From a virus, in the IMG/VR virus record IMGVR_UViG_3300032053_000016, positions 1 through 64,000 of that record: a stretch of 64,000 nt of DNA. One strand, written 5' to 3'. The position numbers and the translations under genes were made by a program. Shown here piece after piece: positions 1 to 64,000 of the stretch. How positions within the stretch are numbered: the stretch's first letter is position 1; each line of letters opens with the position of its first letter. The notes under the pieces are model-generated. The model had not been told where the DNA came from. It saw only the letters and a list, made by a program, of their open reading frames with translations, and made no database searches.

Positions 1-164
1 GCGATCATGTCGTTGTGCGTGTCGTCGCTGCCCCACTCGCCCTTGGCGTCCGACCGCATCCAATCCGCGTCGTCGCGGATCTCGCTGTACTCGCCGTCGC
101 GCGGGTCGGCGCTGACGTTCGGGCCCGGATCCTTGCGTCTCGCCTGCATCGACTCGGCCCTCAT
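1..164 (-). CDS. Hypothetical acidic protein (3' part cut by window edge)
   Basis: This reading frame starts at ATG 164 and runs off the left edge, giving 54 residues. The ATG overlaps the TGA of the upstream GxVW gene as ATGA, which supports translational coupling. The visible part is hydrophilic and rich in Asp, Arg and Glu, with no recognisable domain. Function unknown. Confidence 0.55.
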   Translation of the reverse strand, partial: MRAESMQARRKDPGPNVSADPRDGEYSEIRDDADWMRSDAKGEWGSDDTHNDMI

Positions 165-367
165 GCTATTTGAATCGCCGCCATGTCGAACCAGATGTCC
201 GAGATCCCACGCACGTGGCCGATCGGCTCTATCTGCTCGCCGACCGTGAGGTCGGTCTCGAGGATCAGCACGTTCCACTCGGACTGCCCGTGTCGGCTGA
301 GCAGCAGGTACACGCCTGTCTTTGGCTCTGTGCGCGCCCACACCTCACCCGCGGCTCGGGTTGTCAC
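161..367 (-). CDS. GxVW-family small protein
   Basis: The protein has 68 residues from GTG 367. AAGEVW lies at residues 5-10, followed by a strand-like VYLLL and then WNVLILETD, the usual beta-rich pattern of the family. The start is set by a GTGA overlap with the stop of the upstream gene. No catalytic motif is visible. Function unknown; a small SH3-like barrel is my guess for the fold. Confidence 0.75.
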   Translation of the reverse strand: MTTRAAGEVWARTEPKTGVYLLLSRHGQSEWNVLILETDLTVGEQIEPIGHVRGISDIWFDMAAIQIA

Positions 368-525
368 CTCTTGTCCTGCGTCTTTGGCTCGCACCACACC
401 GTCGCCTCCGGGGCGGGCGTGCCGTCTGTGGACATCACGGCCTTCCACGCCTCGAGCTGCGTGCGGAACGTGCCCATGCGCGCGATGTGTCGGCACCTAG
501 CGTACCAGTAGACTTCCTCGTCCAT
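364..525 (-). CDS. Hypothetical 53-aa protein
   Basis: This short gene starts at ATG 525 and ends in TGA at 364-366, overlapping the next gene as GTGA. A TAGGGT hexamer ends 6 nt before the ATG, the leaderless promoter pattern seen throughout the window. The N-terminus is aromatic and Cys/His-containing (WYARCRHIA), and a W-C pair lies near the C-terminus. It does not show the GxVW motif. Function unknown. Confidence 0.6.
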   Translation of the reverse strand: MDEEVYWYARCRHIARMGTFRTQLEAWKAVMSTDGTPAPEATVWCEPKTQDKR

Positions 526-531
526 GCGCTC

Positions 532-537
532 ACCCTA
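532..537 (-). promoter_or_regulatory. Leaderless-type -10 element TAGGGT
   Basis: TAGGGT followed by 6 nt and then ATG 525. Its TAG is also the stop codon of the upstream gene (535-858). No Shine-Dalgarno is present. Confidence 0.6.
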
Positions 538-858
538 CCGCTTCCTGGGAGGATACGCGCTCTTGGGATCCACGTGCGGCCAACGTTCGGCCCACTCCCC
601 CTTCACGCGCGACGGGACCTGGATCGGCGCGTGGAACCCGCACGTGCACGCGCACGCGTACAGGAACCCGGCGTCGCTGCGTATCTGCTGGTGGCAGGCG
701 AGCACGTTGGCGCGTTGAGCCTTGAGCTCGGCTCGCGCTTGGGACCGACGTCGACGCTCGGCCCACGTGGCGATCCGCGTGACCCACGTCGCGCCCCACC
801 GCTTGGGGGCGGGCCGATCGGGGGTGGAGGAGGGTTCGCGGTAGGGGTGGTGGGTCAC
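535..858 (-). CDS. Hypothetical basic protein with Cys cluster
   Basis: The protein has 107 residues from GTG 858, which overlaps the upstream TGA as GTGA. An Arg/Ala-rich helical stretch in the middle is followed by a CACTC cluster, preceded by a C-H pair (ACHQQ), which may bind zinc. The C-terminus is Pro/Lys/Arg rich. A longer in-frame extension is possible but is ruled out by the coupling overlap. Function unknown. Confidence 0.6.
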   Translation of the reverse strand: MTHHPYREPSSTPDRPAPKRWGATWVTRIATWAERRRRSQARAELKAQRANVLACHQQIRSDAGFLYACACTCGFHAPIQVPSRVKGEWAERWPHVDPKSAYPPRKR

Positions 859-1031
859 GTGGAGCTCTCGGGTGGCTGGATCACGATCACCGTCGCGCTG
901 CCGTCCTCGACGCACCGCGCGAGCGTCGCGAGCAGCGACCACTGCTCGTGGTGGCCGGCGATCTTGACGCTCGCGCGTCGGCGCTCGCGTTGCTGACGCC
1001 TGGCTTGCTTCCTACGTGTCCTGTTCTTCAT
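855..1031 (-). CDS. Hypothetical 58-aa basic protein
   Basis: The gene starts at ATG 1031 and ends in TGA at 855-857. The first 20 residues are almost all Arg, Lys and Gln (RTRRKQARRQQRERRRA), followed by a short globular-looking segment with a W and the strand-like SATVIVIQP. It could be a nucleic-acid-binding peptide, but that is inference from charge only. Confidence 0.55.
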   Translation of the reverse strand: MKNRTRRKQARRQQRERRRASVKIAGHHEQWSLLATLARCVEDGSATVIVIQPPESST

Positions 1032-1059
1032 GGCTTTTCGGGTGGCTTTCGGGTGGGGA

Positions 1060-1075
1060 GCGAACTGCGGTTCGC
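1060..1075. repeat. Perfect inverted repeat in a small intergenic gap
   Basis: GCGAAC and GTTCGC flank a 4-nt loop, giving a perfect 6-bp stem between the stop of the 1099-1365 gene and the next start at 1031. No T-run follows on either strand, so it is not a standard terminator. It could be an operator or an mRNA processing signal. Confidence 0.35.
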
Positions 1076-1098
1076 AGTGCGCGCATTTTTGAGAGAAT

Positions 1099-1365
1099 TT
1101 ACGGGAGAGGGGCGGCCGAAACCCGTGGAGAAGAGAACATGTAGAACTCGGCGTCGCCTGCCTCCGGACCCATCAAACGAGACTTGGAGCTGGCGACGTC
1201 CCACCGCTCCTCGCTCACCCACACACACCTCCACGTCTCCATGTCACGAGCTAGCCAAGAGGCGTTGATCAAGTTGACGTGGCGGGACTCAAGCATGACG
1301 ACGCGCCACCTCTGTCCTTCGCCGTCGTGCGTCCACCACACCTGCCCGGCCTGCGGACGCTTCAC
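1099..1365 (-). CDS. GxVW-family small protein
   Basis: The protein has 88 residues. AGQVWW sits at residues 6-11, followed by WRVVMLES and a second aromatic strand. GTG 1365 overlaps the stop of the next upstream gene as GTGA and so fixes the start. The C-terminal 20 residues are longer than usual and lack the R-[IL]-[AT] ending. Function unknown. Confidence 0.75.
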   Translation of the reverse strand: MKRPQAGQVWWTHDGEGQRWRVVMLESRHVNLINASWLARDMETWRCVWVSEERWDVASSKSRLMGPEAGDAEFYMFSSPRVSAAPLP

Positions 1366-1559
1366 TTGACACCTGTCGTGAACATCGACAGCCACACACT
1401 CGAGTACTCGCACACCTCGCCGGGCCGCTCCCAACCGTTGGCCATGTGGTGACCTTCGATCACCAGCGCGTGCCACTCTGTGTGGTCGTCTCTGGACTGC
1501 CGCACCAGCAGGTACATGCCAGGAGGGTTGACGTGCGCGCGTAGTTCGCCAGACTTCAC
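1362..1559 (-). CDS. GxVW-family small protein (degenerate motif)
   Basis: The protein has 65 residues from GTG 1559 (GTGA overlap upstream). The motif is reduced to SGELR, but the following strands MYLLVRQ and WHALVIEG match the family layout. Function unknown. Confidence 0.65.
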   Translation of the reverse strand: MKSGELRAHVNPPGMYLLVRQSRDDHTEWHALVIEGHHMANGWERPGEVCEYSSVWLSMFTTGVK

Positions 1560-1762
1560 GCCTCCAACCGCGTCCAGTGCTTGGCGAGGTCGACGCAGAT
1601 CCCAAGTTTGCCGACGTGTGGGTCGCCGTGCCGGTCGTCGTCTTGCTGAAGGATGAGCACTTCGGAGTAGCGTCGCGTGTCTTGCCCCCCGCCGAAACCG
1701 CAGTCTCGAACGACCACCACCACGCTGCGCTCGCAGATCCATGTCGTGCCAACTGTGGCCAT
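1556..1762 (-). CDS. GxVW-family-like small protein
   Basis: The protein has 68 residues from ATG 1762 (TGATG); a GTG one codon earlier would give GTGA. It begins ATVGTTWICE and then has a run of valines (SVVVVVRD) and SEVLILQQ, in the same strand order as its neighbours. It ends W-T-R-L-E-A. Function unknown. Confidence 0.6.
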   Translation of the reverse strand: MATVGTTWICERSVVVVVRDCGFGGGQDTRRYSEVLILQQDDDRHGDPHVGKLGICVDLAKHWTRLEA

Positions 1763-1953
1763 CACTCCACAAGCTCCATCGGGTGCTCGCAGAACTCGTG
1801 CGACGGCCACGAGAACGTGTACCCGGCCAGCGCGACGCCTGTGCGACCCTCGTGCAGATACATGGCCGTGACACGCTTGGGGGTGAGTCTCACGATCACA
1901 CGCCATGTGTCCGTCATCGGGTTGCGCCACACCTGACCCAGCTTGAGCGTCAT
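1762..1953 (-). CDS. GxVW-family small protein
   Basis: The protein has 63 residues from ATG 1953, which overlaps the upstream stop as ATGA; an ATG five codons earlier is rejected for that reason. LKLGQVWRN is followed by WRVIVRLTP and a final Glu-rich tail. Function unknown. Confidence 0.75.
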   Translation of the reverse strand: MTLKLGQVWRNPMTDTWRVIVRLTPKRVTAMYLHEGRTGVALAGYTFSWPSHEFCEHPMELVE

Positions 1954-2162
1954 TCTAACCTCATCCATGTCCCGTGACCTTTGTCAGGCCCACCCCAGTC
2001 ATCCATCTCGTTCGCGTTCACGAATTCACCTGTCTCAACCCTGAGAACTGTGTGACGTGTGTGTTCGCGCGATTGTGCGGATCGCACGACTATGTGAATC
2101 CCGTTCCAACCTACAAGGTCGATCCCTTCCCACACTTGGCCGACGCGGTCGACGAACTTCAT
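1950..2162 (-). CDS. GxVW-family small protein
   Basis: The protein has 70 residues with DRVGQVWEG at residues 5-13, then GIHIVVRS, VLRVETGEFV and the C-terminal W-M-R-L-E. ATGA overlap joins it to the upstream gene. It is one of the clearest family members. Function unknown. Confidence 0.8.
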   Translation of the reverse strand: MKFVDRVGQVWEGIDLVGWNGIHIVVRSAQSREHTRHTVLRVETGEFVNANEMDDWGGPDKGHGTWMRLE

Positions 2163-2644
2163 GTTTTCTCCTCAAAAGGCCACCACGCAGGTGCCGAGGC
2201 TCGTGGTGCCCAACGGGCGAACCGAGCCTTATCGCCGATGTAATAACGACGATATGCCTCAACAATGTCCAGATCTGCTGTCTGCGTCTTCCAAGGCTCT
2301 TTGATAGCTCGAGCGAATAACGTCAAACCTACGTCAGACAGATCAGGCGTTGTGTTAACACACTGCTCGATGATTTCCTGCGTGACGTGAACACGGTTGT
2401 AGCGACGTGTATACTCCTCACACAAGGCAAAAGCGTGGACAGCAAGCCACTTGTAGTTTGACAACGAGGAACGTACCCACTTGCTACAAGGGTGGTTGAA
2501 GTGTGTGTGCTTGTAACGGGTCGTATCAGGAGGCAACGCCGTGATCAACAGCTGTGCTGACTCGAGCACCATCTTGACCACATGTTTGTTGCATTGCTGT
2601 TGAGCGGCAGTAACAGGGTCAACGTCAAGAACAAAGACGTTCAT
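2159..2644 (-). CDS. Conserved phage protein with N-terminal FVLD-DP...CNKHVVKM motif
   Basis: The protein has 161 residues and begins MNVFVLDVDP, then AAQQQCNKHVVKMVLESAQL. I recognise this signature from many phage and some giant-virus proteins. Some databases label them pyrimidine-dimer DNA glycosylase, but most leave them unnamed, and I cannot confirm an enzymatic role. It lies inside the GxVW array with ATGA overlaps on both sides, so it is co-transcribed with it. A role in DNA repair is possible; function is treated as unknown. Confidence 0.6.
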   Translation of the reverse strand: MNVFVLDVDPVTAAQQQCNKHVVKMVLESAQLLITALPPDTTRYKHTHFNHPCSKWVRSSLSNYKWLAVHAFALCEEYTRRYNRVHVTQEIIEQCVNTTPDLSDVGLTLFARAIKEPWKTQTADLDIVEAYRRYYIGDKARFARWAPRASAPAWWPFEEKT

Positions 2645-2862
2645 CAGCCCAGCCTCTCACCGCGAATGTCGTCCATGTTCTCGCTCCAACGGTTCGGCGT
2701 GGCGTGAAAGATCTTGCCGGTCGCCAAGCACAGGCAGCGCCACAGTGATTCTTTTGAACACGTTGGCGTCCACAGCTCAAGCAGCACGCTCGGCTGCATC
2801 TCCTCGAAGTCAGGAGTGGCAAGCATCCACACCTGCCCGACCGCTGGCTCGTCGATCCTCAT
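2644..2862 (-). CDS. GxVW-family small protein
   Basis: The protein has 72 residues from ATG 2862 (ATGA overlap; the ATG at 2880 is rejected). EPAVGQVWML is followed by PSVLLELW, a CLCLATGKIF segment and NRWSE. This middle and C-terminal part closely resembles the gene at 4396-4626, so the two look like a recent duplicate pair. Confidence 0.78.
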   Translation of the reverse strand: MRIDEPAVGQVWMLATPDFEEMQPSVLLELWTPTCSKESLWRCLCLATGKIFHATPNRWSENMDDIRGERLG

Positions 2863-3065
2863 GCCACCCTCACCATCCATTGTTTGAGAAACTCTCGCAT
2901 GTGGATCGTGTACGTCTTGCCCGCGAGCTCACGTGGACGTAAACCGTCTTTAAGAAACCCATCGTCAAGGAACATCGCTGTCACGAACCCAAGCTCGTCA
3001 GGATCTGTGATGATCAAGCGCAAGACGCCTGACTCGGTGTGAGTGTACACTTGGTTGGCTCTCAC
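2859..3065 (-). CDS. GxVW-family-like small protein
   Basis: The protein has 68 residues from GTG 3065 (GTGA). The motif appears as RANQVYTHT, followed by VLRLIITD and VTAMFLDDG. It ends M-V-R-V-A, matching the family ending. Function unknown. Confidence 0.7.
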   Translation of the reverse strand: MRANQVYTHTESGVLRLIITDPDELGFVTAMFLDDGFLKDGLRPRELAGKTYTIHMREFLKQWMVRVA

Positions 3066-3289
3066 CACTGCTTTCGATTGCTCATCGATGTCCACGGCAC
3101 GTCTTTCTTCTCATAGACGTGTGTTAAGTCCCAACCTGCATCATCCCCTGGTTCTAAGCAGACGACAGGATGTCGCCAAAGCGCATCATCATCAGTTGGT
3201 GAATTGATTGGTTTCCCGATGATGAGAAACAGCCTGTTGTAAATGGTCCACACTTCGCCGGTTCTGTCAGGAGGAGGAGGAGACGTCAC
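3062..3289 (-). CDS. GxVW-family small protein
   Basis: The protein has 75 residues. A short Pro-rich N-terminus leads into DRTGEVWTIY, then LFLIIGKP and HPVVCLEPGD. ATG 3289 overlaps the upstream stop as ATGA. Function unknown. Confidence 0.75.
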   Translation of the reverse strand: MTSPPPPDRTGEVWTIYNRLFLIIGKPINSPTDDDALWRHPVVCLEPGDDAGWDLTHVYEKKDVPWTSMSNRKQW

Positions 3290-3555
3290 GTTGACGCTCG
3301 AAACAGCGCGAACGGCGAGTTGTTATCGATGTTTGTCCACCCTCGAAACGTTATCTCTGTAAGAGGAGGATCACCTACTTCCGCGCTGATCAGCATGCAT
3401 CGCACTTCATCGTCGTGGCTCAAGACATCGTCGAGAAGGACAAACAAGTAATCAGGCTTCTCCACAGCGAACGCGTCGCCCGCCCTGAGCCTGAGTGACC
3501 AGAACGTCGCGACGTGATCGCGCGTCCAACCTTCTCTAAGGGCGACCGTCGGCAT
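3286..3555 (-). CDS. GxVW-family-like small protein
   Basis: The protein has 89 residues from ATG 3555, overlapping the upstream gene by 20 nt because no later start codon precedes the motif. RAGDAFAV is followed by YLFVLLDD and CMLISAEVGD, the family strand order. Function unknown. Confidence 0.6.
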   Translation of the reverse strand: MPTVALREGWTRDHVATFWSLRLRAGDAFAVEKPDYLFVLLDDVLSHDDEVRCMLISAEVGDPPLTEITFRGWTNIDNNSPFALFRAST

Positions 3556-3718
3556 CGCACAGTTCCAACTGAAGCTTCTTCACCTCGGTTCGCGCATCTT
3601 GTAGGTCGAGCGCGAGCCGCACGATGGCGAGCGCGGAGACCGGGCCGGCCGACCCGGCGCGACACCCGTCGTTCTCGATCAGCTCTTCTAGGATCTCGTC
3701 GGCGACTCGTTTCCTCAT
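3536..3718 (-). CDS. Hypothetical 60-aa helical protein
   Basis: The protein has 60 residues from ATG 3718. A TAAGGT hexamer ends 6 nt upstream, so this gene probably heads the transcription unit running left to position 1. The sequence is helical, with heptad-like ALDLQDARTEVKKLQLEL suggesting a short coiled coil. It is not a GxVW member. Function unknown. Confidence 0.6.
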   Translation of the reverse strand: MRKRVADEILEELIENDGCRAGSAGPVSALAIVRLALDLQDARTEVKKLQLELCDADGRP

Positions 3719-3724
3719 GACGCA

Positions 3725-3730
3725 ACCTTA
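3725..3730 (-). promoter_or_regulatory. Leaderless-type -10 element TAAGGT
   Basis: TAAGGT, 6 nt, ATG 3718. No Shine-Dalgarno. It lies in the small gap after the 3760-3981 gene. Confidence 0.6.
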
Positions 3731-3759
3731 CACCTGCGACGGCGGGAACGGTTCTCTTA

Positions 3760-3981
3760 TCACGCGATCAGCTTAGACTGGCTGTGCCACAGCGCGTCCT
3801 CGCTGAACACCACAACGTCTCCTGACTTGTAGTACAAGTTGTCTTCTACGTTGAGGATCAACGACTCCATCTTGCGTCTCCCCTTGCGAGCCTTGCCCAC
3901 CCACCGCAGTGTCACGAAGATCGTGGGAACAACCGACCACCCTTGCCACTCGCGTGTTTGCCCAGGTGCAAGAGGAGTCAC
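3760..3981 (-). CDS. GxVW-family-like small protein
   Basis: The protein has 73 residues from GTG 3981 (GTGA). The N-terminus reads LAPGQTREW, then PTIFVTLRW, SLILNVED and SGDVVVF. The W of the motif is displaced, so membership rests on context and strand pattern. Function unknown. Confidence 0.6.
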   Translation of the reverse strand: MTPLAPGQTREWQGWSVVPTIFVTLRWVGKARKGRRKMESLILNVEDNLYYKSGDVVVFSEDALWHSQSKLIA

Positions 3982-4178
3982 AGCTTGCTGAACCCTCGGT
4001 TGTTGCAGTCGACGATGCAAACGTGACCTTCTAAGTCGGGCCTGAACGTTGACACGTGGATCAGGGCTTTAGCCTCGTTGTGCGCGCCTGGCTCCTCAAG
4101 GTACGTGAGCAGAACGTGACCCGAAGACTTGTTGCTCGTCTCCCACGTCGTCCCTGTCAACGGCTCACGCTTGCTCAC
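3978..4178 (-). CDS. GxVW-family small protein
   Basis: The protein has 66 residues from GTG 4178 (GTGA). LTGTTWET is followed by HVLLTYLEE and ALIHVSTF. Function unknown. Confidence 0.68.
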   Translation of the reverse strand: MSKREPLTGTTWETSNKSSGHVLLTYLEEPGAHNEAKALIHVSTFRPDLEGHVCIVDCNNRGFSKL

Positions 4179-4399
4179 GTGATCCTCACCCAGTTGGTGG
4201 GGTTGGGACGGTTATTTTCACTTGACGTCAACACGTCCTCTTTAGCGGTGTCGATCTGCATTCCTAGACGACCAGCCGCGTCATCGACGCGATAGATGAT
4301 GAACGTGTTGTGTATTCTGTCAAGCATGTTGTGCCAGCCTGTGATCACCTCGATCGAGCCGCCGATCTCCCACACTTGGCCGATCCTAGGGTTGATCAC
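4175..4399 (-). CDS. GxVW-family small protein
   Basis: The protein has 74 residues from GTG 4399 (GTGA). PRIGQVWEIG is followed by IEVITGW, TFIIYRVDDAAGRLG and the C-terminal NWVRIT. It has all four family segments. Function unknown. Confidence 0.8.
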   Translation of the reverse strand: MINPRIGQVWEIGGSIEVITGWHNMLDRIHNTFIIYRVDDAAGRLGMQIDTAKEDVLTSSENNRPNPTNWVRIT

Positions 4400-4626
4400 G
4401 CTAGCCTCACTCCAACAAGATGATCAGCTAAGTCATCAGGAAATCGTTCCACGTCCCGCCAACGGTTCAGTGAAGCGTTGAAGATCGACCCGTCTATCAA
4501 ACACAAACACACCCAGTAACGCTCTCCATTTGATGACACGCGACTCTCAAGCAACAGCGCTGGCTCAAGACGATGCTCGTGACTCGTTAGTTGCCACACT
4601 TGGCCGGTTTCCAGCTCACACAACAC
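4396..4626 (-). CDS. GxVW-family small protein
   Basis: The protein has 76 residues from GTG 4626, with a TTG one codon later as the alternative. The overlap with the upstream stop is 11 nt. ETGQVWQL, PALLLES, VCLCLIDGSIF and NRWRD follow in order, and the ending is VRLA. The stretch CLCLIDGSIFNASLNRW mirrors the 2644-2862 gene. Confidence 0.75.
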   Translation of the reverse strand: MLCELETGQVWQLTSHEHRLEPALLLESRVSSNGERYWVCLCLIDGSIFNASLNRWRDVERFPDDLADHLVGVRLA

Positions 4627-4828
4627 GGTTGCACCGCTGAAACATCCAAGCTTCGTCGATCGACGTCGTGATGCTGAAATCTTGTGATTGAGAGTCAAGG
4701 ATCAGTGCGTCCCACCACGGGTATGTTTCGTTGTGACGTTCAAGTAACACAAATATGAAATTATATCTTCGGTGTGTGCCCGAGAAAAGGAACACGTCGC
4801 CAGGCATCAAGTACCATTCGCCGCTCAT
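4616..4828 (-). CDS. GxVW-family-like small protein
   Basis: The protein has 70 residues from ATG 4828 (ATGA). The motif is MPGDVFLFSG, in which W is replaced by F, then NFIFVLLERH and WWDALILDS. Function unknown. Confidence 0.7.
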   Translation of the reverse strand: MSGEWYLMPGDVFLFSGTHRRYNFIFVLLERHNETYPWWDALILDSQSQDFSITTSIDEAWMFQRCNRVV

Positions 4829-5049
4829 GCCGTCCCCAGCACGATGAGCTCAGAGTGGGTGAACAACGGCTCGTTTAAACGGTAATTTTTGTGTACGCCG
4901 ACGTGAGCACCTGCTGTCAACTTCTCGACGTAGAGGAACAGCACGGTCGCGTGGAACTGTGTGCACTTTAAGACAACGTAGATGATGTGCCCGCATTCGT
5001 CGTGAACCCCGTCGCCGTACTCACGTACTTCACCGACGTCGAACCTCAC
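4825..5049 (-). CDS. GxVW-family-like small protein
   Basis: The protein has 74 residues from GTG 5049 (GTGA; the longer in-frame extension is rejected). DVGEVREYG is followed by HIIYVVLKC and ATVLFLYVE. Function unknown. Confidence 0.68.
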   Translation of the reverse strand: MRFDVGEVREYGDGVHDECGHIIYVVLKCTQFHATVLFLYVEKLTAGAHVGVHKNYRLNEPLFTHSELIVLGTA

Positions 5050-5273
5050 ACGAGCACCGTTGTTTCTTCCACAAGCCACGAGTTGAAAGCGTCGACGATC
5101 TTCCCGGCCGGAGGGATGTACGCCTCCTGCATGCCTGTCACCTCCAATGTGAGCACAGACCACCCGACGCCGACAGATGCCAATACGAGATAGACGCTGT
5201 CGCCGGTGGCACCCACATGGATGCGAGTCTGCCCTGGTTCCACGGGCACTTGATCACGCGGCTGGATCATCAC
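5046..5273 (-). CDS. GxVW-family-like small protein
   Basis: The protein has 75 residues from GTG 5273 (GTGA; the next codon is ATG). VEPGQTRIHV is followed by SVYLVLASV and WSVLTLEVTG. Function unknown. Confidence 0.65.
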   Translation of the reverse strand: MMIQPRDQVPVEPGQTRIHVGATGDSVYLVLASVGVGWSVLTLEVTGMQEAYIPPAGKIVDAFNSWLVEETTVLV

Positions 5274-5617
5274 GCTGGCTCGATCCATTTCTTGCTGGTG
5301 CAGAGGTGAGGTGCATGTGTGAAGCGATCGTCTCTCCCATCAAGCGGGACGATGAGCACCGCGTCAAGGTGGCCGCCAGCTTCGTGCTTCTTGAGCTCAC
5401 GCACCACGAGCAGTAGCTCACCAGCTGGGATGCGTTCGCCCCACCTGAAATGCTCAAGCGTCCACGTGACTGTCGCGCTCCCTCCACCCATCCTCGGTGC
5501 TGCCGCGATCGCCTTGTAGATGCTCGGTCCGGCGTACCGCTCCGCACGCAGGCGATCGCAGAGGCAGCAACCACACGGTTGATCGTGCTCTCGACGCGTG
5601 CTGTTGATCGGGCTCAC
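5270..5617 (-). CDS. Hypothetical protein with CGCCLC motif
   Basis: The protein has 115 residues from GTG 5617. TAAAGT ends 6 nt upstream, so it heads a transcription unit running left. The N-terminus carries CGCCLCDRLRAER, a possible metal site. The rest is beta-rich (ELLLVVRELKKH, DAVLIVPLDG), loosely like the GxVW proteins but without the motif. Function unknown. Confidence 0.6.
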   Translation of the reverse strand: MSPINSTRREHDQPCGCCLCDRLRAERYAGPSIYKAIAAAPRMGGGSATVTWTLEHFRWGERIPAGELLLVVRELKKHEAGGHLDAVLIVPLDGRDDRFTHAPHLCTSKKWIEPA

Positions 5618-5623
5618 GAATCC

Positions 5624-5629
5624 ACTTTA
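5624..5629 (-). promoter_or_regulatory. Leaderless-type -10 element TAAAGT
   Basis: TAAAGT, 6 nt, GTG 5617. It overlaps the stop region of the 5627-5896 gene. Confidence 0.6.
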
Positions 5630-5896
5630 CCACACCCTTCTCTGACAGTCGCTCTCGGTAAGCGCGGTCGACTCCATGAACCAGATGGCGTGCTCGTCGT
5701 GCTCAAGGATCTCGCCAGCCTTGTACGGAGCGTACGTTGAGTGAAGAACGAACGAACGTCCTATCCGTCCAGTGGCGCTGGGACCTGAGCTTCCGCTGTG
5801 TTCTACGACGAGGTATATCGACTCTTCGTTACCTGATGAGTACACGCGTATCGCACCTGTGAAGCAGGTGCCCTGGGGTGGGATGTTGAAGCTCAC
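5627..5896 (-). CDS. GxVW-family-like small protein
   Basis: The protein has 89 residues from GTG 5896 (GTGA). PPQGTCFTGAIRVY is followed by SIYLVVEHSG and RSFVLHSTY. The Trp of the motif is absent; the layout and context support membership. Function unknown. Confidence 0.6.
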   Translation of the reverse strand: MSFNIPPQGTCFTGAIRVYSSGNEESIYLVVEHSGSSGPSATGRIGRSFVLHSTYAPYKAGEILEHDEHAIWFMESTALTESDCQRRVW

Positions 5897-6105
5897 TCGA
5901 CCTTCTCCCACCCGAGCTTCGGAAGGTTGAAGACTGTCTCCACATCGCCTGTCAACAGGTCAAGCGAGACCCAGTCGTTGTACTCTGGGTTGTGTGTGTT
6001 TGGCCCGATCATCTCGATCAGGAGGACAGGGTACCACTCGACTGCGTCTGTCTCGCTTGACCACGTGCACCACTCCCACACGTCGCCACGCTCGACGACC
6101 CTCAC
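5893..6105 (-). CDS. GxVW-family small protein
   Basis: The protein has 70 residues from GTG 6105 (GTGA). ERGDVWEWCTW is followed by WYPVLLIEM and VSLDLLTGDVETV. Function unknown. Confidence 0.78.
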   Translation of the reverse strand: MRVVERGDVWEWCTWSSETDAVEWYPVLLIEMIGPNTHNPEYNDWVSLDLLTGDVETVFNLPKLGWEKVE

Positions 6106-6302
6106 GTGATCCTCTTGTAATGCATCAGCAAGCTGACCGACCTTGGGTGGTAGAGCTCACCCGGAAGGATGAACACGTTTGTCGAGTGGAGGACGAAGCA
6201 CGTCGCCTCGTCGTGATGCGCGATAACGTCATCACGGTCCACGACAAGGAGCAACACACTGGCATCCCCTTCCCACACTGAACCGATCGACACGATGGGC
6301 AT
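6102..6302 (-). CDS. GxVW-family small protein
   Basis: The protein has 66 residues from ATG 6302; an in-frame TTG at 6311 is an alternative. SIGSVWEGD is followed by VLLLVVDRDD, CFVLHST and the ending YKRIT. It lies 18 nt downstream of rtcB and is probably co-transcribed with it. Confidence 0.72.
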   Translation of the reverse strand: MPIVSIGSVWEGDASVLLLVVDRDDVIAHHDEATCFVLHSTNVFILPGELYHPRSVSLLMHYKRIT

Positions 6303-6320
6303 GTTGTTCAAGGTGACACG

Positions 6321-7544
6321 TCATCCCTTGACGCACAAAACTTGCTTAAGAACGTGTACGATCTCCACCAGCTCGGCTTGGGCTGCCATCACCGCGTCAA
6401 TGCTCTTGTAAGCGCCTGGAGTCTCGTCGACCACGCTCGCGTCCTTGCGACACTCGACACCTTTGGTGGCTTCAACGTGATCCTCAACCGTGAACGTTTT
6501 CTTCGCCTCCGTGCGTGACATGCGACGGCCGGCGCCGTGCGAGCAGGAACACAGGCTGTCGCGGTTGCCCTTGCCTCGCACGATGAACGACTTGGCGCCC
6601 ATCGATCCTGGGATGATGCCGAGCTCGCCAAGCTGAGCGGAGACCGCTCCCTTACGTGTGACCCACAGCTTGCGACCGAAGTGCCTCTCGCTTGAGATGT
6701 AGTTGTGGTGGCAGTTGACAGCCTCCACCTCGGCGTTCGCGTTCCAAGTCACGCCGAGCTCCTTGACGACGGCGTCGAGCGTGGCGTCCATCATGACCTC
6801 GCGGTTCAAGCGAGCGAAGTCCTGGCCAAACCTGACAGCCTGGATGTACGCCGTGTAGTGTTGACTGCCCTCCGGAAGGTACGAGAGATCCTTGTCGGGC
6901 AAGTTGATGTGCCAACGTTCCATCTCCTTCTTCGCAAGCGCGATGAAGTGCGAACCGACACGGTTGCCGACCCCGCGTGAGCCGGAGTGAAGCATCAGCC
7001 ACACGTTCTGATCCTCGTCGCCGCACACCTCGATGAAGTGGTTCCCTGACCCGAGCGTGCCGAGGTGGCCGATGGTCGTTCCTCGGTCGAGGCCGGGGTA
7101 AAGTGCAACAAGCTTCTTGTACTCCGCGTCGAGCGTAGACCAACGGTCGCGAACGTTCTGCGGCACGTCTCCCCATGCGCCACGGTCGTTGCGACCGCCT
7201 TGATCTGTGCGTCCGTGCGGGACAGCCTTCTCGATGACGGAGCGTAGGCTCGCGAGGCTGTCTGGAAGCTGTGACAGCTTGAGGTCAAGCTTGCGCGCCA
7301 TCATTCCACAGCCGATGTCCACACCCACGGCCGCGGGGATGATCACCCGATCTGTGGGGATGACGCTGCCGACCGTCGCGCCGAAGCCTTTGTGCACGTC
7401 CGGCATGACTGCGAGGTGCGGCCACACGAACGGCAACGTGGCGACGTTGACGAGCTGCTCCTCAGCCGGCTCCTCAAGCTCAACGCCGTCGACCCACGCC
7501 TTGATGGGCACGCGTTGCCCCTCTCTCCCTGTGATGACCTTCAT
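6321..7544 (-). CDS. rtcB: RtcB-type RNA-splicing ligase
   Basis: The protein has 407 residues, the usual RtcB length. RtcB joins a 2',3'-cyclic or 3'-phosphate RNA end to a 5'-OH end using GTP and Mn2+. Conserved pieces are visible in order: GVDIGCGM (74-81, metal-binding Cys79), LGSGNHF (164-170), NCHHNY (277-282) and the guanylylated histidine in SHGAGR (His336). The ATG at 7544 is preceded by TAAGAT at 6-nt spacing. Downstream lie GxVW genes in the same direction. In a phage it would reseal tRNAs cut by host anticodon nucleases, which is inference. Confidence 0.95.
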   Translation of the reverse strand: MKVITGREGQRVPIKAWVDGVELEEPAEEQLVNVATLPFVWPHLAVMPDVHKGFGATVGSVIPTDRVIIPAAVGVDIGCGMMARKLDLKLSQLPDSLASLRSVIEKAVPHGRTDQGGRNDRGAWGDVPQNVRDRWSTLDAEYKKLVALYPGLDRGTTIGHLGTLGSGNHFIEVCGDEDQNVWLMLHSGSRGVGNRVGSHFIALAKKEMERWHINLPDKDLSYLPEGSQHYTAYIQAVRFGQDFARLNREVMMDATLDAVVKELGVTWNANAEVEAVNCHHNYISSERHFGRKLWVTRKGAVSAQLGELGIIPGSMGAKSFIVRGKGNRDSLCSCSHGAGRRMSRTEAKKTFTVEDHVEATKGVECRKDASVVDETPGAYKSIDAVMAAQAELVEIVHVLKQVLCVKG

Positions 7545-7550
7545 CCAACC

Positions 7551-7556
7551 ATCTTA
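7551..7556 (-). promoter_or_regulatory. Leaderless-type -10 element TAAGAT
   Basis: TAAGAT, 6 nt, ATG 7544 of rtcB. Confidence 0.65.
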
Positions 7557-7562
7557 CGGCGA

Positions 7563-7769
7563 TCATCGCAAAATGCATGCTCTCGGCAGGTACACGGCGT
7601 CGTCATATAACTCTCCAGACTCCTGCTCGACGGCAAGCATGCCGTCGTCAAGGTACATGACGTCGACGTACAGGTAGCCTGATATCGAGCTGAACGGTTC
7701 GGAGAGCACGACGAAGCTGTCTGCGTTGCCCATCGGGTAGAGCACGACGTCACCAAGTTTGAGACCCAC
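7563..7769 (-). CDS. GxVW-family-like small protein
   Basis: The protein has 68 residues from GTG 7769, chosen because AGAGAGG sits 5 nt upstream as a ribosome binding site; this is one of the few genes here with a clear Shine-Dalgarno. LKLGDVVLYP is followed by SFVVLSE and MYLDDG. Function unknown. Confidence 0.65.
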   Translation of the reverse strand: MGLKLGDVVLYPMGNADSFVVLSEPFSSISGYLYVDVMYLDDGMLAVEQESGELYDDAVYLPRACILR

Positions 7770-7779
7770 GTTCACCTCT

Positions 7780-7986
7780 CTAGATGGCGACCGTTTGGGT
7801 CGTAAGCCAATCCTCACTCCACCACGTCGTGGATCCGACTACAAACATGTTGCTATACCACTTTGTGGAGTGAATGACGATGGCCTCCCAGCCAGTGTTC
7901 TCACGATCGTGACCGACCACAAGGATGAACATCTCACCGTTGCCAGAGCTCGCTGCGGCTCGCACCTGCCCGATCTCAGGCTTCAC
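7780..7986 (-). CDS. GxVW-family-like small protein
   Basis: The protein has 68 residues from GTG 7986 (GTGA). PEIGQVRAA is followed by MFILVVGHD and WEAIVIHST. The Trp of the motif is replaced by Arg. Function unknown. Confidence 0.68.
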   Translation of the reverse strand: MKPEIGQVRAAASSGNGEMFILVVGHDRENTGWEAIVIHSTKWYSNMFVVGSTTWWSEDWLTTQTVAI

Positions 7987-8186
7987 AGCCTCTCCCAGCG
8001 TTCAACATCGTGCAGCTCCATCCACGGCATGTTGCCAGTGTGAAACACGAACATGTGTGCTATTGGAAACGGGTTCTGCCCTATGATGACACCGATGAAG
8101 AGCCAGTAGACTGGTGGATCGTCTGGGTTGTCAGATTTGTGCGATGGGAACACGACGACGTCTCCAGGCTTCAACGGCGGGTTCAC
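7983..8186 (-). CDS. GxVW-family-like small protein
   Basis: The protein has 67 residues from GTG 8186 (GTGA). LKPGDVVVFPS is followed by YWLFIGVIIG and HMFVFHTG. It ends in W-E-R-L. Function unknown. Confidence 0.68.
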   Translation of the reverse strand: MNPPLKPGDVVVFPSHKSDNPDDPPVYWLFIGVIIGQNPFPIAHMFVFHTGNMPWMELHDVERWERL

Positions 8187-8401
8187 ACCAACCTCTTGAT
8201 GTTCTTGGTCTCGCACGATCCGTCGTTTACAAATAACTCTTCAAGACACGGGAAGAGCAGCGTTGAGAACGGGCGATCGTCGGCGACGAGGTACACGATT
8301 TGATGCACCCACCCCCATTCACCGATTCTAGACTCCATCACAAGTGCGATGTAGCCCGGGGTGAATTCCCACACCTGTCCAACACGGTTCACAGTCAGCA
8401 T
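8183..8401 (-). CDS. GxVW-family small protein
   Basis: The protein has 72 residues from ATG 8401. NRVGQVWEF is followed by YIALVMES and QIVYLVADD. It is the first gene of the leftward arm, divergent from the gene at 8481. A longer in-frame version starting at 8467 cannot be excluded. Confidence 0.7.
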   Translation of the reverse strand: MLTVNRVGQVWEFTPGYIALVMESRIGEWGWVHQIVYLVADDRPFSTLLFPCLEELFVNDGSCETKNIKRLV

Positions 8402-8427
8402 GATGACGTGGTTCACACACGACGATG

Positions 8428-8446
8428 ACTCTCGATACACGAGAGT
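8428..8446. promoter_or_regulatory. Palindrome between divergent GxVW arms
   Basis: ACTCTCG and CGAGAGT form a perfect 7-bp inverted repeat around a 5-nt spacer, midway between the divergent starts at 8401 and 8481. There is no T-run. Its position and symmetry suggest an operator serving both arms; this is inference. Confidence 0.45.
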
Positions 8447-8468
8447 TCTGTGTTGGCGTTTACCCATG

Positions 8469-8474
8469 TACATT
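8469..8474 (+). promoter_or_regulatory. Leaderless-type -10 element TACATT
   Basis: TACATT, 6 nt, ATG 8481. It selects the ATG at 8481 over the one at 8466. Confidence 0.55.
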
Positions 8475-8480
8475 CATGAC

Positions 8481-8750
8481 ATGCACGCTTCCGTTCCTGA
8501 TCGACGTGGTGAAACCTGGGAGGAGAAACCACGCCCAGAACACCAGTGGGTGCCGGGACACGACGAACGGGTCGAACGTTTCGTTGTCGTCGGTGAGCCG
8601 ACGCTCGTTGAAGGCCATGATCCGTCTAGAGTGGCGTCATGGTGTCACCAGGTGCTCTGGATGGATGACATCCCATCGCTTCCAGGCGACGGCGAAGACA
8701 AGATCAACGAGAACTACTTCACCAACGGCATGTACGTGAGGCTCGCGTGA
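8481..8750 (+). CDS. GxVW-family small protein
   Basis: The protein has 89 residues from ATG 8481, or 94 from ATG 8466. DRRGETWEEK is followed by RFVVVGEP and CHQVLWMDD, ending YVRLA. First gene of the rightward arm. The stop overlaps the next start as GTGA. Confidence 0.75.
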   Translation: MHASVPDRRGETWEEKPRPEHQWVPGHDERVERFVVVGEPTLVEGHDPSRVASWCHQVLWMDDIPSLPGDGEDKINENYFTNGMYVRLA

Positions 8751-8965
8751 CCGGTAAGGCTGGCGAGGTGTGGATCCTAGGCGACGGAAGTGACCCTAGT
8801 CTCGACGGCAGCGAGTGGTGGTACGTGCTGATCGAGCTGTGTGAAGGTTACCAAAACAAACATGTGTGGTGGGCGATGCGGCTGAACGACATCTCGGCTG
8901 ATCGACCGGCAGGCACGCTCGGGAGACTCACGGTTGGATACAAGCATTGTCGGAGGTTCGTTTGA
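8747..8965 (+). CDS. GxVW-family small protein
   Basis: The protein has 72 residues from GTG 8747. KAGEVWILG is followed by WWYVLIELCEG and WWAMRLND. A strong member of the family. Function unknown. Confidence 0.8.
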   Translation: MTGKAGEVWILGDGSDPSLDGSEWWYVLIELCEGYQNKHVWWAMRLNDISADRPAGTLGRLTVGYKHCRRFV

Positions 8966-9192
8966 ACACGCGTGTCGGTGAGGTGTGGGAGATCAAAAGC
9001 TTCTTGAACGGGGAGCGTGTGGTCGTCGTCATGGAGTCGAAGCTGACTAGCCTTCGTCACGATGCCGGGTTCGCCATGCTGCACAAGATCTTGCAGATCA
9101 CGGGTAAGAAGGAGGGGCGTCTGCTCGTGTGGACGGAGTACCCAACCACTTTGTGGGAAGAGGCAGACAACATGAAACGTCTGGACGCTTGA
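8962..9192 (+). CDS. GxVW-family small protein (TTG start)
   Basis: The protein has 76 residues from TTG 8962. GGAGG at 8952-8956 lies 5 nt upstream and TTGA overlaps the previous stop. RVGEVWEIK is followed by VVVVMES, and the ending is MKRLDA. Function unknown. Confidence 0.76.
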   Translation: MNTRVGEVWEIKSFLNGERVVVVMESKLTSLRHDAGFAMLHKILQITGKKEGRLLVWTEYPTTLWEEADNMKRLDA

Positions 9193-9193
9193 G

Positions 9194-9481
9194 ATGAGGA
9201 ATTACATGTTCGTGCAACCTGTCACGCCGCATCCAAACGACCAGCAGATCCGCCAGTCAAAGGATCGCACGTTTCAGGTTTGGGAGGTTTACGCAGAAGG
9301 CCTGATCCAGTTCGTGACCGGCGCGCCAGAGGTCACGATGTACGCGCCAAACGGCGAACCGTTTCAGTTCTCTCACCCTTGCTACTGCATCGACGACTGC
9401 GGCGAACGACACGAGTGGCCTCTTATTGAGACCGTTGATCGCCCTCTAGAGGTGAAGGAAATTTACAAGAGGTTAGCTTGA
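9194..9481 (+). CDS. GxVW-family small protein
   Basis: The protein has 95 residues from ATG 9194, two nucleotides after the previous stop. The motif is RTFQVWEVY, then LIQFVTGAP and HPCYCIDDCGE. The ending YKRLA matches the family. Cysteines in CYCIDDC are unusual for it. Confidence 0.7.
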   Translation: MRNYMFVQPVTPHPNDQQIRQSKDRTFQVWEVYAEGLIQFVTGAPEVTMYAPNGEPFQFSHPCYCIDDCGERHEWPLIETVDRPLEVKEIYKRLA

Positions 9482-9738
9482 AACACACACGCGCCGGTGA
9501 GATGTGGTTCGAGTGGGACGGCTTTGACAACACCCAGTGGCACGAGGTGTTGATCTTGGAGACAAAGCGTGTCGCCTTCGATCAGCAGTGGCACATGTGC
9601 ATCAACCTCGTGACTGGCGAGGTTTACCAGACGGTCGAGATGATGAACGCGCTGTGGGAGGACACGCCGACGGAACGCGTAATCGACACGAACCCTTGCC
9701 GTTTCAACGCCACGCTTCATCGCAAGAGGATCTTGTGA
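9478..9738 (+). CDS. GxVW-family small protein (TTG start)
   Basis: The protein has 86 residues from TTG 9478, with AAGAGG upstream and a TTGA overlap. TRAGEMWFEW is followed by WHEVLILET and CINLVTGEVYQ. Function unknown. Confidence 0.78.
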   Translation: MKHTRAGEMWFEWDGFDNTQWHEVLILETKRVAFDQQWHMCINLVTGEVYQTVEMMNALWEDTPTERVIDTNPCRFNATLHRKRIL

Positions 9739-10055
9739 GAAGGAATTTCATACTCACACCAGGGATCGCTTGGTTGCGTCGTTTGGCAAAAGTGACCTGT
9801 CGCAAGGGTCAAGTTTGGACTCGCCCCGACCTCACGGTGTTGATCGTTGTTGGAGAGCCTGAGCCATCTGACGAGTGGGATCGTCACGGTCGATTCATTG
9901 AGCACGTCTCGAATGTGCTCAAAACTCTCAGCCAACACGGTTGGTGTCATCCGACTCTTTGCCTTGAGACAGGAGAACGTTGTCACGTCAACGAGCGGTT
10001 CTTCGTTGAGGGCGAGCAAAAATTGATCACCAACACTTGGACGAGGATCGCATGA
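9735..10055 (+). CDS. GxVW-family protein with N-terminal extension
   Basis: The protein has 106 residues from GTG 9735 (GTGA; AAGAGG 5 nt upstream). It is longer than its neighbours because 28 residues precede CRKGQVWTR. Then come LTVLIVVGEP, TLCLETGERC and the ending WTRIA. Confidence 0.75.
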   Translation: MRRNFILTPGIAWLRRLAKVTCRKGQVWTRPDLTVLIVVGEPEPSDEWDRHGRFIEHVSNVLKTLSQHGWCHPTLCLETGERCHVNERFFVEGEQKLITNTWTRIA

Positions 10056-10261
10056 AACAAAAATCCAAGTATGATCGCGTTGGGCAGGTGTGGTGGAGTG
10101 GCAAGCTGATCGTTCTCGTGACCGAGACTGTCATGTCGAAAGATCGACGCAGCATGCTTCACATTTGTTACTTGCTTGAGGGAGGCGGATTCATACACCT
10201 TCACGAGAAGAAGGTGAAGCGTTGGGAATGGACTCCAGCGTGGCAAGAGCGAATCACGTAG
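10052..10261 (+). CDS. GxVW-family small protein
   Basis: The protein has 69 residues from ATG 10052 (ATGA). DRVGQVWWSG is followed by LIVLVTET and ICYLLEGGGF, ending QERIT. Last gene of the rightward GxVW arm before the RNA ligase. Confidence 0.78.
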   Translation: MKQKSKYDRVGQVWWSGKLIVLVTETVMSKDRRSMLHICYLLEGGGFIHLHEKKVKRWEWTPAWQERIT

Positions 10262-10286
10262 AGCTCAAATACGATGTGAAGCGACT

Positions 10287-10292
10287 TAGACT
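10287..10292 (+). promoter_or_regulatory. Leaderless-type -10 element TAGACT
   Basis: TAGACT, 6 nt, ATG 10299 of the RNA ligase. Confidence 0.65.
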
Positions 10293-10298
10293 AGTGAC

Positions 10299-11381
10299 AT
10301 GTCAGAATTTCACGTGAACGTGGTCCGTCTCACGAACGTCCAGAAGCACCCCAACGCTGACTCGCTGTACATCGCGAAGATCCATGGTGGTTACCCGATC
10401 ATCTTCAAGGGAAAGGAGTTCGGAGGAGCCTTCGAGGAGGGCGATCTCGCCGTCTACATCCCTGTTGACAGCATGGTGCCCGCGACGAAGGAGTACGCTT
10501 GGCTGTCCCCGCAGGTGGAGATCCTTCTGCCTGGCGGAGAGAAGCAGATGGTCGACGCGGACGTCCCACGCGACAAGGATCGACGCGTGCGTGCCAAGCG
10601 ACTGCGTGGAGTCTTCTCGATGGGCATGCTCGGCGTCGCGCCGGAAGGCGCTGTTGAAGGCCAGGACGTGGCCGAGCTCATGGGCATCACCAAGTACGAG
10701 GAGGCCGAGGATGTCATCAACGCTTCGCGCACCGACGGGTTTCAGGTGCCGGCGCCGCGTCTCAAGGCGATGCCGAGCGTCTACGACATCGAAGGCCTGC
10801 GTCGCTACACCAGCGCCTTCAAGGTTGGCGAGGAGTACGTTGTCACCGAGAAGCTTCACGGCCAGAACGCGCGCTTCGTCCACGACGGCGAGAGACTTCA
10901 CGTCGGCTCACGCACGCGCTGGCTGACCACCGCGGAGCGTCACACGTGGGCAGACGCGGCAACGCGTTACGTGCTCGCCGAGAAACTCAAGCAAGCGCCG
11001 GGCATCGTCTTCTTCGGCGAGACCTACGGCAACAACACCGACATGTCGTACGGCGTGACGCGTGCCAAGACCGGCGACGAGGTCCGCTTCTTCGACGCGT
11101 GGAACTCGGAAGACGGGTCGTTCTTTGATCATGACGTCTTCCTCAACATGTGCAAGTCGTTAGACCTACAGGTCGTCCCCGAGCTGGCGCGTGGCACGTG
11201 GGCAGAAGGTGAGTTCGAGAAGCTTGCGCCGCTTGCAGAAGGCAAGACGACTCTCGGAGGCGGACACGTGCGCGAGGGTTTCGTCATCAAGCCGTTGAAG
11301 GAACGTTTCTGTGAGGAGATCGGCGGGCGGCTAATATTGAAACTACATGGAGCGGATTTCCTCCTTCGAAAAGAAAAGTAA
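10299..11381 (+). CDS. RNA ligase, DRB0094/Rnl5-like family
   Basis: The protein has 360 residues. It belongs to the nucleotidyltransferase ligases that seal a 3'-OH to a 5'-phosphate in RNA using ATP. Residues 1-130 form an OB-like N-terminal domain of the kind found in the Deinococcus DRB0094 family. The AMP-accepting lysine is Lys185 in TEKLHGQN (motif I). FFGETYG (238-244) is motif III, EGFVIKP (326-332) motif IV and LILKLHG near 345 motif V. The start has TAGACT at 6-nt spacing. With RtcB, Thg1 and Pth2 it forms an RNA-repair set. Confidence 0.9.
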   Translation: MSEFHVNVVRLTNVQKHPNADSLYIAKIHGGYPIIFKGKEFGGAFEEGDLAVYIPVDSMVPATKEYAWLSPQVEILLPGGEKQMVDADVPRDKDRRVRAKRLRGVFSMGMLGVAPEGAVEGQDVAELMGITKYEEAEDVINASRTDGFQVPAPRLKAMPSVYDIEGLRRYTSAFKVGEEYVVTEKLHGQNARFVHDGERLHVGSRTRWLTTAERHTWADAATRYVLAEKLKQAPGIVFFGETYGNNTDMSYGVTRAKTGDEVRFFDAWNSEDGSFFDHDVFLNMCKSLDLQVVPELARGTWAEGEFEKLAPLAEGKTTLGGGHVREGFVIKPLKERFCEEIGGRLILKLHGADFLLRKEK

Positions 11382-11404
11382 GAAGTTTTTCGGGAATCTG
11401 ACAC

Positions 11405-11647
11405 GTGAAGCAAGGGTGGAAGCCACGTGTCTTCGAAACTGGCTGCGTGTACCGCACGGTGCTGAACGCGTACTCAACGACCGACAGTCGTGAATGCATC
11501 TACCTCGTGTTAGGGGCTGACGAACGTGACGCTAACTGGTGGGAAGGGTACGCTGTGAACTTCACGTACCTTGACCTCCTCACAGGGCACGTCGACGAGT
11601 TCCATCGCGATTCTTACTTCGCGTGCTCGGCTGAGCCGTTGTGGTGA
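11405..11647 (+). CDS. GxVW-family-like small protein
   Basis: The protein has 80 residues from GTG 11405, 23 nt after the RNA ligase. The motif is ETGCVYRTV, followed by CIYLVLGAD, WWEGYAVNF and YLDLLTGHV. Function unknown. Confidence 0.65.
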   Translation: MKQGWKPRVFETGCVYRTVLNAYSTTDSRECIYLVLGADERDANWWEGYAVNFTYLDLLTGHVDEFHRDSYFACSAEPLW

Positions 11648-11886
11648 AGTACCTCTACCACCTCCCGTGTGGGACGGTGATCCACCAACTTGAGGATGAC
11701 GACGCAGACATCTCGTGCGATTTCACCGCGCGTCGAGGTGACCTTGCCGTTGTGATCGCTCACACAGTCAACGGGTGGTGCGAGACAGTGTTCCTATCCT
11801 TGACGCAAGGAGAGATCTACCATGTGTGTTACGGTTACGAGAGCAACTACGCTGCGATGTGTTCGGTCGAGGTGTACAAACCGTGA
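11644..11886 (+). CDS. GxVW-family-like small protein
   Basis: The protein has 80 residues from GTG 11644 (GTGA). PCGTVIHQL is followed by DLAVVIAHT and TVFLSLTQGEIY. A distant member at best. It converges on the AlkB-like gene with only 17 nt between stops. Confidence 0.58.
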   Translation: MKYLYHLPCGTVIHQLEDDDADISCDFTARRGDLAVVIAHTVNGWCETVFLSLTQGEIYHVCYGYESNYAAMCSVEVYKP

Positions 11887-11903
11887 GCTCCTCGACAACA
11901 GGC

Positions 11904-12521
11904 TCAAAGCGATGTTCTCTCACTTGTTGAATGCTTCCGGAAGGTCACGGAAAGTCTGACGCCGGTGGATTCGGGTTCCTCCGCGATGGAGTGGTGCCAC
12001 TTGGAGTCGCAGTCACCCTCCATGATCATGAGGTCACCATGTTCGAGTCGAACGTCGACGAGTCCTTCTTTCAGTCGCTTCCCCTTCACGTCAAGCGGGT
12101 GGAACGTCATCGTGCGAGCCGCGCCGAACGACACGCTGACGATCCTTGGCTTGTCTCCAAGTTGTGGGATGTACAACCCATCCCGATGTGGGTAGAGGCT
12201 TCCGGTTGGACCGTAGACGTTCACGACCCCGCAGTTTGGCATCCACAACAGGTCAGCCTCCACCATGTTCCTCAGACGTCTCAGAGCGGGCGTCCATGAG
12301 GAGACCGTCTTGACTGTGTCCTTGTAGGAGTAGGTGACGCCTTCGTCTCCCCACCGACCCATTCTGTGCCCACCGTCACGGTACGGCTTTCCATGCCCGT
12401 ACTTGAGCTGAACGGACAGGCCTTTCCGCGTCTCTTCGGTGAGATCCTTGAAGTACTGATCGCTGTCCGCGAGGTTGAGCCACCTCTTCAACACACGAAC
12501 CTGTTCAGGGATGACGTTCAT
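11904..12521 (-). CDS. AlkB-like 2-oxoglutarate/Fe(II) dioxygenase
   Basis: The protein has 205 residues. AlkB enzymes oxidatively demethylate alkylated bases in DNA or RNA. The iron ligands are His112 and Asp114 in NVYGPTGSLYPHRD, with His176 or His177 as the third. RLSVTFR (Arg189, Arg195) matches the 2-oxoglutarate-binding RxNxTxR with Asn replaced by Ser. The ATG is preceded by TAACGT at 6-nt spacing. It may reverse alkylation damage or act on RNA alongside the neighbouring ligases. Confidence 0.88.
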   Translation of the reverse strand: MNVIPEQVRVLKRWLNLADSDQYFKDLTEETRKGLSVQLKYGHGKPYRDGGHRMGRWGDEGVTYSYKDTVKTVSSWTPALRRLRNMVEADLLWMPNCGVVNVYGPTGSLYPHRDGLYIPQLGDKPRIVSVSFGAARTMTFHPLDVKGKRLKEGLVDVRLEHGDLMIMEGDCDSKWHHSIAEEPESTGVRLSVTFRKHSTSERTSL

Positions 12522-12527
12522 CCGACC

Positions 12528-12533
12528 ACGTTA
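12528..12533 (-). promoter_or_regulatory. Leaderless-type -10 element TAACGT
   Basis: TAACGT, 6 nt, ATG 12521. Confidence 0.6.
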
Positions 12534-12541
12534 CCACTCTT

Positions 12542-12802
12542 CTAAGAGTCTAAGAACTCTTGAAATCCAGACAATCGGCGTCCTTTGATCCAGGGTTTGA
12601 ATGTTCCATGGAACGAGTCTGTGTTGTACACGCGTTCCTGCCCCAACAGATCCTCAAACCGAGGATCGTCAACATGCCCTTCCAACATGACGATGATGGT
12701 CTTCACGCCGTACGTGTGTTCATCGGGTGGAACGACGTATTCAACAACGAACCCATCGTAGACCACCCAACGTCGCCAGAGCGTTCCGATGTCAGGGCTC
12801 AC
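12542..12802 (-). CDS. GxVW-family-like small protein
   Basis: The protein has 86 residues from GTG 12802 (GTGA). PDIGTLWRRW is followed by VVEYVVPP and TIIVMLEGH. Function unknown. Confidence 0.65.
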   Translation of the reverse strand: MSPDIGTLWRRWVVYDGFVVEYVVPPDEHTYGVKTIIVMLEGHVDDPRFEDLLGQERVYNTDSFHGTFKPWIKGRRLSGFQEFLDS

Positions 12803-13089
12803 AGGAACTTGAAGGTTGTCGTGATCGTGACCTGCGTTGGCTTTAGCTCGTTGCGTGCGTAGTGGCCGCGAAGAGTGTGACTGTGGAAGTCGTTCGCAGC
12901 GTCGCACGAGTCAAACTCCATCGCGCCTTCCACACTCTCCTCATCGCTGTACGTGTGCATCGAATCGCCGCTCTCTGGATCGTGGTAGTGGATGAACTTG
13001 ACAACGTTCTTACGTCTATCGTCTGGGGATAGCCATGGTGCGTGGTTCGCGAGCACCCAGACCGTGCGTGACTTGCGTTGGTTCTTCAC
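12799..13089 (-). CDS. Hypothetical protein
   Basis: The protein has 96 residues from GTG 13089 (GTGA). The N-terminus RTVWVLANHAPWL could be a remote version of the short-barrel proteins, but the rest is acidic and His-rich (HYHDPESGDSMH) and ends in a strand TQVTITTTFKF. Function unknown. Confidence 0.6.
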   Translation of the reverse strand: MKNQRKSRTVWVLANHAPWLSPDDRRKNVVKFIHYHDPESGDSMHTYSDEESVEGAMEFDSCDAANDFHSHTLRGHYARNELKPTQVTITTTFKFL

Positions 13090-13466
13090 GTGGGTTTCTC
13101 CCAGTCACGTTCCTCGATCATCCGCGCGACTCGACAGATGACGCGGTACATGCCTGCCTTCTGCGGGTCAGCCTGGTACTCCTCAGAGATGGGCAACCGC
13201 AAGAACGTCGTGATCTTGGCGATCAGACGATCCTCGATCTCACGCTCGTGATCGGCGCTTCCGACCGGTGGATGCCACGTCATGTCGTCGTCGTAGTACC
13301 CGAGCGTGTTGATCTCTCCGTAGTAACCACTCTCAGTTTCACCGCACACCTGACAAGGATACAGTTGCAAGACATTCTTGAGCGTCACGGGGCAGTCGTC
13401 CATCCCGTACTTGCACCCGTGTTGATCACAACAGTGAGACGGACAGCAGGTGTGGTTGTCGTTCAC
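13086..13466 (-). CDS. Cys-rich hypothetical protein, putative zinc binding
   Basis: The protein has 126 residues from GTG 13466 (GTGA with the thg1-like stop). The N-terminal 42 residues hold a dense cluster, CCPSHCCDQHGCKYGMDDC followed by CQVCGE, likely binding one or two zinc ions. The C-terminal half is helical. It is in the same unit as the Thg1-like gene. Function unknown. Confidence 0.65.
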   Translation of the reverse strand: MNDNHTCCPSHCCDQHGCKYGMDDCPVTLKNVLQLYPCQVCGETESGYYGEINTLGYYDDDMTWHPPVGSADHEREIEDRLIAKITTFLRLPISEEYQADPQKAGMYRVICRVARMIEERDWEKPT

Positions 13467-14236
13467 TCATCCTCCGTCGCGAGCAGACTCTCAACGTACT
13501 CACGCTTCTCGCCGAACATCGGGATGTCGGTGTCGACCTTCCACCCTTGACGTTCGCCAGAGAGCGGGCAGTAGTTCTTCTTGACGCAGCGACCTTTACG
13601 GATCGTTGGCGTCAGATTCTCCCAGGGTTGACCGGCGTCACGGCACATGTCCTTCATCGTCGAGACGTTCTTACCCTCGCACTGCTTGTGTGAGAAGAGC
13701 GAACGCGCGTGCATCTGAACGCTGTTGCGCACGGCGTCTTGCTGGCGCCAAATGAAGTAATTCGTGACTTCACCCTCGGGGATGATGAACGCGCGAGCGT
13801 CGAAGTAGGCCGGCTCGATGTCCTCGACGCCGACGTGCGCCCGCTCGTCACCTGTTTTAAACAGACGCCACGACTTGGCGGTGAACGTTGACGAAGCAAT
13901 GGCGGCTGCGACTGACACGATCTTCTGCAGCTGATTATCGTACCACGGCTGCGTGTCGAACGTTTTGTAACTGTGAACGAGGACGGACACCTCATCAGAC
14001 TGAGAGTAGGCAAGCTCCGCACCCTGGATGTTATGACACAGCGCCATTGCGACGCCCTCCATGATGGAGATGAAGTCTCGATTGAACGGCTTGTCAGGCA
14101 GGTGTTTCGTGTACTTGCTGAAAGCCTTTCCATCCACGCGGATGATGAGTGGCATGCGGCGCGGGAACTCGGCCCGCGCGGCCTCTTCGTATCGCTTCAT
14201 CCGTGATGCCAACGAGCTGCGTTCATGGTCTGACAT
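13463..14236 (-). CDS. Thg1-like 3'-5' RNA polymerase (tRNA-His guanylyltransferase family)
   Basis: The protein has 257 residues from ATG 14236. Thg1 and Thg1-like proteins add nucleotides to the 5' end of tRNAs in the 3'-5' direction; the bacterial and phage forms repair truncated 5' ends. RVDGKAF (Asp35) and YSQSDEVSV (Asp81, Glu82) supply the metal-binding carboxylates. The start overlaps the end of an HNH homing-endonuclease gene by 14 nt and has a GGGGA ribosome-binding-like stretch. In-frame sequence upstream lies within the HNH gene and is not expected to be coding. Confidence 0.9.
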   Translation of the reverse strand: MSDHERSSLASRMKRYEEAARAEFPRRMPLIIRVDGKAFSKYTKHLPDKPFNRDFISIMEGVAMALCHNIQGAELAYSQSDEVSVLVHSYKTFDTQPWYDNQLQKIVSVAAAIASSTFTAKSWRLFKTGDERAHVGVEDIEPAYFDARAFIIPEGEVTNYFIWRQQDAVRNSVQMHARSLFSHKQCEGKNVSTMKDMCRDAGQPWENLTPTIRKGRCVKKNYCPLSGERQGWKVDTDIPMFGEKREYVESLLATEDE

Positions 14237-14879
14237 GGCTTCCCCAATTCTCGTGTGCTTGTTTGTGACACGTTCGACAGAGCGTGATCCCATTTCGAAG
14301 TTCGACATCCACAATGTCTGGATGCGCGATGACGAACTCAAGCTTCTCTTCTTCATCACGAAAAGTGAGACCGTTCACGATCCGCTTGATGATCTTGACC
14401 ACTGATTCGATGTGATGTGCGTCGAGCTTTTCGCGCGAAGGACATTTCTGACATGTCGATTTGTCACGCTCGAACACTCGAGCGTACCATCCGACACGCG
14501 TTGACAACAGACGTTTGACACGCTTCGTGAACGAAGCCTTCCCGCCTTTCCAAGCGGTTGCATTACAGCCAGTCTTACCAACTCGAGCCGACGACATCAA
14601 GCGCTTGGTTTCGGTTGTGTGCTTGCGGCCGTACATCCCGTTCTTCTCGTCGTTGATGTCGAGCTTTTTTCGTGACTCCTTGTGAGCTTCTGATGCTCGC
14701 ATCTTTTCGCTCAAAACAGCGCGTCGAATGGGGTCGGCCCACATCGTTTTGTACCTTTCGGAGGTGCACGCGCGACAACGGTAGAACCCGTTTCTCTTCA
14801 CTGTTTTGCTGTAGGAGTCGCTCCATATGACATTCACGGTTTCGCAGAAAGAACACTTGGCTTCAAGTTTTGAGCGCAT
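14223..14879 (-). CDS. HNH homing endonuclease (NUMOD3 type)
   Basis: The protein has 218 residues. An N-terminal zinc module has CSFC (9-12) and CRAC; the middle carries NGMYGRKHTTETKRLMS, a NUMOD3-like DNA-recognition segment. The C-terminal HNH part has CQKC...LDAHHIE and GITLCRTCHKQAH. Such enzymes cut intron-less or intergenic targets and spread themselves. It sits directly upstream of, and overlaps, the Thg1-like gene, so it has inserted at that gene's 5' edge. Confidence 0.9.
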   Translation of the reverse strand: MRSKLEAKCSFCETVNVIWSDSYSKTVKRNGFYRCRACTSERYKTMWADPIRRAVLSEKMRASEAHKESRKKLDINDEKNGMYGRKHTTETKRLMSSARVGKTGCNATAWKGGKASFTKRVKRLLSTRVGWYARVFERDKSTCQKCPSREKLDAHHIESVVKIIKRIVNGLTFRDEEEKLEFVIAHPDIVDVELRNGITLCRTCHKQAHENWGSHVRP

Positions 14880-14906
14880 GTCTTACATAGGACATGTCAG
14901 TCCGAA

Positions 14907-15158
14907 TCAATTGTCTTGTGTCCTCACGTCACATTCGCCATCTGCAGCGTCGTACAAATCCCAAGTACAAAGGTCGTCCAGTGCAACGACGGGCCCACCA
15001 TCCTGAACAGCAGGCTCAGAGTAAGGCGGTGTACCTTCCGAAATGACGATGACGACGCGTGCGGAATCGTCGTGATACGCTGACGAGTTCGTCCCGATTT
15101 CATCGGACAACGAACCGCACGCGACAAGCATGAGCGAAACCAACACGAAAAGTTTCAT
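14907..15158 (-). CDS. Small putative lipoprotein
   Basis: The protein has 83 residues. The N-terminus KLFVLVSLMLVACGS is a lipoprotein signal peptide with lipobox LVAC and lipidated Cys14. The mature part is acidic, with four further regions lacking recognisable motifs. TACGGT lies 6 nt before ATG 15158. Phage lipoproteins often act in superinfection exclusion or lysis, but nothing here proves a role. Confidence 0.72.
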   Translation of the reverse strand: MKLFVLVSLMLVACGSLSDEIGTNSSAYHDDSARVVIVISEGTPPYSEPAVQDGGPVVALDDLCTWDLYDAADGECDVRTQDN

Positions 15159-15164
15159 TCGCTC

Positions 15165-15170
15165 ACCGTA
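15165..15170 (-). promoter_or_regulatory. Leaderless-type -10 element TACGGT
   Basis: TACGGT, 6 nt, ATG 15158 of the lipoprotein gene. Confidence 0.6.
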
Positions 15171-15197
15171 GCCGACGCGAGCCCGGAACAGAGCTCT

Positions 15198-15440
15198 TCA
15201 GGCGATCCTTCTGCCAACCCACGCGTCATCCCAGCCGGCCTCGACCCTGGCGAACTGCGTCTCGAATTGCTCAAACTCCCAAGCCGGGTCAGCGAGGCGT
15301 TCGAGCGGACGTAGCACCCATCACACGGGGCCTTGACGCTGCGCCGACCCCCAATCTTTTCGCCCGAGAACGACGCATGGCTCGAAGTCGGCGATGATGC
15401 TTCTGCGTCTCGCCCACCACACTTGACCGACGCGACTCAC
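15198..15440 (-). pseudogene. GxVW-family gene interrupted by an in-frame TGA
   Basis: The frame starts at GTG 15440 (GTGA overlap with the upstream stop) with SRVGQVWW, then EPCVVLGR. TGA at 15321-15323 interrupts it after 39 codons. The same frame continues for 40 more codons, WVLRPLERLADPAWEF..., and ends GRRIA, the normal family ending, at TGA 15198. The full length (80 codons) is typical. It is either a nonsense-mutated copy, a sequencing error or a readthrough case; TGA is an ordinary stop elsewhere in the window. Confidence 0.65.
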
Positions 15441-15625
15441 GTCAATCTCACATGAAGCGGATTTGCGAACCAACTTCTCGGAACGTGAGTGACAACACCT
15501 TGCTTGTTTGAACCGAACAAGATCAACAATTTGTTGATTTTGCCTACCTCAAGCACGAGGTAGATCCACGCGTGTGGATCATCGTGGTCTATTTTCTCTT
15601 CCCACACCGAGCCGACAGACGTCAT
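15437..15625 (-). CDS. GxVW-family small protein
   Basis: The protein has 62 residues from ATG 15625 (ATGA). TSVGSVWEEK is followed by WIYLVLEVG and LLILFGSN, ending VRLT. Function unknown. Confidence 0.75.
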   Translation of the reverse strand: MTSVGSVWEEKIDHDDPHAWIYLVLEVGKINKLLILFGSNKQGVVTHVPRSWFANPLHVRLT

Positions 15626-16161
15626 TTAGCTGGCGGGAGGTTCGTCAGGAAGGTGAGCTTGTCGAAGTAGGCCGCCGGCCGGTAAGGGCAGCTCCCCTTC
15701 TGGCTCAAGGCTTCGCATGTGAGGAAGAAGTCACCGTTGTGCTCCTTCGGCACGATCGGTTTGCCGCAGAGGCAACCCCTGTCGACTCGCTTCTGCAGCG
15801 ACTCCTCCGATGGATGCTTGATGGAGACACGTACCCAGCCATGTGGAGACTTGTTGGGCTTCGGCCAGAAGTGGCTCGTCTCGTACAGCGTGGCGAGCTC
15901 AAGCACAGGGACAACGTCGAGCCCGTAGATCGCGAGCTCCAACATGGCGCTGTCCGGCTTCGGGGCCGGATCGTTGGATGTCTTCGCGTTCGGAGGTGGA
16001 GGGATCAGGCCGTCGTTACTCCCGATCGTTGCGCGAGTCCCGAGGTTGTCAAGCGAGTTGAGCACGTCGCCGAGGAGTTGGTTGTTCTCGCGAGTGAGCT
16101 CGTTCTGTTCCTCGAGGAGCTCTACGATCCGTGTGAAACCGATTGATTCCTTACCAGTCAT
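15622..16161 (-). CDS. Hypothetical protein with coiled-coil N-terminus and Cys motif
   Basis: The protein has 179 residues from ATG 16161, chosen because TATGAT lies 7 nt upstream; ATG 16173 is an alternative. Residues 10-40 are a coiled coil (VELLEEQNELTRENNQLL), followed by a Pro-rich linker. The C-terminal part has CLCGKP and later C residues (CEALSQKGSCPY), resembling a topoisomerase-type zinc ribbon with GF-like processing. Its start codon shares the palindrome CATG with the divergent methyltransferase gene. Confidence 0.65.
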   Translation of the reverse strand: MTGKESIGFTRIVELLEEQNELTRENNQLLGDVLNSLDNLGTRATIGSNDGLIPPPPNAKTSNDPAPKPDSAMLELAIYGLDVVPVLELATLYETSHFWPKPNKSPHGWVRVSIKHPSEESLQKRVDRGCLCGKPIVPKEHNGDFFLTCEALSQKGSCPYRPAAYFDKLTFLTNLPPAK

Positions 16162-17026
16162 GACACACATCATAAAGCTCTCAGAACAACTACTGATCTC
16201 CGAAGGTCAGTCGTACGTTGCGCACGTCCCGTACGACGAGTTGCTCGCAGCGTTGCCTGACGAGAGCGTTGACGCGATCTACGCTGATCCACCGTTCAAC
16301 ACCGGCGTGTTGAGAGCAGATCCACGCGACTCATCATCCTTCTACCAGGATGACATGCCGAGAAACGACTGGCTGTCGTTCATCCATGACTTAGCCGTTG
16401 GGTGCCAACGCGTCTTGAAACCGCATGGGTCAATGTACCTTCACCTCGACTGGCGAGGCGTTCACGAGGCGAAGGTGTTCGCGATGGACGCAGCCTTCGG
16501 GCGTGACAACCACATCGGTGAGATCGTGTGGAGCTACAACTGGGGCGCTCGTCAAAGTGACCGTTTCTCTAGGAAACACGACACCATCCTCCACTACGCG
16601 AAGGAAGCAGGCGCACACCGTTTCGACCTCAGCAGAGTCGATCGTGTGCCCTACAAGGCTCCTGAGCTCCAGATATACCGCGCGAAACGCCTCGGCAAAG
16701 ACGACGGCGCGGAACGCATTGCAGTGGGTCAACCGGTGACTGACGTCTTCCATGACATCAACATCGTCGGGACATCGTCAAACGAACGGAGGCTCAACTC
16801 CTACCCAACCATGAAGCCAGCGAGGCTCGTCAAACGGCTGCTCGCGCCGGTTGTGATCCCTGGAAGTGTTGTTTTAGACCCTTTTTGTGGTTCTGGAGTG
16901 ATCATACAGGCAGCGAGCGAGCTACTGTGTTCGTTTGTTGCAGGCGACGCCAGCGAGAAGGCCACGAGCATCGCGAGACTTCGAGCGGATCGGTTTGAAG
17001 TGAAGTATTTCGCGGTCGAGCGTTAG
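16160..17026 (+). CDS. DNA methyltransferase, beta class (N6-adenine or N4-cytosine)
   Basis: The protein has 288 residues from ATG 16160. The catalytic motif IV is ADPPFNTG (43-46 DPPF), and the SAM-binding motif I DPFCGSG lies near the C-terminus. This order defines beta-class enzymes. It transfers a methyl group to adenine N6 or cytosine N4 in a specific site, probably protecting phage DNA from restriction. No endonuclease partner is adjacent. The start codon overlaps that of the divergent gene at CATG. Confidence 0.88.
   Translation: MTHIIKLSEQLLISEGQSYVAHVPYDELLAALPDESVDAIYADPPFNTGVLRADPRDSSSFYQDDMPRNDWLSFIHDLAVGCQRVLKPHGSMYLHLDWRGVHEAKVFAMDAAFGRDNHIGEIVWSYNWGARQSDRFSRKHDTILHYAKEAGAHRFDLSRVDRVPYKAPELQIYRAKRLGKDDGAERIAVGQPVTDVFHDINIVGTSSNERRLNSYPTMKPARLVKRLLAPVVIPGSVVLDPFCGSGVIIQAASELLCSFVAGDASEKATSIARLRADRFEVKYFAVER
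16169..16174 (-). promoter_or_regulatory. Leaderless-type -10 element TATGAT
   Basis: TATGAT, 7 nt, ATG 16161 of the leftward gene. It lies inside the methyltransferase coding start. Confidence 0.45.
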
Positions 17027-17045
17027 TGAAGTCATCAACGAAGGT

Positions 17046-17051
17046 TACGGT
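17046..17051 (+). promoter_or_regulatory. -10-like element TACGGT
   Basis: TACGGT, 6 nt, GTG 17058. That GTG opens a frame with poor coding character, so the element may instead drive the gene at 17128 and the sigma gene behind it. Confidence 0.45.
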
Positions 17052-17127
17052 AGCGAAGTGAAACACGGGGAACGCGGGGCGGACCCCCTTGACGCGGAGA
17101 ATCGCATTGAGCAACTGGAAGATCGAC

Positions 17128-17430
17128 ATGGTCACGGCCGACGAACTCTCGCTCCTGGCGGAGGAGGACATCGCGGATCGCATCGGCAAGTGCCGAAGCG
17201 AGATGGGGAAACGGATGGGCGACCCGGTGTGGCGCCAGAAGTGGGAGACCGAGCTGGCGTACTCGCAGCGCGAACTGCAGATCCGACACGCGCGTCGGCA
17301 GTCCCACAGGGAGTACGTCGATCGCGAGCGCGCGGCCGACCTCAAGTTCATGCGGGAGGAGGATTTCCTTCCGGAGTACGAGGGGAACAGGATCCCACGT
17401 TTTGTGAGGGAGATGCTCGAATGGAGTTGA
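17128..17430 (+). CDS. Hypothetical helical protein upstream of sigma factor
   Basis: The protein has 100 residues from ATG 17128, with GGAAG 7 nt upstream as a ribosome binding site. It is highly charged and helical (EEDIADRIGKCRSEM, WETELAYSQRELQIRH). Codon third positions are strongly G/C in this frame. It overlaps the sigma gene by 10 nt. Co-transcription suggests a regulatory partner, but this is not shown. Confidence 0.65.
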   Translation: MVTADELSLLAEEDIADRIGKCRSEMGKRMGDPVWRQKWETELAYSQRELQIRHARRQSHREYVDRERAADLKFMREEDFLPEYEGNRIPRFVREMLEWS

Positions 17431-18164
17431 GACGCTCCAAGGACGCCGCGTCGCGACCCTCTCGCAGGGAGAACGACACGGTCGGATGGTACCTCAACAG
17501 CATCAAGGACCACGAAGTCCTGAAGCACGAGAAGCTTGTGGAGCTCTTTCAACTCCTCGAAGGCGGCAACAAGAGCGCGTTCAACGAGATCGTCAAGCGC
17601 AACCTCAAGCTGGTCGTCGCGGTCGCTCGCGCCTACCGCGACAAGGGCGTCGACTGGGAGGATCTCCTTCAAGAGGGTAACATGGGCCTCATCCACGCGG
17701 TCGAGAAGTTCGACTGGCGGCGAGGCAACAGGTTCTCCACGTACGCCACCTGGTGGATCAGACAGCGCATCAGTCATTACCTCTCCACGCAGAGGCACAG
17801 CATTCGTGTTCCGACGCATGCGCTTCGTCTCAAGAAGCACATCGAGATCACGATGGACAAGCTTCGCAAGGAAGGCGAGCAGGAGCCGTCGTGGGAGAAG
17901 ATCGCCGAGATCGTCGGCGGCTCCGCCGACGTTGTCGAAGCGACAGTCGCGGGGTCTCGAGCAACCGTCTCGCTGTCCCAGCCGGCGACATCCTCTGAGC
18001 GTGAGTCGCTTGAAGCGCGCTTTCGAACGGATGACAGCGGATCCAACGATCCAGAGCAGCCGTTCGCTCTCAACCAGTTGAGGATGGCCATGACGGCCGC
18101 CTTGAACTCCCTTGATCCGTTGGAGCGGCGCATCGTCGAGCTACGGATCGGGAGAGCAACGTGA
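17421..18164 (+). CDS. Sigma-70-like factor lacking region 4.2
   Basis: The protein has 247 residues from ATG 17421. Region 1.2/2 is well kept: NLKLVVAVARAYRDKG (61-76), DLLQEGNMGLIHAVEKFD and FSTYATWWIRQRI (105-117), the -10-binding and melting helices. Region 3 follows (140-190). Region 4 begins (LNSLDPLERRIVELR) but stops at TGA 18162, so the -35-binding helix-turn-helix is absent. The stop is coupled to the next gene as GTGA, which argues against an assembly frameshift. It may direct transcription from -10-only promoters such as the TANNNT elements listed here. Confidence 0.88.
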   Translation: MELRRSKDAASRPSRRENDTVGWYLNSIKDHEVLKHEKLVELFQLLEGGNKSAFNEIVKRNLKLVVAVARAYRDKGVDWEDLLQEGNMGLIHAVEKFDWRRGNRFSTYATWWIRQRISHYLSTQRHSIRVPTHALRLKKHIEITMDKLRKEGEQEPSWEKIAEIVGGSADVVEATVAGSRATVSLSQPATSSERESLEARFRTDDSGSNDPEQPFALNQLRMAMTAALNSLDPLERRIVELRIGRAT

Positions 18165-18385
18165 TGTGGGCCTTTTGGCGTGGTCAAGGTTGGCGCTGCG
18201 AAGGCGGTGCCCCTTGGGTCTCTCACGCTTATGAAGGCGAAATCGCAAAGGGATCGCATTGGCAGTACGTGGACGTCCACGCTCGAAGCCTGTGCGGAGA
18301 GGTTGTCGCGCGCCAAGCGTACGAAGCTCATCGCGCGCCACATCCCGATGCTCCAGCATGCTTCAAATGCATGAGGCTTACGTGA
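18161..18385 (+). CDS. Small zinc-finger-like protein
   Basis: The protein has 74 residues from GTG 18161 (GTGA with the sigma stop; the next codon is ATG). SLCGE in the middle and ACFKCMR at the end give the spaced C...CxxC arrangement common in small phage zinc proteins. Function unknown. Confidence 0.65.
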   Translation: MMWAFWRGQGWRCEGGAPWVSHAYEGEIAKGSHWQYVDVHARSLCGEVVARQAYEAHRAPHPDAPACFKCMRLT

Positions 18386-18570
18386 CACGCAATCACGTCT
18401 TCTACGTCTACGACATGCGAACGCAGATGACGGACTTCGTCGCCTCGTTCGCTGTTCGTGGACACGCCGAGAAGTACGCGAGCGACAACTTCGACGAGCA
18501 CGGGTACGTGACCGACCGTCGTCACCACCACAAGAACCAGGTTTGGGACGGTCGAACGGAGACGAAATGA
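18382..18570 (+). CDS. Hypothetical 62-aa protein
   Basis: The protein has 62 residues from GTG 18382 (GTGA). NHVFYVYDMRT and MTDFVASFAVRGHAEKYA suggest a small alpha/beta fold; the end is His-rich (RRHHHKNQVW). Function unknown. Confidence 0.62.
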   Translation: MTRNHVFYVYDMRTQMTDFVASFAVRGHAEKYASDNFDEHGYVTDRRHHHKNQVWDGRTETK

Positions 18571-18806
18571 TGGAAAAGAAGCTTGCTTTGGTCGCGGACA
18601 TTGTGTCCAACCTGGAGAAAGAGGGTGTCACGATCACGCCAAACGCGGTGCGTGCGAAGTTGCGCACTGCCATGCTGCGTCTCGCTCACGAGTCGTGTCG
18701 TGCGATGGGCGCTGACGTTGACGAGGATGAGCTCGAACGCATCGCAGGATCGCGTGCTTTCCAGGAAGCGGTGGCCTCGCTCCTGATAGAGGAAGACGCT
18801 GCATAG
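18567..18806 (+). CDS. Hypothetical helical protein
   Basis: The protein has 79 residues from ATG 18567 (ATGA). It starts MMEKKLALVADIVSNLEKEG and has the pattern GVTITPNAVRAKL, then acidic helices. Possibly a small DNA-binding or regulator-like protein; not recognised. Confidence 0.62.
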   Translation: MMEKKLALVADIVSNLEKEGVTITPNAVRAKLRTAMLRLAHESCRAMGADVDEDELERIAGSRAFQEAVASLLIEEDAA

Positions 18807-18809
18807 CTA
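18804..18809 (+). promoter_or_regulatory. -10-like element TAGCTA
   Basis: TAGCTA, 5 nt, GTG 18815. Its TAG is the stop codon of the preceding gene. Confidence 0.4.
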
Positions 18810-18814
18810 CTTTC

Positions 18815-19186
18815 GTGGCCAAATACCAAAAGAGAACAACACTCGAATCCGTCGCCGCTCGTCGAAATCAGACGCTTGCTCAACTCGTCGCTGATTGGGG
18901 CGTGAAATCGTTGGATGATCTTGCCAAACGATGCAAACGTGAAGATGTGGCCATGCCCGCAAACTTCACGTTTGCTGTTTCTGTCACAGAGGTCAAGAAG
19001 GATGAACTGCAGGCCAAACTCCACATCACGATAGACGGTGTCGCTGAAGGGCTTTCGAAAGAAAGTGAAGAACTTCCGTTGAAGAAGGCTCGCAAGGGTA
19101 AACTTACTGCTCATGAGCCTGCTGCAAGTGACGAGCACGTCGGAGTGGATGCGGACACAGCTACTGGCTCTGAAGACCCGGCCTGA
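18815..19186 (+). CDS. Hypothetical protein with acidic C-terminal tail
   Basis: The protein has 123 residues from GTG 18815. The N-terminus is basic (AKYQKRTTLESVAARRNQT) with a short helix-turn-helix-like LAQLVADWGVKSLDDLAKRC; the last 35 residues are acidic and probably disordered. The 3' end overlaps the next frame. Function unknown. Confidence 0.6.
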   Translation: MAKYQKRTTLESVAARRNQTLAQLVADWGVKSLDDLAKRCKREDVAMPANFTFAVSVTEVKKDELQAKLHITIDGVAEGLSKESEELPLKKARKGKLTAHEPAASDEHVGVDADTATGSEDPA

Positions 19187-19523
19187 GACTGCAGCGTACG
19201 TTGTCGGCGTCATGGCTGACAAACAGCTAGGCGAGCTCGTTGGAGCCGGTTCAGTGGTCCTTGCCTACTCACGCGCTGGCTTGGACTTCGACGCGCACCG
19301 TCGGCTAGGGGACGGCGTGCTCGCCTCCGAGATCGCGTTCCGTGGTTGGCTCACCGAGCCTGAACTGTGCGTCGAGTTCGCACGTCGCAGCTACGTGACG
19401 TGCTACCGTCTGCTGGGTTGCACGTGGGAGCTCTACGGTGAGCTTGCAGACAGGCTGCCAGACATCATCCAGGCGTCCCGAGACGCGCTCAGTTGTCGAA
19501 CCAGAACACCAGGCGAGCCTTGA
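19149..19523 (+). CDS. Hypothetical protein, start uncertain
   Basis: The protein has 124 residues from ATG 19149; an ATG at 19113 would add 12 residues and increase overlap with the upstream gene. It is Ala/Leu-rich and helical with TYRLL-type aromatic patches (RRSYVTCYRLLGCTWELYG). It ends 35 nt inside the convergent gene at 19489. Function unknown. Confidence 0.55.
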   Translation: MRTQLLALKTRPETAAYVVGVMADKQLGELVGAGSVVLAYSRAGLDFDAHRRLGDGVLASEIAFRGWLTEPELCVEFARRSYVTCYRLLGCTWELYGELADRLPDIIQASRDALSCRTRTPGEP

Positions 19524-20187
19524 ACCCGCGCGCTTCTAGCGCGTGCATCATGGCGTCTAGAGCCTCAACACATGCAAGCGTCTTTGTGAAAAGCTCGTAA
19601 ACCGTGTTATCGTCAGGATCGTCGTCGTAGAGTTTCGCACAACGTTGCGCTAACTCCCTCACTTCGTTGTTGTCTAACCACGATTCACCATGCCAGTCAG
19701 GGCTAGTGATACGCAGTGGATTGCCTTCTTTGTCGCAATCCCAGATGACACACGATCCGTTCTCAACCCACTTATTCGCGATCTCACGTTTGCAAGTGTT
19801 CTCACCCCACTCGTTTTCATTTGCGTCATCTGAGAGAACATAAATGGTGAAATCGTCAACCGTCTTGTGACTGATATTCTTAGGCATTCCTTTTGGTTCA
19901 AAGGATGGTTGACCACGAGTGAGACCAGTGTCTGCGCCTTCAAGCATGATCACGTTTGCTTCATTTAGCGATAATTTTGGATCGTCAAGTCTGTTGACGC
20001 CTCGCTTCTGCAAGGCCTTTTCCAACGCGCCCGGCGACGGCCATGATGAGTAGCGTCTCACACCAGCCATCAAGGCGAATAAAGCGTAGTTTCGAACAAA
20101 GTGGTAATCACAGAGATACGACCACTCGGCGTCCTCTAACGCAGTCGCGTTCTTTGTCTCAACGTAAGCGTGGATGTCACAACCCAT
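19489..20187 (-). CDS. Conserved phage protein (MGCDIHAYVE family)
   Basis: The protein has 232 residues and starts MGCDIHAYVE, a signature I know from many phage and bacterial hypotheticals of unassigned function. Cys3 and His6 may bind a metal. TACAAT lies 7 nt before the ATG. It overlaps the 3' end of the convergent gene by 35 nt. Confidence 0.7.
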   Translation of the reverse strand: MGCDIHAYVETKNATALEDAEWSYLCDYHFVRNYALFALMAGVRRYSSWPSPGALEKALQKRGVNRLDDPKLSLNEANVIMLEGADTGLTRGQPSFEPKGMPKNISHKTVDDFTIYVLSDDANENEWGENTCKREIANKWVENGSCVIWDCDKEGNPLRITSPDWHGESWLDNNEVRELAQRCAKLYDDDPDDNTVYELFTKTLACVEALDAMMHALEARGFKARLVFWFDN

Positions 20188-20194
20188 GTCGACA

Positions 20195-20200
20195 ATTGTA
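20195..20200 (-). promoter_or_regulatory. Leaderless-type -10 element TACAAT
   Basis: TACAAT, 7 nt, ATG 20187. Confidence 0.5.
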
Positions 20201-20225
20201 ACGCTCTGAGTCGCGAAAACGACGT

Positions 20226-20414
20226 CTAGGCCACACGTTGGTAGATGCTGCTAGTCACAGTGATCGTGAACATGCTTGATGTCTCGATGCACAAAGAGAT
20301 CCAGACATTGGTGTTCTTGATCTGTTTGATCAGAATGTACGTCTGCTCCTCTGATTTCCACAGCGCGCTGTAGTGAGGGATTAACTCCCACAGTTCACCT
20401 GGTTTGTTCTTCAC
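20226..20414 (-). CDS. GxVW-family small protein
   Basis: The protein has 62 residues from GTG 20414. NKPGELWELI is followed by QTYILIKQIK, WISLCIET and the ending YQRVA. An outlying member, 7-8 kb from the main array, placed behind a putative virion gene. Confidence 0.72.
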   Translation of the reverse strand: MKNKPGELWELIPHYSALWKSEEQTYILIKQIKNTNVWISLCIETSSMFTITVTSSIYQRVA

Positions 20415-20420
20415 ATTACT

Positions 20421-21074
20421 TCAACTAGCCTGCATGCGTAGGCCAAAGAACTCGTCGCCCATCCTCATGAGCGTGTTCTCGATCGCGACAGGGTTGCTCT
20501 GCGTCTGGTCGGCGAGCGTGGCGACAGTGTCCTTGTGGTTGGTGAGCAAGGCTGCTTTCGATCCGCTGTCCCCTGCGCCGACGAAGGCGTTGTTCAGGTA
20601 CGCTTCCTCTTCATCGTACCCAACGAGCTTGGCGTCGTCAGCCTTGGTTGGAGTTTTCGGGTTGCTGATGTCGTCAAACGGCTTCTTCACGACGTCAGGA
20701 CGTTGTTCGTACTTCTTCCACACGTTGCGAGCCGCAGCGCTCGTGCTGAGGCGATCTGGCATGAGCCCGCCAGGGAAGTCGGACATGGCGAGCTCGTACA
20801 TGAGCGGCCCGTACCCTTTCTCCGCGGCAGCGAACTTGACCTCGCCAGCGTCCCAAGCGTCTCCGTGATGCGGCTTGATGTCGATGTACCCGTAGATCAC
20901 GCCGCGCGGATCGTCACCCTCAGCGCTCGCGAACTTCGCGGGATCGTAAAGGACGTACACAACGCTTCCCGCGCTGTTCTTCTGGAACAACGCGAGGTTC
21001 TGACTGGCTGCTTGCCCGCTAGCGATCGCGGCTTCCAACATGTATCGTACAACGCGTCTGAGGGCTCGTTCCAC
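20421..21074 (-). CDS. Hypothetical protein with basic amphipathic leader, GNAT-like core
   Basis: The protein has 217 residues from GTG 21074 (TACGTA 5 nt upstream). The first 17 residues, VERALRRVVRYMLEAAI, form a basic amphipathic helix like those at 50253, 50729 and 54942. A segment GYGPLMYELAMSD with preceding strands resembles an acetyltransferase-fold core, but the acetyl-CoA motif is not convincing. Possibly a packaged virion protein. Confidence 0.6.
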   Translation of the reverse strand: MERALRRVVRYMLEAAIASGQAASQNLALFQKNSAGSVVYVLYDPAKFASAEGDDPRGVIYGYIDIKPHHGDAWDAGEVKFAAAEKGYGPLMYELAMSDFPGGLMPDRLSTSAAARNVWKKYEQRPDVVKKPFDDISNPKTPTKADDAKLVGYDEEEAYLNNAFVGAGDSGSKAALLTNHKDTVATLADQTQSNPVAIENTLMRMGDEFFGLRMQAS

Positions 21075-21089
21075 GGCCTTACGTACTGT

Positions 21090-21731
21090 TCACACGAGGC
21101 CAGCGTCGACCAACGAGGAGTAAACTGCCTTAAGCGCTTTCGCACGCTCACGCAGTTTCATGTTGGCCATGCTCTTGAAGAACTTGCCGTCACGCACGTG
21201 AGCGAGCACCATCTCGCGGGTGGGGCTGCGTTGCTCGTGGGTCAACGATTTGGCACGTGCGACAGCTTCGTCAGCGATGTTCTGCATGAACGGAGACTTC
21301 TTCTCCTCACGCATCTCGGCCGCGATCGGGAGTTCACGCATCAGGATCTTGAACAACCCTTGGATGAAACGGTTGCGTAGGTCACGCAACTTGCTCCATT
21401 GGTACGCGCCGTTGACGACGATCTCGACGGTTGACCTGTCACCGTCTTCATGCACCATGGACGTCACGATAAGGTCACCGCTGTTCGGCGTCAGCGAGGA
21501 GAACTCGGTGCGCACAACGATCGGCACCTCGATCCAACGTTTGGTCACAGGATCGCTGACTCCGTAGCTGCTGGTCAGGAGCTCAGCGTGCTCGTCGATC
21601 TGGTCAAGCTCTTGCTCAGACGATACCTCTTCAGCACGCGCGATGACGTCATCCGCGAGGAGCTTGGCGTAATCCACGATCGCCTCTCTGTCGAGGACGA
21701 TAGGCGTTGGTTTCGCGATCGGCCGTGTCAC
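21090..21731 (-). CDS. Hypothetical helical protein
   Basis: The protein has 213 residues from GTG 21731; TATCTA lies 6 nt upstream. Helical regions flank a beta segment (WIEVPIVVRTEF, STVEIVVNGAYQW). It lies next to the leader-bearing gene at 20421. Function unknown. Confidence 0.62.
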   Translation of the reverse strand: MTRPIAKPTPIVLDREAIVDYAKLLADDVIARAEEVSSEQELDQIDEHAELLTSSYGVSDPVTKRWIEVPIVVRTEFSSLTPNSGDLIVTSMVHEDGDRSTVEIVVNGAYQWSKLRDLRNRFIQGLFKILMRELPIAAEMREEKKSPFMQNIADEAVARAKSLTHEQRSPTREMVLAHVRDGKFFKSMANMKLRERAKALKAVYSSLVDAGLV

Positions 21732-21765
21732 AACGCTTAGATACCATCACATGACGGCAGAACGG

Positions 21766-21921
21766 TCAATCGACAGTGACGGCTGCCATGAAAACGGTTG
21801 GCCGTTCATGAACTTGATCACGAGCTTCGATCACGGCATCGATCGAAAGCATGTTCTCTAACTCTTCATGAGAGATCTTGACCGTGATCGCGGCTGGACG
21901 TGGTTTCACTCTGGGTGACAT
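21766..21921 (-). CDS. Hypothetical 51-aa protein
   Basis: The protein has 51 residues from ATG 21921. GGAGAG lies 4 nt upstream, a good ribosome binding site. The sequence PRPAAITVKISHEELENMLS resembles the start of a small regulatory or binding protein, but nothing is recognised. It fills most of the gap 21732-21955. Confidence 0.5.
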   Translation of the reverse strand: MSPRVKPRPAAITVKISHEELENMLSIDAVIEARDQVHERPTVFMAAVTVD

Positions 21922-21955
21922 GTGTCTCTCCGTGTGTGTGTGTTCGTCAGGTTGT

Positions 21956-22264
21956 TTAGCGGCACTCGCACTCGATCGTCCCAGTGCCCACGATGGTCAT
22001 CTTCTGGTTGTGGTGGTCACACGAGAGCGTCATCCCGGGCGTCACCGGCTGTGACTTCACCATGCTGTGACACGCGTCCTTCTCGTTTCGAACCCGGCAC
22101 GCCGAGTCCACCAGAATGCAGCCGAAGCCAACGACGAGGATGCCGAGCACCGCGTAGACGCAGTGCAACGACCTCTTGCTCCAGACGTTGGCGACCTCCA
22201 GCGTCTCCAACCGCGTGTTGACGACGTCATCCTTCGGTTCCATGTACCTGTACGGGGTGTCCAT
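21956..22264 (-). CDS. Single-pass membrane protein
   Basis: The protein has 102 residues from ATG 22264, chosen because TAGGGT lies 6 nt upstream. One transmembrane helix (CVYAVLGILVVGFGCILV) spans about residues 36-53. The C-terminal domain has several Cys (CRV, CHSM, CDHH, CEC), which suggests disulphides outside the cytoplasm. Function unknown; a lysis or envelope role is possible. Confidence 0.66.
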   Translation of the reverse strand: MDTPYRYMEPKDDVVNTRLETLEVANVWSKRSLHCVYAVLGILVVGFGCILVDSACRVRNEKDACHSMVKSQPVTPGMTLSCDHHNQKMTIVGTGTIECECR

Positions 22265-22270
22265 GAGCAC

Positions 22271-22276
22271 ACCCTA
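22271..22276 (-). promoter_or_regulatory. Leaderless-type -10 element TAGGGT
   Basis: TAGGGT, 6 nt, ATG 22264. Confidence 0.6.
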
Positions 22277-22302
22277 CCACGAACGTCTGTCAGAGTTTCT
22301 CT

Positions 22303-22602
22303 TCAGAAATCGTCTGTCACGAGCTCCAACTTCACCCTGTAACTGCCGCCGCGAGCGTGTCCGCTGCTGTAACGGTCGTCAACGCTCCAGTCGTAAGCTG
22401 TGATGAACGCTCTCGATGTTTTGCCGTGGTGAATCAACACGATCGACTTGTCACCAGACAGCGATGAGTCAACGTGGAGGAGACTGAGACCTTTGTTGTA
22501 CGCGTTGTAGAAGACGTCCGAGAACACCTTGTGTTTCTCTGCGTCGGTTGAACACTCGAGCGCGAGAGCCTCAGCAAGCGTCCTGAAGGTCTCGTTGTTC
22601 AT
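22303..22602 (-). CDS. Hypothetical protein
   Basis: The protein has 99 residues from ATG 22602, preceded by TAGGAT at 6 nt. Helical N-terminal half, then strands SIVLIHH and YRVKLELV. No known motif. Confidence 0.62.
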   Translation of the reverse strand: MNNETFRTLAEALALECSTDAEKHKVFSDVFYNAYNKGLSLLHVDSSLSGDKSIVLIHHGKTSRAFITAYDWSVDDRYSSGHARGGSYRVKLELVTDDF

Positions 22603-22608
22603 GCTTCG

Positions 22609-22614
22609 ATCCTA
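22609..22614 (-). promoter_or_regulatory. Leaderless-type -10 element TAGGAT
   Basis: TAGGAT, 6 nt, ATG 22602. Confidence 0.65.
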
Positions 22615-22619
22615 AGGCG

Positions 22620-23624
22620 TCACGGTGTCCCGAAACGTTGCCGAGCCCAGTTGTTCAGATATGTGATCGTGTTCGCATCAACTACTCCACTATAAATGAT
22701 CACAGTGCCGATGTCGCCGTCGAACCCGTCAAGACCAGCAACACCAGCGCCAATGGTGTCGAAACCTGCGCTGCCTAACATAGCTGTGCCGACGTCTGTG
22801 GATCCTTGCTGCACGTCGCCAACGTAGAATTTCGTCTCAGTGACGGTGTCGTACGTCACGCCGATAAGCCGTGTAACATCGTCGTTCAAACCAGATCCTC
22901 GATCAACAACATGGATGACCGATCCGAAGCCGTCCCAGTAATTGACCTCTAGCTGTCCTGCGTTCGGACCAAACGCGCCGTCCATCTGCGAGCTGCCAAC
23001 GATCGTCAACGGCACGTTGGTAGCGTCTCCGTCAATCGTGCTATCAGATGATGTCCATTTCGCGACAGCAAATATGGACATTCCAGCAGCGCTCGTGTCT
23101 TCAAAAGTACCAGTCAAGAAATTTTGTGGAACAAAACGAACAGCTGGCATCGTTCCAAAGACGTTTTGCACAAGTGTTGGTTTGTTTGCTGGTGTTTCTT
23201 GCTCGAAATACGAAGGGATTTCTCCAACTTGATTCTTCCAAGTTTCAATGTTAAATGTGGCCGGTGTCAAATCAACATCTTTATTTGAGTCAAAATAATT
23301 AAGTGGGCCTATGCTCGGCGACCAATATTCGAATACGCTGTCAAGATCAATTGATCCATCTCGTGTTGTTATCGATAGTGTAGCAGCACCAGGCGTACCA
23401 CTTGGTAATATGAATGTGCACATGTCTGAAGTTGTGCTAATCACTTGACATGGTGTGTCAGCAAGATTAACGCTTGCATTTAAGAGGTACTTTCCGCTAA
23501 CTGTGATCGGTTGCCCACCACCATCAGGATCTCCGACCGAGTAGTTGATCGCCGTGAAGATCGGCCTTCCACGACGGTTTTGCCTAGCATAACCTCGGCC
23601 TGCGAACGCGATAGAATCGACCAT
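22620..23624 (-). CDS. IPT/TIG and LamG-like fibre or adhesin protein
   Basis: The protein has 334 residues. After a short N-terminus, residues about 22-100 form an IPT/TIG Ig-like domain (PITVSGKYLL...AATLSITTRDG), ending in EYWSP. Residues about 125-330 look like a concanavalin/LamG jelly roll (SIFAVAKWTSS, TRLIGVTYDT, IGTVIIYSG). The same order is found in the 33475-34704 protein. Likely a virion protein binding host glycans. It is separated from the tail module by 5 kb. Confidence 0.78.
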   Translation of the reverse strand: MVDSIAFAGRGYARQNRRGRPIFTAINYSVGDPDGGGQPITVSGKYLLNASVNLADTPCQVISTTSDMCTFILPSGTPGAATLSITTRDGSIDLDSVFEYWSPSIGPLNYFDSNKDVDLTPATFNIETWKNQVGEIPSYFEQETPANKPTLVQNVFGTMPAVRFVPQNFLTGTFEDTSAAGMSIFAVAKWTSSDSTIDGDATNVPLTIVGSSQMDGAFGPNAGQLEVNYWDGFGSVIHVVDRGSGLNDDVTRLIGVTYDTVTETKFYVGDVQQGSTDVGTAMLGSAGFDTIGAGVAGLDGFDGDIGTVIIYSGVVDANTITYLNNWARQRFGTP

Positions 23625-23703
23625 CTGTCTTCAAACTAGCTACTGCGCGAGGATGATTTGAGCTCTCGTTAGAGGAACGCCGCAAGTGATCAGAGAAACC
23701 TTG

Positions 23704-23709
23704 TAGGAT
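23704..23709 (+). promoter_or_regulatory. Leaderless-type -10 element TAGGAT
   Basis: TAGGAT, 6 nt, ATG 23716 of the C5 methyltransferase. Confidence 0.65.
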
Positions 23710-23715
23710 CGCTTC

Positions 23716-24903
23716 ATGAGATCTATCGACGCTTACTGTTTCGCTGGCGGATTCACCGTGGGTGCTGTTCAAGCTGGATTTGAACTTGTGGCGAAGAGAG
23801 AAGGTGAGGGAGGATATGGAGCGCCGGCCGCGCTGTCTAACCGTCACATCCTTGGTGACAAGTGGCAGCTCGAAGCATGCGATCCGATACAGTGGACGCC
23901 TGCCTCCGCCGAAGCGCTCTTCTGCAATCCACCTTGTTCGGGGTTCTCGGTTCGATCCGTCCACGTCCCTCCCAAGGGCATCGACAAGAAGAACACGCCG
24001 GTCGCTGAGTGGACCAACAGCTTCCGTGGCATCGACTCCGCCATCAACTCCTGCATGCACGACATCATCGCTTACGCGGCGAAGTGCCCAGAGCTGCAGG
24101 TGATCGCGTTCGAGTCGGTCGCTCAAGCTGGGAAGCAAGGGCTCCCATTGATGAAGAACCTCCGAACGAAGCTTGAAAGTCTAACCGGACACGAATGGGA
24201 CCTTCACCACGTCTTCCACAACAACCTCTCGGTTGGCGGGAACAGCAACCGGCCACGTTACTTCTTTGTCGCGACACGGATCCCGTTCGGCGTGCTCCCT
24301 GTCCCTACCGTCGGCGTCGTTCCACGCTCAGAGGACGTGTTGCGAGGCGATGGCCCAGGACGCGACGGCAACGCGACGCCGAACACCGCCGAGGCTCGTC
24401 GCATCAAGGCGTTGCTAGAGACGGGCGTTGAGTGGAACGCGCGTGAATGCGTCAGTCAAGCCGCTGGTCGTTACGTCGAGTCACACGGGTACGAGGCTCT
24501 GAAAGCGCTTGACTCGTGGGACACGTCTCGTCTCAGGTACTTCGCCGCACGTGGGTTTCGCGCTGATCAGTACCAGCCACGTCGCTGGGACGGTGACTCT
24601 CCGTGCCCGGTCATCACAGGCAAGCTTCAGGAGTCAGTCCACCCAACGGCCTCACGTGTGCTCACTCTGCGCGAAGGAGCACGTGCTCTTGGCTACCCCG
24701 AGGATTGGTCGCTCGCCGCGTACAAGACGGATGCTTGGCTTGGCAAAGGAATCCCAGTGCAGAGTGGGAAGTGGCTCGCGCAGAGTGCCAAGCTTAGCAT
24801 TGAGGGTGAAGGCGCGAAGCTTGAGCAAGGCACATTGACGGGTGAACGTGAGTACACATACGACAACACACATGCTTGGAAGGCGTGGTCCAAGGAGAAG
24901 TGA
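23716..24903 (+). CDS. C5-cytosine DNA methyltransferase
   Basis: The protein has 395 residues. It methylates cytosine C5 through the nucleophile Cys74 in NPPCSGFS. The ENV motif appears as FESV near 133, the RxR motif as RPRYFF near 180, and the C-terminal motif X as GKGIPVQSGKWLA. Motif I at the N-terminus (FAGGFTVGA) replaces the usual FAGxGG. The middle target-recognition region is about 130 residues. It probably hides phage DNA from restriction. Neighbouring genes are unrelated. Confidence 0.9.
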   Translation: MRSIDAYCFAGGFTVGAVQAGFELVAKREGEGGYGAPAALSNRHILGDKWQLEACDPIQWTPASAEALFCNPPCSGFSVRSVHVPPKGIDKKNTPVAEWTNSFRGIDSAINSCMHDIIAYAAKCPELQVIAFESVAQAGKQGLPLMKNLRTKLESLTGHEWDLHHVFHNNLSVGGNSNRPRYFFVATRIPFGVLPVPTVGVVPRSEDVLRGDGPGRDGNATPNTAEARRIKALLETGVEWNARECVSQAAGRYVESHGYEALKALDSWDTSRLRYFAARGFRADQYQPRRWDGDSPCPVITGKLQESVHPTASRVLTLREGARALGYPEDWSLAAYKTDAWLGKGIPVQSGKWLAQSAKLSIEGEGAKLEQGTLTGEREYTYDNTHAWKAWSKEK

Positions 24904-24904
24904 T

Positions 24905-25120
24905 TCATCTACCAACGTACGCGAAAGGCATGATGTCCTGTGCCACGTTGTAGTTCCATTCAAGGGTTGATTTCGTGACGAGGTTGTAAAGTGTGACACG
25001 TCGCACCCAACCTTCGGCGCCGCCAAATCCACGCTTGGTGTAGGCCAACCTTACCTCGTGAAGCTGACCGGTTCGCATGTCGAGCAGCAACGCTTCTGTG
25101 TTGACGTTGCGCCAAAGCAT
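24905..25120 (-). CDS. Hypothetical 71-aa beta-rich protein
   Basis: The protein has 71 residues from ATG 25120, with GGGAG 8 nt upstream. It reads as repeated strands (EALLLDMRTGQLHEV, RVTLYNLVTKSTLEW). The LLLDMRTGQ segment resembles the middle part of GxVW proteins, but the N-terminal motif is missing. Possibly a degraded relative. Confidence 0.55.
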   Translation of the reverse strand: MLWRNVNTEALLLDMRTGQLHEVRLAYTKRGFGGAEGWVRRVTLYNLVTKSTLEWNYNVAQDIMPFAYVGR

Positions 25121-25124
25121 GTTG

Positions 25125-25400
25125 TCACTCCCTGATCGCGGGGTGGACGACGACGTGGTGCTTGCGACCACGGATCGCCACCTCCCACGTCCCCTGAGGG
25201 AGCCGATGCGCGAGGTCAAGCTCCTGCTTGCCGTCGACGAGGACGTCACCGCGAGCGACGAGCCAACATGCCTGTGTTCGGTTGAGCGGCTGCCGCTCCC
25301 CGATCTGCACACAGTACTCAACGACGTGAGCGATTCCGGTGTTGCGTTCGTCGTTGGGGTAGAAGTGGATGGGTCCGCTCTTTCCGTTCGTGTTGTTCAT
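25125..25400 (-). CDS. Hypothetical protein
   Basis: The protein has 91 residues from ATG 25400, chosen because TACATT lies 6 nt upstream; ATG 25415 is rejected. It reads HFYPNDERNTGIAHVVEYC, then WLVARGDVLVDGKQELDL, and ends in a basic strand (GRKHHVVVHPAI). Function unknown. Confidence 0.62.
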   Translation of the reverse strand: MNNTNGKSGPIHFYPNDERNTGIAHVVEYCVQIGERQPLNRTQACWLVARGDVLVDGKQELDLAHRLPQGTWEVAIRGRKHHVVVHPAIRE

Positions 25401-25406
25401 GAGGCG

Positions 25407-25412
25407 AATGTA
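25407..25412 (-). promoter_or_regulatory. Leaderless-type -10 element TACATT
   Basis: TACATT, 6 nt, ATG 25400. Confidence 0.5.
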
Positions 25413-25502
25413 CATCTAAGACACGCAAGACGTTACTCTCAACGTTCGTGTCATGCGAGAGATCATATTGAGCGTTGAGAGCGTGACGATTGCGATTGAC
25501 CG

Positions 25503-25715
25503 ATGCTGAACGCCGTAAAAGCTGATTTCTCTGAGCTTGCTGACACGTGGTGGAAGACCGCGACTGCGCTTGAAGCGTTGCCAGGCGCCGAGCAGGTGCG
25601 CGTCGATTGGCACGCGCACGTGTTTGAAAAGATCCTTGTGCAGTGCGGTTGGACTGTACAAGAGTGGAACGAAGTAGTAGCTTCTAAGAAGAACAAGGGC
25701 AAAAACGAGGGATGA
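25503..25715 (+). CDS. Hypothetical 70-aa helical protein
   Basis: The protein has 70 residues. Helical with several Trp, ending in a Lys-rich tail (SKKNKGKNEG). ATGA overlap with the next gene. Function unknown. Confidence 0.6.
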   Translation: MLNAVKADFSELADTWWKTATALEALPGAEQVRVDWHAHVFEKILVQCGWTVQEWNEVVASKKNKGKNEG

Positions 25716-26008
25716 TGAGCTCTAAGAACCTGCTGGATAACCTGTCTGCCACGCGACGACCCGCGATCTTCAGCGATCTCACTGGGAAGGAAGACTTCGA
25801 ACCGCGTCTTGACATCACGGAGACGCTGCTCTTCCTACACGAGACGTACCTCGCGATGACGGCCGCCAACCCAACGATCGACACGTTCGCCGTCCGTTTC
25901 GCCGTCCCAGCCATCTGCTACCACATGGGTTGGCTGCCGTACGAGATCGCCGCCGCCGAGCAGTACATCGCTCAAACATCGATCGAGGCAGTTCCGTCTG
26001 CAGGCTAA
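25712..26008 (+). CDS. Hypothetical 98-aa helical protein
   Basis: The protein has 98 residues. It is helical with a conserved-looking ITETLLFLHETYLAM and a hydrophobic AVRFAVPAICYHMGW. It is coupled to the gene before it. Function unknown. Confidence 0.6.
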   Translation: MMSSKNLLDNLSATRRPAIFSDLTGKEDFEPRLDITETLLFLHETYLAMTAANPTIDTFAVRFAVPAICYHMGWLPYEIAAAEQYIAQTSIEAVPSAG

Positions 26009-26011
26009 CTT
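26006..26011 (+). promoter_or_regulatory. Leaderless-type -10 element TAACTT
   Basis: TAACTT, 7 nt, ATG 26019. It overlaps the stop codon of the preceding gene. Confidence 0.5.
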
Positions 26012-26018
26012 GTCGCTC

Positions 26019-26597
26019 ATGACAAGCAAGCTCACACGTTTCACAGTCCTCGCAGCGATCCTCACTCTCGCCACGCTCGGGTGCGCCAAGCAAGCCCCGC
26101 TAGCTGTGGCTCCACCGAGCGCTCCCACTGTGAAGGTCGAGCCCAAGGTGGAAACGCCTGCACGTGGGTACAGCGTTGACCTCGTCGATGGGTGGAAGCT
26201 CGTTGAGGAGTCTGAGATGGAGGGCGATGAGCCTCAGAGGATCGCCGAGTACGAGAATGAAGTGTCTGAGACGCTTCACGTCGCGACGTACGTCACCGCC
26301 TTCAAGATCGACGGCACAGCGGCTGAATTCTACGAGGGCATGAAGGCGGCCGCGAACGGTCGAGACGAGAAGAACGTGAAGGTCATCGGGCAACGCATGT
26401 CCCGTCACGGCGAGCACGAAGGTTACGAAGTGCTTGAGGCACGCAGGGTCCCAGGCGGCGTGGCTCTGATCCTCTCCGTCTGCGTGACTGATGGCAAGAT
26501 GGGTTACTACGTCACCTGCGGTGGAAACATCAAGTATGGTGACGAGGTGCTTGCCACTTGCAAGCCGTTCATCAAGTCCTTCCGCATTGGGAAGTGA
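26019..26597 (+). CDS. Putative lipoprotein
   Basis: The protein has 192 residues from ATG 26019. Signal peptide TRFTVLAAILTLATLGC with lipobox ATLGC; the Cys is near residue 22. After a Pro/Val-rich linker comes a compact domain (YSVDLVDGWKLVEE, ETLHVATYVTAFKIDG) similar in layout to small PsbP/DUF1795-type domains, and two later Cys may pair. It opens a run of exported proteins reaching 28.5 kb. Confidence 0.72.
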   Translation: MTSKLTRFTVLAAILTLATLGCAKQAPLAVAPPSAPTVKVEPKVETPARGYSVDLVDGWKLVEESEMEGDEPQRIAEYENEVSETLHVATYVTAFKIDGTAAEFYEGMKAAANGRDEKNVKVIGQRMSRHGEHEGYEVLEARRVPGGVALILSVCVTDGKMGYYVTCGGNIKYGDEVLATCKPFIKSFRIGK

Positions 26598-26813
26598 TCA
26601 CAGCACCTCAAACAAGCACTCTGTGACTGCGAACGCGATGATTCCGTCGTAGACGATCAAGCACGTTCCGTTTGGGTACTCGATCATCACAATGCATGGG
26701 ACGTACGGATCCATCCACCCGATCCTTGTGTTACGTTGAACGTTCTCTTGCGTAGGCTCAAGCATCCACAGCGGGATCCCATCCTCGTCTACGATGGCAA
26801 GGTACGCGGACAT
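26598..26813 (-). CDS. Hypothetical 71-aa protein
   Basis: The protein has 71 residues from ATG 26813; TACGAA lies 6 nt upstream. Strand-rich (AYLAIVDEDGIPLW, CIVMIEYPNGTCLIVYDG). It is the only leftward gene inside the rightward 25.5-28.5 kb block and its stop abuts the lipoprotein stop. Function unknown. Confidence 0.58.
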   Translation of the reverse strand: MSAYLAIVDEDGIPLWMLEPTQENVQRNTRIGWMDPYVPCIVMIEYPNGTCLIVYDGIIAFAVTECLFEVL

Positions 26814-26836
26814 GACGTGTTCGTACGTAGGAGACC

Positions 26837-26842
26837 TAAATT
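26837..26842 (+). promoter_or_regulatory. Leaderless-type -10 element TAAATT
   Basis: TAAATT, 6 nt, ATG 26849 of the HNH gene. Confidence 0.55.
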
Positions 26843-26848
26843 AAGACG

Positions 26849-27382
26849 ATGAGTCGACCTCCAGATTGGGTTCCGTCCGAAAACATCGCAACGTGGATTC
26901 GCACACGGTTTTCGTATGATCCGTCAACAGGTAACATCATCGACAAGAAATCTGGTGTGATTCGTGGAATACCCACCGATTCTGGTTATCTCAACATCAG
27001 TTTACAAGATGTTGAGATAGGTCTCAAACGGAATGTGAAAGCTCATCGCATCGCTTGGTTCCTTCATTACAACGAATGGCCAACTGCGAAGCTCGATCAC
27101 AAGAATCGCGTGCGCACTGACAATCGAATTGACAACTTGAGATACGCAACGGCTCATCAAAACGCTTCTAACGCGTCAAAGCATCGTACTCACGCCGGTC
27201 GTTCAACGACGTCAGAGTACAAAGGTGTTTGCGCGACCAGAGGGAAATGGCGCGTCTCGATCCGTGTGAACTACAAAGCCATTCATATCGGGTACGTCGA
27301 TGACGAACTAGAAGCTGCCAAAGCGTACGCTGAGGCCTCTCTCAAGTACCATGGCGAACGTGGTCACATCGCTGATATTTAA
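26849..27382 (+). CDS. HNH homing endonuclease with AP2-type DNA-binding domain
   Basis: The protein has 177 residues. The HNH part has KAHRIAWFLHYNEWP...LDHKNRVRTDNRIDNLRYAT, the common H...DH...N layout of phage HNH proteins. Residues about 120-177 form an AP2-like beta sheet (YKGVCATRGKWRVSIRVNY). A free-standing mobile gene, not inside a coding gene here. Confidence 0.9.
   Translation: MSRPPDWVPSENIATWIRTRFSYDPSTGNIIDKKSGVIRGIPTDSGYLNISLQDVEIGLKRNVKAHRIAWFLHYNEWPTAKLDHKNRVRTDNRIDNLRYATAHQNASNASKHRTHAGRSTTSEYKGVCATRGKWRVSIRVNYKAIHIGYVDDELEAAKAYAEASLKYHGERGHIADI
27376..27381 (+). promoter_or_regulatory. -10-like element TATTTA
   Basis: TATTTA, 6 nt, GTG 27388. It overlaps the end of the HNH gene. 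Confidence 0.35.
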
Positions 27383-27387
27383 AGGTC

Positions 27388-27873
27388 GTGCTGGCTACTC
27401 TTCTTTTCTTACTTCAGATCACGAGCTCGAACACCCTGCATGTTGTTGGCGATAGCCAATGCGCTGGCGTTTCATTCGTTGTCAAAAACGTCACTGAGAT
27501 GCGACGTTGGTCAACCATCAAGTCAACCTGTCAGGTCGGTTCAACCACATCGCAGTGGGTGGTGAAGATCGATTCAGTCGGCATCAGACCAGGCGATGAT
27601 GTGCTTGTCTTCTTGGGTAGCAACGACTGGTGGGGCAAGCCTAACGCACGACTGTTGCTGGCGAAGCTCAAGGGAACCCGCTGCGTCTTCGTGGGTCCGC
27701 CACTCATAAGAGGGAAGGCTGGCGCGGCAGACACACTGAAGACGCAGGTCGAAGACGACAGAACGTGTCGTTACCTTGACTCCAGACAACTGCACTTGGT
27801 TCAACCCGATGGTGTGCACACCTCAGAGTCAATCCGTTGGCTACGCGCGGGAGTAGCTAAACTGTTGGAGTAG
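27388..27873 (+). CDS. Exported SGNH/GDSL-type hydrolase
   Basis: The protein has 161 residues from GTG 27388. A hydrophobic N-terminus (LATLLFLLQ) looks like a short signal peptide. The block I GDSQ (Ser23), block III GSND (77-80) and block V DGVH (Asp141, His144) give the catalytic set. SGNH enzymes deacetylate or de-esterify sugars and lipids, here probably at the cell surface. Neighbours are lipoproteins. Substrate not predictable. Confidence 0.82.
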   Translation: MLATLLFLLQITSSNTLHVVGDSQCAGVSFVVKNVTEMRRWSTIKSTCQVGSTTSQWVVKIDSVGIRPGDDVLVFLGSNDWWGKPNARLLLAKLKGTRCVFVGPPLIRGKAGAADTLKTQVEDDRTCRYLDSRQLHLVQPDGVHTSESIRWLRAGVAKLLE

Positions 27874-27907
27874 GCTTACCATTGCAGTAGAGGCCGTAGT
27901 TACTCTA

Positions 27908-28546
27908 ATGCAGCGTGTCATCTCTAAGATCATCGTGTTGTTTGCGTTGGTCGTGTTGACCGCATCTTGCGCAGCGAAACCTATAGTTGCGAAGGTCGTT
28001 CCGCTTGACAAGGCAACGACGTTCATCCTGCACGTCGATGACCTGTTCAGCCCGGCAGACAGGCCGATCGTGATCGACTCCTTTGTCGAGTGGGAGCGAG
28101 ACACGCACGGGCTCATCAGGTTCGTCGTGAGCAAGAGGAAGTGGAATTCGAACACACAGGAAGTCCCAGAGGCGGCCTCTAACTGCACACACGAGGTCTA
28201 CGTCATGCACGTGACGTCAAAGGACAAGTCAGTGAAAGCGCTTGAGAAGGTGAAGGGTAAAGAGACTGGAAGGCCGTTCACTGTGCTTGGTTACACACAT
28301 TCGAGTTGTGACGGTCGTCTGGTTGCGTTCGTGATGGATCGTTTAACAAACCCCGTGTTGCTGCGCAACGTTGGCGTGCATGAAGCAGGACACCTGGTAG
28401 GGTTGGATCACATCCCGGTGCCGAATGAGAGCGTCATGTTCCCTGCGATGAACATGGCGTCGAAGTGTCCGACGCGTCTCGATATGGCACAATTGTGCAT
28501 GATGTACGGATGCGACTGGCGTGACATGATCAGCTGCGGTAACTGA
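27908..28546 (+). CDS. Zinc metalloprotease lipoprotein
   Basis: The protein has 212 residues from ATG 27908; TAGTTA lies 5 nt upstream. Lipoprotein signal peptide IVLFALVVLTASC with Cys21. The zinc site is VHEAGHLVGLDH (His158, Glu159, His162, His168), the metzincin-type HExxHxxGxxH, followed by a Met-containing SVMFP that may be the Met-turn. It would be anchored outside the cytoplasm and cleave surface proteins. An exported protease is unusual for a phage; its target is unknown. Confidence 0.85.
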   Translation: MQRVISKIIVLFALVVLTASCAAKPIVAKVVPLDKATTFILHVDDLFSPADRPIVIDSFVEWERDTHGLIRFVVSKRKWNSNTQEVPEAASNCTHEVYVMHVTSKDKSVKALEKVKGKETGRPFTVLGYTHSSCDGRLVAFVMDRLTNPVLLRNVGVHEAGHLVGLDHIPVPNESVMFPAMNMASKCPTRLDMAQLCMMYGCDWRDMISCGN

Positions 28547-29605
28547 TCAAATGATGATGTAGCCAAGCATGCCCATTTGGTACAAGGTGGGTTGCGTAGC
28601 ATCCCCGTACCACACCATATTTGCAACACCGCCACCACATTCAAGCCATGTGATCCGATGGTACCCAGCGCTAGGTCGACCCCTGTATTCTGACGAGATC
28701 ACACCGTTCAACGTGTCCACATTTTGACCGAAAATGTCGGCGCTGTTGACGGTGGTGCTATCGATCCCGATGCCTGTTCCGGCGTACGCTGCTCCACCGC
28801 TACATCCACCGATCGATTGCGCTCGAACTGACAAGAGTGTCGAATCGCCCGCGACGTACTCAAATGAGTTGTAGATGTTGTTGTTAGAGGGTCGAAACGC
28901 GACTGTGTTGTACGTCCAGTTGTTAGCCGACTCGGTCACCTTCAAGCTTTTTTCGACGCGATTGTACTGGTTCCAGACGAACCGTTGTGACTGTCGGTCT
29001 GCCACGGCTGTCGTGCTCACCGTGCGAACTGTCCCAGCGTAACGCCTTTTTAGATCGTCGGATTTAACAAGGATCCCGTCTTGCGTCCCCAAAGTCGTCG
29101 CACGCGCTGTGTTAGACGTCCAGGCGACAAGCTCAAGGTTGAGCGCAAGCGAAGCGGTGTTCTCGAACACAAACACGTCGTAGTTTTTGTTTGCCGTCAA
29201 CCCTGTCAAGGTGAACGCCACCGATCCCGTGGACTTCACCTGCCATGTTGCTCCATCGTATAGGCTAAAAAAATTCGATGTATGACTGGTCAACCACAAA
29301 GTGGATCCTGACGGAATGTCGGCGGTTGGCACGGCTACACTTTGCGACAGACTCAAGCGATGTCCAAAGATGCACGAGTTGACAGACACTGCAAGGTTAG
29401 GGAATTTCGCTACGCCTGTCACATCCAGCGTGCCTATGACGTTGCTGACGCCATTGATCGTGCTTACACCGAAGACGCGAAGGTCAGCGTTGATCTGCGA
29501 TGAGCCTATGTCGGTGTCAGACGGGTGAACGATGCGCTTAATCTCGCCTGTGCGTCCGTCGGTCACAAGGTGTTGCGGCTTCTTCTTGTAATCTCTTCGA
29601 TCCAT
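28547..29605 (-). CDS. Tail fibre / virion protein
   Basis: The protein has 352 residues from ATG 29605, overlapping the upstream stop as TGATG. Longer in-frame sequence upstream overlaps the 1020-residue gene and is rejected. The N-terminus RTGEIKRIVHPSDTDIGSS and NADLRVFGVSTI is a pattern I know from phage fibre or neck-associated proteins. The rest is beta-rich and Ser/Thr/Asn-rich with a Gly-rich C-terminus. Likely receptor-facing. Confidence 0.75.
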   Translation of the reverse strand: MDRRDYKKKPQHLVTDGRTGEIKRIVHPSDTDIGSSQINADLRVFGVSTINGVSNVIGTLDVTGVAKFPNLAVSVNSCIFGHRLSLSQSVAVPTADIPSGSTLWLTSHTSNFFSLYDGATWQVKSTGSVAFTLTGLTANKNYDVFVFENTASLALNLELVAWTSNTARATTLGTQDGILVKSDDLKRRYAGTVRTVSTTAVADRQSQRFVWNQYNRVEKSLKVTESANNWTYNTVAFRPSNNNIYNSFEYVAGDSTLLSVRAQSIGGCSGGAAYAGTGIGIDSTTVNSADIFGQNVDTLNGVISSEYRGRPSAGYHRITWLECGGGVANMVWYGDATQPTLYQMGMLGYIII

Positions 29606-32600
29606 CAGAGCGTGACCGTCGTGATGTTGACGTTGTTGTAGTCGATCGCAGCGCGGTTCCTTGCGATGCCGTCGGTGTACGGCATGGAGCTCGTCGCTTC
29701 GTAAGAAAGGTTGCTTGACAACGTGCGAGCTGGATCGGTTTTGTTGCCAACGCGATCGTAGAAGCTCACTTGCAGCGGTCCATCCTTTACGCCAACGAGC
29801 GTGGTTTGATCCTCGTTGTAGAATTTCGTGAACAGTCGCTGCTCCAACATGTCCCTGAAGTGACCAAAGTGGTTCCGCTGGAACACACATGTTGTCTTCG
29901 TGGGGAACCCGTTCAACAGACCGTAGCGCCAACCTCGAATGTCGGCCCCAGCCTGCGTGAAGATCGCAGCCGACGTATCAGACTGTCGATACGTGACGCT
30001 TTGGTTGCGAGTACGAGAATGACCATCTCCGATCCCAAAAAATGCCTTGATGAACTCTGGCATCCCCAAACCGTTGAAGAGGTCTTCACATGCAACATTA
30101 TCGGATGAACCACCGTCGCCGTAATTGATGTTGATGGTTATTCTCCCATAATTGACGAATTCAGCGCTAACAGCTTGACTCGCCATGTGCTGATAACGGA
30201 AAATGCTCCCGACCAATTTGTTGGAGAACAGGTAAGATAGGTTTGAAAATTTTCCTTCGTATGGGTAAGACATCTGCCAATCGATCCCATACCCGCCGTT
30301 GGTTACAGGACCACCCAAGTCAACCATATACAAGTAACTCAAATCGAAGTTGTCAAGCACGATGTTCGGGTTCAGAAACTTGATAAGTTCACCCGGATCA
30401 GGAACACGCGTGTCCCAGTAAACCTCGCTTGTGGTTGTGTGCACAGCACCACGTGAATTCTTGGCAAATTCACTTATTCGCTTGTTGTTAGACCACCTGT
30501 ACTGGGATGATACAACCTGCGGAGCGATGTGTGTGAAGTTGCTGTAGTACTGCGTTGTTTCAAGCGACGTCGTGAGCTTCAGATCTTTCCCGTAATCGCG
30601 GTAGTTTAGAACATTTTGGATGTTGAAACGATCCATGTAGCTGCCAGACAGCTCGCTCGCGTACATGACGTCGAACTGATCCAACACGGGTTCTTCGCCG
30701 ATCGTCTCCCACAGCTCCTCGGTCTCAAGCCGCTGGTTGAGCGTGTCGTGGAACTCGTGATCCTCCCTCACGAGGTCACCGTACAACGTGATCGTCATGG
30801 ATCCACCAAGGATCTTGGCGTCGTGTTCCGCACGAACCAGGATGTCGTCTGGTTGTGTGCTTGCGTTCAAGCTCATGCTGCTAGCAACCGCGCGATGCTT
30901 GTTCACACACAGGACGAGCTTATCCTTTGGGAACAAAAGGTAGGGCGACTGTTTCGTGTTGGAGATCAGGTCCCAGTAGACCTTTCCTGTCTCCGTCTTG
31001 TTTGTGTCCTTCTTCCTTCCTGTCAAGCTCTCAAAATCTGATTCGTAGGACTTGACAGGGACGACGTTTCCATCGATCTTCGTGAAAGGGAGAAGCGCCA
31101 AGTTGTTACCCAACACGCTTCTGCCTGAATCGAACACGCCGGGACGTCTTGATGGACTTCCGAACGTCATCAAGCTAGCCATGTTGGTTCGTGAAGACTG
31201 TGGCCCGGTGTCTGTTGTTGGACCTCCACCGCCGCCGCCGCCGAATATCTCCTGCCCTGTTCCAAATGAGCTTGTGAGAATAGAGGTGCCGTAGAATCCG
31301 ACCTCACATGTTCCTGAGACACGCACACGTGTGATGTGTTGCGTCACCGCCGGCGTCATGGCTAACTTGACAGTGCCAGTGAAGTAGTTCGTGGATCCAG
31401 ACATGACTGGACCCATGCACACGAACGTGGGATCAACGGTGCCGCTAAGGCCTGTTCGCGTGTAGAGTAGCAGGTGATTCACCTGCCCTCCATTTGCGAT
31501 GTTGTTGAGAGAGTGTGACGACAGGTGGTAGGAGGCCGTGAGGGCTTCGAAAGCGTTGGTGAACGTTGCCGACGCGATGAGGTCACGGTGACGGCGATGC
31601 GCACCGTCTTGCCTCATCAGGCCTACTGTGATCATTGGTCCGCCGCCGTCGATCCTCTTATCAGCTATGGCAGTTCCGGCACCATTTTGCTTAACGTAAC
31701 TCCTCATCACGTAGCTGTCGTTCATCCACCCTGGACCAGCCGCGAACGGGAACTCAACGACGACCTTCTCAAGCAAGAAAGGCGCCGACAGGTACGCGCT
31801 TAGATCGATCGATTGATTCGCACTAGCCGTGTGGCCTGTGTAGATCAAGGATCCAGTCTTGAGTGACGTTCTAATTGGAGAAGCCACACCAAACGCTGAC
31901 ACATCGAACACATTTGAACCATCGGGAACGAAATTGTTGATCGCAGGCAAAGCAACTGACGGTGTTGCCAAACTGCGATTGGTTGAATTGGTGGGTGTGT
32001 ACGAATTTGGGCAGTTGAGGTAACCAAACGGGCCAAACAGGATCGGATCGAACATCTCCAGCATGGTTGGCGCGTTGCCACCCTTGCCGTACCCGTTGAA
32101 CGTGTTGTAACGCTGCGAGGCTATGAACTCGAACTGCCCGCTCGTCGGGTTGAGGTAGTACATCGACGACGAGTTGGGCGACAGCACCGACTCCTGCGTC
32201 AACGGGACGGTGATGCGGATGATGGTCTTGCCAGCCAACCCCGACGAGAAGCGATCAGACGCGATCGCGTACGCGGCCCCCGTCATGAACTTCGAGTTGA
32301 GAACAGGACGTTCATCCTGCTCGTACAGCTTGTCCTCAACGAACGGGCCTAACGTCTCAACCTGCTCACGATGCGTCAGCCACTGATCGACGTTCTCTGG
32401 CCGCGTGTTGCCGATCACGACGAAGCTACTGGTGAGGTCGTAGGCGGTGTGGATCGACCCCGTGGGCAAGGTCGTCGGCAGGCTCATGTTCACGTTGTCT
32501 TGAAAGATCACGGTTCGCGTGTCGTCGAAGTAGTACTTGTTGCGTCCTGTACGCGTCCTGTCGCCTGTTCGCGCCTTCGTCGGGTAGGCGCCCGACCTCT

Positions 32601-32667
32601 GATCGCGCGCGCGCAGCTCCACCCTCGGCGGCGTGAATCGCATCGACGACGTGAAGGGAGCGAACAT
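29605..32667 (-). CDS. Large virion structural protein
   Basis: The protein has 1020 residues, Ser/Thr/Asn-rich and beta-rich, with a seven-glycine linker (FGGGGGGG) near residue 480. No enzymatic motif is visible. One-nucleotide TGATG overlaps join it to genes on both sides, placing it in the tail operon between fibre and baseplate genes. It is probably a tail or baseplate-associated structural protein. Confidence 0.75.
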   Translation of the reverse strand: MFAPFTSSMRFTPPRVELRARDQRSGAYPTKARTGDRTRTGRNKYYFDDTRTVIFQDNVNMSLPTTLPTGSIHTAYDLTSSFVVIGNTRPENVDQWLTHREQVETLGPFVEDKLYEQDERPVLNSKFMTGAAYAIASDRFSSGLAGKTIIRITVPLTQESVLSPNSSSMYYLNPTSGQFEFIASQRYNTFNGYGKGGNAPTMLEMFDPILFGPFGYLNCPNSYTPTNSTNRSLATPSVALPAINNFVPDGSNVFDVSAFGVASPIRTSLKTGSLIYTGHTASANQSIDLSAYLSAPFLLEKVVVEFPFAAGPGWMNDSYVMRSYVKQNGAGTAIADKRIDGGGPMITVGLMRQDGAHRRHRDLIASATFTNAFEALTASYHLSSHSLNNIANGGQVNHLLLYTRTGLSGTVDPTFVCMGPVMSGSTNYFTGTVKLAMTPAVTQHITRVRVSGTCEVGFYGTSILTSSFGTGQEIFGGGGGGGPTTDTGPQSSRTNMASLMTFGSPSRRPGVFDSGRSVLGNNLALLPFTKIDGNVVPVKSYESDFESLTGRKKDTNKTETGKVYWDLISNTKQSPYLLFPKDKLVLCVNKHRAVASSMSLNASTQPDDILVRAEHDAKILGGSMTITLYGDLVREDHEFHDTLNQRLETEELWETIGEEPVLDQFDVMYASELSGSYMDRFNIQNVLNYRDYGKDLKLTTSLETTQYYSNFTHIAPQVVSSQYRWSNNKRISEFAKNSRGAVHTTTSEVYWDTRVPDPGELIKFLNPNIVLDNFDLSYLYMVDLGGPVTNGGYGIDWQMSYPYEGKFSNLSYLFSNKLVGSIFRYQHMASQAVSAEFVNYGRITININYGDGGSSDNVACEDLFNGLGMPEFIKAFFGIGDGHSRTRNQSVTYRQSDTSAAIFTQAGADIRGWRYGLLNGFPTKTTCVFQRNHFGHFRDMLEQRLFTKFYNEDQTTLVGVKDGPLQVSFYDRVGNKTDPARTLSSNLSYEATSSMPYTDGIARNRAAIDYNNVNITTVTL

Positions 32668-33131
32668 CAGTAGTCGAACCCCGAGGAGCCAAGCTGCGAG
32701 TAGCCGATCGGCACCATGTTCTCCGTCCCCGGGGTCATGCCTGTCAACGCGGTGATCATGTCACTCTCCATGCTAGAAGACGTCATGACGCCTTTGGGGG
32801 CGTAACCCTCAACGAACGGGCCTTGACGTCGATCGTCGTCGCTGATGCTGTCGACCACAACCTTGACGTCCCCGAAGTGATCGGAGTTGTCGCGCATGGG
32901 GAAGCCACCAACACGCTTGTCGGAGTCCTTCACGATCTGCACGAACACGTCTGACCCGCGGCGTTCGGCAACGTTCCCCTCGCCTAACGCCGCCCACAGC
33001 TTGTGAATGATGTCTTTTGGGTGAACGCGCTTTGTCGCCAGATCGCGAACAGCGAGTGGTTCGACGGATCCATCTCTAGACGCCCCATCCTCAAGCAGCT
33101 CAGCGTTGATTTCTTCGATAGGTTGTCGCAT
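32667..33131 (-). CDS. Small structural-module protein
   Basis: The protein has 154 residues. Acidic, with Asp/Ser-rich middle (DSISDDDRRQGPFVEG). Coupled by TGATG to the 1020-residue structural gene, so it is probably a virion or assembly protein. TAGAGT lies 9 nt before the ATG. Function unknown. Confidence 0.62.
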   Translation of the reverse strand: MRQPIEEINAELLEDGASRDGSVEPLAVRDLATKRVHPKDIIHKLWAALGEGNVAERRGSDVFVQIVKDSDKRVGGFPMRDNSDHFGDVKVVVDSISDDDRRQGPFVEGYAPKGVMTSSSMESDMITALTGMTPGTENMVPIGYSQLGSSGFDY

Positions 33132-33199
33132 CGTGTCTTGACTCTACACTAAGAACAAATCAAGTGCGATTTCGACCAGATCATGGATTCGACTAAATG

Positions 33200-33478
33200 T
33201 TACGGCACTGGGCCGTAGTACGAATCTCGGTAGCGGCGCAGCGTGCGAACGTCGCGTAGAGAGATCGGACGGTCGAACGCGAAGACCTCCGCGAGCCGGC
33301 GCACGGCGTACGCGGCAGTGCCACCGTAGGTGCCGATGGCGACGGCCGCGCCGCCAAGCGTGTTCGCACCGCCGACCGCCGTGAGGTCTCTTCCGCCGCT
33401 CGTGTCGTCGATGTCGGGCGTGATCGACGAGACGATGGGGCCGGTCGGAGCCTTCCTGAATCCGAGGAGGAAACTCAT
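33200..33478 (-). CDS. Small structural-module protein
   Basis: The protein has 92 residues from ATG 33478, which overlaps the upstream stop as ATGA; an earlier ATG at 33499 is rejected. Gly/Ala-rich core (AVGGANTLGGAAVAIG) then a basic C-terminus. Follows an IPT/LamG protein. Function unknown. Confidence 0.6.
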   Translation of the reverse strand: MSFLLGFRKAPTGPIVSSITPDIDDTSGGRDLTAVGGANTLGGAAVAIGTYGGTAAYAVRRLAEVFAFDRPISLRDVRTLRRYRDSYYGPVP

Positions 33479-34704
33479 GGGTGTCTCGCTGCCGCCCACT
33501 TGTAGAACTTGGCAACGTCCACGTCGGACCAGTTCGACGCGACGGTCACCACAGACAGCATCTTGCCGTCAAACTTGTACAACCCCCCGGCGTATGGGTT
33601 CTGCCCGAGGTAGACGCCTCCGCCGGCGACCGTGAGGTCTCCACGCGCAACGGAAGAACCCTGCACGCCATTTACTTGCATGTACGCAAGGGAGTTGGCT
33701 CCGTTTGGAATTTTGCGACCCACCAACACGTTGCGTCCAATGGCCACCTTTTGAGGCGATACGGCGCTGGCGAAGGAGCCGTCGTAGAACGACATATACG
33801 CTGTTCCGATGTCGTCGATGAGCACTCCCGTGTAAGCACCCGTGCCGTTCCAGTCAGACCAGAGGTAGGAGTAGTTGCCTGCCGTCGGTAGTGACGTGAG
33901 GTCAATCACTAGCGCGAAAGTACACCCGGCCGTGTGGGACGTTGAGCCGATGAACGTGACTGTCTGCGTGGAGGTGGACAAGAAGTCGTTGTTGACCTTC
34001 TTGAAATCGGGCGTTCCTGTCGGGTTGTTGTCCGGGTAGTTCGTGGCCTCCGTGAAGGTGGGGCCGACCCTGGCCGTCCAGGTGCCGGGAGCGTAGTCAG
34101 GAGACTCAAGGAAACTCGTCGCGGACGCAGGAACGGTCGGATCCCAATACTCAAAGAGCGTGTTCGCCGCGTTGGTTCCGCCGGGCGTCGTCACAAGGAT
34201 GGACTGCGATGCACCCGCGGCGTGTGCCGGCATGACGATGAGCAGCTCGGTCGCGCTGATGACTGAGAATGAGACGACAGCCGTACCGTCGACCGTCACG
34301 CTCGTGGTGCCTGTGAAGTTCGTGCCGGTGAGCGTGCGCAGCTCGCCGCCTTGTGTGTCCCCGAGATCAAGGTCGATCGCCGACACTGTGGGTGCGCTGA
34401 CCTCAAAAAGTCCATCCTCGAAACGTGTGAGTGGATCAAGTCTGATCCCCTCAAGAAAGGAGTTCTCATCGCGGTGTGACGGGCGATCTTGCCCAAGCAC
34501 GAACTGCGGCACCTCATGGTTGCCTGATTGCCCGTTGTAACCGCTGTGGATCTTGACGATCCCGTTGGCGTAATGGACTGTTCTGGTGAGCTCCACACCC
34601 TGACGGAACGCGTCGACCGGCGACGTGTCTGTGCTTGAGTTTGTGGAAGATCTGCGCCGATCTTTCTCCTGCGAATCGTCAAACGGTTTGATAGATCGCG
34701 CCAT
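33475..34704 (-). CDS. IPT/TIG and LamG-like fibre protein
   Basis: The protein has 409 residues from ATG 34704 (TGATG with the homing gene). Residues 1-105 are a virion-attachment-like N-terminus. An IPT/TIG domain follows (PTVSAIDLDLGDTQ...SILVTTPGG), ending in FEYWDP, then a LamG-like domain (CTFALVIDLTS, GVLIDDIGTAYMSFYDG). Its last two domains match the order in the 22620-23624 protein, so these are paralogous adhesins. Confidence 0.78.
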   Translation of the reverse strand: MARSIKPFDDSQEKDRRRSSTNSSTDTSPVDAFRQGVELTRTVHYANGIVKIHSGYNGQSGNHEVPQFVLGQDRPSHRDENSFLEGIRLDPLTRFEDGLFEVSAPTVSAIDLDLGDTQGGELRTLTGTNFTGTTSVTVDGTAVVSFSVISATELLIVMPAHAAGASQSILVTTPGGTNAANTLFEYWDPTVPASATSFLESPDYAPGTWTARVGPTFTEATNYPDNNPTGTPDFKKVNNDFLSTSTQTVTFIGSTSHTAGCTFALVIDLTSLPTAGNYSYLWSDWNGTGAYTGVLIDDIGTAYMSFYDGSFASAVSPQKVAIGRNVLVGRKIPNGANSLAYMQVNGVQGSSVARGDLTVAGGGVYLGQNPYAGGLYKFDGKMLSVVTVASNWSDVDVAKFYKWAAARHP

Positions 34705-35390
34705 CAATCATACTTTCTTTGTTTGGCTGCTTCGCTGAGTCGACGCCGATGTTCGTCAGAGAATTTGTGAGTTTTCATCTTCTGAATTGCTGCGTCAGTA
34801 TGTTTACGACCCAAACCCGCTTTGCTGACATTCAGTTTATGTTCTTCAGAAAGCGTTCGACCAGTGAGAGTCTCTCTTATCTGTTGTTTGATTTCTTTGC
34901 CACGTTCTGTTGAGTAGAGTTCGTGTTTAACTTTCGACATGTTGAGACGAACTTGTTCAGAATGGTGTTTTCCAAACATCGAATGTTTTTCACCGGTTCG
35001 CTGTGATGCAATATTTGACAACTTTTGTCGTGTAACGCATGAGAGCACCTTTCCTGTGTGTGCTTCACTCATCTTATGGCGCGCTTCCAAAGTATGAACG
35101 TATCCACTGATCCCTTCACCGCCGGCAGTTTTGTTAGCACCCCAACGATATTGCGTGCTTCTACAAAACGTGCCATGCTCGAGGATCCCAAGGATCTCTT
35201 GCATAAACGCATATGATTCGTCCTTTGTGGCAAAGATAACCTCACGACGGAACCCATATTTGGCAACAATGCGACGCCAATGATCGTTGTCGCGTTCCTG
35301 ATCTTGAACGCGAACCAGTTGGCCTTTGCCGACGTAGAAGGCTCGAGGCATATCTTCAAGTGTCCAATCAATGTAAACGAAGAAAATCAT
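34704..35390 (-). CDS. GIY-YIG homing endonuclease
   Basis: The protein has 228 residues. The N-terminal nuclease domain has FFVYIDWT and AFYVGKG in place of GIY and YIG, with a catalytic Arg and Glu further on. Several NUMOD3-type repeats follow (MSEAHTG, KHSMFGKHHSE, LSEEHKLNVSKAG). It is inserted between two tail genes with one-nucleotide overlaps on both sides, so it interrupts no gene. Confidence 0.88.
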   Translation of the reverse strand: MIFFVYIDWTLEDMPRAFYVGKGQLVRVQDQERDNDHWRRIVAKYGFRREVIFATKDESYAFMQEILGILEHGTFCRSTQYRWGANKTAGGEGISGYVHTLEARHKMSEAHTGKVLSCVTRQKLSNIASQRTGEKHSMFGKHHSEQVRLNMSKVKHELYSTERGKEIKQQIRETLTGRTLSEEHKLNVSKAGLGRKHTDAAIQKMKTHKFSDEHRRRLSEAAKQRKYD

Positions 35391-38300
35391 CAGAATTTTC
35401 GTAGCACGCCAGCAACTTGCTGCAAAAGGATGCGATCTTGGATGCGCGGCTTGTCAGATTCCCTCAAGTACATGTCGTAGTGGAAGTACTGCTTCTTGTG
35501 ACGTTCCAGCATGTGAGACTCGATGACGAAGTTCGTGCCGTAGTAGACGGTCTTGCGAGGAACAAGGTGCTCGACGAAGTACGCCACGCTCGAGTCGAAC
35601 CAACGGTAGAAGTCGAAGAACGCGCGGAAGTTCATCTTGCCGGTGAGTCGGTTGAAGTACACCTCTTTGAGATGCTCAAGGTTGGGGTAGTTTGACGAGA
35701 AGTCGTTCTCCGGAGCACCGAGCGCTGTATCGAGCTCGTCGAGCGTCGCGAACATCGTGATCATGTCGCGGTTGAGCGCGTCCACCAGCGAGAACTCGAT
35801 GGAGAGCCTAGGGTCGTCCTGCGGCTCCTCGTTCTTGGGGACCTCGTAGACAGGGGTCGACGACGCCCACGGGGTGCGTTTCACCTTCTCAACGTCGTCG
35901 TAGCTGCGAACACGCACCTTCTCGGACGTGACCGCCTCGTCGATGTTTGGCGAGATGTAGCTGTACCCATGCACGACAGGCGTCACCACGCGTGTGGATG
36001 TCGGGAACCCTGTGCCGACGCAGTGAAGCGAGTTCTGCGAGTAGTCGAACAACGAGATGTTGCCAGATCCGTCTGCGTTGACCGTCTGCTGCTGCATCGT
36101 GACGTCGTACCTCAGGCGTTCCCACGCGCCCGTCAGGTGCGAGCTGAAGTTGTAGTTGACGTGTGGGTTCTTCACGCCAGCGGACGTTGGGTTGCGTGCG
36201 TGTTCGCGCCACTCAGCAGGTTCAAGCGCCTTTGACCAGAAGCGGAGGTACGCCACTTGGCCGTCGAAGCGCGTCTCACGCACGTCGTCTGTCGCCAACG
36301 GTTGAAGGTAAGAGGATCCAGCCGTGTCCACCGACGACGATCCGATGCGCACGTAAGCGCCGCTGTAGTTCGTCAGCGTGATGTTCTCCCAAATGCTGAA
36401 CTCGCCGACGACGTACTCCATGAACGTCGTCGATGCCGTGACCTCCTGTATCACGTCGCCGAAGTTCTGCTTGACAGCGTTGATGAAGTACGACGATGAC
36501 ACCGAGTTTGATCCTGTGAGATCGGAGCGAACCCTGCCGAACGAGATGTACCACGGGTCGCCGTCGAAGACGTCAACGCTCGCTGTGAGCGCGAGCAGCG
36601 GAGAGTTGGCGAGCGTCGCGCCGTTGCCGGGCCTAGCGTACAACACGAGCTTCGGGTTGCTGCCAGACACCGCGAGCAGGTTGAGCACCAGGTTCTCGGT
36701 TGCCGTGCCGGTCACGTACATGCGAGCGATGCTCTGCGTGTTTGGCTTGGGTCCTGTTCGCGTGGCAGGCCAACGGTACAAGCCTTCGTGCGTCCACGAT
36801 CCTGAGGTCCAGAGGCCATCGCTAACGCCATTGGACACGCCGTGAGGTGGGTGTGATGCTTGTTGAACGAATGTGCCGCTCACGGTCGGCTGGCCAACCT
36901 CCACACGAGACCCACTGAGGTGTGGAGACACGATCGCGGATCCGCTCGCGAACCCAAGGAACAGCATCGGGCTCATGTGTTTCTCACGGGCAGACGACAG
37001 GTCTCGACGTGTTGGGCCGCCACGCTCCTTGATCTTGAAGGAGTTGTTGGGATCGATGCCGATGGAGCGAAAGAACGTCTCGATGCTGTGTAGTGTGCCT
37101 TTAGATCGGACGATCTCGCCCATGTTGGTGAGCACGCGTCTCATGATCTGGTTCTGCACGCTGTACAGCGATGTTTCGTTGAACGAGTACGAAGCCTCGA
37201 CATCGTCGCCGTCCTTGTACTGCGCGAACGCGCTGTCTGAGAACAGGTTTGGCATCTTGATGCCGAACTCACGCAGAGCGAGCGGCAAGAAAACGTCGGG
37301 TGACGTGTCGAACTCGTCGTAGTCCACGTAGTGCAGCTTCGCGAACGAGTCAACGAACAGCTTCAGCTCGTCGAAATATTTCGCCCACGTGTAGAGCAAC
37401 GCCAGCAGCAACTGCGTTGAACCAAGCACGCCAGATCCTGGGATGGAGTTGCCTTCGTACGATTCGCCAACGGATCCTTCTTCGCTCGTTAACCCTTGGT
37501 AGTCTTGACCGTCTGTGAGGTAATGCTTTGGGACGAGGCGTGTGATGAGGTTGGGGTTGTCCTGATCGTACAAGCTCGCGCTCATAAGCAGGTCAACGTT
37601 GAGCGTCTGGACGTCGGCAAATCCTGGGAAGATCACTGGGTTGAGATCGGCACGTTCGTTCGCGACAGGCGCGGCGATGCTCCCCGTTGAGCGAAGCGCG
37701 AAATCAAACCCCACGATGTACGAATGGAGGCCGTTCCCCGAGCTGTCTAGCACGATCGTGTTTGTGCTTGACGTCACGTCATCGCTCAACGAGCCGGTTG
37801 GTTCGTTGAACTTGTAGTACAAAGCCAGGCCATCTTGCGCAAAGATGTTACGTGAACGATGCTTTGCGATCTGCTCTGCGTGTCGTGCAAGCGTGAACAC
37901 GCGTAGTTCATCAAGAGAACCACTAAGCGTCTTGTCTGGGGTGATCGTCGTCGCTCCAAGTGTGAAATCTGATCCAGATCCGATGAGCAGCGACGCGTTG
38001 TTTGTCAAAACGCTGTCGAAGACGTAACTGTTTGAAGACACGTTCGACAGGTCACCGTTCACAAACAGTTTGAGTGTCGCGGAATCCTCACGATCGTACA
38101 CACCGGCGATGTGAACGAAAGTGCCACGATCCACGCTGGCTGAAGCCACAAGGCAGTGTGAACCCGAGAACATGCTCCAGGCAACCTCGGCGACCGACGC
38201 AGACGAACCGCTCTTGATGTAAGCGCAGAACCCGACGTTTCCAACAACATGCTTCTTTTGAAGGATGACCTGCGAACCAGCCTCTTCCGGCGGCATGTAG

Positions 38301-38803
38301 AGGTAGAACTCAACTGTGTAAGGGCTGTTTTTTGGATCGAGAACGGTGTCACCGCTCTTGTTTTTGGAGAGATCGGGGATCGTGCTGCCTTGGTGATCGG
38401 TCACAGAGAGGTACGATTGCGAGAAGTTCAAGTACCCAACGTTGCGTGGGAACTGATCGATCACCCACTTCTCAAACCCTGTGAGAACGTCGAAGAACTT
38501 CTCTAGCTCCTTCTTTGAGCCGTCGAACGGGTAACCGTTGATGATGCGATCGAACGAGACGTTGACCTTGGCTTGCGCCGAGTTGAAGAAGGTGTGGTTC
38601 TCAAACTTCGACCAATCAACCTTCAGCTGTTGCGTTGATTTGAGCCCAGACTCGTAAGGATCGTAGGCGAACGACGCCGAAGACAGGTAGTTGCTGTCGA
38701 TGTTGTCAGAACCCTTGAACGTGACTGTGCGCGAGGATCCACGCCCAACGTCGGCGAGGTCAGCTACACTGAAACGTGTGGGGGTGTTGGGTCGTCGAAA
38801 CAT
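35390..38803 (-). CDS. Large LamG-domain tail/fibre protein
   Basis: The protein has 1137 residues. Two LamG/concanavalin domains are visible at about 150-350 (YTVEFYLYMPPEE, HIAGVYDREDSATLKLFVNG, SLDELRVFTLARH) and about 720-910 (SGAYVRIGS, GQVAYLRFWSKALEPAEWREH). The C-terminal 250 residues are aromatic and charged, like a baseplate-binding region. Likely a structural protein that carries sugar-binding domains on the tail. Confidence 0.8.
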   Translation of the reverse strand: MFRRPNTPTRFSVADLADVGRGSSRTVTFKGSDNIDSNYLSSASFAYDPYESGLKSTQQLKVDWSKFENHTFFNSAQAKVNVSFDRIINGYPFDGSKKELEKFFDVLTGFEKWVIDQFPRNVGYLNFSQSYLSVTDHQGSTIPDLSKNKSGDTVLDPKNSPYTVEFYLYMPPEEAGSQVILQKKHVVGNVGFCAYIKSGSSASVAEVAWSMFSGSHCLVASASVDRGTFVHIAGVYDREDSATLKLFVNGDLSNVSSNSYVFDSVLTNNASLLIGSGSDFTLGATTITPDKTLSGSLDELRVFTLARHAEQIAKHRSRNIFAQDGLALYYKFNEPTGSLSDDVTSSTNTIVLDSSGNGLHSYIVGFDFALRSTGSIAAPVANERADLNPVIFPGFADVQTLNVDLLMSASLYDQDNPNLITRLVPKHYLTDGQDYQGLTSEEGSVGESYEGNSIPGSGVLGSTQLLLALLYTWAKYFDELKLFVDSFAKLHYVDYDEFDTSPDVFLPLALREFGIKMPNLFSDSAFAQYKDGDDVEASYSFNETSLYSVQNQIMRRVLTNMGEIVRSKGTLHSIETFFRSIGIDPNNSFKIKERGGPTRRDLSSAREKHMSPMLFLGFASGSAIVSPHLSGSRVEVGQPTVSGTFVQQASHPPHGVSNGVSDGLWTSGSWTHEGLYRWPATRTGPKPNTQSIARMYVTGTATENLVLNLLAVSGSNPKLVLYARPGNGATLANSPLLALTASVDVFDGDPWYISFGRVRSDLTGSNSVSSSYFINAVKQNFGDVIQEVTASTTFMEYVVGEFSIWENITLTNYSGAYVRIGSSSVDTAGSSYLQPLATDDVRETRFDGQVAYLRFWSKALEPAEWREHARNPTSAGVKNPHVNYNFSSHLTGAWERLRYDVTMQQQTVNADGSGNISLFDYSQNSLHCVGTGFPTSTRVVTPVVHGYSYISPNIDEAVTSEKVRVRSYDDVEKVKRTPWASSTPVYEVPKNEEPQDDPRLSIEFSLVDALNRDMITMFATLDELDTALGAPENDFSSNYPNLEHLKEVYFNRLTGKMNFRAFFDFYRWFDSSVAYFVEHLVPRKTVYYGTNFVIESHMLERHKKQYFHYDMYLRESDKPRIQDRILLQQVAGVLRKF

Positions 38804-38834
38804 CTATGTCTCTGGTTAACGTAGGCTCTTTACA

Positions 38835-40403
38835 TCAAACGAGTGCCAAGCGGAACGCTGGCGACGCGTCGTAGAAGATCTCTTCTTGACCTCCGTCAAC
38901 GATCTTGACATCAAGCACGTAAGAACGTCCAGGAACAAGCGACTCCATCCAAACATCGAAGTGGAGGTAGTTGCTGTCTGAGCTCATCCTTGTGCAAGTT
39001 GTGTCGAACGGTATGATCACCTCGTCGCTGATCGAGTCACGAACGGAGTAGTACGCCTCCAGTATGAGGCTGGGTTCCTCTTGTGGAACGCGCACGTACG
39101 TGTACGCCGGGTTCAACCTGTCAAAAACGAAGCAACGGAACCGAATCTTGTCTGTTGGGGAGTACTCAACCGCTGTGTTCGGCACGTTCACTTGGTAGTG
39201 ACGCGAGCGGAATGGGCCAAGCGTTGTGTCTGGCAAGCGAACACACAGCGATCCGCTGTAGTACGCAACCGTGCCATCTAGAGAACCCCACTCCTGTTTG
39301 AATTTCACAAATTGGTTCGCGTGGTTGGTCCCGTTTGACGCGCTCAACGCTGCGTTGAGAATGAGGTCACGCAGGTTAGGTTCACTGGATTTCACCGTGA
39401 ACGTTGCGGAGTACAACCCGGGTGTGTAGACAGATCCAACAAGGAACTGCGAAGCGGTCACCGACTGCGAGTACTGCTGGTAACCCGTGGATGACGAGTA
39501 GTACGTCCACAACTTGAGCATCATGCAGTTCGTTCCCGTGATGGGCGTCAACGACGATCCAGAGACAACGTTGGTCGGTGTTCCTCGCGCGTACTTGCGC
39601 ATGAAGATTGTGCCTGGTTCATCGAAGTAGAACGCAGACTGGTGACTGACTTTTGAATCGTCGTAACGCACGATGAGCTGAGGGCGTTTGTTGTTGTCTA
39701 TCGCTTGACGCGAGGCAAAACGTTTGACGAAGCGGGTGCGTGTGTCACCCTCTTGCGATTCCGTGAAGGATACTCGGTACCCATAGTCGGGCATCTGCCC
39801 TGCGAGGGTCGCAGACACGATGCGTGTGACGTCTACTGAGAGATCTTCGGTTCCGTCCACAAAGCTTGCTGTTGAGAAGAGGTCAACAAGGCCGGATCCA
39901 AGGCTCCCACTTGAAATGATGTCGATGTTCGCAGACCCGAGCAAACCAGACGCGTTAGCACCCGAGGCGAACCAAACGCTAGGTCCACCTGCGGTCGTGT
40001 ACGAAGCGGTGAGGAAGTTGACGACGTCTTCGTCTTGATAGAACACGACGTCTCGACCGCGACCTTCGTCCCACGAACGAGAGAGCGGGTACACTTTGAT
40101 CGTGTAGTTGCGTGGCGTCGTCTGCCCACCGTACACGTCGTGAAGCCTTAGTGCGCAACTGAACGTGGGCGATGTGATGTCAAGCAAGCCAGCGACGTAA
40201 TCAGCTCGCAGACTGGTGAGATCGAAATGAACAAGCAATCGTGTGAGCTCGCACACGGCGTTGGAACCCGATTTGTTCAACCCGTACAACTTGTAAAGGT
40301 CAAGTGTTCCAGCCTCACCGGTGTTCGCGTTCGTCTTCGCTACACCTTTAATGATGCGATCAGTGATGTACGCATCCTTGTCTGCCTTGATCGCACGATA
40401 CAT
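38835..40403 (-). CDS. DNRLRE-like structural protein
   Basis: The protein has 522 residues. The first 250 residues begin with KADKDAYITDRII and include LLVHFDLTSL and IKVYPLSRSWDEGRGRDV, the layout of DNRLRE/CBM96-type beta domains found in phage and cell-surface proteins. The C-terminal half is beta-rich. It lies next to the baseplate J-like wedge with a TGATG overlap, so it is probably a baseplate or tail-fibre-attachment protein. Confidence 0.75.
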   Translation of the reverse strand: MYRAIKADKDAYITDRIIKGVAKTNANTGEAGTLDLYKLYGLNKSGSNAVCELTRLLVHFDLTSLRADYVAGLLDITSPTFSCALRLHDVYGGQTTPRNYTIKVYPLSRSWDEGRGRDVVFYQDEDVVNFLTASYTTAGGPSVWFASGANASGLLGSANIDIISSGSLGSGLVDLFSTASFVDGTEDLSVDVTRIVSATLAGQMPDYGYRVSFTESQEGDTRTRFVKRFASRQAIDNNKRPQLIVRYDDSKVSHQSAFYFDEPGTIFMRKYARGTPTNVVSGSSLTPITGTNCMMLKLWTYYSSSTGYQQYSQSVTASQFLVGSVYTPGLYSATFTVKSSEPNLRDLILNAALSASNGTNHANQFVKFKQEWGSLDGTVAYYSGSLCVRLPDTTLGPFRSRHYQVNVPNTAVEYSPTDKIRFRCFVFDRLNPAYTYVRVPQEEPSLILEAYYSVRDSISDEVIIPFDTTCTRMSSDSNYLHFDVWMESLVPGRSYVLDVKIVDGGQEEIFYDASPAFRLALV

Positions 40404-42247
40404 CAGACTGCCTTTCCAAGGATATCGTCGTCAGGAAATTTCAGTTCGTAGATGCCTCCAGGAGGCGGAATGATCACACCACGATGCGTGAAGTTTTGGA
40501 GATCGTGGTAGATCTCGCTGTACTCACGACCGTCGACCAGGTTCGTGAGGTTCTCAAGTTTGACCGTGTTCACCGAGACAACTCCGTTCGTGTTGTAGAT
40601 GAGGTTGTCAATGTCAGACAGAACGATTGGCTGATCGATGTGGAAGTTGCTTGTCTTGAAGAACGTGCGAAGTTTGGTGTTCACCAGCTGCAACACCGTC
40701 TTCTTGTTCATGGCTAGATCCACGGTCACTTCGTACGTGACCTTGATGTTCACGATGCGTGCGTCAACGATGTCGATCGCATCCGAGATCAAACGGTAAC
40801 CGTTGAGGTAAGTGCGAAGGTTGTCCTTGAGCGCGTCGGTCGCGAAGTCAAGTCGATCGTCAGCATCCTTGCAGATGACGTAGAGCTGCGTTGAAAGCGG
40901 GTTGTTAGGGGTTGCACGCGCGGCAGACCGAAACACACGTCCGAAGTCAGACGGCATCGTGTACACGCGCGAGATCAAGTCAGGCTTGGTAACGATGCGC
41001 GACTGCGCGCTTCGAACGAGCGGCACAAGCTCCTTGAGCTCATCAGGCGTCGGAGCGTCTAAGCCACCGATGGCCTTCCTCCTGTTCCTAACGGTCACAG
41101 AGCCACGCACGGCCGCCGCGATCGCGGCTGACGGTGTGACTGGGAAACGTAGAACCAGCGAGCTGACCACGCGGATCGTGTTGGGTTCCACGTTGTGAGT
41201 GGAGCCGCCGCCGTAACGGTAGGACACCGTCGCGACAGTGTCTGTCCCACTGACGCCTAGCGTCTTGGTGTCCAGCAGCTTCTGCGGGTTGAGCGTCGTG
41301 CGTGCGAACGTTGTCTTCCCGTAGAGAGGAAGCGCGAACTGCGACGGATCGGGGACGGCGTCATCCTCAAGTGTGTCAGCCGAACCACCGCCGAAGACCA
41401 ACGTTGTTCCACGATCGTCAAGCGACACACGAGTCGTGTACCGGTAAGGAGCCGGCATCAGCTGCATAACCATTGGCACCTTGTTGACGTCGTATCCTGC
41501 GTTCGTGAACGCCTTGTAGATCATGTCCTCTGCAAGATTGTTGACGCCGTGGTAGATGTTTCCAAGCGTGTCAGTCACAGCTGCGATGGATGTCACGTTG
41601 GGGTTGCTGAGCGTGATCCGTCGAAACGGCACGAAACCGTTGAACGTGTAAGATTCGGCCGTTGAGAACCCAGATATCGCGAGGGCTTCGCCACGCAGGA
41701 TGAACGTGATCGGGACGCCGTTAGCGTCCGTCTCGCCAACCTGGTACTCGGTTGTCAGTGCGCCGTCCGAATCCACCTTGGTGTAGTCCACGTCTTGCAC
41801 GAGCTCGAAGTCAACGCCATTCTCAGCGGTGCAGACGGAGCCTGCCTCGAGCACAGGAAGTGCAGACGGCAACGGTCGAAGCACGCCATCGATGCTTGTT
41901 GCAGGTGTTTCAATGAACAGAGAGAGTGTGACGACCGCCGGCGAAGCGCCAACGATGTCGACGCCCGCGCGTCGCAGTTGTCGCTCGATGTTGTCTGTCT
42001 CAACAGACGTCTCGGGGTCAAGCTCGCTGAACTGGTGATCAAGGTAGAAAGAGAGCGAGTCACCGATGTACGCTGGCATGTCCATGAGCAGCCCGCCCAT
42101 GCTGGCTTCAGACAGGTCAACGATCTTGTCACCGTAGTACGAACGTGCGTACTCGACGAGATCCTGTCGGAACGCGTCGAACTCCTTGTTCAGGTAACGG
42201 CGTTGCCTAACAGACTTAATTGCTTCTCGTTTTGTATCGGTTGACAT
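40403..42247 (-). CDS. Baseplate wedge protein, J/gp6-like
   Basis: The protein has 614 residues. The N-terminus (DLVEYARSYYGDKIVDLSEAS, DMPAYIGDSLSFYLDHQ) and the C-terminal pattern (VTYEVTVDLAMNKKTVLQ, HIDQPIVLSDIDNLIYN) are those of the baseplate J / gp6 superfamily. This protein forms the ring joining baseplate wedges. It is followed upstream by the gp25-like gene, the expected order in myoviruses. A GAGGGG-type ribosome binding site lies upstream of the ATG. Confidence 0.9.
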   Translation of the reverse strand: MSTDTKREAIKSVRQRRYLNKEFDAFRQDLVEYARSYYGDKIVDLSEASMGGLLMDMPAYIGDSLSFYLDHQFSELDPETSVETDNIERQLRRAGVDIVGASPAVVTLSLFIETPATSIDGVLRPLPSALPVLEAGSVCTAENGVDFELVQDVDYTKVDSDGALTTEYQVGETDANGVPITFILRGEALAISGFSTAESYTFNGFVPFRRITLSNPNVTSIAAVTDTLGNIYHGVNNLAEDMIYKAFTNAGYDVNKVPMVMQLMPAPYRYTTRVSLDDRGTTLVFGGGSADTLEDDAVPDPSQFALPLYGKTTFARTTLNPQKLLDTKTLGVSGTDTVATVSYRYGGGSTHNVEPNTIRVVSSLVLRFPVTPSAAIAAAVRGSVTVRNRRKAIGGLDAPTPDELKELVPLVRSAQSRIVTKPDLISRVYTMPSDFGRVFRSAARATPNNPLSTQLYVICKDADDRLDFATDALKDNLRTYLNGYRLISDAIDIVDARIVNIKVTYEVTVDLAMNKKTVLQLVNTKLRTFFKTSNFHIDQPIVLSDIDNLIYNTNGVVSVNTVKLENLTNLVDGREYSEIYHDLQNFTHRGVIIPPPGGIYELKFPDDDILGKAV

Positions 42248-42261
42248 CTAGTTCTTTCCCC

Positions 42262-42753
42262 TCACGTGAGGCCAACGATGACTTCTAGGGATTGTTTGAC
42301 GGAGTTGATGGAGGGAACATCGTAGGTGAGGAGATAACGTCGTAAAGACATCGTCGGTGCATGTGATCTCACTTGAAGATCCTCGGCGTTATCGAGTGGT
42401 AGCATCTCTTGCAAAGAAACGAACGGCATCCACTTCTCTACTGCTGCCCTGATGCGAAACGCAACTTCTTGATCGTAATCGTCGCGCGCGAGCCGTTCAG
42501 ACGCAAGCTCAAATAGGTTTGCCCCAAAGTCGTACTGCCCTAACCGCTCGCCCCAGTTGGTGAGCACGAGGTTGCGCAAGTTGTCCCTAATCTGATCAAA
42601 CAGATCAGTGTGCATTTCGTAAAGTGCTGTATTTCCGTACCGTAACGGTGTTTTGATGCCAATAGGGATGACAACGCGTGCCGCATCGGCCTCAGAGCGG
42701 ATCGTGATCGCGCTCTTACCAACTGACTTGAACGAGATAGCTGATGCTGCCAC
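42262..42753 (-). CDS. Baseplate wedge protein, gp25-like
   Basis: The protein has 163 residues from GTG 42753 (TAGTTA 5 nt upstream). PLRYGN...FDQIRDNLRNLVLTNWGERLG and then FRIRAAVEKWMPFVSL are the typical gp25/lysozyme-like wedge features. It nucleates sheath and wedge assembly. Next to the J-like gene. Confidence 0.88.
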   Translation of the reverse strand: MAASAISFKSVGKSAITIRSEADAARVVIPIGIKTPLRYGNTALYEMHTDLFDQIRDNLRNLVLTNWGERLGQYDFGANLFELASERLARDDYDQEVAFRIRAAVEKWMPFVSLQEMLPLDNAEDLQVRSHAPTMSLRRYLLTYDVPSINSVKQSLEVIVGLT

Positions 42754-42758
42754 GGGGC

Positions 42759-42764
42759 TAACTA
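42759..42764 (-). promoter_or_regulatory. -10-like element TAGTTA
   Basis: TAGTTA, 5 nt, GTG 42753. Confidence 0.4.
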
Positions 42765-42784
42765 CGCCTTCACTCGCACCCGGC

Positions 42785-43693
42785 TCAGATCAGACCGGTC
42801 AACGTGGCGACGCTTTTTGCGATGGTGCCAGCGCCGACCAACATCCCTACGATGTCAGTGCACACCATGGCAACAACGTCTTTGATGTAGATGAGGATCG
42901 ACGCGACGAAGATCTTCGGCACAACGAGCAGAATACCCAGATCGATCAACAAGTTGATGACGATGTCGAAAGCAAGCCCTAGAACCAACTTTGGAAGGTT
43001 TGGCAGATCGAGAACCAACTTGATGTCTGGTGGCACCGTGAACTTCAAAAGTAGGTCAAATGGTAGCTTTATCAAACCTAACAAGAGATCAGGCAACACT
43101 AACGGAGGGAGCGCTACATCAAAAGAAGGGAACGGGATCGGCGGTGGGATTGGAGGCAAAGGAATCGAAGGTAAACTCAACTTGATTCCTAGATCAGCAA
43201 GTTTTATCGCAAGATCTGGAGGTGTGATCTTCAACTGCGCAGCTAGATCAGGCAGCGTGAACGGGATTGGGAGATCCACGTCCAGATCGAGCCCAACGTC
43301 GAAGATGGGGAAGAGTGGTGTCGTCCCGTTGGCGTCCATGGCAATCGCCGTCTTCTCGTAGAGAAGATCGGGGAAGATGGCGTGCCACATTGGACATTTG
43401 CTGGGATCCACGAGTTGAGAAGCGATGATCGCTGCGATCGGGTCTGTTTCGAACCAGAAGACAGGCTCGGTCGTCAAAGTCGTGATGTTGAATATCGTTG
43501 GACCTGGGATCGGCGGGAGTGGAAAGAGTGAGTTGAAGATCTTCGTTGACGGAGATCCTCCTTGCCCATTTGCGTTGCCACTCAACAGAAGCGCAACAAC
43601 CTCTTCGATGTACTTGTCCTTCGCCGTCTTCGTCAGTTTGCCGTCTTTCAGCAATCCAACTCCAGTGAGGATAGGACCGTAGACTTTTGCCAT
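42785..43693 (-). CDS. Pro/Leu-rich baseplate-module protein
   Basis: The protein has 302 residues. Residues about 55-230 are a run of Pro alternating with Leu, Ile and Phe (LPSIPLPPIPPPIPFPS, LPPLVLPDLLLG). The last 70 residues are strongly hydrophobic (GILLVVPKIFVASILIYIK) and could be membrane-active. It lies between spike and wedge genes, so it is probably a tail-tube or baseplate-associated component. Not recognised beyond that. Confidence 0.68.
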   Translation of the reverse strand: MAKVYGPILTGVGLLKDGKLTKTAKDKYIEEVVALLLSGNANGQGGSPSTKIFNSLFPLPPIPGPTIFNITTLTTEPVFWFETDPIAAIIASQLVDPSKCPMWHAIFPDLLYEKTAIAMDANGTTPLFPIFDVGLDLDVDLPIPFTLPDLAAQLKITPPDLAIKLADLGIKLSLPSIPLPPIPPPIPFPSFDVALPPLVLPDLLLGLIKLPFDLLLKFTVPPDIKLVLDLPNLPKLVLGLAFDIVINLLIDLGILLVVPKIFVASILIYIKDVVAMVCTDIVGMLVGAGTIAKSVATLTGLI

Positions 43694-43695
43694 TT

Positions 43696-45084
43696 CTACT
43701 TGACCAACACCTTGCTGGCAAACGTCCCGTTCAACGCGTCAGCTCCACCTTGCGAGCCAAGCATCGTGTCGATGATCGGCGTGGCGGTGACCGATCCACC
43801 CGCCCCCTTGTTGTTGACCCTCGTGCACAGGATCGCCTTGTCAGCGTCCTCACCACCCAGTAGAACAAGCCCGGTCTTCGCTGGCAACGCCACGATGTTT
43901 CCATCCTTGATGAGGAACCCGGCGCATTCTGACTCTGGTGAGTCTGCCTTGGGTTGGACAAGGATCTTTGCTGTCTTTCGTGCGATCAGTCGGATGTGAT
44001 CGGTTTTGATGACCGTCGCGGGGCCCGGCTTCTCCTTGCTGGAGAAGTTGATCTCGAAGTTCCCGTCGGCGTCCGTGTTCATCGAAACGTACATCCTTGA
44101 CAGATCAAGCGCGAAATCGGGATCGCCTTCTTCTTTGTTCTCGTCTGCTTTTCGTTTCGATCCTTCCTTCTTTCCAAGCGTGTTGGTCACTTCTTTGGGT
44201 GCTGTCTTCTTGGAGCTGCCACGTCCCGCGACGATGTCGATGGTACCAGCAAGACCCTTCGCATCTTTGTCAGGCTTCCCTTTGACACGTTTGCCTTTGG
44301 GTGTGGATTCGAACTCAGCTGTGCGTCCAACACGGTCAGTGCCGAGCACGATGAGCGTGTTGTTTGAACCCTGAAAGGCTGTGTCTCCTGGGCGTTTTCG
44401 GTAACGTGGGACCAGCTCATGATCTGCCACCTTGCCCGAGTCAGAGTCTTTCAGCAACTTCTCGTACGCCTTGGCGTCTGTGTCAGACGAGCTTGCGCCC
44501 ACATTGGTAGTCTCAACCTTCCCATCGCGCACGAACGTTGGCCCGTTGTCAAACCCTGGTTTTGGATCTGCTGATCCTTCGTACTTCTCGGCTGTGTCTT
44601 TTGCGCGTTCGGACACGTGGAACTTCCGGTCCGCGTGTGTGTGGTTGAGGTCGTCAACATGTCTTGGTTCCGAGATCCTGCACATCCAGAAACCGTGGTC
44701 GATGGATTTTTCCTGCTCAAAGAACGCCCAAACATGTTCTCCAGCTTGCGCTGGCAACATGATGTGTGGCGGAAAGAACGGAAAGAGGTAGTGGTGACGT
44801 TCGTGACCGCCGGCTGACTCGTTCACCACACGCGCGATGACCGTGTTTGGAGGCATCTGCTTGAGGAACGCCGCCTCAGTGAGGCCGTACTTCCCCTGGA
44901 TGTCTTTGATTCGATCGTCGTCGAGCTCCTGTGGATCGAATATGACTTCATCGACGAGGAAACGTTTCAAAAAACGATCACCGCCAAGCGTTCCAGCTCC
45001 AAGAGCCATGGCGCCAAGTACAGAGCCAACTCGACCCTCAGCGGCTGCGGATGTCGCACTGTTTCCGGCGCTTCTATTCGTCAT
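43696..45084 (-). CDS. Baseplate hub/spike protein, gp5-OB-fold type
   Basis: The protein has 462 residues. Residues about 90-170 form the gp5-like OB domain (FFPPHIMLPAQAGEHVWAFFE, GFWMCRISEPRHVDDLNHTH). Later come a conserved TLIVLGTDR strand and a Lys/Glu-rich insert, then a beta-rich C-terminus (YVSMNTDADGNFEINF). It lacks a lysozyme domain. It forms the tip of the cell-puncturing device, at the upstream end of the tail operon. Confidence 0.85.
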   Translation of the reverse strand: MTNRSAGNSATSAAAEGRVGSVLGAMALGAGTLGGDRFLKRFLVDEVIFDPQELDDDRIKDIQGKYGLTEAAFLKQMPPNTVIARVVNESAGGHERHHYLFPFFPPHIMLPAQAGEHVWAFFEQEKSIDHGFWMCRISEPRHVDDLNHTHADRKFHVSERAKDTAEKYEGSADPKPGFDNGPTFVRDGKVETTNVGASSSDTDAKAYEKLLKDSDSGKVADHELVPRYRKRPGDTAFQGSNNTLIVLGTDRVGRTAEFESTPKGKRVKGKPDKDAKGLAGTIDIVAGRGSSKKTAPKEVTNTLGKKEGSKRKADENKEEGDPDFALDLSRMYVSMNTDADGNFEINFSSKEKPGPATVIKTDHIRLIARKTAKILVQPKADSPESECAGFLIKDGNIVALPAKTGLVLLGGEDADKAILCTRVNNKGAGGSVTATPIIDTMLGSQGGADALNGTFASKVLVK

Positions 45085-45464
45085 CGTTTCTTGCCGATCT
45101 TTGTCGGTTCTTCCGCGAACTTGTCGTAGAGTGCATCCGCCGAGATCTCGCCGGTGTCAGCTTGATTCTCAAGGGCTGCGTTGACTAGCTCAGCCAGTTT
45201 GAGCAGCTGATCGTTCGCTCGACTCATTCTCTCGATGTACTTCGCGATGTTTGGCCCATGCAAGGCGTGTTGCTGTGCATCATCGGACACAAACCCTGAC
45301 AGGTGCGTGTACATCTGGAAAGCGTAGTCACGATCCTGCAAGGCGTTGGTGTAGATGTCCTGCCACAGGATCTTGCGTTTGTCCTGTAGCGAGGTGATAG
45401 AGTCGAGAAGGTCCTTGAACCCTGCGATCTTCACGTTGATTGCTTCGTTGATTGTCGTTCCCAC
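45081..45464 (-). CDS. Hypothetical helical protein next to spike gene
   Basis: The protein has 127 residues from GTG 45464, with TACCTT 6 nt upstream. All-helical (FKDLLDSITSLQDKRKILW, NDQLLKLAELVNAALE). ATGA overlap with the spike gene. Possibly a chaperone or small transcription co-factor; not recognised. Confidence 0.64.
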   Translation of the reverse strand: MGTTINEAINVKIAGFKDLLDSITSLQDKRKILWQDIYTNALQDRDYAFQMYTHLSGFVSDDAQQHALHGPNIAKYIERMSRANDQLLKLAELVNAALENQADTGEISADALYDKFAEEPTKIGKKR

Positions 45465-45470
45465 GAGACT

Positions 45471-45476
45471 AAGGTA
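45471..45476 (-). promoter_or_regulatory. Leaderless-type -10 element TACCTT
   Basis: TACCTT, 6 nt, GTG 45464. Probably a head promoter of the baseplate operon, just after the late-sigma gene. Confidence 0.6.
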
Positions 45477-45485
45477 ACACCTTGC

Positions 45486-46247
45486 TCAGAGATCGAGGAT
45501 CCCGATTCGTTCAAGACGGTAACGTCTTTTGATAGACTGGAGCGCAGTTGTGAGTTGCTTGGATGTGAGCCCTGACAGTTCTCGCAAGTAAAGCAGGATT
45601 CCGCTCTTGTTTAGGATGTCAGGAGCGTTGTGACCGTTCACGAGCTCGAACAGACGTGAGATCGAATCGATGCACAAGATCTCGTTTGGGTTGGTTGTCT
45701 CATGACGTAGTTCCCCCAACATGGCAACGATCTTCCTTGATATGATCCCGTCTGGTCGATTCTCATCCTCAAACACACGCTGAGAATCCTCCATGATTTG
45801 AGACTCGAACGGCGCGATCTGATCCTCGTCGTCGATGGAGATGAGTCTTCTAGCCTTGGTGTTCTTCTGCTTCGTACGGATGATGAGCCAGTTCTTGGCA
45901 ACGACGTTGAAATACGAGAAGGCATTTGTTCCTCTCGTTGAGTCAAACTTGTGAATGGTCTCAAAGAGAAAATGCACACAATCGAACTTCAACTCTTCAG
46001 AAGTCTCATTTGCTGCCGTGAAACGATGGATGTTGACAAGGTTGTCAACCAACGCTGTGAACGCTGGTGAGATCCTTGCCACGTAGACGATGTCACGTGC
46101 CTTCTTATCCTCGCCTAGCCCTTGGTACTCGACGATCGCGGCTTGCGTGTCAGCATTGAAGTACATGCGAGACGGATCGGTCTTGCCCGGTTTCCGCTTG
46201 ATCTTCGGTCGTGGCAACGTGGATTTTTCATTCTTGATCGGTGTCAC
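45486..46247 (-). CDS. Late-transcription sigma factor, gp55-like
   Basis: The protein has 253 residues from GTG 46247, overlapping the upstream gene by 20 nt. Residues about 85-130 (DCVHFLFETIHKFDSTRGTN, FSYFNVVAKNWLIIRTKQ) are a shortened sigma region 2 as in T4 gp55. The C-terminus (LTSKQLTTALQSIKRRY) may be a small helix-turn-helix. In T4 gp55 recognises only a -10-like TATAAATA and works with gp33 and the sliding clamp. It lies beside the baseplate genes it may switch on. Confidence 0.83.
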   Translation of the reverse strand: MTPIKNEKSTLPRPKIKRKPGKTDPSRMYFNADTQAAIVEYQGLGEDKKARDIVYVARISPAFTALVDNLVNIHRFTAANETSEELKFDCVHFLFETIHKFDSTRGTNAFSYFNVVAKNWLIIRTKQKNTKARRLISIDDEDQIAPFESQIMEDSQRVFEDENRPDGIISRKIVAMLGELRHETTNPNEILCIDSISRLFELVNGHNAPDILNKSGILLYLRELSGLTSKQLTTALQSIKRRYRLERIGILDL

Positions 46248-46554
46248 TTGTTGGAACCTTCTCTTCTTCTTCGGTATTCCAACTTTGAGCGAGGCGAATT
46301 GCCACAGTCATAAGGCTGGCGTGAACTCGCTTGAGCTCGTTGTGAATCTGTAACACTCTGGCATCGTTTGCCGCCAATGGCATGTCAAGGATCTTTCCAA
46401 CCACGATGTGAGCCGTGTTGATCGTGTCAAGACATGCTTCAACGGCTAAACCACCGGCATAGGCCGTGTTGTTGATCTTCAACGCTCGAAGTGTGATCAA
46501 CACGTTACCGGTGATGCTCGCTATCAACAGAAGAGACAAGATAACGACGATCAT
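46228..46554 (-). CDS. Small N-terminally anchored membrane protein
   Basis: The protein has 108 residues from ATG 46554 (ATGA overlap). Residues 2-24 (IVVILSLLLIASITGNVLI) form a transmembrane helix; the rest is helical and soluble with an acidic tail. Its size and layout resemble an inner-membrane spanin or holin-like protein, but the lysis role is unproven. Confidence 0.6.
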   Translation of the reverse strand: MIVVILSLLLIASITGNVLITLRALKINNTAYAGGLAVEACLDTINTAHIVVGKILDMPLAANDARVLQIHNELKRVHASLMTVAIRLAQSWNTEEEEKVPTSDTDQE

Positions 46555-47750
46555 CCGCCCACCTTCATGAGCACATCATCAAAAACAGCGCTCCAAGCGT
46601 TAGCGATAGCATCTTGACTGTATTTTGCTCGAATCTTCACGCCGAGATCCTTAGCCCACTCACGTGGGATGCTGCACGACGTGTGAAACTTGCGTACGCG
46701 TCGTCTGAAATCTGATTCAGAGACCTCAGCCCACTTCGCTCCGCGTGGGAAGATCTTGTCGTCTGCACGTTCCTTGGGGATCGTCGCCAACGTGCATGGA
46801 AGGTCCACGTAACGCCCAAGACCGAGAAACTCGGTGTGCGCTGACCAACCTGTCGCGATGACGGGCAGATCACACGCAGCTGCCTCCAGTAGTGGCAACC
46901 CAAAGCCTTCACCGCGTGTCGCGCTGACCAGCGCTTTGACGTTCGGGTGACGATACAGTGCAGCGACGGCATGATCGTCAAGGTCGCCGTGCACAAGGTG
47001 AAGCTCTGGAAGCTTCTTCTTCGTGCGTGAAGTAACATCGTTGACAATGTTTCGAACCGTGTTCTCCGTGTGATACGCGTCGAACGTGGTGCTACGACCC
47101 TGATTCGTCTTCAAAAGGATGCCAACGTCTTTGTCGTCGGCGAACTCCTCAAGCAGCCAACGTATCGTGTTGTGCAAGTTCTTGCGATCGGCACGAGCGT
47201 TATCTTGCCCTGTCATCTGCCCAAACACAAGAAACGTGAACAAGGGTAGCGGATCCAACGTTGAAGTGTCGATGTTTGCGTCAAGAAGCGCGCTCGGAAA
47301 ACTCTCAGCGATGACGTGTGCTTTTTCAACAGGAGCGGACCAACCAGCGTTCTTGAGACTGTTGAGCGCGTGCTTAGATGGCACAACAACATGATCCATA
47401 CTGTTACACGCTGTCACCCACTCAGGAACTGATTTGTCAGTTTCAACCGCAGCAGTGACACCAACGTTCACGGTCGCGAGCGTAGGGTTCCATTCATTTG
47501 GCAGCTGGAGTTGGAAGCTCACGTCAGCTTTTCTTGGCAGTGGCTTGCAGCGCATCGCGAGCGCGTTCACAAGCGGATCGCGATCGACGTTCGTGATCCA
47601 GGTCGTGTTCCCCCAATACAACGGCTCACAGTAAAGTTCGATAGAGTCAGCGGCGACGAGACGCATCAACCACTCGCCAATCTGACGTGCGTGCGTGCCG
47701 TATCCCGACATTGTCAGGATGGGCGCGCGCAGGATGACGACGGGTTTCAC
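46551..47750 (-). CDS. Glycosyltransferase, GT4-like (GT-B fold)
   Basis: The protein has 399 residues from GTG 47750 (GTGA with the next gene). The nucleotide-sugar-binding C-terminal domain shows RGEGFGLPLLEAAACDLPVIA, the E-x7-E pattern of GT4 retaining enzymes. The N-terminal domain has KPVVILRAP and SGYGTHARQ. Tandem with another GT. It transfers a sugar to an unknown acceptor, perhaps virion proteins or a cell-surface glycan. Confidence 0.85.
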   Translation of the reverse strand: MKPVVILRAPILTMSGYGTHARQIGEWLMRLVAADSIELYCEPLYWGNTTWITNVDRDPLVNALAMRCKPLPRKADVSFQLQLPNEWNPTLATVNVGVTAAVETDKSVPEWVTACNSMDHVVVPSKHALNSLKNAGWSAPVEKAHVIAESFPSALLDANIDTSTLDPLPLFTFLVFGQMTGQDNARADRKNLHNTIRWLLEEFADDKDVGILLKTNQGRSTTFDAYHTENTVRNIVNDVTSRTKKKLPELHLVHGDLDDHAVAALYRHPNVKALVSATRGEGFGLPLLEAAACDLPVIATGWSAHTEFLGLGRYVDLPCTLATIPKERADDKIFPRGAKWAEVSESDFRRRVRKFHTSCSIPREWAKDLGVKIRAKYSQDAIANAWSAVFDDVLMKVGG

Positions 47751-49000
47751 TTGATCACCTTCTTGGTCCAACGTGGTCGCCTAGAACGCCAGTTGGTGAT
47801 CACGTCATCCAACCCCTTGTCCCATGTCTTGATAAGGTTGTCCATGTCAAACTCCGTGTGAGCGTAACGCATCGCTTTGAGTCCCAACTCCTTACGAACA
47901 TCAGGCTCCATCTTGTACATCTGCCAGTAAGCATCGGCAACAGACTCTGGTTTGACGATGTCTTCCACGATGTACGGCGTGGATTGGCTGCCAACAAGTT
48001 TCTTGCAGTCGACTTCAAGCGGGATGCCGTTGAACGATCCGTCACGGTAATCAATGACTTGCCGCGTCATGCCTCCTGTCTTGTTGGCAATGATGGGCTT
48101 GCCGCACATCATCGCTTCAAGCGTTCCGAGCCCAAATCCTTCAGCGTACGAGATGTTGACGACCGCGTCCGAGATGTTGTAGAGCACACGCATGTCGTCG
48201 AGGTTGAGCTGCTCACGTGAGAACACAACGTTGTTGTTGAGCTTGAGGATGTCAAGGACATGCAACAGGTTAGGCCCTTCGAAATCGTTTGGATCGGTGT
48301 GCATCAACAGCGTTGCCTTCTGATGACCCTCTTCTTGCTGGAGTTTATCAAGGAACATTCGGAAAGACCACATCACATCTGCTGGACGCTTGCGGTGCGC
48401 GTTGCGGTTGACCCATGAAACGACAAAGTGATCTGAGCGGTCTGGCAGTAGACGGTTGCGATGCATCTGCTGCTCACCGACGGGAAGCGGGTAAAAGACG
48501 TCCTTCGGCAAGGCATGTGGAGCCCACTTGACCTTCTCATCGCCGAAGATCGGCTGCAGGAAGTCGTACGTTGGACGGTTGATGCAGAAGAACATGTCGA
48601 CGATGTCGTACACGTTCCTGTTGTAGAGCGGCGGGTACTCACACTGATCCCAGAGATGGTTGTACACGATGGGGCACACCTGGTGGATCTCGTCGTGCAC
48701 TTCAAACATGTTCATGAAGAACCGAGGGTCGTTGAAGATCACGATGGCGTCTGGCTTTTCGGTCGCGAGGAGCTGCCGATAGAGATTCTTGTCGCCGAAC
48801 CCATCGATCGGTTTCACGCAGACGTCGATTCCTGGGACCTGGACGACGTCGTAGTTCTCGTGTTTGATGGCCGCGCCAAGTTGGCAGATCTTGTACTTGT
48901 TGGTTGCGGCGAGCCCGCACGCGAGGTAGCGACTTTGCGTGCCGACTCCTGAACTTGCGAGGAGGTTATCACTGACTAGGACAATCTTCTTCTTTGTCAT
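47747..49000 (-). CDS. Glycosyltransferase, GT4-like (GT-B fold)
   Basis: The protein has 417 residues. The N-terminal KIVLVSDNLLASSGVGTQSR and the C-terminal YAEGFGLGTLEAMMCGKPIIA identify a GT4 enzyme; the two Glu of EGFGLGTLE are the E-x7-E pair. It is coupled to the next GT by GTGA. No upstream TANNNT at 6 nt; a TATATT lies 15 nt before the ATG. Confidence 0.87.
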   Translation of the reverse strand: MTKKKIVLVSDNLLASSGVGTQSRYLACGLAATNKYKICQLGAAIKHENYDVVQVPGIDVCVKPIDGFGDKNLYRQLLATEKPDAIVIFNDPRFFMNMFEVHDEIHQVCPIVYNHLWDQCEYPPLYNRNVYDIVDMFFCINRPTYDFLQPIFGDEKVKWAPHALPKDVFYPLPVGEQQMHRNRLLPDRSDHFVVSWVNRNAHRKRPADVMWSFRMFLDKLQQEEGHQKATLLMHTDPNDFEGPNLLHVLDILKLNNNVVFSREQLNLDDMRVLYNISDAVVNISYAEGFGLGTLEAMMCGKPIIANKTGGMTRQVIDYRDGSFNGIPLEVDCKKLVGSQSTPYIVEDIVKPESVADAYWQMYKMEPDVRKELGLKAMRYAHTEFDMDNLIKTWDKGLDDVITNWRSRRPRWTKKVIK

Positions 49001-49033
49001 ATCGCGCTGGTCCGGAATATAAGACGTTTTCGA

Positions 49034-49294
49034 TCAAGCCAAACGACGACGATCATTACAACACTCAAACGGCGTCGTCTGACGCTCCCACCAAGTGCTT
49101 ACTCGATTATCAAGTGTGCTAAGAAACGTGTGCACGTCACACTCAACACCATCAACATCCCCAGCCACCGTTTTGATCACGATGTACACGATACTGAACT
49201 TCTCAAATGGAGTGAGAGTTGGGTAATCGAACTCCCACGACTCACCTGTGCGGTCATGAATGGGTTTTCCGTCTGATAGTTTAGAGACACTCAT
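49034..49294 (-). CDS. GxVW-family small protein
   Basis: The protein has 86 residues from ATG 49294. DRTGESWEFD is followed by SIVYIVIKTV and a middle VECDVHTF; it ends in RRRLA. An isolated member between a Cas4-like nuclease and the GT pair, some 37 kb from the main array. Confidence 0.7.
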   Translation of the reverse strand: MSVSKLSDGKPIHDRTGESWEFDYPTLTPFEKFSIVYIVIKTVAGDVDGVECDVHTFLSTLDNRVSTWWERQTTPFECCNDRRRLA

Positions 49295-49317
49295 GCCGCT
49301 TAATTCATGTTGAGCGA

Positions 49318-50142
49318 TCACGGGCACCACTCCGTCTTCTTGTACTCGCAGTACTTGCAGTTCCACTCACTCTTGTTTTTGATAGCCATGCCACGTTTGA
49401 CGCTGCCGACGAAGTTGTTTAGGACAGTGAGCGTGCGTTTCGACGTCGTGGGGCCGACTGACACAGGGATGAAGCTGCAGAGTTTGCCGGCCTTCGCGGA
49501 TTTTACCGCGATGATGTACGCACATTTGATACGATCGTGTGGGATGTTCGCCTTCGCAGACCAGAAGTTCTTGTACAAGGAGAGCTGATACGTGACCTTG
49601 GGATCCATCAACTTTCGCTTGTCCCACGGTCTCGACGCGGTCTTCCAGTCGATGACCCAGAAGATGGTGCCGTGCTTCTTGTCTGGCACCTCGATGATGA
49701 GGTCGATGAACCCTTTGAAGGCTGTGTCAGCGTGCTGCGCAACATCCAGGATGATGGCCTCGTAGAGGTTGTCCTCTGTCTTGTGAAGCTTCCACTCAGG
49801 GAACTTTGCGTTGAGGAATCCCATCGCCTCGACGGACATCAGGATCGCGCGTTCAACGTTCGCCTCAGGGTCAAACTTCTCACGTTCCTTCGGATCGGTG
49901 ACACGCTCTAGTTCCTGCTTGACAACCCTCAAGATCTCAACACGGTCAGGCTCCTTGCCGTTCGCTCTAGCCTCAACACAGCTGTGGAACGCGGTCCCGA
50001 TGATAGTGGCAGTTCCACGCTTATCAAGATCGATCTTCTTGACATGTTTGAGCAAATGTCGGTAGCTGCAGGTCATCCAGTCACTCATTTCACTGTATGA
50101 CACGTGCGGCTTCCCCGTGGGGAGATGTTTGTAATCGTTCAC
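49318..50142 (-). CDS. Cas4/RecB-type PD-(D/E)XK nuclease
   Basis: The protein has 274 residues from GTG 50142 (TAGCTT 6 nt upstream). GTAFHSCVE (His53) is motif I, GFIDLIIEV the first catalytic Asp, and VIDWKTA motif III. Cys25 and the C-terminal CKYCEYKKTEWC provide the four Cys of an iron-sulphur cluster. This is an exonuclease domain like Cas4 and AddB, common in phages and probably used in recombination or DNA degradation. No CRISPR genes are near. Confidence 0.88.
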   Translation of the reverse strand: MNDYKHLPTGKPHVSYSEMSDWMTCSYRHLLKHVKKIDLDKRGTATIIGTAFHSCVEARANGKEPDRVEILRVVKQELERVTDPKEREKFDPEANVERAILMSVEAMGFLNAKFPEWKLHKTEDNLYEAIILDVAQHADTAFKGFIDLIIEVPDKKHGTIFWVIDWKTASRPWDKRKLMDPKVTYQLSLYKNFWSAKANIPHDRIKCAYIIAVKSAKAGKLCSFIPVSVGPTTSKRTLTVLNNFVGSVKRGMAIKNKSEWNCKYCEYKKTEWCP

Positions 50143-50148
50143 GTAGTG

Positions 50149-50154
50149 AAGCTA
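50149..50154 (-). promoter_or_regulatory. Leaderless-type -10 element TAGCTT
   Basis: TAGCTT, 6 nt, GTG 50142. Confidence 0.6.
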
Positions 50155-50241
50155 ACACTCTCACCAGAAACGGTCAGGTAGGTATGACGTGATGACGCTC
50201 TCGTTACTATTGTCTTGTGACGTCACTGTCAAACGTCTGAA

Positions 50242-50247
50242 TAGCTA
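50242..50247 (+). promoter_or_regulatory. -10-like element TAGCTA
   Basis: TAGCTA, 5 nt, ATG 50253. Confidence 0.45.
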
Positions 50248-50252
50248 AGAAC

Positions 50253-50732
50253 ATGCTCACACGCGCGAAGTTGAACACCCTGGTGGAACGTGTTGTCAGA
50301 CGTCTAAGCGAGGCAGTCCCGCCGCCGGCGACCGCTAAGGCAGGAAACTTCCGCTACAACGCAGCTGGCGAATCCATTCCAGACGAGCAGTCGGCGACGA
50401 GCCCCACGACAGGCACGACCCCCACACAGATGCCACCGACGCAGCATCCACCGACCATGCCGGCCGCGAGAAGCACGACGCAGCAGCAGGCCGACGCGGA
50501 GACGCAAGGCAGCACAATCAGTCGCAACCCGATGGCGCGTCCAAACACACAGAAGACCAACAAGGTCAACAACATCAAGAAGGCGCTCGACGCTCAAGGG
50601 TACACCGCGGATCCTGCCAAAGCGAAGCATGTGACACAAAGCCTCAACGCTTGGTACGATCAGCTCGATCCGTCTGACGCTCTCGTGGCGACCGCAGACG
50701 AGCTTGCCTTGCGATTCGCTGGCGAGGGATGA
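50253..50732 (+). CDS. Disordered Pro/Thr/Gln-rich protein with basic leader
   Basis: The protein has 159 residues. The first 20, MLTRAKLNTLVERVVRRL, form a basic amphipathic helix ending in SEAV, similar to leaders at 20421, 50729 and 54942. Residues 25-95 are low-complexity (TSPTTGTTPTQMPPTQ). The end is a small helical domain. It is coupled to the kinase-like gene by ATGA. Perhaps an internal virion protein. Confidence 0.62.
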   Translation: MLTRAKLNTLVERVVRRLSEAVPPPATAKAGNFRYNAAGESIPDEQSATSPTTGTTPTQMPPTQHPPTMPAARSTTQQQADAETQGSTISRNPMARPNTQKTNKVNNIKKALDAQGYTADPAKAKHVTQSLNAWYDQLDPSDALVATADELALRFAGEG

Positions 50733-51685
50733 GACTCCTCCGAGCTCTCGTCAGAGGCATGCTTCTCGAGGACGAGGACATGCTCAAGAAATGGGCGCTG
50801 ACGAGCGGCACCCCAGTCGAGCATGAGCTTGCGAAGAAGGGCATCGTCCCGATCCAGCACGGCGCTGAGCAGACATCCAAATTGGGTAGTGGCAGAACAA
50901 ACACGGTGTTGGACGTCATTTACAAGGGACGTCGAGCGGTGGCCAGGATGTCTGAAGATATGGATGAGCTGGACAAAATGGTCAATTTTGTCTCAAAAGC
51001 GAACTCTCTTCCAGCAAAGTATCGCAAGCATTTTCCCAAAATTCTCACGACATTCGATCTCGAGATCGAATCAGAACACAGCATCGAGTACTACTACGGA
51101 GCAGTCGTTGAACAGTTGGATCCCATGCCGCCGGGTCTTGAGTTTGACTTAGACCATCAGAGTCTTGTAGGCAATTTGCAGCGTTCGCGAGCGAGCGCCG
51201 TGTTGAACAACCACAAGCTTGTTGAAGACATTGCTGACGATGCGACTGACATCAAAGATGTTCGTGACGAACTCATCACGATGTATGAACTTGACATCAG
51301 AGGGAAGCTTCTATCGTTTGTTGGCAAACCCATCAACGACTTCGATGAGTACCTCGTTGGTGTGATCGACAAGCATGCTGATGGAAGAAAATTCAACAGA
51401 GCTTACTACAAGTTTGGACGCGGGTTGCTCACGGCGTTGAGAGGCGCCACGATCCCACATGAACCAACATCGTCTAGAGCAGAGAAGCAGGTTGCGATCG
51501 GGCATCCTTCGAGGAAGGTTCGTGAATTCTATGAGTTCCTTGAAGCCCTAAAGAACGCAGGCATGGAGTGGTCTGACCTACACACTGGCAACTTCATGGT
51601 TCGACGCGAAACAGGCGACTTCGTCGTCGTCGATCCAGGTGATTTCCTAGATCTACGTGGTGAAGCTCGTGAACAGTCGTGGTGA
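50729..51685 (+). CDS. Protein-kinase-fold protein
   Basis: The protein has 318 residues. The Gly-rich loop is KLGSGRTNTVLDVIY, and the catalytic loop WSDLHTGNFMVR with DPGDFLD near the end corresponds to HRDxxxxN and DFG. The usual ATP-binding Lys is replaced in AVARMSED by Arg. The N-terminus MRLLRALVRGMLLEDED is a basic amphipathic leader. It could phosphorylate proteins or be a pseudokinase; the leader hints at packaging in the capsid like T4 Alt. Confidence 0.7.
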   Translation: MRLLRALVRGMLLEDEDMLKKWALTSGTPVEHELAKKGIVPIQHGAEQTSKLGSGRTNTVLDVIYKGRRAVARMSEDMDELDKMVNFVSKANSLPAKYRKHFPKILTTFDLEIESEHSIEYYYGAVVEQLDPMPPGLEFDLDHQSLVGNLQRSRASAVLNNHKLVEDIADDATDIKDVRDELITMYELDIRGKLLSFVGKPINDFDEYLVGVIDKHADGRKFNRAYYKFGRGLLTALRGATIPHEPTSSRAEKQVAIGHPSRKVREFYEFLEALKNAGMEWSDLHTGNFMVRRETGDFVVVDPGDFLDLRGEAREQSW

Positions 51686-51688
51686 TCT

Positions 51689-51883
51689 TCAGCGGAACGT
51701 AGCCTTGACAACCTTGCTGTTCTCGATCTCCACACAGACTCTGTCTGTGCGTTCATCTTCGGGGTAGGAGAGGAACGGCACACCGTCGACGCTGATGAGC
51801 CGGAAGAGCATGTTCTTCAGTTCGGCCACGTCCTGCGCACGCTTCTTAGACATCCCAACGAAATCAACGATCGGTGTGGTCAT
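51689..51883 (-). CDS. Hypothetical 64-aa protein
   Basis: The protein has 64 residues, coupled by ATGA to the phosphatase gene. Helix MSKKRAQDVAELKNMLF then strands RVCVEIENSKVVKATF. Function unknown. Confidence 0.6.
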   Translation of the reverse strand: MTTPIVDFVGMSKKRAQDVAELKNMLFRLISVDGVPFLSYPEDERTDRVCVEIENSKVVKATFR

Positions 51884-52365
51884 GTAGTCGACTCTACGTC
51901 GATCGTTGGCAGTGTTGGACTCTCAGTTTCTTTGAGGTTGTCGATCAACCACTTTGCGAACGTGTCGTTGCACAGCGCCATCGGTCGGCAACTGCGTATG
52001 TGTTCGACACACTCTTCACCAGACCACCCAGTGCGCAAATGAAGTGCCATGGCTGTCACCATGCCGGATCGGTTGAGGCCGGCCATGCATGTGACAAGCA
52101 CCCTCTTGTCTTTGTCAAGCAGTTGAGCGACACGTTGTGCAGCAAGGATCCACGTCGGCAAGAAGCGCATCATGCGGTTGACTCGCACGTCATCGTCCCC
52201 AGGCGCGCAGATCACCTGAACGCCTGGGTACAGCTCTTCGTTTTGATTCTCGCCTGCTGCAAGGACGAGCACGTCAAACCCACGTTTTGCGAGCTCGTCC
52301 CCGTACGGGGGATAAGCGCCTTGATACAACCCTTCGTAGATCTGATTCACGTCGATCGATGGCAT
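51880..52365 (-). CDS. Dual-specificity-type protein phosphatase
   Basis: The protein has 161 residues from ATG 52365, selected by TAGAGT at 6-nt spacing. The CX5R loop is TCMAGLNRS (Cys93, Arg99), and PGDDD near 55 may supply the general acid. It removes phosphate from Tyr/Ser/Thr or from RNA/nucleotide 5' ends. The kinase-like gene is divergent next door. Confidence 0.83.
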   Translation of the reverse strand: MPSIDVNQIYEGLYQGAYPPYGDELAKRGFDVLVLAAGENQNEELYPGVQVICAPGDDDVRVNRMMRFLPTWILAAQRVAQLLDKDKRVLVTCMAGLNRSGMVTAMALHLRTGWSGEECVEHIRSCRPMALCNDTFAKWLIDNLKETESPTLPTIDVESTT

Positions 52366-52371
52366 GTTCAC

Positions 52372-52377
52372 ACTCTA
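52372..52377 (-). promoter_or_regulatory. Leaderless-type -10 element TAGAGT
   Basis: TAGAGT, 6 nt, ATG 52365. Confidence 0.6.
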
Positions 52378-52378
52378 G

Positions 52379-52723
52379 TCAACGGCATGCCAACGGCAAC
52401 CCTAGACAGAGTTCTTGGAACACTTCGATCGGCTCAAGAACAACGCACGTGAGATCGTCGCCCATGTCCGGCTCGTAGAAGCGTGAAATGGCTAAACCGT
52501 GTTCACTGAGCTCGCTGAGTTCCTCGGCACGATGCCAGAGCGCTCGAAGCGCTTCTTCGTCTGAGGCTGTGATACACACAACCACGTTTGAGCTGCGTTC
52601 CCAGGCCTCGAAGGTGCTTGGGTACTCACGCGCGAACGTTGCCATCCCATGCACCAACTGCGCCGCCTGTGAGCCGTGTCGCAGGTCAGCGCGTGTGACG
52701 AGGTAAAGCTTGCCAGTGGTCAT
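52379..52723 (-). CDS. Peptidyl-tRNA hydrolase 2 (PTH2)-like
   Basis: The protein has 114 residues, the PTH2 domain size. It starts KLYLVTRADLRHGSQAAQLVHG, close to the PTH2 N-terminal pattern V-R-x-D-L..G..AAQ..HA. The C-terminal FYEPDMGDDLTCVVLEP matches the EPD-lT-a motif. PTH2 releases peptides from tRNAs stalled in translation. It is coupled by ATGA to the next gene and lies near the tRNA. Confidence 0.82.
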   Translation of the reverse strand: MTTGKLYLVTRADLRHGSQAAQLVHGMATFAREYPSTFEAWERSSNVVVCITASDEEALRALWHRAEELSELSEHGLAISRFYEPDMGDDLTCVVLEPIEVFQELCLGLPLACR

Positions 52724-53052
52724 TCAGCAGCCTCAACCTTCTCACGCTTGACGTGTGGTTCCTTCTTGATCCATATGACGAGAGCTTTTACTTCGTCGTA
52801 TATCTCACGCGGGACAGAGTGGTACCTCCCATCTGCGATCGGCTTCAGATGCTCGGGGAACGCCCCAATGCTCCACAATCGGTCTTCCACCAAGACAGCC
52901 AACGGGTTGTCGTTTGAGCAACGTTCCATCTTGGCGTAAGGCACACCTCTCACAAGCCCGTATGCGATGTGCTCCGCTCGACCCCACGTGTTCCACGGGC
53001 CAAACAGCTTCGTCATCTTCGCAAACGCTTCGTATTTCTTCATCTTCAACAT
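52720..53052 (-). CDS. Hypothetical protein upstream of PTH2
   Basis: The protein has 110 residues from ATG 53052. AAAGGAAAAG upstream is a ribosome binding site. Aromatic and Met-rich N-terminus (FAKMTKLFGPWNTWGRAEHI), then a charged tail. It is coupled to PTH2. Function unknown. Confidence 0.64.
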   Translation of the reverse strand: MLKMKKYEAFAKMTKLFGPWNTWGRAEHIAYGLVRGVPYAKMERCSNDNPLAVLVEDRLWSIGAFPEHLKPIADGRYHSVPREIYDEVKALVIWIKKEPHVKREKVEAAE

Positions 53053-53175
53053 GGTCTTTTCCTTTCAAGTCACATCGTCACGCGTTTTCACACGGATGAG
53101 ACTCGGAGGACCACGTGGCCGATGGTTATAGCGATAGCTGGATGTTCATGATGCCTTAGATAGTAGTCTGTTTAG

Positions 53176-53253
53176 CGCGCCCGACCGGATTCGAACCGGT
53201 GATATGAAGGTCTATTAGTCTTCATGCTTTAGGCCGGACTAAGCAACGGGCGC
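53176..53253 (-). tRNA. tRNA-like gene with expanded anticodon loop
   Basis: A 7-bp acceptor stem (GCGCCCG/CGGGCGC), a D arm (GCTT stem, AGTCCGGCCTA loop), and a T arm ACCGG-TTCGAAT-CCGGT are all present; CCA is not encoded. The anticodon stem TGAAG/CTTCA is 5 bp, but the loop ACTAATAGAC has 10 nt instead of 7. The anticodon cannot be assigned with certainty. It may be a suppressor or frameshifting tRNA, or non-functional. Confidence 0.75.
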
Positions 53254-53295
53254 AAGTGTCTTTGTTTACGGTGAAATTCGGTGTTAGCTGAGCAG

Positions 53296-53337
53296 TCTAT
53301 TCTTCATGAATCAGATGCTACGTCTCTGAAGAATAGA
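53296..53337. repeat. 11-bp inverted repeat between tRNA and homing gene
   Basis: TCTATTCTTCA at 53296-53306 and TGAAGAATAGA at 53327-53337 are perfect complements around a 20-nt loop. It lies just 3' of the leftward endonuclease gene and 5' of the leftward tRNA. It could be an RNA hairpin, a processing signal or a weak terminator. Confidence 0.4.
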
Positions 53338-53340
53338 GAG

Positions 53341-53979
53341 TCACTCTGCGAAATACAACGGATTGCTCTTGAGCAAGACACGTAGACGATACATCTCGTT
53401 ACGTGACATGTTGATCCCCAGTTCGCTCAACTCTGTCTCGACCAGTAACCGCAAATCGACAGCTGGATTCGCTGCTCGAACACGGTCGATTTTCTCAGGC
53501 TGCAGCTTGTTGGTCCATGCTGACTTGATCTCTATGTAGCAATTCCAACTCTTCACCCAGAAATCCGGAAAGTACCTGTGAGACTTTCCGTTGTCATCTT
53601 GCCAACGAAGCATACCGACATGTGAAGCAAGTTCAAGTCCATGTTGCAAGGCCCAATTCGCAAACAACACTTCATACAGTCCTTGACAGCGATACGGTCC
53701 CACTGTGTACCATTTGGACTTGTTTCCTCTTTGTGTGTTCGCGCAGAGTTTGCTGCAGAATTTCCTTGGTTGAGATTGCCAATACGATACAGTAACTCCA
53801 CATGCCAAACACGATGATTGCTTCGTGTTTTCGACGCGTCGTCGTGCTTTAATGGAGCACGAGACACCGCAATACTGCAATGGGTTCTTGTTATACCTCC
53901 ACGCGAGATATGAGCATCCACAATAGTCACAGTTATGCGGTGTGTCTCGGTATTGCTTGTTTCTAAGTTCTTGACTCAC
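53341..53979 (-). CDS. Zinc-finger PD-(D/E)XK homing-type endonuclease
   Basis: The protein has 212 residues. Two zinc modules are visible: CDYCGCSY...CGVSC (17-41) and CLACG...CSKLC (57-78). The C-terminal half has YFPDFWV and YIEIKSAW, the D...E-x-K of a restriction-like nuclease. This arrangement is like EDxHD/PD-ExK mobile endonucleases. It sits next to the tRNA, a common landing site. ATGA overlap with the nucleotide-sugar dehydrogenase. Confidence 0.78.
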   Translation of the reverse strand: MSQELRNKQYRDTPHNCDYCGCSYLAWRYNKNPLQYCGVSCSIKARRRVENTKQSSCLACGVTVSYWQSQPRKFCSKLCANTQRGNKSKWYTVGPYRCQGLYEVLFANWALQHGLELASHVGMLRWQDDNGKSHRYFPDFWVKSWNCYIEIKSAWTNKLQPEKIDRVRAANPAVDLRLLVETELSELGINMSRNEMYRLRVLLKSNPLYFAE

Positions 53980-54932
53980 TTCTTCTTAGATACGGCTCGT
54001 CCTACTAAACGTTCCCAATCACGCTGAGGGCGGACTTCGAGGTTCTTCTCCCAAGCGCCGCGCATGACTTTAGGGTCAACGCCATTTTCCTTGGCGACGC
54101 ACATCAACGCATTGAGGTCCTTGATGAAGCAGCTCCCCGCCCATCCCATTGCTGACTCGCCCGTGTCATCCGCCGGCATCGGCCCAGGGACCTTCCAGTG
54201 CGAAGTTCCCAGGCGCGCGTCTAGAGTCGCGTACTCGATCACCTTGTCGTAGTCGATGTTTGCCCCATTGGCGTCGAGCGCGTTGCAGATCTGGTAGAAC
54301 TCGTTCGCCAAAGACACCTTGCATGCGAGGTGGATGTTTGTGACGTATTTAACCATCTCGGCCGTCGTGCTCGACGTTTTGATGATCGGGACGTTGGGAA
54401 ATGCCGTCTCGAAGACTTGTTTCACCCTGTTGATGTGAGGTCGAGGGCCACCGAGAACGATCCGATCCTGATTCCGCATGTCGTTAAGCGCGGACGCTTC
54501 GCGGAGGAACTCCGGACAGAAGACGACTCGAAGCCCGGTGTCCTTGAAGGCCTTGTTCCAGCGTTCGGTCGACCCCGGAGGGACCGTCGACTTCACGACC
54601 GCGACGCGCTCTCCGGGGACGTTCGCGAGCTCCTTCAGCACACCTTCGACGATACTGAGGTCGGCTGAGCCGTCCTCGTACATGGGAGTAGGCACGCACA
54701 CGAAGTAGACGCCCGTGAAGTCCTTAAGAGCGGCGCATGCCGCAACGAAAATCTGAGTGGCAGTAGGCCCCACAAGGCCTGGCATGTCAGCCGCTGCGAA
54801 ACGACCATCGCCGCCTACAGCGACCTTACCGGTCTTGTCGTACACATAGACGTCAAAGCCACGTTCCGACATAACAGTGGTAAGCGAGCCGCCGACAAAA
54901 CCCTGCCCGATGACCGCGATGCTTTTCTTCAC
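53976..54932 (-). CDS. UDP-glucose/GDP-mannose dehydrogenase family, short form
   Basis: The protein has 318 residues from GTG 54932. The N-terminal NAD domain starts IAVIGQGFVG; KSTVPPGST (114-122), FCPEFLREASAL (138-149) and the catalytic Cys268 in GSCFIKD are present. These enzymes oxidise UDP-glucose or GDP-mannose to uronic acids. Typical forms have over 400 residues; the C-terminal nucleotide-binding domain is missing here. TAATTT lies 6 nt before the start. Confidence 0.83.
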   Translation of the reverse strand: MKKSIAVIGQGFVGGSLTTVMSERGFDVYVYDKTGKVAVGGDGRFAAADMPGLVGPTATQIFVAACAALKDFTGVYFVCVPTPMYEDGSADLSIVEGVLKELANVPGERVAVVKSTVPPGSTERWNKAFKDTGLRVVFCPEFLREASALNDMRNQDRIVLGGPRPHINRVKQVFETAFPNVPIIKTSSTTAEMVKYVTNIHLACKVSLANEFYQICNALDANGANIDYDKVIEYATLDARLGTSHWKVPGPMPADDTGESAMGWAGSCFIKDLNALMCVAKENGVDPKVMRGAWEKNLEVRPQRDWERLVGRAVSKKK

Positions 54933-54938
54933 ACCGGC

Positions 54939-54944
54939 AAATTA
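54939..54944 (-). promoter_or_regulatory. Leaderless-type -10 element TAATTT
   Basis: TAATTT, 6 nt, GTG 54932. It overlaps the stop of the 54942 gene. Confidence 0.55.
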
Positions 54945-55796
54945 GTCGAGGTTGGGCAAAATGGTGGATGTCCACCAATGTTCAATCTCGGCATCTTGCT
55001 TGTTGCGTTGTGGCGTGAGATCCTGCATTACTTGGAGAAGATCGTCTACGTGTTGATTTGCCCAAGCCACTGCTTTTGACTTGTTTGTGCTGCCGCTTTG
55101 GATCGCAACCATCAAAGCCTTGAACAACGGGTGGTAAGCATCTTCACGGAAGAGATCGTCAAACGACCTTTTGGTCTTCACATCGTCGCTGTACGCTCGA
55201 TCGAACCCGTTGAAAGCGGCGTCCACGATCATGTCACGCACGTCATCGTGGCCCCAATTGCCTGGATCTCCAGCTGCAGCGATCGCCTTGTCGCCCGCCG
55301 CAAGCGCGCCCGCGATGTCGAAGCCCACGGGCCCGAGGTAGGCGGCTCTGAGGAAGTCAGGATGCTTCGCTCGCCCTGCCGTGTCAGCTTCAAGCTCGAC
55401 CAGATTGGGGTTATCTTTGTTTTGATCGAAGTAGCGTTTGATTACCTGCTGCGCAGCAGGACTGACGCTGTAATCGGCAAATACACTCTTCCAATACTCA
55501 AGGGCAGCAGCTAGCAAAACGATAGAAACAACAGCATTCTCGGCGTACAGACGGTGAAGTCTGTAGTTTGCATCGTATTCACTGACAGCTTGCGCCAAAC
55601 CCAACACCTTGGGGATCGGAACACCCTCGTGATTCACGATCTCGGACGTTGAGATCGCGATCAGCGATGTCATCCTGCCGTTCATGTATGACACGATCGC
55701 AACACGGTCAAGCTGTCTGTTCGCTAGATCCATGACATTTGCTTCCTCAATGAGCTGTCGGTGGATGAGCTCACGCAGTTCGTTGAGGGTCAACAC
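54942..55796 (-). CDS. Hypothetical protein with amphipathic leader
   Basis: The protein has 284 residues from GTG 55796 (TACCTA 5 nt upstream). The N-terminus MLTLNELRELIHRQLIEEA resembles leaders at 20421, 50253 and 50729. The remainder is helical with PVGFDIAGALAAGDKAIAAAG. No catalytic motif. Possibly a packaged internal protein. Confidence 0.62.
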   Translation of the reverse strand: MLTLNELRELIHRQLIEEANVMDLANRQLDRVAIVSYMNGRMTSLIAISTSEIVNHEGVPIPKVLGLAQAVSEYDANYRLHRLYAENAVVSIVLLAAALEYWKSVFADYSVSPAAQQVIKRYFDQNKDNPNLVELEADTAGRAKHPDFLRAAYLGPVGFDIAGALAAGDKAIAAAGDPGNWGHDDVRDMIVDAAFNGFDRAYSDDVKTKRSFDDLFREDAYHPLFKALMVAIQSGSTNKSKAVAWANQHVDDLLQVMQDLTPQRNKQDAEIEHWWTSTILPNLD

Positions 55797-55814
55797 ATCG
55801 TTAGGTATGTTTTG

Positions 55815-56513
55815 TCAGATGATGTTCATGTCGAGGACGCTGACGATCGCGATGTGTCGTTCGTCACCCAGATCAAGGCAAATCTCAACGTCGTTGGTCA
55901 ACCTGTTGGTCTCGTAGATCTTGAAACCACCAGCTAACGTGCCGTAATGTTGCAATCCTCCTGGAAAAGAAGGCCTGTACATAACGCAGGCCTCCAGAAT
56001 GCACCTCACGTTAGGACCGACGTAGATCTTGTTGGGTGTAACCCCGTGTTGCTTGCGCAGTTCGTTGCTCGCATCGACGATGGTCTCGATGAGCGTCTCG
56101 TACCATTCGCGAACCGTTCCGGTGAAGACGGGTCCCATTGAGAGACTCGAGGTGAGGTCGATAGGATTACCTGTGAGCTTATTGATGAACTTTCCAGGTG
56201 CGCGAGACCAGAACATCCGAAGTTGGTAGACCTCCTGCGAAGGAGGAGCAATGGATGCGATCTTCCCACAGATCATTCCCTCCATGTAAAAGAGATCAGC
56301 CTTCACATCCTCAGCCAGGAACTTCAACCGCACGGATTCAAGAACTTTTTCAGCGGCTTTCAACGAAGGCATCCTAGTGGCGTACCTGATCTCGTAGCTG
56401 TCTGCGCTTGGCATCTGAGCAGCATAGTCACAGATGTTTTCGAACGTGACGATGACCGCGTTGTCGACAAACTGATCTTCTTTGTCTTGTCTGTATCTGT
56501 CGATGAACTTCAC
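55815..56513 (-). CDS. Hypothetical protein
   Basis: The protein has 232 residues. The C-terminal half (NKIYVGPNVRCILEACVMYRP, LAGGFKIYETNR, DVEICLDLGDERHIAIVSV) has the strand layout of some capsid-like or decoration proteins, but I cannot assign it. ATGA coupling with the glycosyltransferase upstream. Confidence 0.6.
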   Translation of the reverse strand: MKFIDRYRQDKEDQFVDNAVIVTFENICDYAAQMPSADSYEIRYATRMPSLKAAEKVLESVRLKFLAEDVKADLFYMEGMICGKIASIAPPSQEVYQLRMFWSRAPGKFINKLTGNPIDLTSSLSMGPVFTGTVREWYETLIETIVDASNELRKQHGVTPNKIYVGPNVRCILEACVMYRPSFPGGLQHYGTLAGGFKIYETNRLTNDVEICLDLGDERHIAIVSVLDMNII

Positions 56514-57499
56514 AAGTACCTTGTTCTTTCTATGGTGCCGCTCAAACTAGCACCGACGAACTCGTCGACAGTCTTCGCGGCATATTCTCCAACGGCCTCA
56601 TGACTCATGAGCGGTCGCAAGGCGGCAGCTCGTTTCCCAAGATCGGTGCGGATCGCTGGATGATCCAACAGATGATCAATGCGTGCTTCGAGCGTCTCGT
56701 ACTCGTAATCAGGCCCAAGTGACGCGTAGTGCTCCCATTCTTTCAGCGGCCAGCAGCAGTTGTTCTGCGGCAAGGCAAGGATGCATTTACCAAGCACTAA
56801 GAACTCGTAGAACTTGCGACTTGATACTCCAATGCCGGGGAAATCGAGACACACCTTCGTGCGATTGATGACGCTGTAGTACTCGTCTGGCGGCATGAGA
56901 CCGTCGTAGGTGACGATGTTGAGATCCTTGCGTCGCTCCTTGATCTCAAGCAGTTTTGCGTAGCCGATGCGACGGTTGGTTGGCCAGTGTTGATTGGTGT
57001 TGCGACTCTTTGGCCAGCAGTACGGCTTGTTGTGATCGTGAACCTTACCGCCAACGAAGAGCACGTCGATGTCCTGTTCGACCTTCGGAAGCGTGTCAGC
57101 CACCTTGAAGATGCGATCCGGGTCGTTCGTCATGAGGGCAAGCGGGTAGACATCCTCCTTGAACGGGTAGAACACGCGTTGCTCGGACGTGCTCCCATGT
57201 TGAATCTTTAAGACCATGTAGTCTGTGACCTTGTAGTGGTCGATCAGGTTCTGGAAACGCGGCCAGTTGAGCTTGATGTCGAACGGGGTGCCACCCGATC
57301 CGTCGTCGCCGTCGAAGAAGCACAGGAAGTTCTTGCCGTCGCGTTCGTACAAGAAGCACGACCAATTCTTGTTCAACGTGCTGGATGACATGTTCGCGTC
57401 CTGAACCGCTTCAGGAGCGTGCTTCTTGTAGAACTTCGTCAAGAAGTGAACGAAGTGATCGCGATCGTCAATACCGTAACGCGTGATCTTGCCGATCAT
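56510..57499 (-). CDS. Glycosyltransferase, GT-B-like
   Basis: The protein has 329 residues. The sequence IGVSSRKFYEFLVLGKCILA, with preceding DLNIVTYDGLMPPDEYYSVINR, matches the C-terminal domain of exostosin or family-1-type glycosyltransferases. The N-terminal domain includes DIDVLFVGGKV. ATGA overlaps on both sides tie it to a Dam-type methyltransferase and the gene at 55815. Sugar and acceptor unknown. Confidence 0.75.
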   Translation of the reverse strand: MIGKITRYGIDDRDHFVHFLTKFYKKHAPEAVQDANMSSSTLNKNWSCFLYERDGKNFLCFFDGDDGSGGTPFDIKLNWPRFQNLIDHYKVTDYMVLKIQHGSTSEQRVFYPFKEDVYPLALMTNDPDRIFKVADTLPKVEQDIDVLFVGGKVHDHNKPYCWPKSRNTNQHWPTNRRIGYAKLLEIKERRKDLNIVTYDGLMPPDEYYSVINRTKVCLDFPGIGVSSRKFYEFLVLGKCILALPQNNCCWPLKEWEHYASLGPDYEYETLEARIDHLLDHPAIRTDLGKRAAALRPLMSHEAVGEYAAKTVDEFVGASLSGTIERTRYL

Positions 57500-58224
57500 G
57501 TTTCCCTCGTGTAGATCAGCTCTTTGCTGTGGTGGTGGTTGTCCGACTTGCGTCGACTGGTGACAGTTGTCCTAAACGGTTCGAAGGGAAGCCAGTCGGG
57601 GATTGTGCCTGTCTTGGGACATTCGGCCTCACACACGATGACCTGCCCTCGCAGATCAGCGATTTGACCCGTCAAACGTGTGTAATCTAACGTTTTCGCA
57701 CGGTACTGGTAGTTGTACTGATACGGAGGGTCGACGAACCATGTGCCTTCAACACCAGGTTTCAGAAGCTCGAGGCCATCGACTCGAACCTTCCAGTGCT
57801 TGATGAGGTGGAACTCGCTCGCGACACGACTTCTCGTGTTCTCGGTCCACTGCCCTGACTTGTTTCCCCACGACGAGACCGTCCAGCAGCTGCCGACGTT
57901 GTTCGTTCTCTGCCACGTCTTCATGAGCAGTTCTTGACCACGGTTCATGCCGAGCTCACGCACATCCGTCCCCTCAGGGATGTTGATAGGCATCTCACGG
58001 ATGCTCGCCTCGGTGGCTTCCTCGATGAGCCACCACCACAGCGCGCACACATGCTCGTCAGACTCAGCGAGCAACACGTCTTTGCGATGGTGTCGCAACG
58101 AGTAACCAGCACTGCCCGCGAACGGCTCGATGATCATGTCATGCGTCGGCGCGGGGTAATGCTTTGCTGCTGTCCATTTCGAGCCGAACCACTTGAAGAG
58201 TGGACCTGTGATCGTGTCACTCAT
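57496..58224 (-). CDS. Dam-type N6-adenine DNA methyltransferase (alpha class)
   Basis: The protein has 242 residues. Motif X/I appears as LFKWFGSKW and EPFAGSAGYS; the catalytic motif IV is FVDPPYQYNY. This order (I before IV) defines alpha-class adenine methyltransferases such as Dam. It methylates adenine N6, probably for restriction avoidance. Coupled by ATGA to the methyltransferase upstream. Confidence 0.88.
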   Translation of the reverse strand: MSDTITGPLFKWFGSKWTAAKHYPAPTHDMIIEPFAGSAGYSLRHHRKDVLLAESDEHVCALWWWLIEEATEASIREMPINIPEGTDVRELGMNRGQELLMKTWQRTNNVGSCWTVSSWGNKSGQWTENTRSRVASEFHLIKHWKVRVDGLELLKPGVEGTWFVDPPYQYNYQYRAKTLDYTRLTGQIADLRGQVIVCEAECPKTGTIPDWLPFEPFRTTVTSRRKSDNHHHSKELIYTRET

Positions 58225-58886
58225 GTTTTCTTCTTTCGAATCATGCTCGTCATGCTGTTGTCAGACGTGTAATCGTACGAATGTTCTTTCGGCAACCGCA
58301 CCCAGATCGTCACGTGTTTGACGTCTTGACGAAGCGTCTCGAACACGTGACGGCTCACGTACTTGCTGTGGAAATCCTTCTCGTACTTCAGTGACTCGAT
58401 CATTCTGAAGGTTGTGTGAACGAGCTTTTCGTTGTGGGCGTCAGCGGAGCAACTTTCAAGCTTTGGCAGGAAGCTCGTGTGGATGTCCTCAACAACGTAG
58501 AACCCATCCGGCTTCACATGACTCCACAGTTTAGAAAAAGTCGACTGTTGATGCTTCATCATGTGACTACCGTCGTCAACGATAAGGTCCCATGGGCCAT
58601 GCTTTTCAGAGAGTTTCACTAGCTCGTTCGTGTCGTTCGCGTCGATCTTGTGAAGTGTAACACCGTCGATGTCCCCGCAACGCTTGATGTCCAGATCGAC
58701 GCCATGGATCTCCGCATTTGGAAAGTACTCACGCCACATGCGTAGACTTGCGCCAAAGAACACGCCGATCTCCAAAACCTTCAATGGCTCAGATCTGCGG
58801 TCCTCTAGTCTACGCTCGTAAACTTCGCAGTACCCGTGGTTCGCCTTGTCAGTTCCATGCTTGACAGCAATGTCGTGTAGGTTCAC
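58221..58886 (-). CDS. SAM-dependent methyltransferase (class I)
   Basis: The protein has 221 residues. The SAM motif is VLEIGVFFGASLRMW, with IHGVDLDI and DLIVDDGSHM as motifs II and IV. This form is usual beside glycan biosynthesis genes, where it methylates sugars. Coupled by ATGA on both sides. Substrate unknown. Confidence 0.83.
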   Translation of the reverse strand: MNLHDIAVKHGTDKANHGYCEVYERRLEDRRSEPLKVLEIGVFFGASLRMWREYFPNAEIHGVDLDIKRCGDIDGVTLHKIDANDTNELVKLSEKHGPWDLIVDDGSHMMKHQQSTFSKLWSHVKPDGFYVVEDIHTSFLPKLESCSADAHNEKLVHTTFRMIESLKYEKDFHSKYVSRHVFETLRQDVKHVTIWVRLPKEHSYDYTSDNSMTSMIRKKKT

Positions 58887-59689
58887 TTTCTCTCCAAAAT
58901 GATGAAGTTTTGATCGTACTTCCCACTCGAGAACCTCCCGCGCTCCAACGCGTTGAACCCCTGCATCTTGTCGATGACGTCGGCGACAACAGGCTGACGG
59001 ATGTGACCGAGTGGGTCGTCAGGTTGAGGCACGCCACCGTGTGGGAGCGCTTTCACAGGGAAGGTGATCAGCACACGCGCGTCTAGACGCGTGATGTCGT
59101 GAAGGTCAGCGATGATGTTGTCTTCGGCAGTCTGATCGACATGCTCCAACACCTCGGTCAACGTCACCACGTCAAACGTTGTGTCGTACGTGTCGCGAAG
59201 ACGATCGAAGCGAACGTCAAAGTGCTTCACATCCACACCAAGCAACGTCAACAGCTTGTTGTAACAGGGTGAGAAGTCGCACGTGTGAAGGTTGAGATCG
59301 TACCTGTAGTGATCGCGGTAGAGCAAGGCTCCGTGACACCCATGCGCTGGAGCGATGTCAAGCAGCCTTCCTGTATGTGCTGCGTTTGGAAAGAAGCGAG
59401 CGTTAGCGAACTCCGGTCGTGGAAACGTCCTCCCGTTCCTCCACGTTGGGTCGACGAACTCACGTTGAGCCCACACCTTCAACGTGTCGCGTTCGTCTGT
59501 AGAGAGCGCGAAGTACACACTCAAGAAATCGTCGAACTGCGCCTTGATCCTCGCACCCGTCTCAGCGTCCATCGTGGCGAACGCAACGAGTTCATCGTGA
59601 GAGTAAGGGCTCATGGCATCACCGCCCCAGTCGATGCGGCCATTCGCGAGCTCGGAAGCGCCGAGACGCTTGAGAATGTCGTCGTTCAT
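58883..59689 (-). CDS. SAM-dependent methyltransferase (class I)
   Basis: The protein has 268 residues. LLDIAPAHGCHGALL is the SAM loop (motif I), DVVTLTEVLEHVD motif IV, then VLITFPVKALPHGG. The N-terminal 80 residues are helical. TGATG overlap with the glycosyltransferase. Probably methylates a sugar or small metabolite; not DNA. Confidence 0.8.
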   Translation of the reverse strand: MNDDILKRLGASELANGRIDWGGDAMSPYSHDELVAFATMDAETGARIKAQFDDFLSVYFALSTDERDTLKVWAQREFVDPTWRNGRTFPRPEFANARFFPNAAHTGRLLDIAPAHGCHGALLYRDHYRYDLNLHTCDFSPCYNKLLTLLGVDVKHFDVRFDRLRDTYDTTFDVVTLTEVLEHVDQTAEDNIIADLHDITRLDARVLITFPVKALPHGGVPQPDDPLGHIRQPVVADVIDKMQGFNALERGRFSSGKYDQNFIILERK

Positions 59690-60597
59690 CAGAGGTCCTT
59701 GAACATCTTACGGTAGGGTTCCATTCCACCCTTAGAAATCTTAAAGCGTTCCACATCTGGGATGGTTGGAATTGCTTGTGAAACGTCGTCGGCGATCGCA
59801 GAATGATGAAGAACTTGTTCGGCAATGCCGACGGGTGTTGAAACGACAGGAAGACCAATCGCTCCTGCTTCAAGAAAAGCCTGAGGTCCACCTTCGTGCA
59901 CGCTTGTGACAGCGTACAGATCGGCACATTGGTAGAATTCGTTCAAGACTGGTTGTTCTGGTCGTTCGCGATACACATACGGGGTACCTGCAGCAGCGAG
60001 GCGGCCGCAAATATATTGCCTTCTCCATCCTGCCAAAAGCACCAGTGAGTTTGGATCTTGTTGATGTCTCTTGATGAAGAAATCGGCTAAAGCCTCAGGA
60101 CCCTTTTCACGTTTTGGAGACTTTTCGTCGTGTCCTTCTGTATCGCGCTGAGCCGAGAAAACGATATTCGCGTTCAAAGGCAAATCATGCTTCGCTCTCA
60201 ACACTTGAGAATCAGCTGTGCGTCGCCACATAGCATCATTCACCCAATACGGAACCTGTCTTACGGGTTTGTCTGTCAGGATTTCCAGTTGAGCTTTTGC
60301 GCGCGCGTTGTACACGTGATACAAATCGACGTGCTTGTCGCGGTCCATAAATTCTTCTCGCTCGTCAACGCCAAACTTGGAAGGGACGAGGTGGTGGATC
60401 GTGACGACGACCTTTTTGTTCGGCTTGTCTTTCAAAAGATGTTTTGGAATGACTCTCCATCTCCACTCTGAGAAAATCCAAATGATGTCAGCTTGCTCAG
60501 GTCGCATCACCGATGACTTCGGGTTGTGTTTCAACCAATCGTTTGTCAAGGTGTCACAGATCCAGTTTTCATCAGCCGGCAACATATAGATCTTCAT
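59689..60597 (-). CDS. Glycosyltransferase, GT4-like
   Basis: The protein has 302 residues from ATG 60597 (ATGA with the homing gene stop). HEGGPQAFLEAGAIGLPVVST is the C-terminal nucleotide-sugar-binding segment, with E-x7-E as in GT4. The N-terminus IYMLPADENWICD is a shorter Rossmann domain. Part of the surface-glycan cluster. Confidence 0.83.
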   Translation of the reverse strand: MKIYMLPADENWICDTLTNDWLKHNPKSSVMRPEQADIIWIFSEWRWRVIPKHLLKDKPNKKVVVTIHHLVPSKFGVDEREEFMDRDKHVDLYHVYNARAKAQLEILTDKPVRQVPYWVNDAMWRRTADSQVLRAKHDLPLNANIVFSAQRDTEGHDEKSPKREKGPEALADFFIKRHQQDPNSLVLLAGWRRQYICGRLAAAGTPYVYRERPEQPVLNEFYQCADLYAVTSVHEGGPQAFLEAGAIGLPVVSTPVGIAEQVLHHSAIADDVSQAIPTIPDVERFKISKGGMEPYRKMFKDL

Positions 60598-61241
60598 TGA
60601 GCGAACCTCCATTTGAGATTTTGGTGGTGAGGTCGTGTCCCTCGACAGACCGCGCCTATGTGACCTTCGCAGTAGTCGTTCGTACGAGCAGCAACCCTAA
60701 TCGAGGAGTACGCGGCAACGAACACGTCGTCCATCGTGTAACAATCAACGCGACGACACCGTTTGCTGATCTTGCCGTATTGGGGATTGTTCGGACCAAG
60801 TTTCGAATCTCGAAGCTTCACACGCGTCTCGATCGAGATCGGAACCTTTGCTCGACGACCGACTTTCGCGCGCTCGTTTGGATCTTGGTATCGACGTCGC
60901 TGACTCAGACTCAGTTTTCTTCGAGTCTCGACAGTAGGAAGTCCACTTTCCCCACCTTTTGAACCGTTGTATCCGAAATCAGGATCGGCACTTCGACAAC
61001 GTTTGATCCAACGTTGTTCAAACGCTTTTGCTTCGCTAAGCGAATCCGTTTCTTCTAGCTGTTGATGTTTCCATGCGTCAACACCGTACTTGTTGATTGC
61101 TCGATGGAAATGGTATTGGCTTCCGGAACGAGCGATCGACACATGTTTGCGCCAACGTTTTTCCATGCCTTTCGACGTCCATCCAATGTAGGATTTTCCG
61201 TTTACAAGACATGTGTGACAGTAAACAACAAACCCTTTCAT
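60594..61241 (-). CDS. GIY-YIG homing endonuclease
   Basis: The protein has 215 residues. FVVYCHTCL...SYIGWTSKGMEKRWRKH carries the GIY and YIG elements plus catalytic Arg; a Glu lies in FEQRWI. NUMOD-like segments (TRRKLSLSQRR, TRVKLRDSKLG) follow, and a C-terminal helix-turn-helix-like domain ends in HQNLKWRFA. It is the second free-standing GIY-YIG gene in the window. Confidence 0.9.
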   Translation of the reverse strand: MKGFVVYCHTCLVNGKSYIGWTSKGMEKRWRKHVSIARSGSQYHFHRAINKYGVDAWKHQQLEETDSLSEAKAFEQRWIKRCRSADPDFGYNGSKGGESGLPTVETRRKLSLSQRRRYQDPNERAKVGRRAKVPISIETRVKLRDSKLGPNNPQYGKISKRCRRVDCYTMDDVFVAAYSSIRVAARTNDYCEGHIGAVCRGTRPHHQNLKWRFAQ

Positions 61242-61252
61242 GCCCGAAAGGC

Positions 61253-61258
61253 TAGTTT
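61253..61258 (+). promoter_or_regulatory. Leaderless-type -10 element TAGTTT
   Basis: TAGTTT, 6 nt, ATG 61265. The reverse strand reads AAACTA just upstream of the leftward homing gene. Confidence 0.55.
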
Positions 61259-61264
61259 ATCTGT

Positions 61265-61798
61265 ATGGACTTCTGCGAAAAATATACTTTGCTTCACCGC
61301 TTGATGACCGATCACAAACGCGAGAGCTTTGTGGAGACCGGAACGTACGAGGCCAAGATGAGTCTCAAGATGTCGGATCTGACCTCGAACGTACGATCGA
61401 TCGAACTTAGCGAAAAGCTTCACAACGAAGCTCTCGTACAAGTCAAGAAAGCAAAGAAGGACGGCGTAATCACGCTCATCTTGGGGAACAGCGCCGAGCA
61501 GCTGCCGAAGGCTCTAGACGGGGCTTCTAAGCCGCTCGTGTGGCTCGACGCGCACTGGTCTGCTGGGAAAACTGTGCGCGACGATAGTGGCAGCGACACC
61601 CCTATTGTGGCAGAGCTTCACGCCTTGAAGGAATGGGGAGGAGACGCCGTTATCGCAATCGATGACCTCTGGTGCTTCAACGGCAAGAACGGGTACCCTA
61701 CCTTTGAGAGACTACGCGAAATCGTTCGCGAGCTGTGGCCAACGGCAACGCTCACGCGAGTCGACGAGTGCGTCTGGTTCCAGGTCGATCCCGCTTAG
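61265..61798 (+). CDS. SAM-methyltransferase-like protein
   Basis: The protein has 177 residues. ESFVETGTYEAKMS looks like a SAM loop (motif I) and VWLDAHWSAG follows near the motif IV position; the acidic motif II is RSIELSEKL. It resembles small methyltransferases beside phage and bacterial glycan genes. The reading is strong; the substrate is not known. It converges on the dioxygenase gene with a 4-nt gap. Confidence 0.7.
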   Translation: MDFCEKYTLLHRLMTDHKRESFVETGTYEAKMSLKMSDLTSNVRSIELSEKLHNEALVQVKKAKKDGVITLILGNSAEQLPKALDGASKPLVWLDAHWSAGKTVRDDSGSDTPIVAELHALKEWGGDAVIAIDDLWCFNGKNGYPTFERLREIVRELWPTATLTRVDECVWFQVDPA

Positions 61799-61802
61799 AC
61801 GT

Positions 61803-62573
61803 TCACGACGTCTTGTCAGCGACGCGACCCTTGTTGCGCTTGACACGCAGCTCGTTCAACTCGGGATCCTCGGGATCTTCGGGACGCTTCTTGAACTGCG
61901 TGGAGGTGTACTCACTCTCCAATTCAGCCTCTGTCATTGGGACGTAGTAGTACATCGCAAGGCTGCGTCGCGTCATGCCTTCGGGACAGGTCAACGGTTC
62001 GGGATGACCGTGGTTGGATTTCATGTCGGTGCGAAAGACGACGGTGCGGTTGAAGATCGGGAGCACCTTCGACACGCATTCCGTCATTTCCTTGTTCCAG
62101 AGTTCAAGGTTGCCGCCGTAACTCGCGTCCCAGTTCTCGTTGAGATAGACGATCATGTTGAGCTTGCGGAAAGCCTTCATCGGGCGGTGGATGTTGAAAT
62201 CCTCGTGCACATCTAGCTTGCCACCTGGCTTGATCTGGTGAAGGCCACCGCCGTTGAGCGTGTGGTCTGGGACAAGGTTCTCAAGCCCGGCAAGCCGGCC
62301 AAGCTGCGCGACAACATCAGACGAGTTAGCCTCGTCGAAGAACTCGCGAAACCCAACGTCGAGCTGTGACAGATCGTTGAAGGCGAACTTTCGCTCGAGC
62401 GGGTTGTCGTACTGCCACCACTTCTTCTCCTCAACACTTGGGTACTTCGGCACAAGCGACCGCAACGCTTCGGGATCGATCAGGTTGTCGACGACGACAT
62501 GCGGGAACGGATGACCGTTGCGGAACGACTCGATCATCAGGTTGGTGTCGATGCGTTTGGTGAAGAACTTCAT
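61803..62573 (-). CDS. 2-oxoglutarate/Fe(II) prolyl-4-hydroxylase-type oxygenase
   Basis: The protein has 256 residues from ATG 62573 (ATGA). The iron site is VHEDFNIH (His123, Asp125) with His188 or His190 distal (SNHGHPEPL), and Arg202/Arg203 near the end. MIVYLNENWDASYGGNLELW is the P4H-type core. It hydroxylates an unknown substrate, perhaps a protein or a sugar intermediate. It differs from the AlkB-like enzyme at 12 kb. Confidence 0.85.
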   Translation of the reverse strand: MKFFTKRIDTNLMIESFRNGHPFPHVVVDNLIDPEALRSLVPKYPSVEEKKWWQYDNPLERKFAFNDLSQLDVGFREFFDEANSSDVVAQLGRLAGLENLVPDHTLNGGGLHQIKPGGKLDVHEDFNIHRPMKAFRKLNMIVYLNENWDASYGGNLELWNKEMTECVSKVLPIFNRTVVFRTDMKSNHGHPEPLTCPEGMTRRSLAMYYYVPMTEAELESEYTSTQFKKRPEDPEDPELNELRVKRNKGRVADKTS

Positions 62574-62752
62574 GACTTGTATCCTGAGCACTCGAGAGCT
62601 TCGTCTGTGAACGGCGCGTACGTCAATCCTTGATCGTCAAGTGTAACCAGCAAAACCCATTCGTTTTCGCGAAGCGTGGCGGGCATCTCGCATCGCGAGC
62701 ACACATGTGTGTTGGAGTTGCGTTGCTCCTTCTGTCTGAAGTCGTGCTTCAT
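62570..62752 (-). CDS. Hypothetical 60-aa protein with CxxC
   Basis: The protein has 60 residues, ATGA on both sides. CSRCEMPA near the N-terminus and a final C suggest a small metal-binding fold. Function unknown. Confidence 0.62.
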   Translation of the reverse strand: MKHDFRQKEQRNSNTHVCSRCEMPATLRENEWVLLVTLDDQGLTYAPFTDEALECSGYKS

Positions 62753-63186
62753 GGCTTGTACTTCTCGTTCCAGGCGTTGAGAACATGTCGATAGACCAAC
62801 ATGTTCGGGCGGTACTGTGGGTTGCCGAAGATCGGCGCGTCGCTGCCATTGAGCACGAGGTGAAGCGCCGCGGCAACTGCGGCCGACCGACTCTTCCCAG
62901 CAGTGCAGTGAATCACAATCTGTTGAGCGTTGGGATGTTCCAAGACAAGATCAACGATGCGTTCTCCATCTCCAGGTTGAGCGAGCGGACAGCTTTCTTG
63001 AGTCTGTCCTGGGGCGTGCTGATCCAGATCCCAAAAGAAAAGGTTAAGCCTGCCAAGGGTATGCTCATTTGTCTTGATGTTAGCTGGCTCTTCACCCGGG
63101 CAGTTGATGGAGACAATGATGTGCGGGACGTCTGATAGATCCATCGCCTCGATGAGGGGACGACTACAGACTTGGATGTCGATCAT
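62749..63186 (-). CDS. CX5R protein phosphatase
   Basis: The protein has 145 residues. The phosphate-binding loop is VIHCTAGKSRSAA (Cys94, Arg100). The N-terminal part has HIIVSINCPGEEPANI. It is a small dual-specificity or low-complexity tyrosine-phosphatase-type enzyme, distinct from the one at 51.9 kb. Coupled by ATGA to its neighbours. Confidence 0.82.
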   Translation of the reverse strand: MIDIQVCSRPLIEAMDLSDVPHIIVSINCPGEEPANIKTNEHTLGRLNLFFWDLDQHAPGQTQESCPLAQPGDGERIVDLVLEHPNAQQIVIHCTAGKSRSAAVAAALHLVLNGSDAPIFGNPQYRPNMLVYRHVLNAWNEKYKP

Positions 63187-63329
63187 GACATCCCCGAACT
63201 CTTACGCTTGAAGTAAAATTCATGCTCGTGTACACCAACAAGCTCCCAACCTTGAGCTCCAAGTTTGTTGAGAATCTCACATCTTAACGAGTAGACAGAG
63301 ATGCTCGCAACATGGTATTCCCACTTCAT
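63183..63329 (-). CDS. DUF4177-like small protein
   Basis: The protein has 48 residues from ATG 63329, with ATGA overlaps at both ends. KWEYHVASISVYSLR, then LNKLGAQGWELVGVHEHE and YFKRK is the DUF4177 layout (WEY, lG..GWELv, KR). Function unknown. Confidence 0.7.
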   Translation of the reverse strand: MKWEYHVASISVYSLRCEILNKLGAQGWELVGVHEHEFYFKRKSSGMS

Positions 63330-64000
63330 GGCCCAACCATGTCGTGAATCCAGTTAAATGTTGTCTCTAGACCTTCGATGAGTTTCTTCTTTGGCCGCCA
63401 GCCGAGCACCTGGTCGATGAGCAGGTTGTCGCTGCAACGACCTCTGACGCCTTGAGGACCCTTGACATGCTTGACGGTGAGCTTCTTGCTCGAGATCTTG
63501 ATGACCATGTCAGCGAGTTGGTTGATCGTCACCATCTCGTCGGAGCCGATGTTCAACGACTCTGTGTAGTCAGAACGCATGAGGCGAAGCACGCCTTCGA
63601 CACATTCATCGACGTGGAGGAAGCTGCGAGTCTGCTTGCCGTCTCCCCACACCTCGATCTCGCCGCCGTCCTTCGCTTGCGCGACCTTGCGACACATGGC
63701 AGCGGGAGCCTTCTCACGACCGCCGTCGTACGTGCCGAACTCGCCGAAGATGTTGTGGAACCTGGCGATGCGTACGTCGACACCCTTGTTGCGTTGGTAC
63801 GCCTTGTACAGACGCTCGCTGAACAGCTTCTCCCAGCCGTACTCGGAGTCCGGAGCGGCGGGGTAAGCGGAGGCCTCGGAGCACACCGGGTTGTTAGGAT
63901 CAAGCTGGTTGCGCTCGGGGTAGATGCACGCCGAGGACGAGTAAAAGATCTTTGGCTTGACATTGAGAGCGGAGACTCCGTCGAGAACGTTCAAGTTGAT
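63326..64000 (-). CDS. GDP-mannose 3,5-epimerase-like NAD-dependent epimerase (5' end missing)
   Basis: The window holds the C-terminal 224 residues; the N-terminal NAD-binding domain continues past 64000. The catalytic SSACIYPE, the YGWEK (Tyr-x3-Lys) and RIARFHNIFG match GDP-mannose 3,5-epimerases, which make GDP-L-galactose in plants. Also visible are GGREKAPAAMCRK and RSFLHVDECVEGVLRLM. In a phage this would feed a glycan built by the glycosyltransferases in this region. Confidence 0.85.
   Translation of the reverse strand: MNLNVLDGVSALNVKPKIFYSSSACIYPERNQLDPNNPVCSEASAYPAAPDSEYGWEKLFSERLYKAYQRNKGVDVRIARFHNIFGEFGTYDGGREKAPAAMCRKVAQAKDGGEIEVWGDGKQTRSFLHVDECVEGVLRLMRSDYTESLNIGSDEMVTINQLADMVIKISSKKLTVKHVKGPQGVRGRCSDNLLIDQVLGWRPKKKLIEGLETTFNWIHDMVGP

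What the first reader, a model, noticed from the sequence alone, without database searches (positions are those of the whole stretch)
1..12802. Very large array of GxVW small paralogues, an apparently undescribed phage family
About 30 short genes in the first 12.8 kb, and further copies at 15.2-15.6, 20.2 and 49.0 kb, share one plan: G-[EQDS]-x-W near residue 8, then a hydrophobic strand ending in E/D (VLILE, LVMES), a middle L-x-x-G-x segment and a C-terminal W-x-R-[ILV]-[AT]. They are almost all 62-106 aa, chained by ATGA/GTGA/TTGA overlaps in two divergent arms. So many divergent copies of one small domain side by side suggest repeated duplication and diversification, as seen for decoy, inhibitor or anti-defence sets. 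The fold may be an SH3-like barrel, superficially like the first strands of MazF/PemK; that is inference only.
Basis: partly seen in the sequence, partly recalled or inferred. Interest (0 to 1): 0.88.

Follow-up and report, generated by a model that had tools for sequence, protein, structure and literature searches.

The report
Large array of small SH3-like phage genes
A large bacterial virus carries about 39 very different copies of one tiny barrel-shaped protein, most of them side by side; they match no named protein family, and they look like a diversified kit of binding proteins used against the host, although that use is not shown.

Summary
The window lies in a 107.4-kb fragment of a large tailed phage. 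Its first 12.8 kb hold about 35 small genes (62-106 aa) of one plan, nearly all in two divergent arms; four more lie at 15.3-15.6, 20.2 and 49.0 kb. Sequence profiles link about 20 members directly; the more divergent ones rest on weaker sequence signal plus a predicted fold. Two AlphaFold models from disjoint member sets give the same five-strand SH3-like barrel (pLDDT 84 and 82.5). No Pfam, PHROGs, NCBIfam, PADLOC or PDB profile and no annotated phage record matches. The only outside relative found is a coupled gene pair in another phage contig. Twenty-two of 35 gene junctions are 4-nt stop/start overlaps, and the conserved C-terminal Arg is mostly coded AGG where a gene follows, so it probably doubles as the next gene's ribosome site. 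Core residues are conserved; loop lengths vary widely. RNA-repair genes (RtcB, RNA ligase, Thg1) lie in or beside the array. Best reading: a lineage-specific expansion of small binding scaffolds for host takeover or counter-defence. Family and fold are well supported; function is inference. MazF membership is not supported. Precedent: about 35 zinc ribbons in Bacillus phage G.

The parts
161..367 (-). family member m161 (GEVW; start uncertain, 367-496)
   Evidence: out-of-sample profile rank 14 of 1547
1099..1365 (-). family member m1099 (AGQVWW)
   Evidence: profile; E 0.0026 leave-one-out
1362..1559 (-). divergent member m1362
   Evidence: plan and 4-nt overlap; member of alignment A4
1556..1762 (-). 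family member m1556 (VGTTW)
   Evidence: alignment; ATG at 1762
1762..1953 (-). family member m1762 (LGQVWR)
   Evidence: ATGA overlap with the 1950 gene; weak leave-one-out (E 0.66)
1950..2162 (-). core member m1950 (RVGQVWE)
   Evidence: leave-one-out E 7e-6
2644..2862 (-). core member m2644 (VGQVWM), modelled as SH3-like barrel
2859..3065 (-). divergent member m2859 (NQVY ... QWMVRVA)
3062..3289 (-). family member m3062 (TGEVWT)
   Evidence: rank 19
3286..3555 (-). divergent member m3286
3760..3981 (-). divergent member m3760 (PGQTRE)
3978..4178 (-). divergent member m3978 (TGTTWE)
4175..4399 (-). core member m4175 (IGQVWE)
   Evidence: leave-one-out E 0.039
4396..4626 (-). core member m4396 (TGQVWQ); closest pair with m2644
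4616..4828 (-). divergent member m4616 (PGDVFL), modelled as the same barrel
   Evidence: pLDDT 82.5, pTM 0.69
4825..5049 (-). divergent member m4825 (VGEVRE)
5046..5270 (-). divergent member m5046 (PGQTRI)
5270..5491 (-). divergent member m5270 (start uncertain)
   Evidence: weakest assignment
5627..5896 (-). divergent member m5627
5893..6105 (-). core member m5893 (RGDVWE)
   Evidence: recruited in round 1; weak in leave-one-out (E 10)
6102..6302 (-). family member m6102 (IGSVWE)
   Evidence: weak out of sample (E 0.47)
6321..7544 (-). RtcB RNA ligase inside the left arm (not a family member)
   Evidence: PF01139 E 1.7e-124
7563..7775 (-). divergent member m7563 (LGDVVL)
7780..7986 (-). divergent member m7780 (IGQVRA)
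7983..8186 (-). divergent member m7983 (PGDVVV)
8183..8401 (-). core member m8183 (VGQVWE), first gene of left arm
   Evidence: leave-one-out E 0.005
8402..8480 (.). 79-bp divergent intergenic region with a 7-bp perfect inverted repeat at 8428-8446; putative promoter/operator
   Evidence: repeat only weakly above chance (0.84 such repeats per kb genome-wide)
8481..8750 (+). family member m8355 (RGETWE), first gene of right arm
   Evidence: E 1.3 out of sample, just below the top 20; alignment
8747..8965 (+). core member m8747 (AGEVWI)
   Evidence: leave-one-out E 0.0013
8962..9192 (+). core member m8947 (VGEVWE)
   Evidence: leave-one-out E 1.9e-4
9194..9481 (+). family member m9194 (TFQVWE)
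   Evidence: rank 17
9478..9738 (+). core member m9478 (AGEMWF)
   Evidence: leave-one-out E 5.6e-6
9735..10055 (+). family member m9750 (KGQVWT)
   Evidence: rank 16; start uncertain
10052..10261 (+). core member m10037 (VGQVWW)
   Evidence: leave-one-out E 1.1e-4
10299..11381 (+). RNA ligase between right-arm genes (not a family member)
   Evidence: phrog_968 E 9.6e-36
11405..11647 (+). divergent member m11405
11644..11886 (+). divergent member m11641 (RGDLAV)
   Evidence: weak
12542..12802 (-). divergent member m12542 (IGTLWR)
   Evidence: weak
15437..15625 (-). family member m15437 (VGSVWE)
   Evidence: rank 13; leave-one-out E 0.021
15201..15440 (-). member m15321 (VGQVWW ... WVGRRIA) interrupted by an in-frame TGA; approximate limits
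20226..20414 (-). core member m20226 (PGELWE)
   Evidence: E 9e-4 out of sample
49034..49294 (-). family member m49034 (TGESWE)
   Evidence: rank 20 (E 0.87 out of sample)

Best explanation
The array is one lineage-specific, birth-and-death gene family: about 39 copies of a single-domain SH3-like barrel of 62-106 residues. Each copy keeps the barrel core (G-x-V-W in strand 1, a hydrophobic strand often ending in E, an L-x-L...G turn, and a C-terminal R-[ILV] strand; looser in the divergent copies) and varies its loops and surface charge. Most genes form two back-to-back polycistronic arms that should be read by coupled translation: most starts overlap the previous stop by 4 nt, and the conserved C-terminal Arg codon is mostly AGG, so that it doubles as the Shine-Dalgarno site of the next gene. 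Inferred, not shown: the copies are made early in infection, and each binds a different host or defence protein through its loops, so that the set works as a panel of counter-defence or host-takeover binders beside the RNA-repair genes.
For: Family. Real genes. Fold: AlphaFold pLDDT 84 / pTM 0.71 for the core set and pLDDT 82.5 / pTM 0.69 for a disjoint divergent set, with the same strand order; profile-profile E 6e-4 between the sets. Scaffold pattern: invariant G, W and near-invariant G, R, V in the barrel, while the b1-b2 loop runs 3-24 residues, b3-b4 5-25 and b4-b5 0-29; net charge runs from -10 to +6. Coupling: 22 of 35 junctions overlap by 4 nt; the Arg at position -3 is AGG in 14 of 19 against 15 of 155 Arg codons elsewhere in the array (binomial P 5e-11), and in 14 of 16 coupled against 0 of 3 uncoupled members (Fisher P 0.01). 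Birth and death: the stop-interrupted copy and scattered copies. Context: RtcB, RNA ligase and Thg1, RNA-repair genes that a jumbo-phage survey ties to host RNase effectors (PMC7824862). Precedent for an SH3-like counter-defence protein: Nip of Bacillus phage phi3T (PMC11984713).
Against: No expression, binding or phenotype data. The host is unknown. No member resembles a known inhibitor. About 16 members are linked to the core mainly by plan, overlap and one predicted model. SH3-like barrels are common in phages, so fold alone tells little about function. The second fold was found with confidence in only two of five model runs (mean pLDDT 65-69 in the other three).
Confidence: 0.45

Rival explanations
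1. Members share one conserved ligand site. The conserved W of strand 1, the H/W of strand 3 and the C-terminal R could form an aromatic/basic pocket, as in Tudor-type SH3-like domains, that reads a modified residue or nucleotide; the variable loops only tune specificity.
For: W12 is invariant, position 41 is H in 10 and W in 7 of the aligned members, and R70 is in 18 of 21; the best solved-structure matches are extended Tudor domains.
Against: Foldseek E-values are only 0.02-0.6 in the listed matches and SH3-like folds are generic; no coordinates could be inspected here to see whether the residues meet on one surface; most of the divergent members lack the W.
Confidence: 0.13
2. They are nucleic-acid-binding accessory domains (KOW/SH3-like) that serve the RNA-repair enzymes lying between them or phage transcription and translation.
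For: RtcB, RNA ligase, Thg1 and AlkB-like genes are interleaved or adjacent; PDB matches include eIF5A, EF-P and ribosome entries.
Against: 63% have pI below 6 and the median is 5.4; net charge runs from -10 to +6, unlike a set of nucleic-acid binders.
Confidence: 0.13
3. They are a MazF/PemK-derived set: toxins, inactive decoys or antitoxin-like partners.
For: The first two strands read like MazF (RGxVW ... VLIIQ; compare the MazF-like gene in L181).
Against: Profile comparison to that MazF-like protein covers only 30 columns with probability 5.7%; no Pfam PemK match; no MazF among the 50 best PDB matches listed.
Confidence: 0.05
4. Only the core of about 20 genes is one family; the other 15 or so are unrelated small early phage genes that look alike because of a shared C-terminal ribosome-site sequence and loose pattern reading.
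For: Cross-group similarity is small (mean z 0.45; 5.7% of pairs above 3 against 2% in the control); the C-terminal Arg is partly set by the Shine-Dalgarno overlap.
Against: The divergent set, aligned on its own, folds to the same barrel and matches the core profile at E 6e-4.
Confidence: 0.19
5. They are virion-associated or structural small domains.
For: SH3- and Ig-like domains do occur in virions (general knowledge).
Against: They sit in divergent coupled operons with RNA-repair genes, away from the tail and baseplate genes at about 28-46 kb.
Confidence: 0.05

Closest known systems
Lineage-specific expansion of ~35 zinc-ribbon proteins in Bacillus phage G (PMC7824862)
   Same: A giant phage with about 35 copies of one tiny domain of unproven function
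   Different: Zinc ribbon, not an SH3-like barrel; the paper suggests transcription factors or structural DNA-binding proteins
Phage SH3-like small proteins with predicted structures, including DUF1653 proteins and phage G Gp399 (BFVD matches)
   Same: SH3-like barrel of similar size; best viral structural neighbours (E 0.007-0.02, TM by query 0.62-0.69)
   Different: No sequence match of any scanned member to DUF1653 or any other Pfam model; no array of this size found in the papers I could search
MazF/PemK toxins
   Same: First two strands and the G-x-V-W start
   Different: No profile match, likeness limited to 30 columns
Small SH3-fold protein encoded beside the DNA polymerase of some jumbo phages (PMC7824862, e.g. 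AAL82950.1)
   Same: Small SH3-fold protein of a jumbo phage, described there as related to nucleic-acid-binding toxins
   Different: One gene in a replication neighbourhood, not an array; sequence relation not tested here
Nip of Bacillus phage phi3T (PMC11984713)
   Same: Phage counter-defence protein predicted to hold SH3-like domains
   Different: 279 aa, two SH3-like domains and an HU-like dimerization domain; single gene, no sequence relation tested
Coupled pair in IMGVR_UViG_3300029893_000044 (locus L182)
   Same: Two adjacent small genes with KVGQIY...CERIA and RIGDVW...LVRV, joined by the same AGG/GTGA coupling
   Different: Only two copies seen, about 500 bp from a contig end; profile scores are marginal (E 0.05-1.6)

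Membership tests
MazF/PemK (PF02452) | Significant match to the PemK profile | tested here: not met
   37 members scanned against Pfam, none matched
MazF/PemK (PF02452) | Full PemK fold beyond the first two strands | tested here: not met
   Profile comparison aligns 30 columns only, probability 5.7%; members are five-strand barrels of about 70 aa
MazF/PemK (PF02452) | RNase activity | not testable with these tools
   needs an assay
DUF1653 (PF07866) | Significant match to the DUF1653 profile | tested here: not met
   no match at E up to 5 in the core set or up to 1 in the divergent set
DUF1653 (PF07866) | SH3-like barrel fold | tested here: met
   DUF1653 proteins are among the best BFVD matches, TM by query 0.62-0.68
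SH3-like barrel fold class | Five strands with a short turn or helix before the last strand | tested here: met
   strands 11-15, 22-31, 40-45, 51-54, 68-70 and 12-16, 23-32, 38-45, 51-58, 67-69 with a helix at 59-65; predicted, not solved
Any named family in Pfam, PHROGs, NCBIfam, PADLOC or PDB chains | Profile or sequence match | tested here: not met
   (NCBIfam, PADLOC and PDB with core-set members only)
Known anti-defence or anti-CRISPR proteins | Inhibition of a host defence system | not testable with these tools
   no relatives of known function found; PADLOC covers defence systems rather than inhibitors

The most novel reading that the evidence does not exclude
The phage keeps a modular, rapidly diversifying panel of about 39 loop-variable barrel binders, each aimed at a different host defence or takeover target, produced from two divergent promoters as translation-coupled cassettes whose own C-terminal codon supplies the next cassette's ribosome site, so that cassettes can be duplicated, swapped or lost singly.
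Probability: 0.25. Interest if true: 0.85.

Novelty: new variant of a known kind. Interest (0 to 1): 0.62.

Why it matters
Expansions of one tiny domain to dozens of copies are rarely documented in phages. Here the family matches no named family, the fold is predicted, and the copies sit with RNA-repair genes. If the members bind different host proteins, the array is a ready-made library of inhibitors of host defence or physiology. The overlap of a protein motif with the next gene's ribosome site also suggests how such an array can grow by single cassettes without breaking expression.

Tried and rejected
Named-family searches of all kinds: nothing. tblastn of 11 concatenated members and of one member in 50,697 phage records: none or chance. 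Whole-record profile searches of 50 Thg1-bearing and 50 mostly RtcB-bearing phage contigs: nothing except one 14-bit match with an internal stop in G088, taken as chance; the own genome, searched with the same profile, gave 19 hits, though the profile was built from it. Flanks of about 160 related-gene loci, 2.8 Mb: nothing. A DNA pattern for the coupled motif (5 hits in this window, 0 in shuffles) found 14 viral and 85 genome stretches with one hit each, about chance level by my own estimate; only L182 was convincing. MazF: rejected. The inverted repeat between the arms is only weakly above chance and similar repeats are not enriched in the window. Sigma-70 promoter scan: no excess. Recent DNA-level duplicates: none seen; repeats among members are short and centre on the GxVW codons. 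Literature searches for such arrays gave no direct match.
Full report
Setting. The window is bases 1-64000 of a 107,401-base virus record of the IMG/VR kind. The remaining 43 kb were read too. The record carries baseplate genes (baseplate relatives in a 484-kb uncultured phage and in Microcystis phage Mel-JY01), many glycosyltransferase-like and sugar-nucleotide genes (my reading of the ORFs), a DNA methyltransferase and a sigma factor. It is a fragment of a large tailed phage. The array touches base 1, so it may continue.

Is the family real? From six seed members a profile grew to 11 without taking in anything outside the candidate list, and ranks 12-20 of 1,547 six-frame ORFs were nine further candidates that had not been used in training. 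The candidate list was drawn up by eye from the GxVW plan, so this is not fully blind, but location was not part of the score, and all 20 lie in 0.1-20.4 kb or at 49.0 kb. Leave-one-out scores are good for 11 of 14 seeds and poor for 1762, 5893 and 6102. Pairwise alignment z-scores exceed a control of non-overlapping segments of the same phage in every group, most in the core. Codon-position composition is that of the phage's long genes, and 38 of 38 members have GC3 above GC2.

How many? I count 35 in the first 12.8 kb and four outside: 15437-15625; a copy just downstream of it broken by an in-frame TGA but with the GQVWW...WVGRRIA plan on its two sides; 20226-20414; and 49034-49294. About 20 are secure by sequence. 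Sixteen divergent ones rest on the shared plan, the chained overlaps, a profile-profile E of 6e-4 to the core and one structure model.

Fold. AlphaFold with 21 core members as alignment gave mean pLDDT 84.0 and pTM 0.71 for m2644: five strands with a short turn before the last. With 16 divergent members, none shared with the first set, it gave pLDDT 82.5 and pTM 0.69 for m4616 and the same strand order; only two of its five models were that good. The best solved matches are extended Tudor domains, eIF5A and similar SH3-like barrels, with E no better than 0.02; the best viral ones for the core model include phage G Gp399 and DUF1653 proteins, and the divergent model again finds small unnamed phage proteins. 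So the fold is an SH3-like barrel, a common phage fold, and it does not name a function.

Conservation. In the core alignment the invariant residues are G9 and W12 (m2644 numbering) besides the start, then G49, R70 and V11; strands keep their length better than loops (b1-b2 3-24, b3-b4 5-25, b4-b5 0-29 residues). Column entropy differs little between strands and loops (2.37 against 2.55 bits), so the contrast lies in loop length more than in substitution. The proteins are rich in W (4.2% against 1.5% in the phage's long genes), mostly acidic, and differ widely in charge. That is what one expects of a scaffold with varied surfaces, and it speaks against a uniform nucleic-acid-binding role. This step is inference.

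Coupling. Twenty-two of 35 junctions in the two arms overlap by 4 nt (ATGA, GTGA or TTGA), three by 1 nt. The C-terminal R-[ILV]-[AT] motif ends in many coupled genes as GAGG-NTN-RCN-TGA: the AGG lies a few bases before the next start and would act as its Shine-Dalgarno site. The Arg at -3 is AGG in 14 of 19 members against 15 of 155 Arg codons elsewhere in the array (P 5e-11), and in 14 of 16 coupled against 0 of 3 uncoupled members (P 0.01). The Arg itself remains in uncoupled members with CGA or CGT, so it is also a protein motif.

Context. RtcB sits inside the left arm, an RNA ligase between right-arm genes, and an AlkB-like gene and a tRNA-His guanylyltransferase gene follow. A survey of jumbo phages treats RtcB and ATP-grasp RNA ligases as repair of RNA cut by RNase effectors (PMC7824862). 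This makes a host-conflict region plausible; it does not show what the small proteins do.

Relatives. No library, PDB chain or annotated phage record matched. Scans of 100 other phage contigs with the profile gave nothing credible, while the own genome gave 19 hits. A DNA pattern of the coupled motif found one credible outside pair, in a 33-kb phage contig, close to its end. Close relatives of the phage itself are scarce: fragments at 98-100% and one at 75% identity in a structural gene, in which the profile found no member. So the expansion is, on present data, confined to this phage lineage; the sampling is thin.

Function. The best reading is a lineage-specific expansion of small binding scaffolds for takeover or counter-defence. 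Shown by sequence: family (core), gene reality, layout, codon bias at the overlap. Predicted: fold. Inferred: early expression, use of the AGG as ribosome site, different targets, anti-defence role. Precedents are an expansion of about 35 zinc ribbons in Bacillus phage G (PMC7824862) and an SH3-like-domain counter-defence protein, Nip (PMC11984713). Novelty is therefore a new family and a new variant of a known kind of event, not a new kind of system.

Noticed in passing
window 15201-15440 (-): Family copy with an in-frame TGA in the middle but the plan kept on both sides (GQVWW ... WVGRRIA): a decaying copy, or a sequencing error.
   Followed up: partly
window 8428-8446: Perfect 7-bp inverted repeat ACTCTCG-ATACA-CGAGAGT in the 79-bp region between the two divergent arms; possible operator, only weakly above chance.
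   Followed up: partly
window 17058-18164 (+): Phage-encoded sigma factor (phrog_351, E 7e-45) next to a DNA methyltransferase gene; it might read the array promoters.
   Followed up: no
window 13463-14242 (-): tRNA-His guanylyltransferase (Thg1) gene; 172 viral stretches encode relatives, many in large phage contigs.
   Followed up: partly
window 53175-53253 (-): ARAGORN reports a tRNA-like gene with a four-base anticodon (aata).
   Followed up: no
L182 9343-9774 (-) and 13342-13817 (-): The other phage contig with the coupled pair also has a protein starting AFDVGQILYVV; its array, if any, would run off the contig end.
   Followed up: partly
L181 7604-7642 (+): The coupled-motif pattern also hit a plain MazF-like gene (KRGQVWYADLG...RPVLIIQ) joined to an upstream ORF by the same overlap.
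   Followed up: no
BFVD matches A0A516M7xx and A0A516LBxx/LC30: Several structural matches carry neighbouring accession numbers, which may mean another virus with several SH3-like paralogues; names were not available.
   Followed up: no

What the first reader, a model, noticed from the sequence alone, without database searches (positions are those of the whole stretch)
17421..18164. Phage sigma-70-like factor ending just before region 4.2, beside a gp55-like sigma elsewhere
Regions 1.2 to 3 are intact, but the protein stops after LERRIVELR, so the -35-reading helix-turn-helix is missing. The stop is coupled to the next gene by GTGA, so a frameshift is less likely. The -10-only TANNNT promoters in this window have no obvious -35 box. 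A sigma that needs only a -10, together with a gp55-like factor at 45.5 kb that also recognises -10 only, would explain this.
Basis: partly seen in the sequence, partly recalled or inferred. Interest (0 to 1): 0.68.

Follow-up and report, generated by a model that had tools for sequence, protein, structure and literature searches.

The report
Phage sigma factor split into pieces
A phage gene for a promoter-recognising sigma factor really does stop just before the part that reads the -35 box, and in dozens of related uncultured giant phages the same cut is conserved and a separate small protein carries the missing part, so sigma appears to be built from separate polypeptides in this phage family.

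Summary
ORF 17421-18164 is a sigma-70 factor with regions 1.2 to 4.1 that ends at the 4.1/4.2 border (LRIG-RAT-stop). No reading frame downstream and nothing else in the 107-kb record carries region 4.2. It is not a frameshift. All 141 relatives fetched from IMG/VR (75 distinct DNA sequences) stop at the same border, after a short tail, and the gene neighbourhood is conserved. A tree joins the window protein to them and separates all of them from full-length sigmas (100/100).
New: ten of 14 larger relatives, all those whose conserved site lies on the contig, encode a separate protein of about 90 residues. It has four invariant cysteines and a canonical region 4.2 (Pfam Sigma70_r4 positions 12/18/20-49), complementing the sigma's 1-18/22. 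Its conserved site beside a PhoH-like gene is empty in the window's phage. A second small protein (window 18567-18806), probably helix-turn-helix, always follows the sigma; its descent from region 4 is not supported.
So sigma is split in this phage family; which partner restores -35 or beta-flap contact is inferred.

The parts
17421..18164 (+). sigma-N: sigma-70 regions 1.2 to 4.1, ends before region 4.2
   Evidence: clade with split sigmas 100/100
18099..18149 (+). retained region 4.1 (Sigma70_r4 profile positions 1-17 only)
17128..17430 (+). conserved upstream gene of the operon; overlaps sigma-N start by 10 nt
   Evidence: alignment with the gene in the same place in L080-L083: 22% identity to the first row, 11 invariant columns
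18161..18385 (+). small ORF coupled to the sigma-N stop (GTGA overlap), unknown; occupies the place of a short probably membrane protein in relatives
   Evidence: no family match
18367..18570 (+). second small intervening ORF, unknown
   Evidence: read from sequence
18567..18806 (+). operon helix-turn-helix-like protein ('C-part'), 79 aa, starts in an ATGA overlap
   Evidence: only significant hit in the whole record of an HMM from 59 relatives, E=6e-5, next best 4; hhalign 95.9%, E=6e-9; AlphaFold pLDDT 89, four helices
18815..19186 (+). conserved downstream gene of the operon
   Evidence: alignment with the gene in the same place in L080-L083: 23% identity to the first row, 11 invariant columns
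45486..46247 (-). gp55-like late sigma (sigma region 2 type)
   Evidence: phrog_234 E=2e-5; 67 relatives in IMG/VR

Best explanation
17421-18164 encodes sigma-N, the large subunit of a naturally split sigma-70 used by a family of uncultured T4-like giant phages. SHOWN: it keeps regions 1.2-4.1 and lacks 4.2; the cut is conserved in all relatives found; most testable relatives encode the missing region 4.2 as a separate four-cysteine protein, and every one encodes an HTH-like protein just downstream of sigma-N. INFERRED: sigma-N binds the host core polymerase through regions 2 and 3 and reads and melts the -10 (residues equivalent to E. coli sigma-70 W433, W434, Q437 and H455 are kept, numbering from memory). 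The region-4 function (beta-flap binding, -35 or upstream contact) is added in trans by a small partner, so that the phage can choose promoter classes by partner. In the window's own lineage the canonical 4.2 gene is missing from its site, so sigma-N there works either with the operon HTH-like protein at 18567-18806 or with -10 contacts alone.
For: Truncation in 141 of 141 relatives' loci = 75 distinct DNA sequences, tail of 24-31 aa after RFG, under purifying selection (median dN/dS 0.10 sigma-N, 0.14 C-part, 0.17 tail). P0001 plus split sigmas form a 100/100 clade against full-length sigmas. Separate 4.2 protein in 10 of 14 sigma-N records, 34.6-38.1 bits over a 24.1 cutoff, profile positions 12/18/20-49 against sigma-N's 1-18/22, in one case 31. 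The two polypeptides match complementary parts of one sigma profile (phrog_351 485-700 and 694-725). 4.2 protein: invariant TL..IG.IY.LTRMRICQIEK and four invariant Cys. C-part found by its own scan: 65 of 65 loci have sigma-N upstream, none fused. gp33 (phrog_254) absent from all 15 records searched. Key -10 and melting residues invariant (W111, W112, Q115, H133 of P0001).
Against: No physical interaction data. The 4.2 gene lies 40-100 kb from sigma-N, and could equally serve the gp55-like factor. In the window's own record the 4.2 gene is not at its conserved site and an HMM finds none. The C-part shows no detectable homology to region 4.2 and its fold finds no sigma match. P0001 is on a long branch.
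Confidence: 0.55

Rival explanations
1. One reading: sigma-N works alone as a -10-only (or extended -10) sigma; region 4 function has simply been given up.
For: 4.2 missing in cis in all relatives; in the window's lineage also in trans; the residue equivalent to the extended -10 histidine H455 is invariant (H133); from established knowledge, E. coli sigma-70 without region 4.2 can still use extended -10 promoters.
Against: Most testable relatives keep a canonical 4.2 protein in trans; the second extended -10 residue (E458 equivalent) is changed (R in P0001); TANNNT is not enriched; the HTH-like partner is conserved in every locus.
Confidence: 0.22
2. The separate 4.2 protein is the missing gp33 analogue and partners the gp55-like factor, while sigma-N partners the operon HTH-like protein.
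For: gp33 absent; 4.2 gene lies 26-39 kb from the gp55-like gene on the same strand in several relatives; sigma-N and C-part always adjacent, directly adjacent in the distant record G059.
Against: The 4.2 protein keeps a well conserved recognition helix and complements sigma-N's region 4.1 at the profile border, unlike gp33, which does not itself bind DNA (PMC7892883); the window's phage has a gp55-like factor but no recognisable 4.2 gene.
Confidence: 0.3
3. Decoy: sigma-N occupies host core polymerase and blocks -35-dependent host transcription rather than directing phage promoters.
For: A sigma without 4.2 would be poor at -35-dependent promoters; T4-like phages use other means to divert host polymerase (established knowledge).
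Against: The promoter-melting aromatics and -10 reading residues are invariant, which a pure decoy would not need.
Confidence: 0.07
4. Sequencing or assembly artefact, or a recent frameshift that removed region 4.2.
For: Single metagenomic record; reads could not be inspected.
Against: No 4.2 remnant in any downstream frame or in the record; the same end in all independent relatives; conserved operon on both sides.
Confidence: 0.02

Closest known systems
Group 1/2 sigma-70 (SigA, RpoD, RpoS)
   Same: Regions 1.2-4.1 align without break to PDB sigmas (E down to 3e-36).
   Different: Region 4.2 absent in cis; encoded separately in relatives.
Bacillus subtilis two-subunit sigma SigO-RsoA
   Same: Two polypeptides (22.5 and 9.0 kDa) share the sigma2/sigma3 and sigma4 parts (PMC10141391, table); [quoted passage not shown] 46), and relatives here carry a probably membrane protein inside the operon.
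   Different: Here the cut is inside region 4, between 4.1 and 4.2, in a group 1/2-like sigma; the 4.2 protein has a four-cysteine N-terminal part; phage-encoded. No sequence comparison with RsoA was run.
T4 gp55 + gp33
   Same: Phage sigma function divided between a region-2 protein and a small beta-flap/sigma4-like protein (PMC7892883); these phages have a gp55-like factor as well.
   Different: gp33 (phrog_254) absent from all 15 records tested; sigma-N is a nearly complete sigma-70, not gp55.
'Minimal sigma factor' with a single HTH in group 2 jumbo phages (Iyer et al. 2021, PMC7824862)
   Same: A stand-alone sigma HTH in giant phages has been noted.
   Different: That paper does not, in the passages read, describe a sigma-70 truncated before 4.2 next to it; no tblastn match to the four-cysteine 4.2 protein in 50,697 phage records at E<=1e-3, and no above-cutoff Sigma70_r4 match in six phage records.

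Membership tests
Sigma-70 family (group 1/2) | Region 2 (core binding, -10) | tested here: met
   Sigma70_r2 E=6e-21
Sigma-70 family (group 1/2) | Region 3 | tested here: inconclusive
   P0001 23.5 bits against a 25.3 cutoff; relatives 26.4-37.5
Sigma-70 family (group 1/2) | Region 4 with 4.2 HTH | tested here: not met
   only profile positions 1-17; no 4.2 downstream
Two-subunit sigma (SigO-RsoA type) | Missing sigma domain encoded by a second gene | tested here: met
   in relatives: 10 of 14 sigma-N records carry a separate 4.2 protein; in the window's own record not found
Two-subunit sigma (SigO-RsoA type) | The two proteins bind each other and core and together direct transcription | not testable with these tools
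   needs biochemistry
T4 late system (gp55/gp33) | gp55-type late sigma | tested here: met
   45486-46247 (-): phrog_234 E=2e-5; 16 of 18 records searched have it
T4 late system (gp55/gp33) | gp33 coactivator | tested here: not met
   phrog_254 absent in 15 of 15 records; T4 gp33 itself matches it at 2e-32
Sigma region 4 family (for the operon protein 18567-18806) | Homology to Sigma70_r4 | tested here: not met
   no Pfam match; hhalign to region 4 not significant; Foldseek none

The most novel reading that the evidence does not exclude
One sigma core with interchangeable region-4 modules: sigma-N can take either the four-cysteine 4.2 protein or the unrelated operon HTH-like protein (and the phage has gp55 besides), so promoter class is switched by exchanging the -35 reader as a separate subunit rather than by exchanging the whole sigma.
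Probability: 0.18. Interest if true: 0.85.

Novelty: new variant of a known kind. Interest (0 to 1): 0.64.

Why it matters
Sigma-70 is normally one polypeptide whose region 4.1 and 4.2 helices form one domain. A phage family in which that domain is cut between 4.1 and 4.2, with the -35 reader in trans, would be a natural test of how far -10 and -35 recognition can be uncoupled, and of how T4-like phages without gp33 run their promoter classes. It also shows that region-4-less sigmas in phage genomes need not be pseudogenes or frameshifts.

Tried and rejected
Frameshift: three downstream frames read, no 4.2. First idea that the operon protein (C-part) is the detached 4.2: dropped, because Pfam, PHROGs, hhalign, a PDB profile search and Foldseek gave no sigma-4 relation (best fold hit the Myb-type HTH of Sap1, E=0.7, PMC6053445). 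Unsplit or fused version: none among 65 loci found through the C-part. C-part or sigma 4.2 protein in named phages: no tblastn match; C-part in GTDB genomes: none. Near relative G002 (91% gp55 identity) lacks sigma-N only because its contig starts at window position about 41 kb. 4.2 gene in the window's phage: syntenic spot read in six frames, empty. Cultured phages T4, CBB, Atu_ph07, immuto, Mel-JY01 and one uncultured phage: no split sigma (CBB's sigma keeps a C-terminal stretch that I read as a divergent region 4). Promoter motif search with a crude gene caller gave only the late-type ATACTTA in G027; other enriched words looked like coding signal or tRNA and were not pursued.

Full report
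CHECK. The ORF at 17421-18164 is a sigma-70 factor. Pfam region 2 matches at E=6e-21 and region 3 weakly; PHROG 351 matches at 3e-45. Solved SigA/RpoD/RpoS sequences align through residue 243/244 of 247. The protein ends LERRIVELRIG-RAT, exactly where region 4.1 gives way to 4.2 (alignment). Pfam Sigma70_r4 matches positions 1-17 of 50 here and nothing else in the 107,401-bp IMG/VR record. Downstream frames contain no 4.2. The stop overlaps the next start as GTGA. The gp55-like protein is real: phrog_234, 67 relatives.

RELATIVES. Searching 48 records that carry the gp55-like gene gave four with a sigma-70 relative, and all four end at the same place. Two wider scans gave 141 loci, 75 distinct by DNA. 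In every one sigma-N stops 24-31 residues after the RFG of region 4.1, and a separate ORF with a conserved motif NYREIADxMTEIGFKMNHSSARNYVLRVMRKF follows on the same strand. A reverse scan with that protein gave 65 newly fetched loci, all with sigma-N upstream and none fused. Both genes are under purifying selection. A tree without the longest full-length and divergent rows puts the window protein with the split sigmas at 100/100, although its branch is long (with all rows 99/97).

WINDOW OPERON. The upstream gene (17128-17430) and the downstream gene (18815-19186) align with the genes in the same places in the relatives, and an HMM of the relatives' C-part picks 18567-18806 as the only significant ORF in the whole record (E=6e-5, next best 4; hhalign E=6e-9). 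The genes overlap by a few bases (read). Between sigma-N and C-part the window has two unknown small ORFs where relatives have a short, probably membrane protein (judged from sequence only). In the distant record G059 the C-part ORF follows the sigma-N stop directly.

THE MISSING 4.2. I first took the C-part for the detached region 4.2. Tests did not support this: no Pfam or PHROG sigma-4 match (in one search two of 60 members touch a sigma family at E=0.007 at best), no significant profile-profile match to region 4, and AlphaFold models (pLDDT 84 and 89) without a sigma match in PDB or BFVD. It looks helix-turn-helix-like, no more. But a scan of 14 larger records with Sigma70_r4 found in ten a second, separate hit above the curated cutoff covering only positions 12/18/20-49. 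These are proteins of about 90 residues with four invariant cysteines and a canonical GPHTLQEIGKIYGLTRMRICQIEK region 4.2. They match phrog_351 at 694-725, while sigma-N matches 485-700. In the four records without the gene the expected site appears to lie off the contig, judged from gp55 positions or from the absence of gp55. Two further records of 190 kb or more found through the 4.2 protein also have sigma-N and gp55. gp33 is absent throughout.

THE WINDOW'S LINEAGE. The 4.2 gene sits beside a PhoH-like gene in the relatives checked. In the window's record and in its relative G002 the flanking genes are present but the 4.2 gene is not, and a dedicated HMM finds none in either. Both records are incomplete, so a copy elsewhere is not excluded. 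The window sigma has also lost the conserved tail after 4.1.

MECHANISM. Shown: truncation, its conservation, separate 4.2 protein in relatives, constant C-part neighbour, gp55-like factor, no gp33. Inferred: sigma-N binds core and reads the -10 (invariant W111, W112, Q115, H133), and the -35/beta-flap part is provided in trans. Which protein does this is not shown; the 4.2 protein may instead serve gp55. For the window's own lineage a -10-only mode is not excluded. TANNNT counts give no support to it (563 seen, 632 expected). A late-type motif ATACTTA without -35, 3-34 nt before the next possible start codon at 23 of its 25 sites, occurs in relative G027 and probably belongs to the gp55-like factor.

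KNOWN. Divided sigma functions are known (T4 gp55/gp33, PMC7892883; SigO-RsoA, PMC10141391) and stand-alone sigma HTH proteins in giant phages have been noted (PMC7824862). I found no report of a sigma-70 cut between 4.1 and 4.2 (library searches; subscription papers are mostly not held).

Noticed in passing
G027 and other relatives (e.g. L323:2860-3117, L325:2888-3175): Small protein with four invariant cysteines followed by a canonical sigma region 4.2; at least 166 IMG/VR loci; no tblastn match in named phages.
   Followed up: yes
G027 (L300-L315), 25 sites; also G002 and window record positions 86478, 99623 and 104827 (TACTTA): Late-promoter-like ATACTTA motif a few bases before start codons, 25 seen and 5.2 expected, no -35 element.
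   Followed up: partly
window 6321-7544 (-), 10299-11381 (+), 13463-14359 (-): RtcB RNA ligase, RNA ligase and tRNA-His guanylyltransferase close together: an RNA/tRNA repair set.
   Followed up: no
window 53175-53253 (-): tRNA-like gene with a four-base anticodon call (aata) by ARAGORN; possible frameshift-type or odd tRNA.
   Followed up: no
window 46551-49000 (-): Two adjacent glycosyltransferase genes of the same PHROG (2170).
   Followed up: no
L328 (G054:132927-133277): A second sigma-70 in one relative whose region 4 is atypical, with a shortened HTH (VTSDDGVRERIMAIEAKALAKL).
   Followed up: no
L080:2271-2552, L082:1151-1429 and equivalents: Short probably membrane protein encoded between sigma-N and the C-part in relatives; replaced by unrelated ORFs in the window.
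   Followed up: partly
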